Shown here: positions 1 through 64,000 of the stretch, one piece after another
Position numbering within the stretch: position 1 is the stretch's first letter
How the letters are laid out: every line of letters begins with the position of its first letter
Assembly (NCBI GenBank): GCA_004335835.1
Contig: RWJK01000514.1
Coordinates: 94,172-158,171 of the forward strand
From: Scenedesmus sp. ARA3
Lineage: Eukaryota > Chlorophyta > Chlorophyceae > Sphaeropleales > Scenedesmaceae
Direction of reading: 5' to 3'
Length of the DNA: 64,000 nucleotides
Position numbers and translations under genes: made by a program
The notes under the pieces: generated by a model
Seen by the model: the letters and a program-made list of their open reading frames with translations, nothing else
Database searches by the model: none
What the model was told of the DNA's origin: nothing

Positions 1-276
1 GGGCTGGGCAGCAGCACAGCAGATGCACGGGCAGCTGCCCTGGCTGCTGACTGACTGTCGATCTTATGTCAGATCCTCTGTCAGGCGGCGGCAGGCTGTT
101 TGTTTGGCATGTATGAGGGTGCCGATTGAGTGGGATCATCATATAGGGTGGCTGGAGCCTGCAGCCGTGCAGGTTGCGCCGTGTTTGCTGGCTAGTGAGG
201 GACAGCATAAGCGCTGGGCCAAGGTCTGAACTGTTAACGCCTGACCTCTGCTGCGCGTGTGCTATTTCTACCGTAG

Positions 277-451
277 GTGACTGTGGCGAAGCAGGTGCTG
301 CCGCCTGAGCGGCGCCACTTGGACGTGGTGGTGCTGCCAAGTCCTCACCGCTGCCTGCTGTTGATGTGTGTGTGCTGCTGCTGCCGCGTCAGGTGACTGT
401 GGCGAAGCAGGTGCTGCCGGCTGAGCGGCGCCACTTTGACGTGGTGGTGGC
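277..451 (+). repeat. Tandem duplication of an exon 5' edge
   Basis: About 59 bases starting GTGACTGTGGCGAAGCAGG occur at 277 and again at 393, a spacing of 116, with only a few differences. Both copies directly follow an AG acceptor. A second short duplication repeats the stop-codon region (CTGGTCAGCATACGCT at 490 and 550). Confidence 0.85.
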
Positions 452-512
452 CTGCGAGGATGAGGAGGGCGAGGACCTGGACGTGCCGCTGGTCAGCATA
501 CGCTACAAGTAG
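393..512 (+). CDS. Terminal coding exon of an unrecognised gene (partial)
   Basis: This is a 40-codon open exon that follows a good acceptor (CTGCCGCGTCAG) and ends at TAG 510-512. It encodes a conserved-looking acidic C-terminus (VTVAKQVLPAERRHFDVVV, then CEDEEGEDLDVPLVSIRYK). I do not recognise the family, and the upstream exons lie outside the window or cannot be assigned in bases 1-276. A near copy of the exon start, with its own acceptor, sits at 277-335. That copy would run in frame to a stop soon after, so I take 393 as the functional exon. The last 26 bases around the stop are copied again at 549-574. A tail exon is fairly likely; its function is unknown. Confidence 0.5.
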   Translation: MTVAKQVLPAERRHFDVVVACEDEEGEDLDVPLVSIRYK

Positions 513-574
513 GCCGGCGGCGCGGCTGCTGCTGCTGCTGTGGCGGCGCTGGTCAGCATACGCTGCGTGTAGGC

Positions 575-1967
575 TTTAACAGCAGGCGGGCCACTGCTGC
601 TGCTGCTGCTGCGGACGGCCTGACACGAGCCTTCCCGAGCAAGGGCGGCTGGCACATAAGCAGCTGGCACGTGCTGAGCTTGGGAGCTCTCCTGGAGGGC
701 TTGCAGCAGCATGATCAGCCCGGCATGAAGCGGCTGTTGGTGTGGTGGAGCATGCTGCGCACATGTCGTGCAGCGGCAGCAGCAGTAGGCTGATAGTGTG
801 GTGTTGGCTGGTAGTAGAAGGAAGGCTTGCAGGGTGGCACGGTGGCCGGGTATGGAACCGGTGCAGGCGCCACTGGCAGTGCTGATGGCACCAGCACTGG
901 CTGAGCTGCCTCGCTGCAGGGGTGGTCTTTCGATTTGGGCTGATGGCGCCGCTGCTTTGGCGCAGTGTAACATCAACAGATTCCCAACAGACAAGGCTTG
1001 TGGTACGTGGTCTGCAGAGGTTACGGGTGCAACCTGCATGCAGCCATTGGCAGGGTACTAGCAGGGCTAGCGCTGTGCACAGCGCGTTTGTGTCGGACAC
1101 ACCTCCTATTGCAGAGTTACACCTCTGTGACTTCCAGCTAGACCCTATGCTGCGCTGGGATATCAGTACAACTCCTGCAAAGGCCTTGATCACAGTTTCA
1201 AACAACATCATGACGCCATGCTGTCAATTACGGATGGCATTTCGTGCAAAGCGCCTGACGCAAGGTCATTCTGCATCACGCCTGCCAGCTGAGCTTCATT
1301 GAAGCAGAGCATGAAAGCCTGCACACATATGATCTGTAAACCTTCACACAAGCGGCCATCATATGCATCACCATATCGATATGACAATTGAGCTTTGGCA
1401 TTGCTGCCATCTGGCAGCCTGCATGTCACCGCATGCCCAGGATGCAGCCCCGTCACCAGGCAGACCTGATGCGCTACGCTGACACAGGTGATGATGCGGC
1501 ACAAAGGTGCCCTTCTGACACACAGCACACTGTGCACTTCAATTCTTCCGACACATTTGATTGCGTGCGTCAGTGCATGCAGAGCTCCTGCAGCCTCCAC
1601 CATTACTGTTCTTCAGCGTAAATTTGTCAGGAGTGCCAGTGACGCACATCACAGATGCTGGCAGCTGTGTGGCAAACCACTTCTGCTGTGAAATCAGCAG
1701 AGTGCCACAGGCCCGGGCCTTTTGCTGCCTGCCTGTCAGGCGTTCGGGCCTGCTGTGCGCAGAGAGCACCACTACTGTGACAATGTTCCATAAGCTGGTG
1801 TCACATATTTGCTTGAGAACGCTATGCAGGCCTCACTGCTGCTGGTTCCTCCGCGCACACAGAGCCATTGGCCGCTGCTTCTACCCTTGCTGCACAGGCC
1901 TCTCCATCAGTTCAAAAGATCAAAGTGCTGCAGCCGCAGCATGCCTGTTGCCTCCCGCCAGACGCAG

Positions 1968-2006
<39 letters not shown>

Positions 2007-2028
2007 GAGTCCTGCTAGCCGCCGCTGC
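575..2028. other. Intergenic, no supported gene
   Basis: This lies between the tail exon at 512 and the end of the coiled-coil gene at 2029. Open frames here overlap one another on both strands, lack conserved motifs, and have no coherent splice structure. A CTG tract sits at about 1972-2007, just past the stop codon of the minus-strand gene. Nothing else was seen. Confidence 0.6.
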
Positions 2029-3082
2029 TCAGCTGCTGGCGGGCGCGGCCTGTGCGTCTGCCTGCCGCAACGAGCGCACCAGGTGCAGGATGCGGTACTG
2101 CGCCTTGGAGGCCTCAGCCTCTGCCACCTTTGCTGCCTTCACAGCCTGCAGGACGGCAGTACAGATTGAAGCTGAGGTGTCACATGCACACGACGCGTTG
2201 CATACGGGTGCGTGGCGCGGTGTATGAAGTCAGTTGCATGCGTACAGTGCTGTATGTTGTTGTTTCATAGTCATGGGAACCGAGCTGGCAGTGTCTGCCA
2301 TGCTGCATCAACAACAAACACTATCGCAGCTGAGGCATACCCGCTGCTGCACATGCACAAGAAAACCTGCTGGCATAGGCACCCTAGTAGAAGTCGACTA
2401 CAACATGTACAGCTGTTGCATGTGCTCTGCCCCCAGCTGTGCTCCAGGCAGTCAGTTGCTGTGGCTGCCTGATGCCTGCCCTGCGCGTGAACTGGCCAGC
2501 AACACCAGCATCACATATGCTTTTACCATGCTTAGAATCGTCCTATTTACATGCCAGCAGGCAAAAGTCAGCTGCGCTGCTGTGCCAGCCCACCTGGTCC
2601 CGCTCTGCCTTGAGCTGCTCGTTCTCTGCCTTGGCGTCAAGCAGCAGGGCGCGCAGCTGCTGCAGGTCAGCTACACTGCTGGAAGACAGGCCGCCGCCAG
2701 CTGCACGCGATGGGCAGCAATACAGCACAGCGTGTGAGCAACGGCAGCAGCAGACCAACAGCCGCACAGAGTGAGATGAAGCTGCGCTTCAAGCTTGCAG
2801 CAGCACCTGCAGATGCCTTGACCAATAAAACGCATCTTCACCAACCAGAGGAGGAAAGAGGTTCGGACAACTTGAATAAATTTGAGCACCACCATGTTGC
2901 TGCCACAGATGGAACTGTGCTGTGCATCAATGCAGTGCCAGCACAGGCTGCACTGGGCCGAATTATATGACAAACTGCCATGTGCAGCAGTAAGCACCTG
3001 TGATCTTGCTCTCTATTTGTGCAAGCCGCGCCTCTGCCTGTGCAGCCTGCTGCACAAGGGCTTGCACCACAGCTGGGTCCAT
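2029..3082 (-). CDS. Small coiled-coil protein with YRIxHLxRSL motif
   Basis: Three exons (3082-2998, 2700-2594, 2145-2029) join in consistent phase to give a 102-residue protein from ATG at 3082 to TGA at 2031-2029. Residues 1-28 (start MDPAVVQALVQQAAQAEA) and 36-64 (ADLQQLRALLLDAKAENEQL) form acidic heptad-like helices typical of a coiled coil. The C-terminus carries KAQYRILHLVRSLRQAD. I have a general impression that short plant and algal proteins share a YRIxHLxR tail, but I cannot name the family or its function. No signal peptide or membrane segment is visible. Introns are 297 and 448 bp with GT-AG ends. Phase agreement across both introns and the good start make the model credible. Confidence 0.78.
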
Positions 3083-3934
3083 GGCTGCAACCGACTCAAG
3101 ATAGCGCACTGCACAGTCTAGTACTGTTGCTGATTCAAGGTGTGCACACGCACAGGCAGCAAGACAGATCGGCCGCTGCAGGCACTACACAAGCAGCAGG
3201 CGTGGTCTGCTGTATGTGCACTGTAACTTGCTGGCTGTTTTTTTATGATGGCAAGCAATCTAAGCAATGTACGCAGTCAGCAACCACCCGGCTGTTGTTC
3301 TTCATCATCACACGAGGTTTGGAAGGGTTTGTTCAGCCAACATCGCACCTTAAGCATGCCCGTTTGCCTCGCAAACATCTTAAGCTTCGGGTTTGTTTCA
3401 CGTTCAAGTTACAGGCGGCACAATAAGGCTTTGACAGACACTCTAGTTCTTGGAGTCCAGTCTCTGAACCGCCTGTGCATCTCATTGCTAAGATTCACTT
3501 TCGAAAAGACATTTCTGTTTGTAATTGCTGGCTATCCGTGGAAGTCGGCTTTCCTTTGGGAAAGTAGGTAGGTAGGTGTTTTGCTTGGAGCCGTTCACTC
3601 CTGTAAGCGAGGCTGCTGGCCCGTGCTTAGGCAGTTGAGGATCCTGAGATGCTTGTTTCATACATCATATGTGCAGGCAGTGATGCATGCAGAGATGTGT
3701 TGCTCTGCTGACCACGCTGCGAACCTGCACACATCAGCTGCACCTGCGTCACAACGGTGCTGGACGGGGTTGTGTAGGATAGCAGTGTTGCCAAGTAAAC
3801 CCGAGCAGCCGAATGTTGCCGAACTGGCCAGACTTGCTGTTTCATCTCTGACATCACACCACCCTGGTGCTGTGCAGGGCTGCCACAGCAGGAGGACGGC
3901 ACCAGTGGGAGTCTGAGGCCTGCCTTCCACGGCT
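3083..3934. other. Divergent intergenic region
   Basis: About 850 bp separate the start codons of the minus-strand coiled-coil gene (3082) and the plus-strand Gln-rich gene (3935). It probably carries both promoters and 5' UTRs. No convincing TATA box or conserved coding segment was found. Confidence 0.5.
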
Positions 3935-4858
3935 ATGGCAGCAGCGTACGCCCTTGCTGGTGACGCCGCAACTGCTCAAGCTACACAGCCCCAGGCAGCA
4001 GCCGCAGCGGCAGCAGCAGCCCATGGCCCTGCGCTGCAGCAGCTGCTGCTGCGTTTTCTGCCATTCCGTGGTGCCAGCAAGGCAGGCGGCAGCACGGCAC
4101 AGCAGCAACAGCAGCACAACCGGCATGCACTGCTGGAGGAGCTGCACCGCAACCCCCTGTGGCGCTTCAGCAGCTTAGATGAGCAGCAGCGGCTGCAGCG
4201 CAATAACTTGGGCAAGGCCCTGCCACAGCAAGCACACGACGCTCTGCTGGACTATGTGCGCATGGCAGCAGATGCCGAGCAGCAGCAGCGGCAGGGCCAC
4301 AGGCAGCGTGGGCAGCGGTCAGCAGCAGATGCTGCGGCTGAGCTGCATGCGCTGTATGCGCTGGCAGTGGTGCATGTAGCATCCCAGCAGCAGCCACAGC
4401 CGCACAAAGACCATGCCAACAGGCAAGGCAGCTTTGACGGCGGTCACCACAGCAGGTCGCTAGATGACAACGAGTTTGTGGACCTGCTGAAAGCTTATGT
4501 GTCGCTTGATGAGGCAGCCAACAGCAGCAAGCAGCAGCACAGTGAGCAGCACCAGGACAGCAGCGGCGGACAGCAGCATCAGGCTACGGCAGCAGCAGTG
4601 CACGCGCTGTACGCGTTTGCTCAGCTGGCAGATTCTGTGCAGCAAAAGCAGGCAGCGCCCGGCGAGCTGCAGGCACACAGGAGCGTGTCGGAGCCAGCAG
4701 CAGCCATCGGAAGCGCACCTGTTGCGCAGCGCAGCAAGCAGCCCGGCAGTGCACCGGGCTGGGCTGATGACAGCAGCAGCAGCAGCAGCAACATAGGCGG
4801 CCAGCATGACCTGCAGGTGCTGCTGAAGCTGGCACAGCTGAGCACGCAGCAGCAGTGA
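3935..4858 (+). CDS. Gln/Ala-rich protein with repeated short amphipathic helices
   Basis: This is an intronless 307-codon frame from ATG 3935 to TGA 4858. An Ala-rich start (residues 1-30) is followed by HALLEELHRNPLWRFSSLDE (64-83) and then five spaced helix-like units, each ending in a Gln-rich spacer: 101-117 (HDALLDYVRMAADAEQQ), 138-153 (HALYALAVVHVASQQQ), 181-200 (FVDLLKAYVSLDEAA), 222-238 (VHALYAFAQLADSVQQK) and 292-307 (LQVLLKLAQLSTQQQ). The shared pattern is roughly aLLxaYaxLAxxxxQQ. The C-terminal third is Ser/Gln-rich and disordered. No enzyme motif or targeting signal is clear. I do not recognise the family; a scaffold or RNA/protein-binding role would be a guess. The regular helix units, GC-rich third positions and lack of stops support a real gene. 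An unseen 5' exon cannot be excluded. Confidence 0.68.
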   Translation: MAAAYALAGDAATAQATQPQAAAAAAAAAHGPALQQLLLRFLPFRGASKAGGSTAQQQQQHNRHALLEELHRNPLWRFSSLDEQQRLQRNNLGKALPQQAHDALLDYVRMAADAEQQQRQGHRQRGQRSAADAAAELHALYALAVVHVASQQQPQPHKDHANRQGSFDGGHHSRSLDDNEFVDLLKAYVSLDEAANSSKQQHSEQHQDSSGGQQHQATAAAVHALYAFAQLADSVQQKQAAPGELQAHRSVSEPAAAIGSAPVAQRSKQPGSAPGWADDSSSSSSNIGGQHDLQVLLKLAQLSTQQQ

Positions 4859-6718
4859 CAGACCAGCAACACGGAGCTGGCGGGGCACAGGGTGTAGGGT
4901 TGACTCATAGTTTGGCCAGGAGGGGTGCTGCTTGCTGATAATGCTGCTTGTTTTGTGGACGTTTGGTGGCCCTGTGGCCTGCAGAGGGATGCTGCGACAG
5001 GTGGCTCATGGGAGCTGTGTCTTGCACCCAACGAAAAGCAGCATCGGGTCTCGGGTCTTCACTGCACTGAGCGAGGGTGGACCAGTGACACAGGACTTTG
5101 ACCTGCCTTCCAGCATCTCATCAACCTGATCACCTATGACAGCAGAGGGAACATATGTTTTGAGCATGATTGTGGGGTCTGGTATTGCCTTGGTGCAGCA
5201 AAGATGGTGGTGTGCGCTGCGCCCTGCCATCAGGCGGCTGCCCAGCTTCCTATCACAGAGCACACTGCACCTGTCGGCGTGTGCGCGTCAGATACATTTG
5301 CACTCGCTGGTTTTGTTTGTGTGGACGCAGCTTGCTGTCTTTGCGGCGTTGCTGAAGGGTTGTTTGCCTGGCATTGCGTCATCTGTGCAACACAATGCTC
5401 CATGATGTTGTCTTTAGTGATCAGCAGTGAGCACCTGGACTGCCTAGCGCAGTGTGGATGCTGGGCAGGCACAGTTACCATGCTTTCAAGTTTGGAGGGG
5501 TGTGTGTCAGCCATCTTGTGACGCTGCCTAGCGCAGTGTGTGACGCTCCAGCCAGCGGCAGCCCTGGGCATCCAGGCTGCTGTGCAGGCGCAGAGTAGGG
5601 GTGAGGGTTGCAAAGGGTGGCCTCGTGCCTTTCTTCAGCTAGAGCAGCAGTAGGAAGCAAGTTGTCACTACAGGGAGAGGGGTCAAGCACTCGTGGTCTC
5701 ACGCTGTGGTCTGCTTCATATGATATGGCCAGTTACACCAAAGCACGTCATGTGGCAGACTGTGAGCGGAGTGTCGGTGTCTGCTTGTTGTACATCTACG
5801 GCCATGTTTGCATGCCAGCAATCCTGCATGTGCTTATCGCGGGGTGACAGCTGTTGGCCAACAACAGCTGTGGTGATGCTTGCAATCTGGCCTCTGTATT
5901 TGTTGGTTTGGGTGTAGAATACCAGTGTTTGTTGTGGGTGTCATTTACTATGCAGGGCTGTGTGATGGTACTTGTGCATTGATTTTGCTGTCGCGATGTG
6001 GCATGTGTGGAAGCTGTAGGGTCCCTCCAGAGAGGTATGCGCCCTCTGGCAGCCCCCTGCACCCTAGGGTGTATGCACACCACCGTGACGGAGAGCAAGG
6101 TAGGCCTACCTTGCTCTCCGTGTTGTGGATACACACCAACTGCAATGTGCTGTGATTGGTTGGGTATTGTTGCGCAGAAACAGGCCTGCCCTAGGGCAGT
6201 CGTGTGTACAACAAATGGTGTAACAGGCTGTTCTCTCAAATGATGATCAGGCTGCTGGTGATGTGCAAGGAGTTGAGATGATCTACTGACAGTAGGCAGG
6301 CAGCTGACTCACAGCAGCAGGAACGCTCCTCATTGCACTGAGAAAAAGCAAAGTACAGCAGTCACGGTGACCTTGACAGGCATCAAATCCTTACACCGTG
6401 ACAGGACACAGCACTGCACCATTTTTTAGGCCGCCCACAACCTGAAATCTACCGCTTAGCTTCAATTGCCTGTAATAACATGTTGAACAGGCACCATAAT
6501 GCCTGCAGCTCATCAGTCGTTCAACTCAGGGACAAGACCTGGCATGTGCCGCCTGCAGTGCTCTCTGGTGTGTTTCTCGCCAAAGGCAACACACCTGCCT
6601 AGTATACTTGCCAGCACCAGGCAGCCACGACCCTTGATCAAGGGTTATTCACCAGCGCAGAAACTCTGCTAGAGTTCAACGCACCGCGCTACGCATACGC
6701 TGTACAATGCTACAATGC
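4859..6718. other. Intergenic between convergent genes
   Basis: This is 1.86 kb between the end of the Gln-rich gene and the 3' end of the PRMT gene. No frame shows conserved motifs. It holds the 34-bp palindrome at 6088-6121 and a short repeat (GCCTAGCGCAGTGTG near 5441 and 5526). It probably includes both 3' UTRs. Confidence 0.6.
6088..6121. repeat. 34-bp perfect palindrome
   Basis: The arms are perfectly self-complementary around the centre between 6104 and 6105 (core AAGGTAGGCCTACCTT, outer ACGGAGAGC / GCTCTCCGT). There is no spacer. Flanking sequence (GTGTATGCACACC on the left, GATACACACC on the right) continues as an imperfect inverted repeat, so an extended hairpin is possible. Confidence 0.95.
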
Positions 6719-9700
6719 CTATGACATGAACCTCACCAGCAGGGCCGCTGCATGGTGCGGGTCAGCAGCAGGCTGCCTGGCCAGCACACCACTGACAGCG
6801 GCTGCTGCTGCAACACTCCTGGACTGTGCCTTGGCACTGGCAGCTGCGCTGCGCGTGCTACTGCTTCCTGACTCTTCTACCTCAGGCTCCCCACCCTGCT
6901 GCTCTCCTTTGCCGGCCGCTGCAGCACCTGCTGCTGCTGCTTTGGCACCACTGCTGGCCGCTGCTGCTGCCTCCACGCTGCCCCAAGGCCTCATCGCTAG
7001 CAGGAGTGCAGCAGTAGCCAGCCTGCGGTACTCCAGAGGGTCCTGGGCAGCTGCCTTGGCCAGGCTGGCCTGCAGCGCTGACACAGCATCATACGCAGCC
7101 TTCCATGCAGGGTCCACAAACGGGACTCCTGTAGGCTGGGGCGTACCTGGCACGGCTGCAGCTGGTGTCACCTGGGTAGGCTGCATTATGCTGTTATCAG
7201 CAGCAGTGGCAGCATTGCTGGCATTGACAGCGCAGCTTGTTTGCTGTCTGCCCGAGGCTGAAGGCTGTGGCTGTGCTGCAGTGCCTGCAATGCTGAAGCT
7301 GATGGCGTAGGTGTCATGGCTGGCAGTCAGTGCCAGGCGCTGCCCAGGATGCACGCGGTGCTCAGGCAGCAGCTGCACGGCCTGCAGGGCAGCAGGCAGC
7401 AGCACGCTTAGGTGAAAAATGTGTTGTGCATGTGCTTTAGCGCCACGCTTCAGCTGCTGCAGGCCTGCTGCAGTGCACCAATTGCCATGGCAAAATCCAC
7501 AAGGAGGGACCCTGCTGCAAGCTTGAATTGCTGCCGTGTGGTCAGCTGTGTATGCTATGTTCATGCCCAGCATGAATGTGTTACATCGCCGACATGCAGC
7601 CGTCCCTGCAGATAGCGCACGCTGCAGTCACAGCAACGGGTGAAAATGTGGCGGATATGGCTACATCATTCTGTGGCACGCATGGCGGTGCTGCCAACAT
7701 GTTGCGCCCTACCTGCTTCCAAGTGGTGTACTGCCCCTGCTGCTGCACATTGATGTAGGGGCTGCTGCTGAGCCATGTCTGCTGGTCCAGTTGCAGCTCA
7801 AACCAAAACGCCACTGCGTTGCACACGCCCGCCGCATGTACAGCAAACTCCAGCTGCTGTGCTGCAGCCTGAAAAGCTGTCAACGGGTCGGGGCAGTTGA
7901 AGTCGAACTCAAAGGCTGGCTGCGGCTGCGCTAGTGGCAGCCAGTGCGGGCCAGCCTCTGCAAAACTGCTGCCAGCAGCACTGCTGCTGCTGCTGCTGCT
8001 GCTGGTGGCGTAGTTGTGCTGGCTTGGTCTGAGGTCAGCTTCGAAATAGTCTGGCTGCCAGGCGTAGCAGCACAAGGGGCTGGGGTCGCAGATGCCCTGC
8101 AGGGCTGGTGCCACCTGGATGTTGTACTGGATGGGCTGGCAGTACACCTGCAGCACGGAGGGAAACACAGCACGGTGGTGCTAACTCTGCTATGATTTTT
8201 GGACAAACAAATGTGTGCATGCACTGGCTGCAGCAAGCATAATATGTAGGCAAAGAGTGGAAGCTAACACCTCAGCAGGCTTACCTTGGCAGCACCTGGC
8301 AGCACCCTGCCGCCTGGGCTCGACAGCAGCTGTGCGCGAGCAGCTGCCACAATGTGCAGTGCTCCCTCTCCAATCAGCCCACAGTCAAACACCTGCGGAG
8401 AACCATGTGCAGCGCAGAGCCTTTCAAATGGACATAATGTTGTTGGCGCTAGCACCTAAACCCAGGCAGGCAGTTTGAAGGCCACAAGTCATGGTTTGGA
8501 GAACTTAACAGCTCTGAGAGCTTGAACTGCGTGTCGATGCCCTGAATATCACATGTAAGGCAGAGAAACCTTGAAGCTGCCGTTGCTTCTGCCCCCCACT
8601 GCTGCAACTCCTCGTCCAAGGCTCTTCAAGGCTGCGGTCTGCTGATCAGGCGATTGTGCGTCGGCTTGATATCGATCTATCCCTCAGGTGCGCAGTGCTG
8701 CTTGTGGTTTGCAACTTCTTACTCGTGCCTCGAGACGCATTGATGGTTTGAACTTGCGGGTGCCTTGATCGGCTATGCGTTTGTCTAAATGTTCTATTGT
8801 TTCCTAAGGTAGTACTTGCAAGTCAGACGTAGCTCACCTCAAACGCCAGCAGATCAGCAGGGCGAGGCATGTCGTGGTGCATTGGTTTGTCACTGCTGCT
8901 CCCTCGGCCTTCCACGGACAGGTGCCTGCCATCCTTGTGTAGCACACTGATCCTGTTGGCGCAGCCATTGAGGGCAACAACCGTTTGAGCTGTCTCTGCC
9001 AGGTGCCTGACACTCTCCACTGCTGTGACCCTGTCTGCACCAGCCCTGAGCAGCAACAACACGAGCATGCACAAAATCAGTTTGTCTTACTGTCTTAGAT
9101 TGTTTCCACCATGCAGGAGCTGTGCAACAGAAGCGGTTGGCAGAGCGCACGTTGCAGAGCAGCTCAGCAATCGGCAGACAGCAACATGGCCTCTCTGTTG
9201 TCCTGCAAGTCTGCGGGAGTGGCACGCAGCTCCCTAGCTGCTGCTAGGCGGGCGATGCCTGCCGTTGGCAACAGGCTGATGCAGCTGGCGCCGCAGCAGC
9301 TGGCGCCGCAGCAGCAGGCGCCACGCAGGCTATTCAACACCAAAGTGCAGGTGGCAAACATGGGAGTGATGCCACCTGGTGAGTGCGGATGGGTGGGCAG
9401 CATCTGTATCGTAGCATGCAGCAGCAGGAGTGATGACATGCAGTGGTGCTTGCCACGTATGGTGCATGCATGTCATGCAAAATCGCTGACATGTCGCATG
9501 CCAAGCGTGTGGTTGGTGCTATTGCTGAAGCTGGCCAGCACAGCCGGCACGCGCATCGCAACTACGCGGTCGCACTCCCTGCCATGTGGTTGACCCTGAC
9601 CTGCTGCTACTGGTGCTGCTTGCTGCTGCGTGTAGGCTATGGTGCCGAGGGTGTGCCGCAGTATGGCGAGCCGCCGGCAGCAGCAGCCGGCCAGGTCGGC

Positions 9701-12303
9701 AGCCCGCCGGTGTTTGTGGACTTTTCTGTGTACAAGAAGCAGGGCGCCCTGATGGTTAAGCCGATCAAGCCCACCTGGGCGCAGACACCAAACGGCGGCT
9801 GGAAGATGGAGAGGTGCGCTGCTGCTGCTTGCAGGACAGCAGGATGTGTGCAGGACAGCAGGCTGCTGGCGCAGCAGCACTTGAGATGCTTTATAGGAGC
9901 TTTGGGGACATTGCAGCAGCTGGGATGTGCAGCTGTGAACCATGTCGTGGACCTACTGCAGCGGGCAATGGCTCCGCTGGTGCTGAGGAAGCTGGTGGCA
10001 AACCACGATTGGACATCCACACGACAGCTGCAGCCACAGCTGTAGCGCACAGCAGCGCACGTGTGGGCATCCTTCTGCTGGCCTGGCCTGGCTGACTGTT
10101 GCTGCCTGCTGCTGCTTGCAGGAACGGCGCGATGCTGTTTGAGCTGGCAAATGCTGTGAGCCCCGGTGAGCGCCGCTACAACTGGGACAAGAAGGTCATG
10201 ATTGGGCTGCAGGCCAACGAGCTTTCCACCATCCTCGCGGAGCCAGATGCAAATCACGATTTCTACCACGACACATGTGAGCTCGCAGCAGCTGCACTGG
10301 GTCTGGAAGCGCTAGTTGTAGGCCCCAACATAAGCTTGTAAACAGGGAATGGCAGCAACGGGGCTCTGATGTGGGGTTGCATGCGCCACATGTGATGCCA
10401 GAAACACTCGTGGGGCAGTGCCGCTGTACGCAGACACAAGCAGGGGATGCGTACTTGTATAATAGCGCGCTTTTGCATGGAAAGGCATGCGCATGCCAGA
10501 CTACATGTCCACAAGCAGCGAGCTATTGATTCATGCACTGATTCGTGTGGCGTGCTGCATGCGCACTGCTTGCTGCTGCCTTGATGTTGCGCAGTCAAGG
10601 GCCAGCAGGGCAGGGAGGGCTCCCTTGTGAAGACGCTCAAGTGGAGCAAGGCACCCGATGGCAAAGCGTACTTCATCAACGCCACCGTCAAGGACACCGC
10701 AAACAGCATTAATAACAGTGTCAGTGTCAGCATGACCCCGGGAGAGTTCTACACATTCGAGCAGCTGATCAAATTTGCTATTCCCTACATGCTCGGCTGG
10801 GACACTGTGTTCACCACCACCTCCCCATGAGCATGCTGCTAGCCCCATGTGGTTCGGCGTGTTGTCTGCGGTGGGGCATGCGGCATGTACCTTGCTGATG
10901 GATCATGTCTGCTTATGCGTGTCTTTGCAAGCCGTGCTTGCACCATACACCCGAATCGCTAGCGTAACAGCCAGCCAGCTGGGCAGCTTTGCTTGATGGC
11001 TGTTGGCCATGCGATTAGTGTGTCTCAGCCGCCTGTGGTATGCCCAATACACTGCAGCAATGCATGCGCAGCTTGGTTGCGGCTGTGAATAAGTAACGCA
11101 TCGAGCCGCAAGTGCATGGACAAGGCTGCATGCAGCACTTTAGCAGTTGCTGAAGCGTTGGGACGCCTTGTTGCTGTCAGGTGCTGTGCTATCTGTGAGC
11201 ACATCTGCGGTCGTGCTATGACCGACCCCGCAATCAGTGCTGTGCACACTTCAAAACTGGATTGGAAAGTACAAGCTGGTGCGCATGTACATTACCAGCA
11301 TGGTTTTCCCGTCACGTTTATTAAGTGGAGTGTGTGGTCCAGGTTGTTGATTGTGGGTTCACACAGCTTGGCGCACGGACCAGATTTCATCTGGTTTGCA
11401 TAGTGTTCAGTTGGGTCGCCTGTGATGCAGTGTCTATGGGGTGTGCTGCTTGTTTGCTGACGGGCTTGCAGCACAATGTACATTAGTGTTGGTGGTGCCA
11501 CTGCTGTGCTTGTTTTGGCTTGTTCCCTGTGTGCATTCAGCTCGCACTATCAGTGTTCACCGCATGTCGGGGGTCAACCGCCAAGCTTTGTACTGTGTGC
11601 TGAGCTCCGCTTGGGTGCTGATGCACTGTGCTGCCATTGACTGCTGCCAACCTGGCAGGTTGCACTTGCGGCAATTGCGTACTGTGTGCGTACTGTGTGC
11701 ATACAATGCAGCTTGCAAGCTGCATTGTATGCATGGTATGCGAGTGCTGGCTGCTAGCCAAGGGCATCAAGTATTGAATCTGGTGCAGCAACTCTTCACG
11801 CACCATCCAGGTGCAGTGCTGGCGCAGCCTGATGCGTATGTGGCTGTGGAGCTGCAGTAACACTTCATCTGTTGGCACGGGCATGTGCATGGTGGGCAAT
11901 GCATGCGCAAGTCGCTGCATCAGCTTGTGGCGGTTGCGTGCTTGACTCAAGCTGGCTGCCAGTGGTGTTTGTAACTTCAACAAGGAATACGTGCATAGGC
12001 GCATCAGGCAGCAGATCCTGCCCGGATTTTGTATCGCTAAGGTAACAGCAGTCGCGCAGTGCCTGGCTAGCACTATAGTGCAGAAGCGTGCCTGGCTAGC
12101 ACTATAGTGCAGAAGCGGCATGCTGACACAGATGTGGGCGCAAGTCATGTGGCACAGCAGGTCTCAACATACAATCATTGCAGTAATTGCTGTGGCAACC
12201 AGTGCTCCTGCAGTGTGCACCCACCTGACGGCCATCATAGACAGCAGCCCTGTGCCAGCGCCAATGTCCAGCACGTGCACTTCAGCATCATAAATATCAT
12301 CAT

Positions 12304-12335
<32 letters not shown>

Positions 12336-12693
12336 TTAGTGTGCTGCACGGCCCGCTGCTGGCGCTGCGCTGCTACTGCCCGCCTGCAAAACACACAGCA
12401 GCAAAGCAGCACAGCCAACTCAGTTGATGGTACGTGTCGTGCATGCAGCGGGCTGTTGGTTCAAGGGTGACAGCAGCAACACGCACAGCCGAGCCAGCAC
12501 TGATTGCACTGTTACAAGCCGCTCAACCTGACTGCTCAGCCAGCACCAGCAGTACACATGGATACAACCTCACCCGATGGCTGCATCGTAAGCGCTGTTG
12601 CGGGCCTCATCGCCCAGCATGTCAAAGTGCCAGCGAGGCAGCATCGCGTGACGAGGCACACCATGCGGCGACCATGTGTAGCCACACAGTGCA

Positions 12694-12782
<89 letters not shown>

Positions 12783-15700
12783 GCTGCAGCAAGTCGGATG
12801 AGGTGTTTGGCTTGAGGGTGTTGCGCTGTCAAGCCTGGCGGGTGGCTGCGCAGCTGGTGTGCAAGCAGCAGCAGAGAAATGCAAGCGCAGCTGCTGCACC
12901 ACGCTTGTGTGCACGGTCGCCTGTGAGACAGCAGCCTTGCTGCGGGGGCGCTGCCTTTCCTGCCGCTGCTGAGGGAAAAGGTCTGCAGCTAAAGCATGTT
13001 CTAGGTAGTACAGACCTAGCCCGAAGCTGTTGCTGACCGCTGTTGGCGCATCCTCAGCGCTGCCACTGCTGCTGCTGCTGCCATCGCCATTGCTAGCTTT
13101 CCTCAATGGCGGGCTCCCAATGCCGGCTGTGTGCTCTTGACAGGGACTGCTTGGCAGGGTGTTGGGCCCTGTGCTGACTGATGCGCCTCCCTGAGCATGC
13201 AGCTCAAACCAGACCAGCAGCGCATCACAGTCACCATGAAGCTCTGTGCTGCTGCTGCTGCTGCTGTTGGTGCTGCAGTAGGTTGCGGCAGAGCCGCCAG
13301 CAGCAGCTGTGTGCTGCCTGAGGTCAAAGGAAAGCAACTCAAATGGAGCGGACGCCGATTGGAAGCAGCGTGGCCTGCAGAATGCAATGCAAGGCGCAGC
13401 AAACGTGTCAGCATCAGGCTAGTGCTCACGATCGGCGCTGCTTCACGTGACAGCTGCAGTGCAGCGTACAGCTATGCTAGGAGCGCAAAACAGCATGCCG
13501 GCCCACCTGCCATGCTCAATGCGCTCGATGGTCGGGTTCCACTTGTACTTGTTGACAGGCGACAGGTCAAAGCCTGACACGTGCTGAGTCAGCGTAGTGT
13601 TGACCAGCCGCCCCTGGAGCTTAATGCAGCTGGGCACTGCCAGCGCATCAGGTGTGATGAGGCCCTGGGTTGCAGCAGCCTGCAGGGTGGGCAGCAGGCC
13701 CTGGCCCAGCATGCTGCATGCAGCAGGGGTTGTCATCACACAGCTTAAGGTTACTGACTGGTGGTGCCAAGGGCGCGGTTGATGCAGTGCACATGCCCAT
13801 GGTGTTGAAGCAGAGTGACATGTTTAGTAGTAATGGTGGCATGTTTGCAGCGCAAGAGCATGACCAGCTGGCAAGCTTGTGACTGGCTGTAATCTAACGC
13901 AGTGTACGATCTGATGATTGGTGGCACCACGCACAGCCACCGTCCCCAACAACGCACTGTGGCCGCATATGAGGGCACTGCGGCTGCTGTTTCACCTGTA
14001 GTCCAGCAGGTCAGTTACCACAATGTCTGCTTGGTGGTCCAGGAAGAAGCAGCCAGCACCAACAGCGCCAAGCGAAGTGTGCGAGCCAGCACGATCAGTC
14101 TGCCCTTGTGGCTGCTGCTCCTGCTGCTGCTGCTGCTGCTGCTGCTCGGGGCCCAAGACATGCACCACTGCATCAAACTCCGCTGTGTCCTGTGCCTCGC
14201 CTTGCGCCACTGGTGCTGCTGCTGCTCCCCCTGCGCTGCACGTACTGTTACCAACAGCAGCGCTGCTGCTGCCCTCGCTGTACCAGCACCTGCTCAGTGG
14301 CACCGGCACCAGCTGCACCTTACTCACAAGGCCCGGCTGCTGCTGCTTGTTGCCCTCCAGCAGCTGCTGTGCGGCCCGAAAGCCCCACCTGCCCTTCTCA
14401 ACCACCACCACACTGCCTGCACCAGCAGCAGCAGCCAGCAGCGCCAGCACTCCGCCTCCTCCATTTGACAGAACCAGCACACGTGCAGCCGGCCCTTTCT
14501 GCTGGACTGCAGCTTGCAGGGCGTGCTTGTAGAATTGCAGCAGCGTGTCATCTGCTGACAAAGCCAGACCCCGCTTTGGGCCCTCCAGCTCGGCTAGCTG
14601 CATTGTGATGGCTGCAAGCAGCTGCTGGTACTGCTGATGCTGCTGTTTGCTGTCAAATGCTGAGTCTGCAATACAGCTGAGCAGGCGCTCTGAAGCAGCA
14701 ACTGCAGCTGGTGCTGCCTGCTGCAAGTTTGGCTCAGCAGCCCCAGCTGGGTGAGCTGCTGCGGCTGCACCCTGTGCACCATTACTACAGTCATCAGCTT
14801 CCCCTGCCAGCAGCAGCTTCTCATTAACTTCTGTTTCACTGGTAAGGTTGCTGCTGCTGCTGCTGCCGTTTTCACCAGCATGGGTGCTGTCAGTGCCAAC
14901 ATCAGCGCCCCTCATGCTGGGTGTCCAGGTGGGCCGCCACTCCCAGTCCTGCGGCTCCCAGGCATAGCCAGCCATGCCCTGCTGCAGCTGCTCAAGCAGC
15001 GCCTGGCGGCCAGCAGCCTGCACACACAGCACAATGCAAAACCACAGGGGTTTGGTGATGGGTTGCGGCAGTACCTGCAGCGCCATCGTACGCACTGCAA
15101 CTGGATCACAGCTACTCTCAGCTGATCACAGCTGATGGTGAGCTGTGCCGTGCATCATGCAGCTTGTAGCAGTGTGCCTGCATTGCTGCGTGCTGGCTGA
15201 CTGGATAGTGTGCAGCCACGCTACCACAATACATGTACACAGGCATACTGCATTACGCACCTCGCTTGCTCTGGTGGCTGCCCAGGCAGCATGCTCGGCC
15301 CTGAGCTCAGCCTGCACTGCCAAGTGCTGCTCCTGGGCTGCTGCTGCTGCCTGCGCCTGACGGAGCTTGGCAGCAACTGAGGCAGCCTGCGAGGAAGACG
15401 ACAGAAGATTTGTAATGAAACAGCAGCTGACACAGTATGCATGTTACATGTCATTGGCATTGGCATGTGGCCACAATTGTCATTGTGTATTGGGGACAAG
15501 CAGCAGTCGTTCTTCTGTAGTGATACGTGTTCGCTAGCAAGACGCCTTGCTTGAACAGCATGGCAAGAAGAGTCAAACCCAACATTTACCTCTGGTGCAT
15601 CAGGTGGCAGCAGGTGCTGCAGGTGCTGCAGCAGCTGTACTGCCATGCTGTGCTGCTGCAGGGCTGTCAATGCTGCCGCTTGGCGATACAGAGGCTTGGG

Positions 15701-16003
15701 CCAGGTGGGTGCAGCCTGCAGGAAACAACACAGAGAGCGCAAAGGAAACGTAACTCAAGCAGTAGTTGATTCAGCTGCAAACTACCGCCGGGGGCACACC
15801 GTCTTAGACTGTGTTGGTGCTTGGAAAGCATTAAAGGTGAGTGTTCGTGTTGGTTCATGTGGCTGTTGCTGCTGCTGCAAATCGCCATGCACACCTGGGC
15901 CGCTGCTGTCGCATACTCCAGCGCCTCTTCTGGCCTGTCCAGCTTCAGCAGCACGGCGGCTATGTTGCTGGTCAGGGCAGCCCACTCTGGAGGATCTGAG
16001 TAT

Positions 16004-16043
<40 letters not shown>

Positions 16044-16241
16044 GCTGCTGCTGCTGCTGTGAGGGTGGGTCTGCCAACTTCAACGCTTCAAGGTACAGTT
16101 GAAGCGCATCTGCAAGCGGCAAGCACGCATGTTGGTCAGGGATGCTTTCTTTATGTTGTTGGAATGCAGCACAGCGCGCAACGCTACCTCACCTGCGAAG
16201 TTTCGCGCCTCGAAGGCTCGGCGAGCTAGCTCCTTCAACAT
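6719..16241 (-). CDS. TPR-containing tandem protein arginine methyltransferase (PRMT7/PRMT9-like)
   Basis: Twelve exons (16241-16193, 16109-15895, 15715-15590, 15386-15261, 15017-13996, 13713-13507, 13374-12574, 12383-12225, 9045-8838, 8392-8285, 8147-7713, 7381-6719) keep phase throughout and give 1372 residues. Residues 1-130 hold TPR-like helices (ELARRAFEARNFADALQLY; WAALTSNIAAVLLKLDRPEE; WPKPLYRQAAALTALQQHS). Residues about 352-580 form a degenerate methyltransferase: motif I is VLVLSNGGGG, and the double-E loop reads TDLLDYSMLGQG, with both Glu lost. A Ser-rich linker with about 28 Ser in a row follows. Residues about 825-1152 form a canonical PRMT: LPRWHFDMLGDEARNSAY, motif I VLDIGAGTGLLSMMA (886-900), ribose-binding Glu in TAVES, and double-E loop FEVFDCGLIGEG with E971 and E980 present. 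The C-terminus is Ala-rich. The likely role is arginine methylation of nuclear or RNP proteins, by family. The TPR-plus-two-domain layout resembles animal PRMT9, but here the first domain looks dead, not the second. Intron 8 (9046-12224) contains a Whirly gene on the other strand. Extra 5' exons are possible. Confidence 0.87.
9186..10830 (+). CDS. WHY: Whirly family ssDNA-binding protein, organelle-targeted
   Basis: Four exons (9186-9378, 9636-9813, 10122-10276, 10595-10830) join in phase to give 253 residues. Residues 1-50 are rich in Ser, Ala and Arg with few acids, and look like a plastid or mitochondrial transit peptide (MASLLSCKSAGVARSSLAAA). The Whirly domain starts near residue 81: VFVDFSVYKKQGALMVKPIK, where plant proteins have the KGKAAL motif. 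It continues with GAMLFELANAVSPGERRYNW, then DKKVMIGLQANELSTIL, FYHDTFKGQQGREG and YMLGWDTVFTTTSP at the end. The family forms tetramers that bind single-stranded DNA and protect organelle genomes; plant members also act in the nucleus. The whole gene lies in intron 8 of the oppositely transcribed PRMT gene. Exon 1 has a small repeat encoding LAPQQLAPQQQAPR. The match is unambiguous; only the start and target organelle are inferred. Confidence 0.94.
11698..11733. repeat. 36-bp perfect palindrome
   Basis: The sequence is self-complementary around the centre between 11715 and 11716 (core TGCAGCTTGCAAGCTGCA, ends TGCATACAA / TTGTATGCA) with no spacer. It is preceded by two direct copies of GTACTGTGTGC. 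Confidence 0.95.
12061..12118. repeat. 29-bp direct tandem duplication
   Basis: Two adjacent copies of a 29-base unit begin GCCTGGCTAGCACTATAGTG and differ only at the last base. Each contains the short palindrome GCACTATAGTGC. They lie in the large PRMT intron. Confidence 0.95.
12696..12780. repeat. (GCT)n array, about 28 units, coding poly-Ser on the minus strand
   Basis: An uninterrupted GCT/CTG run lies inside PRMT exon 7. In the minus-strand frame it reads AGC repeats, giving about 28 consecutive Ser in the linker between the two methyltransferase modules. Confidence 0.95.
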
Positions 16242-18192
16242 CCTGACCGCTTGATGACTGGTATGCAGATACACGGGAACAGCAACTCAGACAGAAATAC
16301 TATCGGGGTACGTTGTGTTCGGATGTGGAAGTCATGACATCTGGCTTTGCATCGTGAACATCAAACCGACCTTGGGGGCACGAACACTGCAGGACGACAA
16401 GCAGGAATGCGTGCGAGCCTGAATGTCCGACTTGAGTTAAAGTAGGGCTTGCGACAGGAAGTTTCTGTGCAGACTGCATGCTTGAGGATTGTTAACCTAC
16501 CTGTGCTGCTGTTCAACCCAGTGCGCGCTGTTGAAGGCCGCACTCGCATCTCACTACATCAGTGTTGTACTGCACTTGTCAAGCTCCTGTGTTACGTCAA
16601 ACAGGGCAGTCAAAACTAGGCATGCAAGCAGCAGTGCTACTGCACACCGTGCCTCCAACCTGAAAAGTAATCCAGCTGTGGTAACGCAACCAGGGGTGGT
16701 GTTCAGGCAGAACATCCCACCACTGCAGCGCTCACTTGGTATTTGAGTGAGACACATGGCACACGCAGCAAATGAGATTGGCATCCAGAGCAAGACGTAA
16801 CATCCAGCAAAGATGCATGCGAAGGGTTTTGTGGTGATGACACCACCAGCATGCACCAGCTGCAGCTGACCAGCTAATCCTGCCCCAACCGGCAAATCAC
16901 TTCACCCTTCATCTAGCCTGCCGAGCATTGGCAGTACCATTCAACTGCTGTGCATCAATTCAAAAAGTCAAGTCGCGCGTGTACCAGTTCCCTGCCATAC
17001 ACAAGATAAAAGGAAGCAGTTCTGCAGGGCTGAACAATGTTTGCCTGCAGTGAGACACCATGAGGGGCCCATGAGGCCATGAACCAACCCTACATGAGCA
17101 TGTGCATGCTGTAGGTGTCAGTTTGGGCCGCTCTTTGCTGCTAGATAATGCTCGGTGGAACCATGCAAGCCTGAAGTAGTCAGGTCCGGATGTGCAAGCC
17201 ATGCCCACCAACAAAATTAAAGAAGAATGTCATGGTGCTGTCATAACACATGCTACACAAGCTGCCTGCAAAGTGATGTTACAGGCTCCTGATTTGATGC
17301 AGTGCAAAGAGGCGAGTGCTACATGACGCCACAATCCATGAAAAATAACAGGTGATCAACAGTACCGGCGACCCTCTTTAGAGAAGATGCTAAGTACTGC
17401 ACTGAACGCATGTGTGCAGTGCAAACAAGGGGTGCCCTGATGGCCTGATTAAAGTGCTGTGTAGTAAGCACAAACAGCAATCTCTGCACAATGTAAGCTG
17501 GCTATGCATGGCACTGGACAAAGCTCGCGATGCCCACTGGCGCCACCAAAGCAATGCAGAAACTCACAACTCAATGCAAGTGATATTGGCCTAACATGTT
17601 GACCAGCACATTTGTAACGCAAGCATAGCAGCCCCTGAAGATTGTCAACATGTGCCTCAGGCAGCATTGCACAACATGCAGCTGTAGCATGTAATGCAAG
17701 GTGTGAGGAAAGCATCTGCTGCTGCAATTCATGAGAACAACAGCCACAGCAACCGCCACTACATGCAAAAAAGCATGTGAAATAAGACGCAGCAGCCTGG
17801 CCGCAACAAGGTATGCAAAGGTTTGCGGCAGCACTGCAGCGACTTGCTGGCAGTGGCAAAAGAACGTTCCTAGGCGGCACGCAGGTGCTGCCAGCGACTG
17901 TTCCGAATGCAAGAACTACAAGCATGCAGGATGCAGTGCACTTGCGCAATGATCATGTATGTAACAGCTTCAATCAGCGACTCTCCTAAAGCAAGCCCAC
18001 CTGCAACCGCATGAAGCGATGATGCAGTGCTGTGCCAACAAAACATTGGCAGATTCCACCATACTCCCCGACACATTGCGTGAGCGACAAGCCCAAAAAG
18101 CTCGACAAGGGTTTTACATGCGGCCTTGTAGCTTGCCTGCCTGCCGAACGGCACAATCTACAGAAGCAAGCACGGCAGCTGCGCATGCTGCC
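16242..18192. other. Intergenic, includes PRMT promoter region
   Basis: This is 1.95 kb between the PRMT start codon and the 3' end of the Cys-rich gene. Sequence is less GC-rich than in genes. The open frames (for example 17449-17949 on -) show no family motif. A further 5' PRMT exon could be hidden here, but none could be supported. Confidence 0.55.
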
Positions 18193-21012
18193 TTACAGAC
18201 ACGCGCCGAGCGTATTATCCCAAGTTCCAGCATCACACTTGCACGTGTAAACCCCGTTCACGTCGGCTGGGTCTGGGGCGCTCCAGATGGCGCCAGTTGG
18301 GCACTCGCACTTCTTTGACATGGCATTCCTGCAGCAGCACACCACATAAAGAAGCAGCAGCAGCAGCATATTGATGAGAAGCAGAGGCAGGCAACAGCAG
18401 CTGTAGCTGCAGTAGATCCTCTGTGATGGTTGCGCGTGGGCTGAAGCTCAAGCGTGCGCTGCTGGCACACATACGCTGCATGGAGCCATGCATGTTGATT
18501 GTTGTGCTCAGCACAAGACACTGTTGGCCACGAGCACAGCTGGTGCATACCAGGCGCAATGCGGCGAGGTGTGCTTCTTACTCAGGGCAGGGTGGCGTGT
18601 AACATGCTAAGCTGACACTTGCACGCAGCATGCGTTAGGCTCAATTCAATTCGAGTACATCAACTCAACATGTTTGCCGGCAGCACTCATTGGCTCTCAC
18701 CATGAGACGTTCATCACACCGCAATCGCAGCCAGAGCTTTGCAGGGTAGCACCGTCAGCGCATGTGCAAGAATACACGTCCGCGGCATTTGCGCCTTGTG
18801 TGTAGTCAGCACCGCCGGGGCAGGTGCATGTGTTTGTGGTGTTGCTCCACTCAGCAGCATCGTAGCATGAGCAGGTGCCGTCGGAGCCGTAGTTTGCAAT
18901 TGCCTGCCCCCCTGGGCAGACGCACGCGCCGTCCACCAGTGCAGCGCCATCGTAGCAGACGGTGGTTGTGCACTTCTTGGCGAGGCGGTCGTATGTCTGG
19001 CCTGCCTCGCAGCAGACTGGCCATGTGTTCAGCAGGTTGTTCTGGGTGGCTGAAGCGCTGCAGGCATGCAGGAACAGCAGCAGCGCGCAGCACCTCAAGG
19101 GGCCGGTCACAATAAGTTGCAGCAGGTTGTGAACACAACAGCATAGCTGACAGGACCGCATCTTAACATGCACCATTGCATTCGCTGCTGGCGCCCAGCC
19201 CATGCAAAGTTACATGGGCGCGGCCTGGCACCAGCGCTGAGCAGCACCAGCCGTGCGGCTACCAACAGCAGCTGCGCCCGCTCACCACTGCACGCAGGAG
19301 GGTGCCTTGTAATCATCGTCAGCAGGAGACGCAGATGCAGCCACAGCCTGTGCCAGCCTCCTGCCGCTGGTCCTTCCCCTGCCCCTGCCCTTGCTCTCCT
19401 GCCTGACATAGTAGTTTGCATTGCACAGGCAGGATGTGGCATCTTCGCTGGCAGTGGAGTTGGCCTTGCACACTGTGCAGGCCCTGCTGCCAGACTTGGC
19501 GGCCACAGAGCCTGCTGGGCAGGCCTGGCAGGCGTTAGTTGCGGAGGTGACTGCAGGGTTAAATTTGCCGGCGGGGCACTTGGTGCAGCCTGGCAGCAGG
19601 AGGGGACAGCGCGGGGGCAGTAGCAGATGAGCGTGAGGTCGCTGGTGTGATGGTGGTGATGATGTGGCGGTGAGAGTGACATGATGGTTATGTGTGCAGC
19701 AGCTGAGACTAGCATAGGCAGGCCTTGAGGATGCAGCCTGGGTGGTGCTGTAAGCAGCACTTTTTCACCAAACCGCGCAAGCCCCGGTGGTTAGGCGACA
19801 GCCACAGCATACCGGCGAATTGCAGCCAGGGCAGGTCTGACATCAGCTGCATGCAAGCCCAGCATGCAGTTGTGCAGTTGTGGGTGGGTTACCATGTGTG
19901 GGTCCATACCACACGGCTCACACCTGTTACGCCAGTCACGGACGACACGTCAGTGGCCTGGTAGCCAGCTGAGCACATGCAGGTTGAAGCCGGCAGGCCG
20001 GGGGTGGGGCTGGGGCGCGGGAAGATGGTCGACTTCTCAGGGCACCTGCAGAGTGTCAGCAGCGCAGCGAGGTACAGCTTGAGAGCTCGCTAGCAGCTGT
20101 GCACTGCAGGCTTGGCAAGCTTGGAAGAATATTGACAAGCCTCAGAGGAATGTGTTAGGAAAGTAGGGCACCATGCAAGTGGGGTTGATATGACGCACGG
20201 TGCGGGTGGAAGGTAACCAACAGGTGCAGTACCAGATGAGTATGTGCTACCACGCTGTCCACACCATGTACTGCTGTCTTGTTGCGGACAAGGATAGCCT
20301 ATTGCTGCAGTGTGCATCACATACATGCTCTGCTTTGCGCTACGATCATTCAGCTTACTTGGTGCAAGTTGTAGCGTTGGTGGCTGGGTCAGTGGAGATG
20401 ATGCCATCGCAGCGCTTGCAGCATAAACCCTGCACGGCAACAAGCAAGGACATCATGTGTGACACGTCGCGCACGTGCATAACCCTGGCACATGTCTGCC
20501 GCGTTCTTGCTACACACCAGGCAGAGGAATGTATGCGTGCAACCCAGCCACAAGCTGCTGCTCTGTTCTGGCATCATGGCGCTGCTGCAACTGGACCATC
20601 CTTACGCTTGTTGCAGGCGCATCTGCTTGTGTAGCTGGGGAGCCCAACTGCAGTAAGCCGTGTGCAAATGCAGCAGACATCAGTTGCTCGCCTGCGCTAG
20701 GTAATCTGGTGGCTTTGACTGAGTCCAATGAGCCCATCATAGGCTACATGCATTGCAGCAGTTGTGCATGCCCACACAAGCTGCGTCCAGTGTAACGCCA
20801 CGTACCTGCTTTGGGGTGTACTGCCCTGCTGCGCACGCCACGCAGGAGCCTGTCTTGGTCCTGCCCCTGCCGCTCGTTCTGTACTCGAAGTTGGGATCGC
20901 AGGCTTGGGTGCCAGTGGGCGGTTTGCAGTTGTCGCTGTCAGCCCTGGCCAGCGCAGCAACAGCCAGCAGGCAGGCAACTGCCAGCAGGTTGGCCTTGGT
21001 CGAGGTCGTCAT
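18193..21012 (-). CDS. Secreted Cys-rich protein with ephrin-receptor-like repeats
   Basis: Six exons (21012-20806, 20429-20359, 20045-19924, 19589-19286, 19057-18701, 18328-18193) join in phase to give 398 residues. Residues 1-25 are a clear signal peptide (MTTSTKANLLAVACLLAVAA, then LARA). The rest is built from Cys-rich units of the CxxCxxGxxx kind: CVACAAGQYTPKQ, GLCCKRCDGIIS, CTKCPAGKFNPAVTS, CQACPAGSVAAKSGS, CLCNANYYVRQ, then CVCPGG, CTCPGG, CTCADG and CECPTG units to the end. Such repeats resemble the ephrin-receptor-like (GCC2/GCC3) and EGF-like modules found in extracellular proteins of algae and protists. No membrane anchor is visible, so it is probably secreted to the wall or matrix. 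The function is unknown. A charged insert (ESKGRGRGRTSGRR) interrupts the repeats. An unrelated stop-containing reading of exon 5 exists but breaks the Cys pattern. Confidence 0.8.
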
Positions 21013-22878
21013 GGTTGATCTGCAGAGCAGCCAGCAGGTCCAGCGGGTGAGGAAAACACGTGTATGGTTACATCTCTATTCATTGTCCGAAAAACTGCTT
21101 CACACCGCGCAGCATGCTGGCTGAGGTGCACACAACACCAGCAGCTGTACGCTGATCAAACTCCGCGACGCTACCAGCACTAGAGGCCGCACGCCGCTCG
21201 TTCATGTCATATGTTTGATCTGAGCCGCTACATGGCAATGGCGCACAGCAGTGCAATTGCAAATGTTTGCCGGGATTATCATTCAGCACCCAGGGGCGAA
21301 GATGCTGTAGCTGTGGAGAGCACGCTTACAGCTGTGATTCGTTTTAACATTGTGTCCTTACCTTCCAGCCGGCACTATGCGTCAAAAGGACGATCAGCTG
21401 GACGCTGCAAGCTGCCCTGCTGATTTTATGCCTCAATGAAAATACGCCTACCTCGGTTAGCAGAGAGTCATGTAGTAGCGCAACCAAAGTGAGCGAATTG
21501 GGATGTGGCAGTTGGCTTTATGGTGCTGGCTGCCCTGCACCGAGCTTCAGTGTTATTTCCAGTATAAACGTTGCCGGCGGCACATTGTGCCATGGTGAAA
21601 CATACACTGTTAAAACCAGCAAGAGCACCTGAAATGTGAAATTCGGCAGCTGATCGACACTGCTAAGCCTAGGTAGTGAGCTCACTACGAACATCGTCGG
21701 GATCGGACCCAACCTACCTTGCTCTGGATGCTGGATGATCCTGGATTTCAGTGCGCCCATTGGTAACATAGGTTTAACTATTATATGTAACACTAACAGG
21801 CTCGTGCTTCGGCGACTCAGATGGTGCGTGCAGCCGACGTCACAGCTTCCGGGGTCGACTGCTCACACCTACGAAGCCTGGCAGCTCCGTCAGCTGCTAG
21901 ACGTACATAAGTTATGGAGAAACCGTTTATTCATGTACGCGGACCCTGAGGATGCGCCCAAAGCACGCGCCCGGTCGAGTAATCCAGCTTCCTCAGCTCT
22001 GAGGCAGTTGACACTATCTCAGCCGAGACAGTTCATGCTGTATCAGGTGTGAAGAGTTGCATGTGACACACGCTGCAGTCGCACATTGCAACATAGTGCG
22101 TAACGGTTTACTGGCACTCACTGGCGGGTTCAGTGTGATGATTTCTCAAAAGACGCAGTTGGTTGTTCACAGAGTGAGCTGCTGCTTGCGCTGTCACAGA
22201 TACAGCGACTCCCAACAGTACGCTGCTGGCAGCAGCTGCTGCGCAACAATCAAAAGCAGCAGCAGATGGCGATGATAATGCACATGCTGCTGAAGTCGAA
22301 AGCTGTGTTTTGCAAATCTAGGCCTGCAATGCTGCAGCAGCCAAGATTCTCGAAACGGCGGCCTACTGCATGAACGTGCGCAGCTAGGTGCAGCTGCCAA
22401 ACTAAGCAAAGACTCTTATCGGATATGCTGTGAAGCCATAATCTGCCTGGCATAGGTGGCAACCAGAGATGCGTGGCATAGGCAAGACACTTCAAATGTG
22501 TATCTCACAGACAACGGTGTACAACGGCAACCCAACACAGTCGCCCCAGCACAGCTCTGCACCCCTGCACTGCTGCACCACGTCCTACACTGCAATGCTA
22601 GTTGGACAGCAAGGTTTCCATGCTGGCCTGCTTCCCGCCGCTGCTGCTGCTGCTGCTGCTGCTGCTGCCCTCTTCTGAATCGTCTGCCGACTCCTGCAGG
22701 CACCAGCAGGCGGCCAGGGCAGGCAACCAAAGGGGCGTCAAGTGGTGGCAGCATCCACGCACCCACCAGCGTCGGCCGCCATGCAGCGCGTGCTGCACCT
22801 CCAAACCCGCAGCTGCAGCAAGCGACACCAACGCACGCAGAGGCCTGCCCAGCTGACGCTGCTGCTGCTGCTGCTGCT
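21013..22878. other. Intergenic with one weak candidate frame
   Basis: This is 1.87 kb between the start of the Cys-rich gene and the end of NFU, both on the minus strand. A plus-strand frame at 21735-22052 has a plausible protein-like stretch (TYEAWQLRQLLDVHKLWRNR) but mixed codon use and no identifiable start exon, so it is not annotated as a gene. Short Gln/Ala/Leu-coding CTG runs occur near 22640-22670. Confidence 0.5.
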
Positions 22879-24278
22879 CTACCGCTGCTGCTGCTGCTGC
22901 TGCGGCGGCTCGTCCAGCTGCTGCTCCAGCTGCTCAAAGGCCTTCAGTGCCTCCTCCTCGCCCTCATCAGGAGGCGCCTGGCAGCAGCACCAGGCGCAGC
23001 AGCACGGGCTTGGTGCCACGCCTCAGCTCTGCTGTGTGCTCATCTATGCTATGCTGCTGCTGCTGCTGCTGCGACACTGCTTGAGGCCGCATGTTGCTAA
23101 TGGCTCTGCAGCAGCATGCTATGGGCGTGCGCTACACTGCCGCAGTGCAGCAAGTGCCTTCTTATGCATCAATGCGCGCCTCAGCAAGCACACAACACAG
23201 CGCTGGATGCACCCTGACTTGACTCAACATGCACAGCCATCTACATGGAATGCATGCGCCCACCTTCCCACAGCACCCCTAGTGCTGCATAAAAAAAAAT
23301 GCCGCTGCATGGCCGCTCAGCGCTGAAAAATGCCGCTGTGTATGCTGGCTCACCTCCACGACCTGCTTCACCTCCGGGATGTAGTGCATGAGCATGTTCT
23401 CGATGCCGCTCTTCAGCGTGACGCTGCTGGAGGGGCAGCCGCTGCACGCGCCCTGCAGCCAGGCAGCAGCAGCACACACAATTCTGTCATATTTTACACA
23501 CACACGAGCCATGAGGCCAGGCCAGTCCAGGGGTCAGCGCCACGGACCGCAACGAGGCTCAGGCATGCCGCGCATCGCAGTGCATACACATTGATGTGAT
23601 GACAGTCTTGAAATGTTGCACTGTTCACTGGGCCCGCTGCTACGACTACAGCTGTACGTGCTGGGCTTGTGCATGAATGCGGCCCCTTGCGCAGGCAGCG
23701 ACCCAACGCACCATCATCTTGAGGCTAACGGTGCCGCTGTCTGCGTCGAAGCCGCGGAACACGATGTCGCCGCCGTCCTCCTGCACTGCGGGCCGGATGC
23801 GCGTCTCCAGCAGCTCCTTGATCATGGCCACCACCTGGGCGGGAAGCAGAACACAAGGCATGAGGCATGAGGCATGAGGCACAAGGCATGAGGCATGGGC
23901 ACCCAGATGTGCATGCAGGCAGCTCCTTGATCATGGCCACCACCTGAGCAGCAGGCAGCATGCAGGCAGCCAGGCAGGCACGAAGTGTGAGGCATGAGGC
24001 GCAGTGAGATGGCAGTATGGTGCAGGCAGCTCCTTGATCATGGCCACCACCTGCTTGAAGGTGGCATGCGGGCATGAGCCGCAAGGCATGCGTCACGAGG
24101 CGTGAGGCACAAGGCATAACCATGTGCATGCAAACATCTCCTTCATCATGGCCACCACCCGATGCACAGCACACAGCAGGCACGAAGCATATGGCACGAG
24201 GCACAGGGCAACTGCTGTGTATGTAAGTATTGCGCTGCACGCAGGCATGTGAGTGCAGGGCTGCATCCTCCTCCTCCG

Positions 24279-24344
<66 letters not shown>

Positions 24345-25903
24345 GCCGCGCACCTCATCATCGTCCTCGTGGATGGCTGTGTCGCTGGCTGCCAGGCTGT
24401 CCTTGTCAGTGAAGAGCGGCTCGCCGCTGCTGAAGTGGTCCATGAGCGCGGCAAACACGTCCGGCTTGAGCACAGGCCAGTTGTAGTCGTCGTTCTTGGT
24501 GATGGTAACAAAGTCGCTGCCAAAGAACACGCCTGCAGCAGCAGCAGCAGCAGCAGATGTAGAGAGCGGAGACCTGCTGACCCACATCCTGCCACTGCCT
24601 GACACGCCACATTCTGCCTACTTCCAGTTGGTACCACAGCAGCATGCACGGCCTAATCCAGGACGCACACCAGTCGGTTCGCTGGTGCCACTGAAGCTGC
24701 CAAACAGCTGCTGTTGAGCCCACGCACCACCAAACGTCAACCACATGCCAGATTCAACGCTCAACATGGCAACCGCAGTACCTGTGTCACCCACCTGTCA
24801 CACCATCGATCATGAAGAGCTTCTTGGCCAGTGGTGACACCATGGCTGCACGCGCACTGGAGAACTCAAAGCTGCCGCTCTGCAGACACACACCACAAGA
24901 GCACAGCAGGGGGTGAGGCAGTACACAGACGGGGCTGATGCAAGGGCCGTGAAGGCGACGCATGGCGTGTGCTAAGCAGAACCGCGCATCCAAAAAAGCA
25001 GTGCATTGCACTGTTCGCCAGCAAAGCAGCTGCTGTGCCTGGGGTTGAACCAATTGCTGGGAGAAATGCGCGTGCCAGAAGCATGCTGCACTGCACTGCA
25101 GCAGCACAATTTGCTGCTGTGATAGCATGCTACTGCCACCGCTGCCTGGCAGAGGCGCATCAAAAGGCCCGGCAACATGCTCTGGGCACAGAGCGCTGCG
25201 GCAATGGCCTGCACTGTTGCGCAACTGCAGTCTTAAGCTGTCTGCATCAGCCCCTGATGCATACTCTTACAACGACTAAGAGAGTATGCATCAGTTGTTG
25301 CTGCTGCCGTTGCTGCTGCTGCTGCTGCCGCCGCACCTCCATGATCTGCCTGCCAGGCAGGAACATGAGGCTCTGCGGGTTGGGCGTGGGCTGCGTCTGG
25401 ATGAACATGCCGCGCCGCTGGCCCCCTGCAGCAGGCCGACAGTGCAGCAACAGATAGCAGAGTGTCCCAGCAGCATATGTCAATGGGGACGACTGCATGC
25501 TGGATGTAGTGCCACAAACCAGAGCGGGCGTATACGACGCTCTCAGCCAGCCCAGTAAAGGTCTGTACCAGCCTGCTGCAGGCAGCTGCTGCATCAAGAG
25601 AAACTGCACACAAGGTTACATTGGCTTGCCACAGCCACCATGCACATACCTTGTTGCCATGGCTGCATCGCGAATGGAAGTTGATGTGGCTGGTGTAGCT
25701 GCGCTGGGCTGCTGCTGGGCTGTAACTGGCTGCGCCAATGACCACTGCTGTGGCTGTTGAGTGGGTGTTGCCAGGCCATGCATGTCACCTGCACAAGAAT
25801 AAGTGCTTCTACAGTAAGCCAAACCTTCCCTGACAGCGATGCTGCAGCTGTCATGTTATGGATGATGAAGCTTACTGTTGCCATGCAGCGTGCCTCAGCC
25901 AGC

Positions 25904-25934
<31 letters not shown>

Positions 25935-25977
25935 ACGCGCGCGGCGCCAGACATGTCAACAATCGCCTGAGGGCCAT
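22879..25977 (-). CDS. NFU1: Mitochondrial NFU-type iron-sulfur cluster scaffold
   Basis: Eight exons (25977-25876, 25719-25650, 25425-25337, 24879-24795, 24532-24354, 23834-23712, 23452-23354, 22977-22879) give about 281 residues. Residues 1-60 are an Arg/Ser-rich presequence starting [15 protein letters not shown]. The exon 2 acceptor is the least certain junction. The Nfu N-domain begins [20 protein letters not shown] and continues through [20 protein letters not shown] and [20 protein letters not shown]. The NifU-like C-domain has [17 protein letters not shown] and the catalytic GACSGCPSS (C219, C222), then [12 protein letters not shown] and an acidic/Gln tail. The CxxC pair binds and delivers Fe-S clusters to mitochondrial targets such as lipoate synthase and complex I/II, by family knowledge. 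The intron before exon 6 carries three extra copies of that exon's 5' edge. The start codon lies 387 bases from the divergent HERPUD-like gene. Confidence 0.92.
23810..24160. repeat. Four-copy array of the NFU exon 6 edge
   Basis: The segment CAGCTCCTTGATCATGGCCA plus CCACCTG (minus strand: acceptor CAG followed by VVAMIKEL codons) occurs at 23810 (real exon), 23919 and 24026, and in diverged form at 24135. Spacings are about 109, 107 and 108. Between copies lie degenerate AGGCATGAGGCAC-type minirepeats. All extra copies are intronic. Confidence 0.9.
24283..24341. repeat. CAG/CAA triplet tract at an intron start
   Basis: A near-continuous CAG run with two CAA interruptions lies in NFU intron 5, about 12 bases past the donor of exon 5 in minus-strand sense. 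Confidence 0.85.
25254..25294. repeat. Inverted repeat, 14-bp stem
   Basis: CTGATGCATACTCT at 25254-25267 is the reverse complement of AGAGTATGCATCAG at 25281-25294, with a 13-base loop. It lies in NFU intron 3 about 40 bases from the donor and could fold in the pre-mRNA. Confidence 0.9.
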
Positions 25978-26364
25978 ACTTTGAGTTGTGTGCTGTGCTG
26001 AGCCTGGCGAAAGCAAGCAGATCGATGTTGGCTGAGCAGCTGCTGCTTGGTGCAAAGCAGATCAATGGCAAGTAACGACAGCACGCATGCTTAAACAAAT
26101 CAGTGCAACAGGAGTGACATCAAATGCATCCGGCACCGGCATCATGACAAGGACACAGAAAGACCTAGACCGACAGAGGTTGACACGGTGGCTTATGTCC
26201 CTCTGTCCCGGGGCTGGTCGGCTTACAACTGGTTGTATATAGTCGAGTATATCGTCTTATATTCAAGTTTGACGCAGCCCTCCTGCAAGGGCAGACCTTC
26301 TTGCAGGCTTCATTGCTGGCCTGGGCAGCTTTTCGGCAGTCAGTACTTATAAACAGAACATATA
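25978..26364. promoter_or_regulatory. Divergent promoter region, NFU / HERPUD-like
   Basis: The 387 bases between two opposed start codons must hold both promoters and leaders. AT-rich elements occur at TATATAGTCGAGTATAT (near 26235) and CTTATAAAC (near 26347), which is very close to the plus-strand ATG. No factor site is assigned. Confidence 0.5.
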
Positions 26365-26929
26365 ATGGAGGATCAAAGCGCTGGAGAGGTCACTTTCGTC
26401 ATCAGAAACCCATCAAAGCACGACAGCGAGTCCTTCCGGCTCAGCGTGCCAGCGGGGGCATCTGTAGCTGACATACAGAACCTAATTCACGAGACATATG
26501 ACGGCAAACCCAGCCCCAGCACTCAAACGGTGCGTTCGAGGCAGCAAGTGGCAACGACTGGCACACCTTCTTAGTGCAGCAGGGCCATCAAGCTGATCCC
26601 GTGGTTTGCCTGCAGCTCATTTATGCCGGCAAGGTTCTTAAGGACACCACTCTTCTGGTCAAGGACCTCGTGAAGGTGAGCAACACAGCTGCTGCTGTCT
26701 TCCAGGTGCACATTTCTGCTGCTGCTGGTGCTGCTCTTGGCGCTGCTTGTGTCCCTCTTTGTTTGTACACTCTTATAGGAGGGTTGCGCTGGCTCGTTTG
26801 CTGCGCATTAGACCTGAAGGGGTGTTGCCTGCTGGCATATATTTGTCCTGCAGCCTATGGACTGTGGCGCTCCGCACAGCCTGCACCTGGTGGTGCGCGC
26901 CCCGAGCAAGCCTGGCTCAGCACCAGGCT

Positions 26930-26964
<35 letters not shown>

Positions 26965-28812
26965 CGCGCGCCAGCACCAGCAGCAGCAGCACCCGCCCCG
27001 TCAGCATCGCCCAGTGCTGCAGCAGCCCCGCAGCCGAGCACACCTAACCCATCCACGCAGCCATTCCCTGCTGCTGTCTTTGCAGCAAGCAACAGCTCAA
27101 CTGGTGGCAGCAGTGGCGCAGCCACGGGCGCTGCACTTCAACCGGAAGCCACTCGTGCAGCATTTGGCGCCACCAGCAGTGGCGCTGCTGCAAGCTCAAG
27201 CAGCGCACCTGCAGCAGCTGCTACTGCACCTCCCAGCGCATCCCCAGCAGCAGCAGCAACAGCAGTGCCGGCAGCTTCCTCAGCTCCAGAGTTTGCTGCA
27301 CCCAGCAACAGCAGCAGCAGCAGTGGTGTTGGCGCAGCAAGCAGCAGCAGCGGGGCAGCACCAGGGGTCAGCGCATTTGCGAATGGCGTGTATGCGCCGC
27401 CCTTGCCCTCAGCTCCCTCTGCGCCTGGCTTCTCTTACCCATACATGTACTGCAACCCAATGCACATGGGCATGAACCCTGTGATGAACAACGCAGTGAT
27501 GGCAGCAGCATACCAGGCCGCATACGCGGCTGCACTGCAGAGCATGCGGCACCAGATGCAGCTGCAGGCAGGCACGGCAGGGGCCGGTAGCAGCAGTGCA
27601 GCATCATCAGCAGCACCGGCAATGCTGCCAATGCCTACACCACTGACTCCTGCACTGCTGTACTACCCAGCTGCATTCCAGCAGGCAGCAGCAGCGGCAG
27701 CGGCAGCAGCTGCAGCAGCACACCACGGCCAGCACATGCAGCCAGGCGCTGCAATGGCAGCCCCTGCTCCCTTCGCCATCCCTGCGCAGTTTGCTGTGCC
27801 GCTGCTGGGCATGCCCGCCCAGTTGGCAGCACACCCAGCAGCAGCAGCAGCAGCGCAGCAAGCAGCACAGCAGGCCCAAGCAGCAGCAGCAGCGCCGGCT
27901 GCTCCTGCAGGCCGCATTGGCCTGCGGCAGCGCTTCCCTCACGGGCTCTACATGGCAGCCCGGGGCGGCCCAGCAGCAGCAGCACAGCGCGCAGATCAGG
28001 CAGCAGCAGCAGCAGCAGCAGCAGCGGGCCCGGGCCAGCAGGCGGCAGCCGGCGCGCCGCACGCGCATGGGCACGGGCACCGGCGCTACCGCACGCGCAC
28101 GATCACGTTCCGTATCAGCATGCGCACGCTGCTGCAGATGCTGGTGTTTGGCATGGTGCTGTACCAGCACTGCACCTGGCCTCGGCTGTGCATCCTGCTG
28201 GCGGGCTCGGTGATCCTGTACGCCACTGCGCTGTGGGCGCCCTTCAGGCAGTTCATCCTGTCGCTGGCAATGCCTCCTAGGCCGGAACAGCTGGCAGAGA
28301 TGCAGCTGCGCAGGCAGCAGGCGGCCCAGCAGCACCGGCAGCAGCAGCAGCAGCAGCAGCAAGGGCCGGCTGCGGCGCCGGCTGGAGAAGCAGCAGCAGG
28401 CGGCCAGCAGCAGCAGCAGCAGGAGGGTGGTGCAGGCGCGCCGGCAGCAGCAGCAGCAGCAGCAGCTCCAGCTGGCGAAGCGGATGCAGCTGCTGCTGCG
28501 GGTGCGCCTGTTCCTGCTGCACCTGGTGCGGCTGTGGGTGCGCACGGCGTGCCGCTGCAGCCTGGCCTGCCTGCGTGGCTGCAGCAAGGCATTGTGCGCG
28601 AGGTGCTTGCAGTGCTGCTGAGCTTTGTGACATCGCTGCTGCCCGGCTGGAACTACAACGCGGAGGATGCAGCGGTGTTTGCGGCGGCGCAGGAGCTGGT
28701 GGCGCGTGAGCAGCAGCAGCAGCAGCAGGGCGGCGGCAATGCAGGCGCTGCTGCAGGGGGTGCTGCTGCAGGTGGTGCGCCGGCTGGCGATGTCGTGAAT
28801 GCGGCTGCTTGA
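26365..28812 (+). CDS. HERPUD-like ER membrane protein with ubiquitin-like domain
   Basis: Three exons (26365-26529, 26616-26675, 26854-28812) join in phase 0 to give 727 residues. A ubiquitin-like domain spans residues about 7-88: VTFVIRNPSKHDSESFRLSV, LIYAGKVLKDTTLLVKDLV and SLHLVVRAPSKPG. A long Ala/Ser/Gln-rich stretch follows, with a Met/Tyr-rich patch (YMYCNPMHMGMNPVMNNAVM) like the YxxxYY region of HERP. Two hydrophobic segments at about 500-545 (TLLQMLVFGMVLYQHCTW; LCILLAGSVILYATALWA) form the membrane hairpin, and a further C-terminal segment reads VLAVLLSFVTSLLPGWN. HERP proteins recruit ERAD components such as HRD1 and respond to ER stress, by family knowledge. This copy is longer than animal HERPs because of low-complexity Gln/Ala inserts. 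A TGTAA motif lies at 28826-28830, which may be too close to the stop to be the poly(A) signal used. Confidence 0.88.
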
Positions 28813-30863
28813 TTGCAGAGCGTGCTGTAACAAGGGGGTCGGGGCCAAGCAGGTGTGCATTGAGACATAGCTTCAAGCAGGCGGCAGGTGTCTTTGGACA
28901 GGTTAAAAAGGATGTGTAGCAAGATGGAGTTGAGCTGAGCAGGGAATTGGGAGATTGTGGCCTGCTGATTGGCGTCGAGTTGCCTTGACAGGATGGTGGG
29001 ACAGCAATGCGCGTTGCAAGCAGGGGTGTGTGTGCAGACCACGAGATGGGGGCTGGTTTGGGCGACTCGGGAGGCCTCAATTGCCTGTGCTCTCTTGGCG
29101 AGCAGGTGTTGAGTTGTTTGCAACTTGCAGTGACCTACTGATTCCTTGCTGACTAGTGGGGGAAGTGCATCCAATTCAACCAATGCAACACATTGCCTGC
29201 ATTGCAGCTGTGTCCACAGCCAAAACAGTGTTGGTCTGCGGTGTATGCGGTGTGCTTGTGTCTGTCACGGCGCGCGGCACCAAGGCAGCCAACAGCAAGG
29301 CATCTTGGCAGCTGCACATCACTGAGGAGGTGTACCGCACACCAGGTGTACTCAGTACAAGGCACGGTGCCTTGCCAGCTCAAGTGTGGTGCAGCGTCAT
29401 CAGGATGACTGCGGCTTTGCCTAGTGCTAGTTGTGTGGGCTCCAGGGGCTCTGCACGGTGCACAGCCATGGTGCTGCTGTAGTGTCCATGGTGATCAATG
29501 CCCGGTGGGATGGTTAGTGCTAACTGTGCAGGTGCCTTGTGTTCTTTGATATGCGGCATGCCGCACTGTACATGTGCACACACTCTGAATGCACGAACGC
29601 CAGCGCCATGTGGTGGCTTACAATCTGGAGTTGGTGCTCTCGCTTTCTTGTGCAGAAGTTGGTTCAAGTGGTTGCATCAGGATGCGGTTTGCCAGCATGT
29701 CTTGCAAGAGTGGGTTTGTGTTGACGGTCAGTATAGTTGCATCAAGATGCGGTCTGTCAGCATGTTATGCGCTGCTGCAGCCAGTGCTGACATGGCTGCC
29801 AGCCTGACACCTGTGCCAGGCAAGCAGGCGGTGCTGAGCCAGGGCAGCCGAGCAGTCGTTGACGACTCAAGAACGATGTCATGCAGACAAAGTCTTTGTC
29901 TTTGAAGGGTTGCTGCGCATGCCAGGCGGTGCGTACAGTAGACTAACCGTTGAACTTGCTTGAAAGACCGATGTAGCTTAGTTGGTAACACGGCGATGAT
30001 GCTGATGTGTGTTACCTGCAATTCTTTATACTGATGCTGACTATTTGATGATCTCAGCTTGATCCTGAGCATCGCTGGACCTTCATAGAGCACGACCTAA
30101 ACTGAAGATGCTCAGCCAACCGCTTGATGCATAGCAGCAGGACTGGACTGAGTGTGCAGTGTAACCTTGCAGCAGCGCATGGCATACCAGTGTCAGGCAG
30201 AGGCATGTTCGTCCTCCTGCCCTGCCTGGATGAGTAAACTAGGATAGCAGCAGCTGCTGCTGCTGTAGACCAACTGGTAAATTGGTCACAGGCTGGCTGA
30301 TGCGACTGGCTGCGCCCCTAGACATGCAAGCGCTGCATGGCAAGGGATTTATGCAAGGCAAATTGTCGAGAGTTCTGCATTTCTTCCTAGACGGCGGCGA
30401 TATTGCTCCAAGCAACCATTCAGGGGGTGCACGAGCCTGGCACCAGCAGCTGGCAGCAGCAGTACTGCAGCAACAAGCTTCAAGAACAGCTCCCTCCACA
30501 GCAGCGCGCTGACCTAACCTGACGTGCCTAAATCTCCAATAACCGAACCTCCGTGCCTTTTCCTACACCAGCCAGTGGTCAGGAGTGGTAGCTACAGCAT
30601 TGAGATGGCAGTGGCAGTCAAGGTGAGACAGGCTCAGCGCAGAAACCACCTTGCAGCAAACGGAACAAACACTGTCTGTTATTTCCCAGTTGGCAGATCG
30701 TCAGTTCTGTCAACGAACACGCAGTAATCGTCCTGGTGCGCCCCACAGTGACACGCCCACCAGCCAAGGGTTTAGCTCTCTCTCCTCGCTCTTCAGTCTG
30801 CAGCCTGCTGAGGACCGTCCTTTTTCCTGGACCTGCTCCTGTGAGTCCAACAAAGCAGACAAG
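28813..30863. other. Intergenic, leads into RPS23 promoter
   Basis: This is about 2 kb with no supported gene. A short direct repeat (GTTGCATCAGGATGCGG / GTTGCATCAAGATGCGG) lies at 29671 and 29736. The last 100 bases (about 30775-30840) are pyrimidine-rich (CTCTCTCCTCGCTCTTC; CCTTTTTCCTGGACC), which would suit the leader of a ribosomal-protein mRNA. The frame at 30282-30512 has no recognisable content. Confidence 0.55.
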
Positions 30864-33471
<2,608 letters not shown>

Positions 33472-34154
33472 GCTGCAACGGCAGACCGCGGCAGCAGCGC
33501 TGCAGACGCAGCGCACAGCTGCACGCGACTGCAGCAGCAGCAGCATGTCAGCAGCATGTCGGGCTAGCAGTTGGTGGCTGTGCTGGCGCACATGCCTTTT
33601 GTAGCATGGCAGCTGCTGTAACACATATCTTCTGCTGTAGTACTACACTCATACTAGTGTGGATCGACATGATTCTGATCATGATGCTGCAAGTGAAGAT
33701 ACAGATTGACATGAGATACCGTCAGTTGAAAGGTGGCAGGCTGCGATTGGCAGCGGCTCCATCTGCACAACGGATGCGCGGTGTGCTGTAGTGCAGCACT
33801 GCAGCAGCTAGCTGGACTCTGATACAGGCTTGTAGTCAAGTTGTGTTTCTTATGATATACTGCAGTGCGATCACAACGCGTCAGCCGCTAGTTTGGTCGC
33901 CGTACATGCAGTGGCCCTTGCAACTTCAGCTTCACGTGTTACCTCGAGGACATTGCCTGGCCTAACTTGCTTTAGAACTCATTCACAGCCGTCTTCATCC
34001 GCTGCCGCATGTGTGTGATACACACCAGCAGGCAGGTATCCACTGAACACCACGCGTGTAATCAGGTCACCACAACATCACTATCGTCTGTCTCACTGGC
34101 CCCACAAACTAACTAATGCAACTGGCAGCCAACGGCAACAAACAGTAGCTGCTG
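33472..34154. other. Convergent intergenic region
   Basis: This holds the 3' ends of RPS23 (+) and the COMT-like gene (-). TGTAA, the usual green-algal poly(A) signal, occurs at 33617-33621, 146 bases past the RPS23 stop. No further gene is seen. Confidence 0.6.
33617..33621 (+). terminator. Putative TGTAA poly(A) signal of RPS23
   Basis: TGTAA is the common green-algal polyadenylation signal. It lies 146 bases after the RPS23 stop, a reasonable 3' UTR length. Confidence 0.5.
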
Positions 34155-37100
34155 TCACTGCGCCTTCCAGACCATCAGGTTCATGTTGCAGCCCACGCTG
34201 GTGTTGCCAGCCAGGCGCAGCCCCGCAGCGCTGAACAGCGCCTGCCATTCGCTCAGCGTGCGCCACGCGCCGCCAGGGCACTGCGCCAGGATCTCAATGG
34301 CAAACAGGCCTGCACAGCAGCATACAGACGCGGTGTGTGACGGGTCGCTTGCAAACATGTGACGCTGCGTGTCAGCCAGCACCGTAAGCTGCTTTCTACT
34401 CAACAGAGGTGACACCTCAGTGTGTCAAGAAGGCGTTGTAGTTTTAGTTGTTTAGCCATCGGTCAGTGATGCTAGCCTAATTTAAGAAAAACTATCCTGA
34501 TTTTAGCGCCCATCGACCATCCAGCCGCAGCTGAACATGCGATTGGTGCATCACTATGGAAAGGTTATAGCACCTGGACAGCAGCCTCAGAAAAATTTGG
34601 CCAGCTGTACATGCATGCCATACTGCAGTCTCAGCTTCTGCACTCACCTGGGGCCACGCCATCCTCGCAGGTGTTGTGCTGCCTGTCGCCAGCCTCAGGC
34701 ACCAGTGTCTGCAGCAGCAAAATGGAGCCGCCGGGCGCCAGCACCTCCCTGCAGGGCGGCAGCACGCCAGTACTCAGAGTCAGCAGGATTGGGAGCGTGT
34801 CGGGGCATGCCGCAGGTGCTTGAACTCGTGCAAATGATGAGGTTCTTTGACTCTTGTATTCTGGGGAGCGTAGGGGTTTGTGTGTGGTGGCGAGGCATGG
34901 CGAGCCCCATGCATTGTACAGCTGCCAGCTGCCAACCTTGACAACGCGCAGTTCAATGTGAGTTGGTCAACTTGCTGCATGCATGCGCTGCAAGGGCACG
35001 TGTGCAGCATGCAGGGTGCACAAGCCGCCGGCCCAGCGCAGCTGGCGCACATGTGGCAACTGTGACACCGCTGCTGTGCTGCACCGAGCACTTGCCTGCA
35101 GTGCTTCAGAATGAGGGCACAGTCCTCGTCTGAGAAGGCTGACAGGAAGTGCTTCATCAGCAGCGTGTCAACCTGCGGCAGCAGCAGCAGCAGTATGACA
35201 AGAACGAAGGATACAGCATACAGTTAACAACCAGATAGAGTACGCGCACTACTGGATAGCTTGGACGTGGCACAGCTGTGCTGCTAGCATTTCAAACGTG
35301 ATTGCCAAGCTCTCAAGCAGATCTGCCTGTCAACAGCCACGCTGTGTGGCACATGCTGCCAACGTGCAACAGCAGCCGCCACCATCACCGCACCACACTG
35401 CACCATACCACCCGCCACGCCCGCACCTGTGCCTGCTGCGCCTGTTGCGGGAAGGGCTGCCGCACGTCACCCGACATGAGCGTGAGCCGGCCCGCTGCAC
35501 CCGCCACACCCTTCGCCTCAAACATGCCGGGAATGTCGATGCTGCAGCAGCAAGGCAGGCGAAAGCCGTGCGCAGCAGCACCGCACGAGTCAGGCGTAGG
35601 CAAGCATGTGGAGCCGATGCACAGCCATTGGCACATCTGACCGGCTTCTGCAATGCACATCTAGCGCAGCTGGGCACCCCCTGGACACTGTTTGTGTCTG
35701 ATTTAGCAGCCAGCATGCCCAGTGAGTGTTGCGCACCGCGGCTACTAGCCGCTAGCGGCGCTAGTAGCGCGGCCACATCAGGCTGCAACCAGTTGGGGCA
35801 TGCCCTCAACACAACTATCAACATCCCACCTGTCGATGACCATCTGCCTGTCCAGCAGCAGCCCCTTGGCCTGCGGCCCTGCCCAGGACATGGCGGACGA
35901 CAGCAGCTCGCCACGCCCGCCACCCACGTCCAGGATCACACGCGCACCAGCCCAGTCGTACGCATCCTGCAATGCACAGGCAAAAAGGGGGGCCGGCAAC
36001 AAGGTGACTGCAAAATGACGAATGCTAGACAAAGCCAGGATCCCAAACGACGCTGTTAATGCACAGCTGCGTACCTTCAAGCAGTGCTGACTGTGCATTG
36101 CAGCATGCTGCAAGGCAGACGGCCTCTCTCTGCTGCTGCACATGCTGCATTCAGCACGGCATCCTATGTATGTTTCAGAGTTCCGCCGAGAACGCCTGAA
36201 GCAGCATAAGCACCAACTGCAGATCAGTTGAGAGCCACAGTAGTTGCCCACCGGTGATGCAAATGTATTGTATATATGTGGTATTACAGTATGCTGTTGG
36301 CTGCTGGGCGCGCCTGCGCAGCCGCAGCCGGCTCACCTTAAGGCTGGTGGCACCCCCTGCCAGGCTGTGGCATGTGAAGAAGCTCATGGCCTTCATGAAC
36401 TCCTCGCCATATGCGGCCTGCTCAGGCAGCTCCCCGTACTGCAGCAGGCGGGGCGGGCGTGAAGTGGGAAACATTTGATCTATGTTGTTGTCTGGTGATG
36501 GTGGTGGCGTGGCAAGCAAGCAGGCAAGCTGTTGGAAACGGAGCAACTCAGCACGATACTTGGCAGTGCCGGTTGCAGTAGCGTTCTGCTGCTCGCCTGC
36601 AAGAGATGCAGCTGCTGCACTGATAGCAAACATAGCTCCACATGTTGTCTGCGGCAGTGCCATGTGCTGTGTCTCTCACCTGGTACACGTCCATGCCATG
36701 GGCCAGCACAAACGCTGTCTTGCCCTGCTGCACAGCCTGGCGCCAGCAGCAGCAGCAGCAGCAGCAAGCAAGCAGCGCCGTGAGAATTGACAATGCAATT
36801 GCAGCGCAGCAGCGCGGCCACACACAGCACCCAACAGGCACGCACAAGATCATGAGGCACAATGTGGTGCAAGGAAACACAAGAGTTTCTGGCGCTGAGG
36901 GTATCGCGCTGCATGCCCACAGCAGGCTTTAACGAAGCGCAAGAGCAGCACCAAGCCGAGGTGGTGCACACTGCAGCCAGCGGCTGGCCAGCCTGCTATG
37001 GCAGCAAGCCTGTGAATGCTTCCCAGCAAAAATATCACAGGCCAACGCGGCAAATGCAATGCATGGCAGCCAGGCAAAGCCAGGCCGGGAGGCTCACCTG

Positions 37101-37954
37101 GGGCAGCACCTTCCATGCATCCCACTTGGGTGGGTTGATGAGGTGGCTGGCCATGTGGCCCAGGCTGGGAGCTTCACCCTGAACCAGCTGCACAGTGGCG
37201 GCGTTGGGTGTGAACTTCTTGCCGGGAAGTTCGTCCAGCATCTCGTGCTGCGCCAGCACGCGCAGCACCTTGTACAGGTGGCTGGTGGCGGTGGGGGAGG
37301 AGGCGCCGCACGCGGCAGCGATCTATGACGGCAGCAGAGACAACGCACCACAGAATCCACTATCTTTCAAGGATGTGAAAGGCCAATAGGGCTGGGAGAC
37401 TGCAGCTCATGGCTAGCGCACTTGCAGGCACGCCAGCGTGGTTGCCGGCTCTCGGATGTGTTGCAGGCAGCCAGAACCCACAACACCATGTGTGCGCATT
37501 GAAAGGCAACACAGCGCCAGGCAGCATCTACACTGGCTGACAACAGCAGCGTGCAGCATCCGGACCTCATGCCTGGGGCGCAATGTTTAGGCCTCTGCAA
37601 GCCAGACCCCCAGCCACTGCTTGCACAATACATCACCCTGGTAAGCTTGCGGTCCTTCGTGTCTGCTCGGTGCTCAATGCTTGGTTCTCAGCCTGCTGTA
37701 CACACCAAAATGCACAGCCTGTAAGAAAGGGACTCACCTGCTCGATGCTCATGCCTGCGCTGTCATCGTCATCAGCAGCAGCACCACGGCCGTTGGCAGC
37801 CCCCTTGGCTGCAGCAGGCTGCCCCGCTGGTGCATTGTCATGGCTGCTGCTGCTGGCGGCGTGGTCCACGAGTGCGTCTGCCACCTTGAGCTGCAGCATC
37901 ACTCCCAGGCAGGCACTCAGCCAGTGGCCCTGGATGGCACCAAACACCTTGGCT

Positions 37955-38002
<48 letters not shown>

Positions 38003-38297
38003 AGAGGGCACAAGGCAGCTGTCGGTATGCATTGGCTTTACATGGCGTGTGCCAGCAGCTTGCCCTGCTCTTCCTGGTGCCTCCTTGGTTGAAATGGTGC
38101 ATTGGCCACATCTGCTACATAAAAGCACCTACAACAGTAACAGGTGCGGGCCCGAGTGTCTTACCTGTGGCCTGCATTGAGGCATTTGAAGAGCCTTTTG
38201 TGCTGTGGGCATGACCTGACACAACATGGCCAACTGCTGCCTTGACAGCATTGCCGATGAAGCCAGGACTCTGAGCTTGAGGAATCTTGACGTCCAT
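34155..38297 (-). CDS. COMT-like SAM-dependent O-methyltransferase
   Basis: Ten exons (38297-38165, 37952-37738, 37322-37098, 36736-36680, 36438-36337, 35966-35830, 35541-35427, 35172-35096, 34748-34648, 34309-34155) keep phase and give 438 residues. The winged-helix dimerisation part includes KVFGAIQGHWLSACLGVML, CGASSPTATSHLYKVLRVLA and KKFTPNAATVQLVQ. The methyltransferase part has YGEEFMKAMSFFTCHSLAGG, the SAM motif VILDVGGGRGELL (254-266), DIPGMFEAKG, and C-terminal REVLAPGGSILLLQTLVPEA. In plant COMTs a catalytic His lies in the HDW-SDE motif; here the segment is KHFLSAFSDEDC, with Ser339 at that place and a His three residues earlier. Substrate is unknown. Intron 8 uses a GC donor (AG|GCAAGT). 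The gene starts 418 bases from, and divergent to, the methyltransferase-dehydrogenase gene, the first of the putative sunscreen cluster, so co-expression and a methylation or tailoring role are plausible but unproven. Confidence 0.88.
35090..35097 (-). promoter_or_regulatory. GC-AG intron donor (AG|GCAAGT)
   Basis: Exon 8 of the COMT-like gene ends TGCAG and the intron begins GCAAGT. This is the strong consensus for the minor GC class of U2 introns. Phase 2 then continues correctly into the acceptor before GGAGGTGCTGGC at 34748. Every other intron in the models begins GT. Confidence 0.8.
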
Positions 38298-38715
38298 TGC
38301 TTGCGTTGTTGCTGTGGCTCCTTGAAGCAGTACAGCAGTTGCCAGAACAGCACACCACTTTTCTCTTGGTTATTAGACTGACCAGTTAAATAAAGGCAAT
38401 TGTAAAAGTCGTGGCAGCCACTATTTCTGTACATCAATCACCTATCACATGACACACGACTGCTTATGCGCTCGATCGTGTGGCTCGAACTACCTTGTGA
38501 GCTTCACGCTGCGAGGTGTTGCGTCAGGGAATCTGTTATCCTGATCCAGTGCACAACATCCTGTGGCCAATAACACGGTACCACGTTGTCCAATAGTTCG
38601 ATAGCGCTTTATCTGGATTGCTGGTGAGCCAGCCAGCAGCAGCTGCAACCTTGGAAACTCTCGTCGCCACAGCAGCAACTGCACCAGCTTGGCTCGGCCG
38701 ACCACAGCAGCAGAC
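38298..38715. promoter_or_regulatory. Divergent promoter, COMT-like / OMT-SDR
   Basis: The two opposed ATGs are 418 bases apart. The block is AT-richer than its surroundings (for example GGTTATTAGACTGACCAG, GTTAAATAAAGGC). No specific operator is recognised. A shared bidirectional promoter is inferred from spacing alone. Confidence 0.5.
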
Positions 38716-41157
38716 ATGACTGGCGGAACTCAAGCAGAAGGCATTCATGCTACGGGCCAGCCAGACACTCCAATCGAGGTCCTGACTGCGCTGCTGACCA
38801 AGGCCCTGCAGCAGCAGACCCTGGAGCAGCAGCGGACATATGTGCAGCAAGCCCTAGACATTGCTGCTGGCCTGGATGATTATCTCGACAAGATCAGCAG
38901 CCCACCTTCACAGGTAGGGCTTGCCCCTGAATGGGGTAGCTGTGTTGGCAATGCAGGTGCTTGCAGCGGTGCTCAGCCGCAGCTGCACAGCTGTGTGCTG
39001 CCATACCTTTCGTGCAACAGACAGGCTCCAGGCAGCTGCACCAGCCGGCTTATTGAATTGCAACCACAAGCAGCAGCAGCAATGGTTTTGCAGCTTTTTG
39101 ACATGTGTGCAATGCGGCTGTGAGTTTTCGTGTTGTGCGCTGCTATATTTGAAGCCGCCAGTTACTGGTCCTGGCAATGTCAGCAGGAATGCACATAACC
39201 ACAGTGCTGTTACATCATGATGCGCTACACATTGTGCTGTGGGGAAGAATGCCAGACTGTTTCTGCAAGTTGTACACGCCATGTGGCAGCTGCCGCACAT
39301 TGTCTGCCTGCTTACTTGCCTGTCTCCTGCCCATAATGTGCTGCACAGGTGGTGTGTGAGCTGGTGGCCGCCTCTGTGAGCCACGACTGGGCTGGCGCGC
39401 ATGCTGCCGGCAAGACGCAGTTCCTCCAAAAAGCGGAGTGCTGCAGCGGCACGCTGGAGGGGCGCCTGCTGCGCTTCCTGGTGGCGGCCACAGGTGAGGG
39501 AGCTTGTTGCTGATTCTGTTGTGCTGCTAGTAGTCATACCATTGCTTAGGTCTGATTGCAACCATGCTGATGGTAGGGTGGCTGCTGCGCTTCCTGGTGG
39601 CAGCCACAGGTGAGGGCTGGGCCCTGAACTGCTTTACTGTGGCAGCATTACGTGTCTGGGGTTTAAGTGGAAGCATGATGTTTGGGGAGGGGCGGCTGCG
39701 CTTCCTGGTGGCGGCCACAGGTGGGGGCTGTTGCAATGCGCTTGTTGTGGTTAAAACAGGTTGATTGGCGACACAATGACGTTGTGTGGCCTTGGCAGCA
39801 GGCTGTCTGCTGAAGCAGGCTAGGCAGCTGCTCCCGGGCAGCTTAGATTGTAACAACGTAATTTTGCTTGTTATCAGTTCATGCTGCAGCCGCCAAGCAC
39901 GTGGTAGTGATTGCCGACATGTTCACAGGCACCAGGGTGCTGCATGCTGCTCAATACTGCCTGCTGGGTTGTCTGCTGCCACTGCTTCTCATGCTGTCGC
40001 CGCAGGCGCCAAGCGTGTGCTTGAGATTGGCATGTTTACTGGCACCAGCAGCCTGGCCATGGCAGAGGCACTGCCCGAGGAAGGCCAGGTGAGCAGCACT
40101 GTACAGGGTTGCAGGGTACACACTTTACATAAGCATGATTGTTCATTGGCACCAGCACCCTAGCCATGGCAGAAGCACTGCCCGAGGACGGCCAGGTGAG
40201 CAGCGTGCGCAGGCCGTATTACAAGCTTTGCATTGCATGGATGTAAACGCAGGATGTCTCGTAGGTTACAAAGAAGGTAGGTGCAGCAGCAGAGCCCATG
40301 GGCTGCCCACTGTCCCAAGCTAGCAGCAGCTGTCTAATGAATGAGACAAACCCCTATAAAGTGCTTGACATACTGCTGCTAATTGGCTGCTGCTGCCATC
40401 GATGCTGATGTTGTGTGCCTTGATATGCTGCAGCTGGTGGCGCTGGACATCGAGCCCTACATGGCCGAGTTTGCGGGGCCCTACTTTGCCGCCTCGGGCC
40501 TGGGTGGGCGCATCCGGCCCGTGATCGGGCCAGCACAGGACAGCCTGGCACAGCTGGCGGCAGAGGGCGAGAGGTGCGGACATAGTGATGTGTTCACCAG
40601 CTGCTACAGGACTAAGAGGGGGATCGACGCTTTTTTGTGCAGGCTTTTATCTTTGCACACATGTCCCATCATCGAATGCTGGCGTAGGCAACTGCTGGCT
40701 GCTCTTGTGCGGCTGATGTCCGTTGTCAGCGGCCCTAGTCTATGCTGCTGCTGGCACGCACGCACGCACACGCGCACTGCTGCCAACATGCCTCATGCCG
40801 TCTGCCTTGCTGCAGCTTCGACCTCATCTTCCTGGATGCCAACAAGGACGGCTACGCAGCTTACTACGATGCCATCATGCAGCACAGCCTGCTGGCGCAC
40901 AACGGGCTGCTGGTGGTGGACAACAGCCTCATGAAGGTGACTGAGGCAGCCATGTACTGTTGCTGGCTTTGTACGTTGGTACCATCACATGGCGCTGCAC
41001 CCGTACGTAGCTGGTTCCCTGCTGCATGTGTTTCTCGGTGCAAGGGAAGGAGCGATGTGACAGTGCGCCTCATACAAGCATGTGCTGCTTGACTGGTGGC
41101 AGTTGAGCCGTCAAGCCAAGATGTTTACATGTGATCTTGTTACCTAACTGGATGATA

Positions 41158-41250
<93 letters not shown>

Positions 41251-43950
41251 ACATGCCGTCCGCCGCCGCCAGGGCCGCACCTACGCCCCCGGCGGCGTGG
41301 CTGACGCGTCTGCTGACGCTGTGCGCGCCTTCAACCAGCAGCTGCTGGCTGATGGCCGTGTGGAGGTGGTGGCGCTGCCCTTCAGGGACGGTGTCAGCCT
41401 GGTGCGGCGGCGGTGAGTGCTGCTGCTGCCTTGAGGCTTGGGGGGCGCTCATGATGTCTGTGCGAGATGTGATGTCGGTGCGCGAACAGGGCATCCACAT
41501 GTCCTCTGCTGCGGGACAGGCTGCATGGCAGCTGCTCTGTTGCTGCAGCAGCAGCCACACATTCTTGACAGCATGCCAACAAGCAGGCAGTACTATTGCT
41601 TTTCGTGGGAGCCCAACAGCATGGCTAGCATGCGTGCGTGGTTGGTGTATGTCCATCATGGCTGCAGTGCTTGCACCGCAGGTCTATGCTCTGTTGCTGT
41701 GAGGACCATATACTTCAGCATGACCTTCTCCCCATGCACACCCTCTATGCTGCGGATGCAGACAAGCCCACCGCTGCAGGTCTCCTACTTCTGCCAGCGC
41801 AACCCCTTCGGCCGCCCCAGCAGCAACCAATGGCCAAGCTGCAGCTTTAAACGGCAGGCCTGCTGCCAGTACAGACCTGGCACCAGCAGCAGCACCTGCC
41901 GCTGATCCTGTGCTGTGTGGCTTCAGGGGCAACAGCCTGCTGCAGCGCTTCAAGCTGACAGGCAAGGCAGCACTGGTAACAGGTGAGGGGGCGGCGGTTG
42001 GCAGAGGCCACGAGCTGCAGCCCAAGCGACTGTAGGCTGCATTGCCTCGTTGTTGCACTGTGCAGAAGATCTATTGATGGTGTTGCTGCCCAAACCAGAA
42101 CCTGTTGCATGTGTGAGATGGGGTCAAAACATGCTGCGCACTGCTTGCAGGTGCTGGCCAGGGCATCGGCCGCGCCTGGGCACATGCGCTGGGAGAGGCC
42201 GGCGCTGCAGTTGCTGTTGTTGACCTGGACCTTGCTAAGGCACAGGCTGTGGCTGGCGAGCTGCTGAGCAAGGGTGTGCGGGCGCTGGCGGTGCAGGCTG
42301 ACGTGGCCAGCAAGAAGGACTGCCAGCGGTGAGGCGCCAGCACGCTTCCGGACAGCTAGTATGCGATGCAAAGCTGCCTAGGTTTCACACTGCAAGGTTT
42401 GCTCCTGTTGCCATTTGCGGACAGATGCCGGTGCACATCACTGGCCCAGCAGTGACCCTGAGACACTGAGCTGCTGTGAGTTGCGTGCACATAACATTTA
42501 ATTGCTGCACGTGGCATGGCCTCAGCTGGTCCAGCTGCATGCAGGCAGGCAAACTGCAGGCAAAATACACCACACTCAGGTGCAGGTACAGCTGCTGCTG
42601 GTGGCATTCATTTCATGGTTTGCTGCACTCCTGCAGGATGGTGGCTGCTGCTGTGGCTGGCTTGGGTCGGCTGGACATTGCGGTCAACAACGCAGGCATC
42701 AACCGCAACAGCGCGGCAGAGGACACCCCTGAGGGCGAGTGGGACATGACGTTTGTGGTCAACGCAAAGGGCGTGTTCCTCAGCTGCCAGGTGAGCCGGT
42801 GTAGTGGAATAGCAGCGCTTGGCTTGTAAAGTGCACAGCGCATTAGTAACCTTGCTTTCTACACACAGGGCATTCCACTAAAATCAAGGCCACCTGCTGG
42901 CCCCTGGAAACCAGAAAAACACATACTGCTGTACAGTACAGACATTGTCATCCGTGTAACACCCTGTTGCACTGCTGCTGCTGCTGCTGCTGCTGCCCTG
43001 CAGGCTGAGGCGTCCCACATGCTGGCTCAGGGCTACGGCAAGGTCATCAACACCGCCAGCATGGCCTCACTGCTGGTGCCACACCCGCAGAAGCAGGCAG
43101 CATACAACGCCTCCAAGGCAGCAGGTGCGGCATCGCTGCTGTGGGCCTGCCTCACAGCTAGGATGCAATGCGTGCGTGGCGCGACTGAGAGCTGAAGCTG
43201 TCACAGGACTGTTACATGACATGGTGCTGGTGTCTGCTGCCGCCTGCCAGTGCACCTCAAGACCAGCTCGTTGCCTGGGCGGTGCACACCTGGCCAAGCA
43301 ATGCTTGCAGGTGCGCAGATTTGCATTTTTATTCTAGACTGTCCATCTTTACACCAATGGTGATGAAGTGTAACTCCTGCTTCTGCTGCTGCTGCTGCTG
43401 CTGTGGTGTGACCTGCAGTGGTGAAGCTGACGCAGAGCCTTGCATGCGAGTGGGCGGACAGGGGTGTGCGCGTCAACTGCGTGTCGCCAGGCATCGTGAA
43501 CACCGCGCTGATCCAGGTGCGGATGGCGCACAGCAGCTGGTGCCTCAGTGCATCTCACATTTGTTCTGAAGTTTGTGCTGAGTGGCTGCTGGTCACCTCG
43601 GCAGTGTGAAGTCATGTACAGATGCTGCGTTGCTAGCAGTCTTGTCACCCGAACGTTTGTCACCACTGTGCATGGCCGACGGCGGTTGCAAGTATCCTCA
43701 GCAAAACTTTCGTACCTCCTGCAGACACCGCTGCTTATGTTGCTGCTTTTGTTGCTGCATTTTGCCTTTGCTCCTGCAGGAGTCGCCTGACCTGCAGCCG
43801 CTGGTCACTTCCTGGCTGCAGCAGATCCCTGCAGGCAGGCTGGCTGAGGTGACCGACCTGCAGGCCGCGGTGGTGTACCTGGCAAGTGAGGCCAGTGACT
43901 ACATGACCGGCCACAACCTGGTCATTGAGGGTGGGCAGAGCCTGTGGTGA
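38716..43950 (+). CDS. Bifunctional class I O-methyltransferase / short-chain dehydrogenase (predicted fusion)
   Basis: Twelve exons (38716-38913, 39349-39493, 40006-40088, 40434-40573, 40816-40936, 41273-41412, 41798-41982, 42151-42328, 42637-42790, 43004-43124, 43419-43516, 43780-43950) stay in phase and give 577 residues. Residues 1-275 are a CCoAOMT/MysB-type methyltransferase: [33 protein letters not shown], metal site [13 protein letters not shown] with [11 protein letters not shown], and [15 protein letters not shown]. Residues 276-320 are an Ala/Pro linker. Residues 320-577 are a classical [39 protein letters not shown]482NASK486, IRVN-like [10 protein letters not shown], and [15 protein letters not shown], closest in pattern to sorbose/xylulose reductase or mannitol dehydrogenase types. 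If the 41413 donor is not used, the methyltransferase ends at TGA 41414-41416 with 276 residues. I favour fusion because the dehydrogenase part has no in-frame ATG of its own. In context it probably acts with the neighbouring cyclase and ATP-grasp. Confidence 0.78.
39460..40206. repeat. Exon-edge tandem copies in OMT introns 2 and 3
   Basis: The 3' edge of exon 2 plus donor (anchor GCGCTTCCTGGTGG) occurs at 39471 (exon), 39587 and 39698. The exon 3 region (anchor GGCACCAG) occurs at 39928 (diverged), 40041 (exon) and 40148 (near-perfect, with donor). Spacings are 116 and 111, then 113 and 107. Confidence 0.9.
41161..41250. repeat. (CTG)30 array in OMT intron 5
   Basis: Thirty uninterrupted CTG units end 22 bases before the acceptor of exon 6 (CCGCCGCCGCCAG). 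The array takes the place of a normal branch-point/pyrimidine region. Confidence 0.95.
41798..43950 (+). other. SDR module of the fusion (separate gene under the alternative model)
   Basis: This segment (six exons) encodes the complete SDR fold. Its first exon begins [20 protein letters not shown] before the [14 protein letters not shown] Rossmann motif. No ATG lies in frame between the preceding stop and this motif. The only alternative start I can offer is ATG 41621 with a poor donor (TG|GTTGGT) spliced to 41798, which would give a short MASMRAC leader. Confidence 0.6.
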
Positions 43951-44090
43951 CGGCAGGCGGCAGTCAGTGCTGGTTGTTTGGGTGGGAGAAGGAACTAGCA
44001 AGGGTAGTGACTACATGACATGATTGGCCACAACCTGGTCATTGATAGAGGGCAGAGCCTGTGGTGACGGCAGGCGGCATGGAGTTGGGT
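43894..44090 (+). repeat. Duplicated SDR C-terminal exon end
   Basis: The last coding block and stop (AGTGACTACATGACCGG to CTGTGGTGACGGCAGGCGGC) at 43894 are repeated at 44006 with small indels, a spacing of 112. The second copy lies after the stop and is a broken, untranslated copy of the [15 protein letters not shown] end. Confidence 0.92.
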
Positions 44091-46309
44091 GGGAGAACCG
44101 TTGGGAAGGAACTATTGAGGGTGGTGTAGCAAGCATGGCACGCTCCTGTTCTCCTGGTGCGGCATGTGGTGACGTGCAACAGCACAGCTTGTGCTTACGG
44201 CATGTGGCACCGCACTAAGCCTTTGGGTGCAGCTGAGACACGTAGACAAGGCAGTGGAGGTGCTTCCAGTTGAAGAAGGTTGTGCCTAGGCAGGTGGGGC
44301 AGGCACCTGCACCTGTGCTGCAATCATGCGGTGTCGGTTGTGAATCAGGTAAAGCACAAGAGCTGTTGTAAAACTAGCAGCCGAGGCCCTTGTGTTGACT
44401 GGTGGGGCATGGTATCTGCTTTTTATATAGCATGATATTGTGACAGGTGTAAGCCGTCAAGTCCAAAGAAAAGCAATGACGGTACTTAAGAATAAGCACT
44501 GGCTAACTCTGGTGAGCTGTGTCTGTCTAAGATAGTGGGCAGTGTCTGCAGTGATGTAACATACACATATGGAACCAACGGTACGCATTGCAACAACCCT
44601 GAAGTGGAAGTGAGGAGGTGACGTGGACTTGTTAACACTTCTGCCAACTTCACGTGGCCATATTGCTAGACGCCACCCATCACAGGGCACATTGCGCTGC
44701 TCCAACCTGATTGCATGCCAGAGCAGCTTGCAGCAGCTCAAAGTTGCAGCACCGCCCGAACTTGCTGGCTGATGGCGCTGTCGACGTTGTGTTCATATAG
44801 AGTATAACACCATGCTGCTTGCGGTTGCGGGCTGGGGAGATGGCGGTGGCGTGGATCACCATCCTGCAGTACAATACAGCACTGCAATACTTGCTCTCGT
44901 CTGCATGTCTACTGCAGATGCCACTTTCTCTGAATATGTGGTAGTAAGAAGCGTCACTGGTTACAGTATTTTCCACCTGCCCTTGCCCTTCTACCCTGTC
45001 AGAAAGCTGCACGCCCTACTGCTGCAACTGCTCTGTGTCAGGCAGATGAACGTGTATGCCCAATCTCCCACATAGATCAGCCATCGTCCTGTCTGCTTGC
45101 CATACCCATTATGCCAAACATGTCATACCTACAACCACAAGATAACCTGTCTAGCAAAACCAACTGCAACTGCAACGGAGGCTGCAATACACTGTCACAA
45201 CCTGCCTCCTGACGTTATTGTAACGTAGCTGAGGAACAACCCAGCCTCCTATGGTACAATATTCCTCAACTACGCACAGTTTGAGCAAGACTGCAGGCTA
45301 CAACCGCCGCGCTTGCGCTAACAGTACATAAGCCATGCTCAACGTTTGGCCGATGGTTGGCCGCGAGATTCCAATGGCAATACCATGAACCATGCCACAG
45401 CCGCTGCTCTCAGCTCATATCACCTCCAGCAGCAATTGCTCAATTTGGTTTGCCCAGGTGTTGCAGAGCACCAGTGCAGCTCCAAGAATGCAGCAATCCA
45501 CGCCAACTGCTCGCCAACACAAGCACAACGACTACAGTGCCCCTTCCTAAACCAGCATGGCATGCTGCCACACAGGACAAATGTCACCATAGCTCTCCCG
45601 CACAAATGGTCGAGCTGTTGTGCCAGCCACCTGATCCTGCAATTGTACTTGCTACGGCGCTGTGCACTGCTGCACATTGACTGGCCACATAGAACATCAA
45701 CAATGCAGCTGCATTGCTCCACCAACTGCAACAACTAGAACTTGCAAGTTCCAGGCAGCACATCACATTCAGCGCACAGCCATGCACAGCCAAGAACCCC
45801 CGGTCAGTCAATGCAGCAAGTGCAGGAGCAACCTGCCACATCCAATGGCTGGCAGCTGGTGCAGAACCGGACGCCCAACGGCTACTGGCAGCAGCGCTGC
45901 TGTGGACTTGAACGTGCACAAAAACCAACAAAGAATCGGAAACCATCTAACCAAAAACCCACATCAATCGCTTGATGGAATGAGTGCACATGCATGCATG
46001 CACGAGTCAAATACCCAAGGATGCTGCGTGACAACAGCCCACGGCAATGCGCGCGTGGTACACAGCACAATGGTCGCCCTGCTCCTGTGAAAACCAGGGC
46101 GAGTACTACTAGTATCACCTCTTCAGCCATCTTCACTGGAGTTTCAGGGAGTTTGCGCTAGCTTCATTTGTCACCCTCCAACTGGCAACACCCTCAATTC
46201 AACTGACCAATGCTATTTCACATTGGTGTATGTATGAGTCAGCGAGCTCATAGCCACCAAGCAATAGCGATGATCACATAGCACTTACAATTACGTCACA
46301 ACAAGCCCT
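43951..46309. other. Convergent intergenic region within the cluster
   Basis: This is 2.36 kb between the end of OMT-SDR (+) and the end of the cyclase (-). After the duplicated exon end there is no supported gene. A TGTAA at 44367-44371 could serve the plus gene. TTACA at 46285-46289 (TGTAA on the minus strand) could serve the cyclase. The open frames at 45346-46136 overlap each other on both strands and have no motif. Confidence 0.6.
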
Positions 46310-49309
46310 TTAGCGTGCTGCCATGGCACCCTTCACAGCCAGGCTGCTCTTCATCTTTGCCACAGCCTCAGCAGCTGCTGCACAGCCGTGCTCAGCAGCA
46401 TAGCCAGCCAGGCGTGTTGCCGCAGCCGCCATCTCTTGCTCGCTGATGTCGTTCACAAACACGGCAGCCCCAATGCCGTTCATGAGTGGCGTGCGCTGCA
46501 GGCCGTCACGCGTGCGGGTCATGTCCTCCAGGCCCTGCAGACAAAGAGGCGCAATGCACAACAAGCAGCAGACAACTCAGCATTACCAGATGTAAATTCA
46601 TCGAGTACGATGCGCATGACAGTGCAACTATCAGGTACAATGGCGTGTCATTCATTGCATCACCCGCCCAGTGCTCTGGCGGCGAAAGCGGCGCATAACA
46701 GGCAATGGCAGTGTGCACTCCTACCATCTTCAAACCAACACATGATAGCCTGCCGCCAGCATGCCGCCCCACCTTCATGAACAGCTTCACGCTGCACGCC
46801 TCGTGCCACAGCGGCAGCCGCAGGCAGCATAGCAGGCCCAGCACACGCCCCCGCTGCTCATCACTCAGCAGCCCGCGGCCCCAGGCCAGCTCCGTGGTCA
46901 GAGCCATGTCAATGGCCACTGCCTCGCCGTGCAGCAGCATGGAGGGAGACCTGCAGCGGCAGCACATGTGGCGGTGGCACATCAGTATCAAACAGCTGGC
47001 AAGTACCTGTGGCGACAGTGGTGCTGGTTGCCACAGCCTCGCCGTGCAGCAGCATGGAGGCGACATGCAGGCGGTCACACATCAATGATGCATTCACAAT
47101 GCATTGTGCAACTCCCAGATGCTGCTGGTGCCTGATCACAAGGGCTGGACACCAGTATTGATGTGCACTGCGTGTCATGCAGCAGGCAAACAGCAGCAGC
47201 CCCAGCAGCAGCGCAGCGCAGCGCAGCGCAAGTGCAGAACACTGCACTCTTGCCCCCACGCACCGCAGCGCCGCCATCTCCAGCTCTGGGCTTATCGTGT
47301 GTCCGTAGTCCACCAGCCGCGCCAGGTGCGCCTCCCACAGGTTGTACTCCAGCTCCTCAAGCATACCCTGGATGCTGCGGCGGATGGCGGCAGCGCCAGC
47401 GGGGCTCTGCAGGGACGAGAGGAACGCAGCAGAAGCAGCAGTTGTTGGCACATGCTTCAAAACTGGCAGCGGCAGTTGACTGTGCACGATTCAGCTGCTG
47501 CCGCTGCTGAACATGATACATGAATAGCACAGCATAAGTCACGCCCAGCACCTGCAGATCATCATCTTCTCATGCAGAACAACACCAACCCATGCAGCAA
47601 TGCAATCCCCGCCCCAGCTCACCTGGAACTTGCTGGCCACCAGCTGCTGTGCATTGCCCTCCAGCAGGTCAAACAGCGGCGCGTCCTTGATGCAGGCCAT
47701 CTTGAGCATTTCAGCCGCCCCGTTGCTGATGTGGCGCGCATCCAAGGTTGTCAGCAGCGACACGTCACACAGCACGCCCAGGGGTGGGCAGTAGGTGCCT
47801 AGCTTGTTCTTCTTGTCGCCAAAGTTGACAGCTGTCTTGATGCCAACAGAGGCATCCACCACAGCCATCACAGTGGTGGGCACCTGCGGGGGAGGGGTGG
47901 GTACGAGGGAGGAACACAGGAAGCATGCAACAGAGGGTGATGCAACAGCGGAGTAAGGCCATTTTGCAGGATGGTAATATGTCGTGCAGCACCTGAGCAC
48001 GTGCTGCCTCTAGCAAGCAGCTCTTTTGAAAACTGATGCAGCAGTGTCAATTCGAAAGCATATTTAAGGCATATAAAATCTGTCACCGTCATTGCAGGTC
48101 GCACGTTCAGCAGCAGGTGCAGAAATGACTCCGCGGCTGCACGGTGCATTGCAGCAGGTGGTGTTTCTACGCGCACCGCCCCACCTTGATTATGGCTGTG
48201 TTGCGCCGGTACAGGTTGGCGGCCAGCCCCGCCACGTCCAGGCACACGCCGCCGCCAATGGCGATGATGGGGTCGGAGCGCCTGGGGAAGCAGGTGCAGC
48301 AGCAGATTCACAGTTGCAGCCGCCCTGTCAGTTCTCTTGTGAGAAGTATCCAAAAAGCATGACCTGCTGGACAAACCATTAGATGCCTGAAAGATGTGAA
48401 GCTTGTACATCAGTTCTGTGCATGCTGTGCGGCACAAGCGTGGCACAGCACACATCACAGCTGCGCAAATCCAACTGTTCAACGCAGTGACAGGCACGGA
48501 CTATTGTGTGCCCTCCCCGCCTCAGCCCTCTCCCCACCTGTTGATCTTGAAGCCCTCGATGGCCTCCGCAATCTGCTCCACCAGCCCAAAGTGCTTGTTC
48601 TCCTCGCAGGTGGGCAGCGGCAGCAGCTGCGCCTCCACGCCGTGGTGCGCAAAGTACTGCGGGGCATTAGCGGCGGCAGCAGCAGCAGAACTTGGTGCCC
48701 GAAGCAACAGCTGATACATTGTATAGGCAAGCACACGAATCTGATTGCACTAGCACCACAGCTCCTGGGGCATTAAAGTGGTTGATGCTTAATTGCTTCT
48801 GCTCTTCTACCCACCATATGCTGCTGTGGCATGCAGCAACATGTCAACCCAGCCACTGGTGTACAGCAGCTGCTCACCGCCCTGATCTGTTGCCCGTAGA
48901 TACGCCCCACATTAGAGTCGATCACCACCAGCCGCCGCAGCCCCGTGGTCACAGCAGGCTCAGGGCCCAGCGCAAAGGGGAAGGAGCCAGGCACCACACC
49001 GCGCAGCAGTGCCTGCGGGGGCGGGTACAGCAGTACAGCAACAGGTGGTGCATTACTGAGTGTTCTGTGGCAGCGCCTGCGGCTGCTGATCAGTGCATGT
49101 GGCTGACTAACACAGGAGGCTCGCACACTACGTTGCTGGATTGGGGAGGCCGGTGAGGCTACTACTCTGTCGTAGCATTGCTGCAGGTTATGCTACGTGC
49201 GCTGCTGTGGCTGCAAAGTGCCGCACCTTGTTGTGTGGCTCAAAGATGCCCGACACCTCCTGCACCGTGTAGTGCACCGGCATCGTAGCCGACACGCTGA
49301 AGCAGCCCT

Positions 49310-49341
<32 letters not shown>

Positions 49342-49658
49342 TTGAATGATAGGGTCAGGCTGAGCACGAAGGCTGGTGCTGTGGCTTTGCTGAAACAGGC
49401 TGGTGGCATCTGTGCATTTGCATAAATGAACTTGTGGTTTCAAAAGTGCCGCGCCTAATTAGCAGTTGCAGTGCTCTATTAGTGTGGCCGAGCTGACCAA
49501 AGAGAGCCTCAATCAGCTGCTGACACACCAGTTGACTCTACCTCTTGTCCCTGCCACAGGAATATTCCAACTCTTGTCACACTCACCGTTGCCAGGCCTG
49601 AGGTGCCGCCCACAGTCAGGCCGTTCAGTCCTGGCCTGTTGTGCAGCGATGTGTCACC

Positions 49659-49689
<31 letters not shown>

Positions 49690-50135
49690 CTGCCAGGGCC
49701 TGGCAGCGGCTGTGCTGGCGCGCTGCTGTGGTTGAAGTGGTGCTGCTGGTGTGTCAGCGGGTGCAGCAGCGCCGACAGGTCCTCTGTAGGTCCTGGCAGC
49801 GATGATAGCTCCTGAAAGCTGTCGGGAAAGGCCTCCATCAGCTGGGTGTTGGCTGCTGCTGCATCTGCCACAAATGCGGCATCTGTGGCATCGGCCAAGC
49901 ATGGCTCAGCCGCCCAGGGTGCAGGCTGGCAGGCAACTAGGCAGGGCCTTGCGTTGCACTGCTTCTTCAGGGTAGCTGCGTGCAGGGAGCTGTTTGTTGG
50001 ATGGATTGATGCCCCTTTGTTGAAGTTGGCAGCTGGGCTCTGCACTGCGCTGAAGCGTGCAGGCATGCTGCGGCTGCTGTGGCAGATCTTGCCAGCAGGC
50101 ATGCCCAGAACCGAGGCTGCAGGTCGCAGATGCAT
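46310..50135 (-). CDS. Sugar-phosphate cyclase of the EEVS/DDGS class
   Basis: Nine exons (50135-49587, 49307-49227, 49012-48878, 48656-48538, 48281-48185, 47883-47623, 47406-47264, 46950-46773, 46534-46310) give 595 residues in unbroken phase. Residues 1-183 are an extra N-terminus: a Ser/Ala/Arg-rich transit-like start (MHLRPAASVLGMPAGKICHS) then a Gln/His/Ala-rich linker. The dehydroquinate-synthase fold has VVIDSNVGRIYG, EENKHFGLVEQIAEAIEGF, nucleotide motif IIAIGGGVCLDVAGLAANLY, and VPTTVMAVVDASVGIKTAVN. Metal ligands are E385 (ISNGAAEMLKM), H450 (VDYGHTISPELE) and H469 (LLHGEAVAIDM). KNKLGTYCPP and ARHISNG are patterns of the EEVS/DDGS branch, not of true dehydroquinate synthases. The enzyme cyclises sedoheptulose 7-phosphate to 2-epi-5-epi-valiolone or desmethyl-4-deoxygadusol. 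The similarity pattern (LYRRNT, KNKLGTY, AEMLKM) leans to EEVS. It is divergent from the ATP-grasp gene. Confidence 0.92.
46920..47067. repeat. Duplicated exon 8 edge of the cyclase
   Basis: GCCGTGCAGCAGCATGGAGG occurs at 46926 (inside exon 8, coding SMLLHGEA on the minus strand) and again at 47041 in intron 7, a spacing of 115, with the acceptor-like sequence beside it. Confidence 0.9.
49310..49339. repeat. CAG tract abutting the cyclase exon 2 acceptor
   Basis: In minus-strand sense ten CTG units run directly into CTGCAG, the acceptor of exon 2. It is the clearest case of a triplet tract serving as the 3' splice-site region. Confidence 0.85.
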
Positions 50136-50814
50136 TGCTGTAGATTGCGTTTTTTTGTTGCGCGGAAGGCTTGGCTTGATCACGGAAAAGCCAGGTGCAG
50201 CAAGCGATTCCAAGGGTTTGATCAGGGCCGTCCAGAGCAATACAGTACAATTGCGACAAGACACGAAACAATCTCCGGCAAGCAGTAAGAAGTTAAGAAC
50301 TGTCTAATTATTGTGACCTACTGGTTTTGAGGTCAGAGGCGGTTTGGGTCGATTGCGAATCTCAGCGTGTGGCTGAGCACCTGTCCAACATTCGGCAGTT
50401 TGCCGAGGTGACGTATGTGCAGCCGTGTGGCTACGCCATTCGCATGGAATCTTCAGCCACGCTTATGCTGAGCAAATTGAATGCACGAAATAGGTTTGCT
50501 GATTACTGTTTCTGTGGATCGTACATTGTGCTGACTGCGAAGCAGTACTGCTTTGAGCGCCCAACGCAGCTATGGGAGCAAGTGATGCCGTCGGCACAAA
50601 CAGTGCATTGGCGCAAATATGCCCCTCTGCAGCACTTCCTGTGAGTGCAGCAACTTCTGTCACACAGAAACTCACTCTGTACTCGCCAGCAGCATGCTGA
50701 CGTTTGCACAGCACAACTTTGAATCAAACACAATACATGTGGCAGCACTCAGCTCCATGGATGCATTGCAACAAAGCAATATCAGCAAGTATTTCTTTGT
50801 TACCGTATGTATGC
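50136..50814. promoter_or_regulatory. Divergent promoter region, cyclase / ATP-grasp
   Basis: About 680 bases separate the two opposed starts. A plus-strand frame open from 50327 to 50644 has no ATG near its start and AT-leaning codons, so it is taken as leader or promoter. No operator is recognised. Shared control of the two pathway genes is inferred from the arrangement. Confidence 0.5.
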
Positions 50815-53510
50815 ATGTGTGCGCTCTTGCAGGAGGTTCAAGCAGCGGTGTCAGCAGATGCTGCCAACAAGCGTGTTGGTAAGCAGCTGCTGCAGCAGCT
50901 GCCTTGGTGGGAGAAGCTGCAGGCTAGGTTGAGAAGCTATGCCTTGCTGCTGGTGATATACACCACATTCTGGGTGAGTGTCTTCACTCCGTGTAGCGGG
51001 TTTGGCAGGCTGTGCAGTTGAAAAGGCAAATGCACTGGGCAAGAAGCTGTGCCCTGTGATGCGCAATGCAGCATGCATTCAAGCGGCAAGCAAGCAGCCT
51101 GTCTGATGCGCAGCAGCGCAGCACTCACACCACCAACCCCACGCTCATGGCTGTACAGCTACAGGACGCATAGCCGATGCAGCCGGTTAGATCAGTGACA
51201 GCCCTCCATTTTAAACATACATGGCATATGCCGCTGCTGCTGTGCCCTGCTTGCAGCCCACATTGGCTGCCACCCTGCTTCTGTCATGGTGGCTGCAACC
51301 AACCACACTGCTAGTGCCAAAGCACAACAGCAGCAGCAGCAGCAGCACAGGCCCCACGCGCACAGCAGCCATCAGCAATGGCACCAGCCAGCATAACACA
51401 GCTCAGCTGGGCAGCAGCAGCAAGCCTGGCACAGTGATGGTGACAGGTGAGCCGCATGCAATGCAGCAGCTGTTTTGCACGACCATTGCGGCAGAATGAA
51501 GCTACTGGACAGGATGGAAGTCTGCAGCAAGCATATACACACATGCTTCATAGTCAGCTGTGCAATGTGCAGGTGCTGACAGAATGTGCGTCAAGGTGTA
51601 GCGCTACTCAATGCAGGAGCTGTGATGCTTAAAATTGCCCGACAGCAACACAGCAGCTCTCCCAACATCCCGCAACTTACGACTAGATGTCAACGTGCTG
51701 TGCGCCCTCTGCTGCTGCTGCTGCTGCTGCTCCTGCCGCCGCGCTGTTCACTGCCAGGCGGCAAGATGACCAAGGCGCTGCACGTGTGCAGGCACCTGGC
51801 TGCTGCTGGCTGGCGCGTGGTGCTCGTCGAGACACACAAGTACTGGCACGTGGGGTCGCGCTTCAGCAGCAGCGTGGCATCGTTTCACACTGTGCCAGTG
51901 CCTGAGGACCACCCAGAGGCCTACGTGCAGGCACTGCTGGGTGAGCAGCGGTTGTATGTGTTTTGAGAGAGGATAGTTACGTGTGGGTCCTGGCACCATC
52001 TTGGATGGTATGAGCCACAACAGGTTGAACACAGGTCTGAGACCAGAGAAGGAGAGTGAGCACCATAAAACACACTGCACACCCTTGAGCACCAAATCTC
52101 TCATGTTATATCCAGAGACGTCTTACTGCGGTGCGCAACGGCACCCCACCTCATCGGCAGCGTGCTCTAAGTGTTTTGCTTCCTGGAATACACATACCCT
52201 GTTTGCAGGAAACGCAGAATGGCTGCAGCAGTGATTGCAGTCTGCATGTTTGGGCACACGCAAGCTGCATTTGAAGCCAGTGCTAGCGCACCGCAGCCAC
52301 TGTCCAAGAATGCATGGGCATCATCCTGCTCGTTGCTGCCTCTGCTGCTGCCCTGCAGGCATTGCGGCGGCTGAGGGAGTGACCATGTTCATACCCGTGT
52401 CCTCACCCATAGCCAGCCTGTACGATGCCCTGGCAGGGGAGGCGCTGGCAGCGCAGGCACAGGCGCAGGGCCGGCAATGCAGGTGGGACACAAGTGTGCC
52501 TGGGTAGCTGGCCCCATAGCAGAGTTCTCGAACTAGGAGTAATCCCCATCGTACTGCAGGTCATCCTGCTTGAACTCATCCCTAGCGCACTGCCTGTCAT
52601 ATATTTGCGTCAGCACTAGAATGTCGCTGTAAAACCTGTCCTTTGCAGGTCCTGGAGCCTGCCTGCTGCCACCACAGCGCTGCTTGATCACAAGGGCAGC
52701 TTCTCAGCCCATGCTGCAGCACTGGAGCTGCTGGTGCCGCAGCACCATGTGGTGACCTCCCCGCAGCAGCTGCAGCAGCTCAACTCGGAAAAGGTGGGGA
52801 GGGCGTTTGCCTGCTTGTATGTACTTGAAGAGCTGGTCCTATCAGCTGTCCTGTTATGCTGGTTTGCGAACATAGTTGTAAACAGTTGCGAACATAGTTG
52901 TATTGCTGCTTGCTGCCTGCTCAAGCCACCACCGCTGCAGCCTAGCATGGGCTATTTTATTAATTTTTTGGTGACACGATGTGTGACTGAGCAAAATGGC
53001 ATCCAGCATCCTCCAAATGTTACAAAACTGACCAACCAAACCAGCATCATGCATATGATACGTGTGCCACGTGTGATTGTCTGCTTTTTGCCGCTCTTGT
53101 TTTCCCAACCGCAGGCCCTGGGCGCGGGGCGGCGCTTTGTGCTGAAGAGCGTCGCCTACGACTCTGTGCACAGAGCCGACCTGATGCTGCTGCCCTGCTC
53201 GGCAGCCAAACTGGCAGCATACCTGGCGCGGCCTGACATCAGCATCACACAGCAGTGCCCCTGGATCCTGCAGGAGTACATACAGGTGGGGGCTGCTGCT
53301 GCTGCTGCTATTGCATGCTTTGCACTTGCTCAATCAAGCAGCACTGCTGCAGCACTGGCAGTGCAGGCGGGCTTCGGCAGTGGCGCAGCTGCACTGCTAT
53401 GTTGGGTTGATGCTGCTCACAGTAGCAGCACTTGGATATCAGAAGCATGAAGAAAGGTGCAGCAGGCCCTCTACACGATCTGCTGACGTCTCCCCTGTGC
53501 TTGTTTTGGC

Positions 53511-53567
<57 letters not shown>

Positions 53568-55855
53568 CTGTGTTGCCTGCGTGCAGGGCCGCGAGTATTC
53601 CTGCTACAGCCTGGCACACCTAGGCCGCTTGGTGGCGCACGCCGACACAGCAGCTGCACTGTCCAACCTCAACTACAAGTATGAGGGTGAGCCTCAACCA
53701 GAAGCACAGTAGGACGTCCCTGTGCTTGCACTGCAGACTGGCGATTGCATGTGTTTGTTCAAGTAGGTGTGGCTCTCAAAGCTGCCTTCGCATAGTGACA
53801 TCCTGCAGCCCACAGCGCGCAAAACTTGGGAGGCTCCCGACACAGCAAGTCACCTGCCGGCAGTGCCAACACTGACATTGTGGGTGGGTTGGGCGTTTGT
53901 GCAGTTGTTTGTATTGCCAGCTAGACGCCTTGAACACATGCAGCACTGCACCTGTGATGCATGCTTTGAGTCACTCCCTTTGGCACCCACTCACCCGTGC
54001 AGGGCACTCGGCCATCCACCAGTGGGTGGAGGCCTTCGTGCAGCGCACCAACGCATCCGGGCAGGTGAGCAGGCTCGGCGCAGGCGGAGCTGCACATGCA
54101 AACACAGGACCAGCCTGGCCTGCACCCACACTGTGCTGGTTGTGCTGCTCCAGCAGCTGGCGCGACAACAGCAAGTCACAGCGTCCCTGCTCGGGTAGAG
54201 GGTGTGGAGCCCAGGGTCGCTGCCCCTGGCCACACACACCCTTTTAGCCTTAACTTACCCAGGAGCTGCCGAGCTGCCTGGGTAGTCACTCAGTCACTCA
54301 CTCACGTCCCTGCTGTGCTGTGCATTGCCTCAACACAAGCGGCGTCCTGCAGCTGAGTGTAAGTGCCATGCAGCAGCCTTCAAGGCTGGCAGGAGCAGCA
54401 CCATGCCTGTGGCACAACTGCCACAGTCATGCTCTTGTATACTGCCCTTTTCTAAAGGGGTCGTGGTTTTACCACGCGTTTGCGCTCTCACAGCAGCGAG
54501 TGTGTGGCTAGCAGCAACAACAACGGCCCCGCCTTGCTGTCTGCCTGCAGCTGTGCTTTGACTTCATTGAGTCGGTAAAGGATGGCCGGCTGTACTGCAT
54601 CGAGTGCAACCCGCGCACCAGCAGCGTCATCACTGAGTTCCATGACAGCAGCCAGCTGGCAGCAGGTGAGCAGCCACGGCTGCCTGCAACAGCACAGTCC
54701 AGAGTTCTGTTAGACAACCCTGCGCTGTGCAGAGTGCTTTGAATTGAGGGCCTCAAGAACATCACCGACTGGCAGCCGTACCGGCTGGTAGCAGATTTGC
54801 TGCCTGATTTCAGCCAGATCATTCTGCAGCCAGGGATTGCTGCCACCAGCCTGCACGTGAGCGACGTGTGTCGTGGTTGTAGTTGTAGAATTAGCACAGC
54901 AGCTAATCATATACGGTTCTAATCGTATACGGTTACAACTGTAGAAGGTTCTAATCAAACCAAATGTATCTGCTTCAGCGGCGTCGCCACACGCACGTGT
55001 GTTGCCTTGCCTGCCTTGCCTGCCTGCGCTCCGCTCAACGTGTGCCGCACTCCTTTTCTGTGCATGCGCAGCATTTGCCAGCCCTGCAGATGTGCACCAG
55101 ACCATCAACCCGCTACCACACAGCTGCCCCATCTACTGGTGGTGGAACGAGGTGGCGCGCCTCGCAGCCAGCCCCTGTGAGTAAACAGCGTTTGAACGTG
55201 CACAGGCTGACTTGTGTGCCTGCCGCCTGTGACGAGGGGGCCTGCTGCCAACAGCCCCAGCACATCATGGCTGTCATGTGTTCCTCGATTTGTAACGCAT
55301 GTGCAGAGTGGGTGCAGAAGTATTGTTACTGCATGGACAGACTGCCGGGTACACCACCGTGCAGATGCTAAGTGAGGCTGTGTCTGCTGCTGCACACCAC
55401 TCCATCGCTGCTGCAGGGTGGTATGCACCCACTTTCCTCTCGGTGATCGGCGCGGGCGTGGATGGTGTGTTCACACCTGCCGACCCATGGCCCTTCATCG
55501 CACTGCACTACCTGCAGGTACGCAGTGGGAGTTAGCAATGTTATATGTAACTGTCATACAACAGCTATGCATGCACACCGTGCTAGGGATGTACACATGA
55601 CCGTCCACTGCAAGCCTCTTTCAGCTGGTGCTGACACCCATACACTAACAGTCAGCGACTAGCAACACTGCATCACCTGCTAGTAGAACACTCAGGTGCT
55701 GCTGGTTGATGTCGTCTACGCACCGCTGCCGACATGTTGCTGTGTTGATGGTTGCGCAGGTGCCGGCGCTGCTGGTGGGCAACATGCTGCGCGGCAACCC
55801 CTGGAAGAAGGTGGACCTGTGCATTGGCAAGGTGGCGGAGCTCTACAGCGATTGA
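50815..55855 (+). CDS. mysC: ATP-grasp ligase of the MysC (mycosporine-glycine synthase) type
   Basis: Twelve exons (50815-50973, 51257-51446, 51758-51940, 52359-52482, 52649-52793, 53115-53285, 53587-53686, 54003-54064, 54551-54665, 55072-55176, 55417-55517, 55760-55855) keep phase and give 516 residues. The start is the weakest point; ATG 50815 reads in frame into EVQAAVSADAANKRVGK. Residues about 40-75 are hydrophobic (YALLLVIYTTFW; PTLAATLLLSWWLQPTTLLV), probably a membrane or targeting segment. The ATP-grasp fold follows: TVMVTGGKMTKALHVCRHLA, VVLVETHKYWHVGSRFSSSV, FIPVSSPIASLYDALA, RFVLKSVAYDSVHRADLMLL, PWILQEYIQGREYSCYS, metal site LCFDFIE with YCIECNPRTSS (E396, N398), and the MysC-like tail INPLPHSCPIYWWWNEVARL, DPWPFIALHYLQVPALLV. 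MysC joins glycine to 4-deoxygadusol using ATP. The neighbouring cyclase and methyltransferase supply the expected precursor. Confidence 0.9.
53512..53565. repeat. (CTG)n array in ATP-grasp intron 6
   Basis: About 18 CTG units lie just upstream of the exon 7 acceptor (TTGCCTGCGTGCAG at 53586). Confidence 0.9.
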
Positions 55856-58710
55856 CCTCTGCTGGTCCGGGTACTAGGCACCTCCTGGGATTCCCGTCGT
55901 AATTGGACAGGAACGTATGTTTAGACGCATATCACTGGCGATGGAGGCAGTGCCTATGGTTCAGGACAGTTGGGTTCGCTGACTGTCGCTGTGTGATCAG
56001 CCAGTGAGATTACGCTGAGCGTGCCTAGGTAGCTTGCGGGCCACCAGGCGGCTGCTGCTCTGTAGCAATCATTGATCATCAACGTACCTGGGTGTTGTGA
56101 TTGTGTTTAAGGGAGCGTGCCGATGGCATACCAGGTCTTGCCAAGCAGTGCATCATGTGATGTTACAGCAAAAACAGAGAATTCAAATACCAACGTCAAC
56201 TGATACTGAAGCTGTGTATTGACGGCCACCTGTCTGCGACACAAACGGATATAGACACTGGGGGATGCATATGCTGACTCTGCCATCCATGCTGGCACAC
56301 AAAGATACACAGCAGCAGGCGGCAGCCCTGGCCACAGACCTGTACACAGCGGTGATTAGCCTGGTGGCACAGAGACAGACGGCAAGATACAGTGCGCTTG
56401 AAAACAAGCCAGCTGGACAGGTCTGCAGGCCTGGGGTGAACGACAGCTGCAGACACCGCGCTGCAGGCCTGGAATGCACAACAAGCAGTTGTACACAGTG
56501 CACATAGCAACAGCACCAATCCACATGTGTTGTGACCTCAGCCCTAAGGAGAATGATACCAGACGGATCCATGCATGTTGGTTCAAGCCTAAGCAAGCCT
56601 GCAGAAGCTGCAGGCTTGTGACAATGCTGTACCAAGCAGCATACCATGACAAGCAGCAGAGGTCTGCAGCAGCTGCCCTGCCCAGTTAGCGCTACAGCAA
56701 GGATGAAATTGCAGCCAAAAACCAGACTGTTTGTTGAGCCAGGTTTGCCTACTAGAGGATGCTCTACATGTGCTGGATGAGGAGAGTTGTCTGCTTCAGC
56801 AGCCTCCTGCAGTAACAGCACAGTGGTTGCTTGTTGCTTGACCGTGCGTTCAACACCATATGCACACGGCAGCAGCAGCACTGGAGTCCCCAATGTCTAC
56901 CCAAATTTCAACAGCCATGCCCACACGCAACCTTCCACCATTTCCCTGCTGCCGGCTGCAATGCAAGCGACTGCCAAGGAAAAGAAGCTGGTATCAAAGA
57001 AGCAAAGAGAAGACTCTGCAAGCGTCACACAAGCAAGTAACCACTCTTCCAAAGCAGTGCAAACAATGACTGCCTCTGACGCTGTCTGAAGCCTGCTGTC
57101 AACCCCGCCAGGCCGCTTGCAGCTCCAGCCGCAGCTGCAGCAGAGCGGCCCTAGCCTCGCACACTGTCACGTCCTCTGACGCATTGACTGCAACTGAACA
57201 AACACATCCGGGCCCCATCAACGCCAACAAGCGTGCAACCTTTGGCTCCTCAGGCCCCAGTTGCTGTCCGAAAGTCAATCAACGGCAGGTGCATGTTGAA
57301 GTTGCTGAGTTCCAAATTCTTTCCAGCAGTTGCGTTTGGCGCAGGCAGTGGCAAGAGCCATGCTGCGTTGCGCATAATAAGTCTGACGTTCCAAAACCTG
57401 ATGCAATGCATAGAACACAGCACGAAGTTGTGCATTCCCAGACACAGGAGCCGCCCAGCCGCCCCATGCAATGGAGTTCCACGTTGCCCTCGACACACTG
57501 CCTACTTGTGCACCATCCACCCATCAAGACCGTCTTCATTCAGTGCTGTGCAACATGCGGCAGCTTGCAGGTGGAGCGCTATTTGCGCACCACCTGCCCG
57601 TCAAGTGTCTCTGCAGTGCCACCAACGCATCAAGCGTGCAGCATCTGCAGGCAAACAACAACCCTCCCATAACCCCACCCATCCATCCAAGCTCGTCCAC
57701 CCATTCACACACTGCTACGGCACACATATGCAGCTAGCCAACCACGACTTAAGGCGCAAAAAGGGAGACACTCAAATGCCGCAAGATGAGGCACACACCA
57801 AGGGCACACGCCAAGTTGCTGTCCCACAGCATGCCCCCATCATTCGGCCCCTGCATGCATGCATGCTCCACACATTGCTCCAGCACTTCCATGCACCACT
57901 AAACATCCACGCACACGCATGAGCACCACAGCACGCGTTCCTGTCACACACCTGCAGGGTCTGAGGGTTTCAAGTTCCTCGTGTCACCCCCTGCTGCCTC
58001 CTGTTTCCTGTTCTCTCTCATTCAACACATTGCACGCAGCACCCCCTGACCGCCCAAGGTACTTGCCGCCATAGCCCCATTGGTGCGAGCTAGATTGCCA
58101 CCTGCCCACACATGACACCCAACCGCAAGAATAATGCAGAGCGTCTGTAACACCCCAGAGCGTAGAACATGGCATCACCCCCAAAGCAAACTACTGCGCT
58201 TTGCTGCTGGCCGTACTCAGCAGCAGAGCACACCCACGCACACCCATTGCATGATGCACATAAACATGTCCTGGATTATGTGTGCTAAATTACTCGGCCG
58301 CATCTGTTGCGCTGTGTTAGCGGAAAAACAACTTGTCATCTGTGCCGCCAGCAGCGCATGGCAGCTCTCTGCTGTTGCTGCGGCGGCTGCTGAGCTGCTG
58401 CTGCGCATTTGAGCTGCCAGAGCAATTGAAGCATGCCAAACCACAGCATACAGCTCATACTCCTCCTTCTGCTGGTGACGCCACACTGAAGTTCACACGG
58501 TGCTGTCGCCATCCCTTGAGGCAACGACTGAGCACTTCATTGAAACATGCTAGTAAATGTTGCATGCAGATGCAAACCACCTGGCTGCTAGCCCAAGGAA
58601 GAGCTGATTGCAGCCTCACATGATGCAACAAGTAAGCAGTCAGCCCCTGAGTCAACCCACCAACACAACCTGACACAACCCATGCACATTCAATAACCGG
58701 AGTCGCAACT
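55856..58710. other. Convergent intergenic region
   Basis: This is 2.85 kb between the ATP-grasp stop and the MYB stop. It is richer in A and C and lacks conserved coding signals. Several overlapping open frames at 57184-57922 are Pro/His-rich and unsupported. It marks the right edge of the putative pathway cluster. Confidence 0.6.
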
Positions 58711-60377
58711 TCACAGTGCCGCCTGCCCCCTCCAAGGTGGCAGGTTGTGCAGCACTCGCTTTGCAGCAGCAACAGCAGCAGATAGCGCCTCCTCCGGCAG
58801 CACTGCACTGATGGGACGCTTGCTGCCAGCATGATACGCGTCCGCCCGCCTTGCAGCAGCAGCATGAGCAGCAACAGCTGTCCGACGCTGCTGCAAGCCT
58901 GCATCTGTTGCCGGAGCAGCCTCTACTATCTGCACATCTGGCTCTGGCGTGGCTGCTGCAGCTGCCAAGCTATCGCTGCCTTGCATTGCAATGTTCTGCT
59001 GCTCTTTGGCTCCGCCAGCCTGCGCTGCCCCTACTGCATTCACTGCCAGATCTTTGCTCCTGCTGCTGCAGTTACTGCCGCCCGGGCTCACAGGCCCAAC
59101 TGCCACAGCCATGCCATTGGCAGCAGCAGCAGCAGCAGCAGGAGGGTTCGGCTCAGCACTGCTCGACGCGCCAGGGGCCGCTGCTGCAGCCGCCGCATCA
59201 GCGGCTGCTGCTTCTGCAGCGCCTGCCGGCGGCTGGACGACTAGCTGCAGCGTGACTTGTGCTCCTGGCGGCAGCTCGGCTGGCAGCAGCTGCAGGGCCT
59301 TGAGGTTTTCAAGAAGTGCCCTGCCCTCAGCAGTAGATGCCAGCTTCAGCAAGGCCACCTGCTGCGCAGAGGCGCCTGCAGCAGCAGCAGCCTCAGCAGC
59401 AGCAGCCACAGACGGCTCGGCGGCCGCAGCTACAGCTGCTGCAGCCAGTGTGTTGGCTTGCTGCAGGGCTGCTGCTGTCGCTGCTGCTGCTGCTGCTGCC
59501 GCTGGCTGCTCCAGAGCAGCAGGATCAGCAGCGTCTGCTGTTTGTACTGCCACTGCAGGAGGAACATTGTCATCAGCATTGTCATCAGCAGGAGGCGGCT
59601 CCGGCTGCTGCTGCTGCTGGCTACTTGGCCAGTGCTGCATCTGCTGCAACTGCTGCATCTGCTGCGTCTCCTGCATCTGCTGCGCCTGCAGCGCCCCACC
59701 CTCAAGGGCTGGCTCTGCTGCTGGGATCTGCTGCTGTGGCGGCGGCAGCAGCGGCACATGCAGCGCAAGGTACTGCTCCAGCGCCCGCTGCCTGTCTTGG
59801 CGCGCAGCCAGCAGCCGCTTGCTGATGCAGGGCGCAGGCGGTGCGCAAGACAGCGCGCCAGCAGCAAGGCCGCACATCCGCGCCTGGTGTGGCTGCTGCT
59901 GGTAGCTCATGCTATCAAGCAGCAGCCCTGCCAGGCCTGACCTGCTGTTGCCAGCAGCTGCAGCAGCTGAGGGATGCAGCAGCTCTGGAAGCGCCTCGAA
60001 AGGCTCTGCTGCTGCTGCTGCTGTGGCAGCAGCATTGCTGCGGGCGTGCTTGCCTTTGCCCTTGCGCCCTTTTGGGGGCAGCTTCTGGGGGCCGGCAATG
60101 CCTGGCAGGTCTAGCTGCGGCTGTGTGTCAGCGCCTGCTTCAAAGCCAGCTGCCGCGGGGTGGCTTCTGACAGTAGCGCCGCGCACCATGCTTGTCGCTG
60201 CAACCACTGCAGCTGCTGCCGCCCGTGCATCCCCTGAAGCTGTGGCAGCAGTAGCAGCCGACAGCACCTGCTGCAAGGCTGGTCCAACTGTGTACACAGC
60301 AGCACTCTGAGGAGCCTCCAGCCCACCTGCTGCCATATGCTGCTCTGCTGGCATGCTGTCAAGCTGCATGTCATACA

Positions 60378-60411
<34 letters not shown>

Positions 60412-60568
60412 ATGCAGAGGAAGTGCGTCGGGCTGCTGCTGCCACTCTAATGCTGGCTGGTGTGGATGCAGAGGCTGCTCGTCATGCGTCGTGTGCCTAG
60501 CACCGCTGTGGTATGTCCTGCCATGGGTCTGCTGCTCTGCCTTGCCCTGAGTAACAGGTTCACACCAC

Positions 60569-60604
<36 letters not shown>

Positions 60605-62768
60605 ACAGCAGTAGCTGCCGCTGGCTGCACCGCTGTCCACTGAGGAGCCAGCAGCGCAGCTTGCTGTGCCGGGTCTAGCTGCCGAGGCTGAACCTCAGGT
60701 GCTGCTGCCAGGTGGCTACCCTCCTGCTGCTGCTGCATGCAGCTCTGCAGCACACCAGGTAGCTGCCCTGCTGGCAAGTCTGCTAGGGCCTGCGCCAGCG
60801 CAGCAGGCAATATGGCAGGCAGCTGCGCGCGCGCACTACTGGCAGCAGCAGCGCATTGAACCACCGGCTCGGCCTTGATGGGTTCCAGTGCTACTGCTGC
60901 TGCAGCGGCTGCAGCTGCCGCTGCAGCAGGGCTGCCCGGCTGCTGAGGCACTGCCTGTTTCCCTTCTTGGTTAGCAACGGCACGCGCGACAGCAGCTGCT
61001 GCTACTGCAAGCGCATCTGCTGCTGGCTTGGGGATGCTGCCACCTGCTGCTGCCAGCTGGCTGGCTGCAGCCTGCAGCACCATGGCAGCTGCCATAGCCA
61101 GGGAGTCGTCTTTGGCGCTGCCTTGCGCATGTTCGCCAGCAGCAGCCTGCTGCTGCTGCTGCTGCTGTTGCAGCGGCGGCGGCAGCAGCGCGGCTGGGTG
61201 CACATCCTCTGCCTGAGCCACTGCCGCTGCTTCTGCCGCATTTGCCAACCCATCCACATCAGCAGCAACAGCAGCACCGTTGGCACCAGCAGCTGCCCGC
61301 AGGTGCCGGCGGTCTGCTGCAGGCAGCGCCGCCAGTGCTGATGCCAGCGCGTCAGCTGGCGCCCGGCCCCTCTGCAGCCGCTGGCTGTACCCCCACAGCA
61401 GGCTGCTGCTGCCCTTGGCCTGGCCCTGGCTGCGGGAGCGCTGCACTGCGTTCCACCGGTTCTTCACGCAGTTGTCGGAGCGTCCCGGCATCTGCCGGGC
61501 GATGGCTGTCCACTTGTTGCCCAGCTGGCTGTGCAGCTGCGCCAGCAGCAGGTCCTCCTGAGGCGTCCAGTTGCCCTGCAGGGGACACATATAGCCGCAG
61601 GTGAGAAGCCAGGCAGGGAGCTGAAGGACTGCAGATGACACACAGGATGCTGCCACGTGCAATACCACAACGACAATACCAGTATCTGTGCTGTAAACCG
61701 TGGCCCTACTGGACAGCTGCCCCATGCTTGAATAGCTCCACCTGCCAGCAGCGTCCGCCCGGCCTGCTCAGCTGTCCAGGAATCGGCACATCCGCAGACT
61801 TGCGCAAGTGCTGTGCAACTTGTGCGCGGTGTGAACACCAGCAGCAGGCTGGAAGAACAGGCCTCGCGCACCTTCTTCAGCTCTGGTGTGTTGTTGATGT
61901 AGCGCTCCCTGCACTGCTTGCCTGTGCGGCCAGTCATGCGGGACGCAATGCTGCTCCAGTTCCTGGTGCCGTACTGCGCCACCAGCGCCTCCAGCCTGGC
62001 CTGCTCAGCATCAGTCCACTGCTGCGGCTTGCCGCCGCTGCTGCTGTGCGGCCCTGCAGGGGAGCAATCGCTGTCATCCTCTTCTATCCCGCCAGGGTGC
62101 TGCACAGGGCTGCTGCGTGAGCTGCGCGGCAGCCGGGCAGCGGGCAAAGCGCCTGAGCCTTCGTCTGTAAAGCCGGTGCCAAGGCCAGCTGCTTGTGCAA
62201 AGCCTGCGCGAGACAGCGCCGCCTGCAGCACTGCGTTGCTGCTGTGGTCGGCTGCTGCAGCAGCCTGCACTGCTGCAACGTCTTCTGCAGGTTGCCTTGC
62301 GCGCTGAAGGTGCTGCTGCTGCTGCTGCTGCTGCTGGAGCCCTGCAGGCTGTCCTGCAAGCGGCGCAGGTTGCGGCTGGGCTGTGCCTTGCAGTAAAAGC
62401 AGCTGCTGCAGCAGAGCAGCAGCTATGTGAGATGAAAGACTGTCGTCTGCATGTTCCTGCAGTGGCGGGGGCTGCGGAGCTGCATCCAGCTGCTGGTGTG
62501 CTTGCTGCCAATGCTGGGGCAGCGCCGCTGCAGGGGCTTCACGTGCTGGTGCATTGGCTGCCATGAGCTGTGTTGCCAGGGCCTGGCTGAAAGCAGACAC
62601 TGAAGCATTGATGTGCTGAGCAAGGACGCGCCCTCTTCCTGGGGCCGCCCCAGCGGCTGCCGCAGGCGCATCTAAGGAGGCAGCCACCTCTGCCAGGTGC
62701 AGCAAGCCATCAGGGCCCTGCGAGACGTTGTGCTGGTGACTGCCTTGGTCGTGTTGACTGAAAGTCAT
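58711..62768 (-). CDS. Large R2R3-MYB transcription factor
   Basis: Two exons (62768-61872, 61575-58711) join in phase 0 to give 1253 residues. The intron falls exactly between the two MYB repeats. R2 (about 248-296) reads QQWTDAEQARLEALVAQYGT, NWSSIASRMTGRTGKQCRER, with Tyr at the usual third Trp. R3 (about 300-348) reads GNWTPQEDLLLAQLHSQLGN, KWTAIARQMPGRSDNCVKNR, then WNAV. About 900 residues of Gln/Ala/Pro-rich low-complexity sequence follow R3, and a 240-residue Gln/Ala-rich region precedes R2; these may act in activation. Two-repeat MYBs bind DNA and control development, stress or metabolism in plants and algae. Its position beside the putative sunscreen cluster is suggestive only. The C-terminal exon is a single 955-codon open frame, so an undetected intron inside it is unlikely but possible. 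Confidence 0.9.
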
Positions 62769-64000
62769 GGTGCTCCTGCCCGTTGTGCACCCGGGCCTGA
62801 GGAGTAGTAAGGCAGGTGGCAGAGCAGCACTATAAGGTTGACACTGCGTGACCACGCCCAGGCGTTCTCCAACGCAGACAACAAACTAAAACTAACAGCA
62901 ACATAGACATGATTGCACGACGGGGGGCGGGGTTTGACCCAGAGCGTCGGCAGCAGAGCAAGCATTGGGTGGTGGGCTCACCTGAGCCAGCCCCGGCGCG
63001 CGACCAAAGGCTTCCTTTACGTCAGTAAAAACCTTTGCCTAAGGCAGAGAGGCCGTTCCAGGCCCATAGTGGCCTTGCTAAACTTGGTGTCTTACGATCA
63101 AGTCCACAAAGCGTTCCATTCGCCCACGCATGATGGCTCTGATGCGATCTACAAACCAGTTTGGCTACAAAAAGCTCCGAGCTAGCACAGGGTTAGACGG
63201 TCTAACGGGGTTGAACACTGCTTTGGCCCTTCCTCGCATAATAGCACGCACAGTTCTCCAGTCAACAGCCGTCCTTGCAATTCAACTTGAGTACGACAAA
63301 ATTTCAAGCAGAGAGGCGCAGGCTTGATTGTAACGCGCCTTCCTGCCTTACACTGCGTTAACGTATAACCAACAACCATTTCTTTGTTTATCCTGTGGAG
63401 TGTCCACAAGTGTTCACACGTAGATCTCGGTGATCTTGACATAAATTGCAACCGTAAAGTTTTTTACTGGGGGCTTGCGTCGTACGGTGGATCGCATGAC
63501 ACTCAGGGCTCACGTGCAGCGCGCCACGTCGTGAGCAACCTCAGCCCTGCACCTTGTCAATAGGCAGGGTTGTTGCTGTATTGCACATCAAACCGCAGCA
63601 CATCAAGGCAGATCAATGAGGTTTGTCCTGCTATTGTGCCTGGCAGGCACATGTGCAGTACAGCTCAGCTCAGCAGTGCTGCAGCCTAGGCTCAGGCCTG
63701 AGCAGGTGTACACCTGCAGATGTGGCTGCCATGTAGCACCATGCATACATATGTGGCACCGTGCACGGTCGATGCATGTAACACGCTGCACGCACTCTGG
63801 CAGCACTGCATGCGCGCCGCCGCATGCAGTGTCACATGCAGCATGCACCTCCTCCCTTCCCTTTGTCCAGGACTTTCGACAATATGCATGGTGGCCAGCT
63901 CCAGTTCAATGTGGCTGGGTAAATGTATTCTAGGCTGTGTTGGTATGTAACGGGTGGTCACTCACACAAGGCGTGCCCAGGCAGCAGTGAGTGGTCAAGC
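62769..64000. other. MYB upstream region, no supported gene
   Basis: This holds the MYB promoter and leader, then about 1 kb without a convincing gene. A plus-strand frame at 63616-63933 begins with a signal-like MRFVLLLCLAGTCAVQLSSA and runs toward the window edge. It could be the first exon of a secreted protein, but no family or splice partner is visible. Confidence 0.45.

Follow-up and report, generated by a model that had tools for sequence, protein, structure and literature searches.

A putative gadusol-type mycosporine gene cluster in a scenedesmacean green alga, with a COMT-like methyltransferase carrying serine at the family's histidine position

Which sunscreen, if any, is made by four adjacent genes of the green alga Scenedesmus sp. 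ARA3, and what does the fourth of them contribute? The genes lie in a window of 64,000 nucleotides (contig RWJK01000514.1 of assembly GCA_004335835.1, positions 94,172 to 158,171), in whose own numbering all coordinates are given. A first-pass annotation had proposed a gadusol/mycosporine cluster and presumed it to be new for a chlorophyte; the latter premise does not hold, since a neighbourhood of the same kind, together with the idea of a gadusol core, was published in 2020 for other green algae (Foflonker and Blaby-Haas, PMC7826186). The window shares with that neighbourhood, described for Klebsormidium nitens, Chromochloris zofingiensis and Coccomyxa subellipsoidea, the same four families, all adjacent (an EEVS-like cyclase, an MT-Ox, an ATP-grasp resembling MysC and a methyltransferase akin to those linked to mys genes in cyanobacteria), as well as the proposed gadusol core; it differs in species, as Tetradesmus, Scenedesmus and obliquus are absent from the main text of that article, and the passages of it considered here contain neither a missing histidine nor an N-methyl proposal. 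New here are a COMT-like enzyme with serine at the position of the family histidine and the linkage of such Ser-type enzymes to MysC.

Four genes in two divergent pairs

Gene models spliced by hand place four complete genes between 34155 and 55855, arranged as two divergent pairs and flanked by a ribosomal protein gene and a MYB gene. Each has 8-11 introns, in agreement with the initial description of four adjacent, intron-rich nuclear genes.

31682..33462, plus strand: ribosomal protein S12/S23 family gene, left neighbour and cluster boundary (outer coordinates approximate)
34155..38297, minus strand: gene for a COMT-family methyltransferase (Methyltransf_2, Pfam PF00891, 9.9e-23), 438 aa in 10 exons, related to the Ser-type cyanobacterial methyltransferase group
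35140..35142, minus strand: codon of Ser339 of the COMT-like enzyme, from alignments (coordinate and residue number derived by hand from the exon table)
38298..38715, no strand: 418 bp separating the divergently oriented methyltransferase and MT-SDR genes; may serve both as a promoter
38716..43950, plus strand: MT-Ox (MT-SDR) gene, a fusion of Methyltransf_3 (MysB-like) and short-chain dehydrogenase, 12 exons, 583 aa
46310..50135, minus strand: gene for a putative EEVS-like cyclase of sedoheptulose 7-phosphate, 595 aa in 9 exons; exon 1, of about 183 aa, partly low-complexity
50136..50814, no strand: 679 bp separating the divergently oriented cyclase and ATP-grasp genes; may serve both as a promoter and may contain an unrecognised exon 1 of the ATP-grasp gene
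50815..55855, plus strand: gene for a putative ATP-grasp ligase of the MysC type, 516 aa in 12 exons; both its start codon and its first exon are uncertain
59077..62270, minus strand: MYB-domain protein gene, right neighbour and cluster boundary (outer coordinates approximate)

Reading frames are open in all four final models and introns are of the GT-AG type, the sole exception being a GC-AG intron in the methyltransferase gene. A comparison with annotated proteins, made for three of the four models, gave identities to Tetradesmus obliquus proteins of 98.6% for the cyclase (584 aa, gap-free) and 97.4% for the MT-SDR protein (583 aa, one gap), and of 98.9% to a database protein for the ATP-grasp model (463 aa, gap-free). 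Bacterial contamination was rejected in view of the intron numbers and of the ribosomal protein and MYB genes on the flanks. In a genome search, the COMT-like and ATP-grasp proteins matched this locus only, with no second copy of either; the methyltransferase half of the MT-SDR protein has further, weaker matches on contig C407, and a separate aroB-like gene lies on contig C623. The two divergent intergenic stretches have 14 9-mers in common, compared with a mean of 4 and a maximum of 12 after shuffling (both strands counted, single-base shuffles, two stretches only).

Families of the cyclase, the fusion protein and the ATP-grasp enzyme

The cyclase has DHQ_synthase and DHQS_C domains. Among solved structures it matches best 4p53 (333.6 bits), which we take to be the EEVS ValA, with 237.1 bits for 5tpr, presumably a DDGS. 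Diagnostic positions, 41 in number, were derived from 15 actinobacterial homologues (some of them not named EEVS) plus 4p53 on the EEVS side and, after removal of L054, L086, L088, L094 and L103, from 63 MysA sequences plus 5tpr on the other; at these positions the cyclase agrees with the EEVS set in 30 residues, with MysA in 3 and with neither in 8. In a tree of 42 rows, which included 12 of the 68 usable MysA sequences and 25 rows assigned to no group, it belongs to a clade of cyclases from algae and fungi (100/100) that is separate from the MysA clade (100/99) and from the DHQS rows (2 only). Its score against a curated aroB model is 195.2 bits, below the cut-off of 305. A DHQS (AroB) identity was rejected on the basis of this score and of the separate position in the tree, and a DDGS (MysA) identity on that of the scarcity of MysA residues and of the placement outside the MysA clade. 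Judged by its sequence, the cyclase is EEVS-like and neither a DDGS nor a DHQS; the DDGS half of the original label "EEVS/DDGS-type" is accordingly dropped and the EEVS half kept, and the grouping with true dehydroquinate synthases that would have undone the cluster idea is not seen in the tree.

The second protein joins a Methyltransf_3 to an adh_short domain, so that the fusion described at the outset as a MysB-type methyltransferase joined to an SDR stands; it can be refined to a relative of MT-Ox, as the protein is 53.7% identical over 574 columns to Danio rerio LOC541322, taken here as the zgc:113054 MT-Ox, and its methyltransferase domain has a median identity of 42.3% to 76 cyanobacterial MysB-like genes. 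The zebrafish enzyme has been demonstrated to act in gadusol formation, and EEVS plus MT-Ox suffice for gadusol, in yeast cells as well as in vitro (Osborn et al. 2015, PMC4426668). Unlike this vertebrate pathway, with which it has the EEVS-like cyclase and MT-Ox in common, the window contains two extra genes, for a MysC-type ligase and a COMT-type methyltransferase, and the end product should therefore be an amino-acid adduct of gadusol.

The ATP-grasp protein matched no family in a Pfam scan and had no meaningful match among PDB sequences, and its fold was therefore predicted. The resulting structure (pLDDT 86.7) has 50 listed PDB structure matches, which are carboxylases, synthetases and ligases and which we presume to be ATP-grasp enzymes; in addition to this fold, the protein contains the ECNPR motif that is invariant among the 26 sequences aligned. 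An algal-plus-cyanobacterial MysC profile yielded 409 loci. The best 80 of them, ranked against the cyanobacterial first sequence and mainly from Nostocales, were retained; the window protein matches all 80 of these best loci, and a cyclase is present at 75 of them and a MysB-like methyltransferase at 76. Sequence, the neighbourhoods of its cyanobacterial relatives and predicted fold together indicate that the enzyme is a relative of MysC, as its first label had it. Membership among unrelated ligases, the other outcome that would have spoken against a cluster, was rejected on the strength of the 80 matches and the fold: the protein is related to cyanobacterial MysC. With these checks of cyclase and ATP-grasp, made at the level of sequence, the gadusol/mycosporine interpretation gains support.

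A MysC-type ATP-grasp and a MysB-like methyltransferase domain are thus held in common with cyanobacterial mysABC, some instances of which are also linked to a Ser-type methyltransferase (7 of the best 80 of 409 MysC loci); the window differs in its apparently EEVS-like rather than DDGS cyclase, the fusion of the methyltransferase to an SDR and its intron-rich nuclear genes. A further system of similar content is a cyanobacterial operon (G008, locus L147) in which an EEVS-like cyclase, a Methyltransf_3 protein, MysC and a Ser-type methyltransferase are contiguous on one strand. Its cyclase is 96.8% identical to that of Gloeocapsa sp. PCC 7428, a type that the main tree places as sister of the algal and fungal clade (89/89) but a quick tree among other bacterial cyclases. 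The small methyltransferase of this operon has an identity of only 30% with the algal domain, and no SDR gene was found in the 19.5 kb searched. A single transfer of the whole operon from a cyanobacterium to algae is not supported, because the MysC of the operon does not group with algal MysC in a FastTree tree with several weak branches.

A serine-type methyltransferase linked to MysC

The name COMT-like is justified by the Methyltransf_2 match of the remaining protein, whose SAM-binding motif is intact. Where generic relatives carry the KH(I/V)xHDW-like motif of COMT-type O-methyltransferases (for example YLLKHIIHDW), however, alignments place LLMKHFLSAF in the window protein, with Ser339 in lieu of the histidine that we take to be the catalytic base of the family. 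Serine is found in 13/13 distinct cyanobacterial loci of the enzyme's own subgroup, as in the window alga, and histidine in 23/23 generic relatives checked. These 13 Ser-type and 23 His-type loci are what was left, some entries being the same gene, from 31 of 63 listed matches (30 with loci, plus L114), L113 and seven MysC-linked loci; as the check was limited to 31 of the 63, it covered histidine in only 22 of 36 genomes with weaker matches. The check for serine covered cyanobacteria and the window alga; algae with reported N-methyl MAAs are Klebsormidium and Apatococcus.

A subgroup search of 386 cyanobacterial genomes relates the COMT-like enzyme to methyltransferases encoded near mys genes. 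MysC lies on the same contig within 15 kb at 11 of the 13 distinct Ser-type loci and not at the other 2, and all seven subgroup genes found within the best 80 of 409 MysC loci are of the Ser type. Strong relatives occur in 8 of the 386 genomes, all with serine and all with MysC, which is itself present (E below 1e-60) in 41; within this sample the Ser-type subgroup is confined to MysC-bearing genomes (Fisher p 8e-9; 8e-7 once the two genomes that led to the subgroup are set aside). In 4 of the 8 genomes the gene and MysC are neighbours, less than 600 bp apart; in 2 more they lie within 15 kb, and in 2 (G124 and G170) far from each other. Among the 36 genomes with weaker matches only, MysC is present in 8, somewhat above the remaining genomes (p 0.04), though in these 8 never within 15 kb of the weaker match listed.

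We propose that the COMT-like enzyme is the N-methyltransferase of the pathway, because serine replaces the histidine, Ser-type enzymes track MysC and some gadusol-core MAAs of green algae carry N-methyl groups. Klebsormidins, which absorb at 324 nm, are built from N-methylserine on a gadusol-type core (PMC7118736), and algasporine-glycine also has an N-methyl group (PMC13312787); prasiolin, a gadusol-type core with glutamate and no N-methyl (PMC4698291), counts against this reading. Loss of such a base would fit methylation of an enolate or a carboxylate as well.

Proposed pathway, alternatives and meaning

From the genes, domains and families observed here, and from the serine and its linkage to MysC, a pathway can be outlined whose first three steps follow characterised relatives. 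The EEVS-like cyclase would convert sedoheptulose 7-phosphate to 2-epi-5-epi-valiolone, which the MT-SDR fusion, like its zebrafish relative, would oxidise and O-methylate to gadusol; the MysC-type ATP-grasp would couple an amino acid, most likely glycine, to gadusol, and before or after this step the COMT-family enzyme would methylate the amino-acid nitrogen. The predicted product, a gadusol-core N-methyl-glycine mycosporine of the algasporine-glycine/klebsormidin type (C11H17NO7, [M+H]+ 276.1078, about 322-324 nm), would be an isomer of the "mycosporine-serine" reported in a related alga. To this reading as a whole, a green-algal gadusol-type mycosporine pathway with an N-methylating fourth enzyme and such a product, we assign a probability of about 0.5.

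The related alga is Asterarcys, of the same family, which accumulates a compound of m/z 276.1069, quantified at 323 nm and assigned by MS/MS to mycosporine-serine, for which its authors proposed a different route (PMC13208308). Its transcriptome contains cyclase and ATP-grasp homologues and an O-MT candidate of 60-70 kDa, which, together with the Adh_short entry in the domain list of a figure, fits an MT-Ox fusion; MysC was set aside in that study for want of a recognised ATP-grasp domain. When phosphorus was limiting, the transcript of the cyclase increased 2.75-fold and that of the O-MT fell to 0.67-fold, opposite changes that do not show co-regulation (PMC13208308). These changes count against our reading, as do the authors' own assignment and route and the other structures proposed for Coelastrella rubescens, another member of the Scenedesmaceae (PMC8704241). 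It is a tentative extension of our reading that the Ser subgroup N-methylates mycosporines, explaining the N-methyl of klebsormidins and algasporine-glycine, and that the scenedesmacean compound of m/z 276 and 323 nm is the isomeric gadusol-core N-methylglycine mycosporine, with MysC as its ligase.

Within the same gadusol-type pathway, the fourth enzyme could instead be a His-independent O-methyltransferase acting on an enolate, ring hydroxyl or carboxylate, so that the product would bear an extra O-methyl or a methyl ester on its gadusol core. Most listed family members are named O-methyltransferases, the SAM motif is preserved, and passages of PMC7826186 speak of a "subsequent methylation" after amino-acid attachment with the atom unnamed; given the serine at every distinct subgroup locus checked, and an N-methyl or no extra methyl in the gadusol-core green-algal MAAs considered here (PMC7118736, PMC4698291, PMC13312787), we regard this as unlikely. 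Rather improbable is a product without extra methyl, either plain gadusol or its amino-acid mycosporine, with the COMT-like enzyme acting elsewhere or being dispensable: its precedents, gadusol from EEVS and MT-Ox alone (PMC4426668) and prasiolin (PMC4698291), are set against a COMT-like gene that diverges from MT-Ox across a common 418-bp stretch, has its only genomic match here, belongs to the published neighbourhood (PMC7826186) and has a subgroup that tracks MysC in cyanobacteria. A canonical 4-deoxygadusol pathway (DDGS, MysB and either MysC or an enzyme resembling an NRPS), the kind presumed in Asterarcys (PMC13208308), is very improbable despite the presence of homologues of cyclase, methyltransferase and ATP-grasp and the match of the Asterarcys compound to the mycosporine-serine formula, considering the EEVS-like diagnostic residues and tree position of the cyclase, the fusion of the methyltransferase to an oxidoreductase and an absorbance at 323 nm that is nearer to the 324 nm of gadusol cores than to the 310 nm of mycosporine-glycine (PMC7118736, PMC13208308). 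Chance proximity of four genes of unrelated pathways, for which one can cite the Elliptochloris ATP-grasp gene, listed on a different contig from the cyclase and MT-SDR genes, is scarcely credible in light of the same clustering in other green algae (PMC7826186), the close gene numbers of orthologues among the matches listed (Chromochloris Cz11g05100/05110, Coccomyxa viridis g6478/g6480, gene7119/7120/7124 of a eukprot set) and the restriction of COMT-like and ATP-grasp matches to this locus, the MT-SDR methyltransferase half also matching C407 weakly.

In summary, the published green-algal sunscreen cluster is now placed in an alga that is Tetradesmus obliquus or very close to it and in which the pathway could be put to the test, and its Ser-for-His methyltransferase offers a concrete handle on the role of the fourth gene and on the MAA structure to be expected. 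If the N-methylation reading is true, one recent structural assignment, that of mycosporine-serine in the Scenedesmaceae, would need revision, and the Ser-type gene would serve as a genetic marker of N-methylated MAAs, algal as well as cyanobacterial.

Architecture and source of the gene cluster

Because clustering of the same four genes in K. nitens, C. zofingiensis and C. subellipsoidea has been reported by Foflonker and Blaby-Haas (PMC7826186), who already proposed a mixed vertebrate/cyanobacterial logic with a gadusol core and later methylation, and EEVS and MT-Ox were noted in Coccomyxa in 2015 (Osborn et al., PMC4426668), the cluster is of a known kind and the window copy is an added example. 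The window corresponds to positions 94172-158171 of contig C353 in the source genome G000, whose assembly totals 87.3 Mb. Its cyclase shares 99% identity with a Tetradesmus obliquus protein (P0001) and its MT-SDR 97% with P0121, versus 84% with a second MT-SDR (P0122), both labelled T. obliquus; the source is therefore T. obliquus (Chlorophyceae, Scenedesmaceae) or a very near relative.

The four gene models, spliced by hand, are all open frames; splice sites are canonical except at a single intron of the COMT-like gene, which is GC-AG, and three models (cyclase, MT-SDR and ATP-grasp) agree closely with annotated proteins. Arranged in the order methyltransferase (-), MT-SDR (+), cyclase (-) and ATP-grasp (+), the genes form two divergent pairs with start-to-start gaps of 418 and 679 bp, the inner MT-SDR/cyclase pair being convergent.

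Features surrounding the four genes
Left flank of the cluster: ribosomal protein S12/S23 gene
59077-62270, minus strand: MYB-domain gene, right flank of the cluster
50333-50643, plus strand: open frame of ~100 aa, possibly coding, spotted by eye within the divergent region that precedes the ATP-grasp gene
39433-39730, 40033-40204, 43901-44079 and 46915-47060: incomplete repeats of the ends of coding exons, located in adjacent introns or shortly after a gene end

The MYB-domain gene is a possible regulator of the cluster. Between the ribosomal and MYB boundaries, no additional enzyme gene was seen in scans that covered one strand per gene region and, in the flanks, used a codon-usage score and Pfam spot checks. 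The exon-end copies are spaced 107-117 bp. From MT-SDR they repeat the final part of exon 2 together with the donor site (three copies), the bulk of exon 3 and the terminal part of the last exon, and from the cyclase the beginning of exon 8; they could be decoy exons derived from local duplication.

Affinities of the cyclase, MT-SDR and ATP-grasp

The window cyclase contains the Pfam domains DHQ_synthase and DHQS_C. Its score is 333.6 bits with 4p53, which we take to be EEVS ValA, and 237.1 bits with 5tpr, taken to be the Anabaena DDGS. Its assignment as a dehydroquinate synthase (aroB) was rejected, the score of 195.2 bits lying under the curated aroB cut-off of 305. In the tree, it falls inside a 100/100 clade with green algae and three fungi, and MysA sequences make up a separate 100/99 clade; at 41 diagnostic positions it is EEVS-like in 30, MysA-like in 3 and neither in 8. 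Since the EEVS rows are not a single clade in the tree, "EEVS-like" is the safe wording for this enzyme.

Three observations concern related sequences. The Apatococcus lobatus cyclase (P0031) has a long branch and groups with chytrid fungal cyclases, apart from other green algae, a placement that could reflect transfer or a long-branch artefact. The Myrmecia bisecta cyclase (P0011) has a Nudix hydrolase domain annotated in the same protein, which may be a gene-model error. Finally, the source genome carries a separate aroB-like gene (contig C623, 15406-16517) to which pieces of the profile align more than once and in each of the three frames; numerous introns, duplicated exons or an error in the assembly could produce this pattern.

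The MT-SDR combines Methyltransf_3 and short-chain dehydrogenase domains (Pfam), a fusion common to green algae, fungi and fish. Identity to zebrafish P0187 is 49.2% over the methyltransferase half and 68.1% over the SDR half, and the former has a median identity of 42.3% to 76 cyanobacterial MysB-like genes. P0187 bears the name LOC541322 and is here taken as zgc:113054, a name that is found on many fish relatives and was used for MT-Ox in the gadusol paper (PMC4426668).

No Pfam family matched the window ATP-grasp, whose non-algal relatives share ~38-44% identity, those with names being mostly cyanobacterial and in a few cases actinobacterial. Its fold was predicted with a pLDDT of 86.7 from a 26-row alignment, in which an ECNPR motif is invariant (26/26), and has matches in the PDB that are presumably ATP-grasp enzymes. 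Searching bacterial genomes with an algal plus cyanobacterial profile yielded 409 loci, of which the best 80 were retained; the window protein matches all 80 of these, and a cyclase is present in 75 and a MysB-like gene in 76. Four of the five loci without a cyclase lie on short contigs or start at the match, and L087 has none in the 10 kb upstream.

Candidate products

Klebsormidin B consists of a gadusol-type ring and N-methylserine and absorbs at 324 nm, K. crenulatum contains a further 322-nm compound of mass 275, and the shift from 310 nm was put down by the authors to the extra ring hydroxyl (PMC7118736). The NMR shifts of klebsormidins place N-CH3 at roughly 34 ppm and C6 at roughly 75 ppm (PMC7118736). 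An N-methyl group is also present in algasporine-glycine of Apatococcus (PMC13312787). By calculation, condensation of gadusol with N-methylglycine and loss of water gives C11H17NO7 ([M+H]+ 276.1078), a formula and mass shared by 4-deoxygadusol plus serine and by gadusol plus alanine. Another member of the Scenedesmaceae, Asterarcys, makes a compound that was assigned to mycosporine-serine; its m/z is 276.1069, with collection at 320 nm and quantification at 323 nm (PMC13208308).

In that study the Asterarcys MysC homologue was set aside on the ground that it showed no recognisable ATP-grasp domain (PMC13208308). The Tetradesmus MysC likewise lacks a Pfam match, yet its predicted fold is that of an ATP-grasp; the grounds for exclusion may therefore not hold, a reinterpretation that is ours and not that of the Asterarcys authors. 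Under phosphorus limitation, the Asterarcys cyclase transcript rose 2.75-fold and the O-MT fell to 0.67-fold (PMC13208308), which counts against simple co-regulation.

Ser-type methyltransferases and MysC in cyanobacteria

The window COMT-like enzyme has a Methyltransf_2 domain (Pfam). In PDB alignments, its LLMKHFLSAF stretch lies opposite LIKHVLHDW of MmcR and VLKHIVHDW of AlpH, whose aligned His we take to be the catalytic base. In a sample of 386 cyanobacterial genomes, all belonging to the same phylum as G001, a match of any strength to this enzyme occurs in 44, with a sharp gap between eight at E < 1e-42 and the remainder at E > 1e-30. Ser occupies the His position in 13/13 distinct loci of the strong subgroup, and His is found in all 23 generic relatives checked.

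MysC lies within 15 kb on the same contig in 11 of the 13 Ser-type loci, the others being L116 and L119. It is present in 8/8 strong-subgroup genomes versus 41/386 overall (tallied by hand at E < 1e-60; Fisher p 8e-9), an association that persists without G001 and G003, the genomes through which the subgroup was reached (Fisher p 8e-7). The two genes are adjacent in four genomes (<600 bp), and the distance between them is ~6 kb in G003 and ~14.6 kb in G322; in G124 and G170 they are unlinked. Genomes with weaker matches only contain MysC in 8/36 cases (p 0.04), and in none of these eight is the listed match near MysC.

The cyanobacterial genome G008 carries the following row.

L147 (G008:C70:24000-43500), 6545-11117: EEVS-like cyclase, 219-aa Methyltransf_3 protein, MysC and Ser-type COMT-like methyltransferase, side by side

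No SDR was found in the 19.5 kb searched at this locus. The G008 cyclase and its counterpart in Gloeocapsa sp. PCC 7428 share 96.8% identity, and G008 is the only one of the 386 genomes with so strong a cyclase match (E 4e-106; next 3e-69). The row is a bacterial counterpart of the algal gene set, minus the oxidase, and shows that an EEVS-like cyclase and MysC co-occur in bacteria too.
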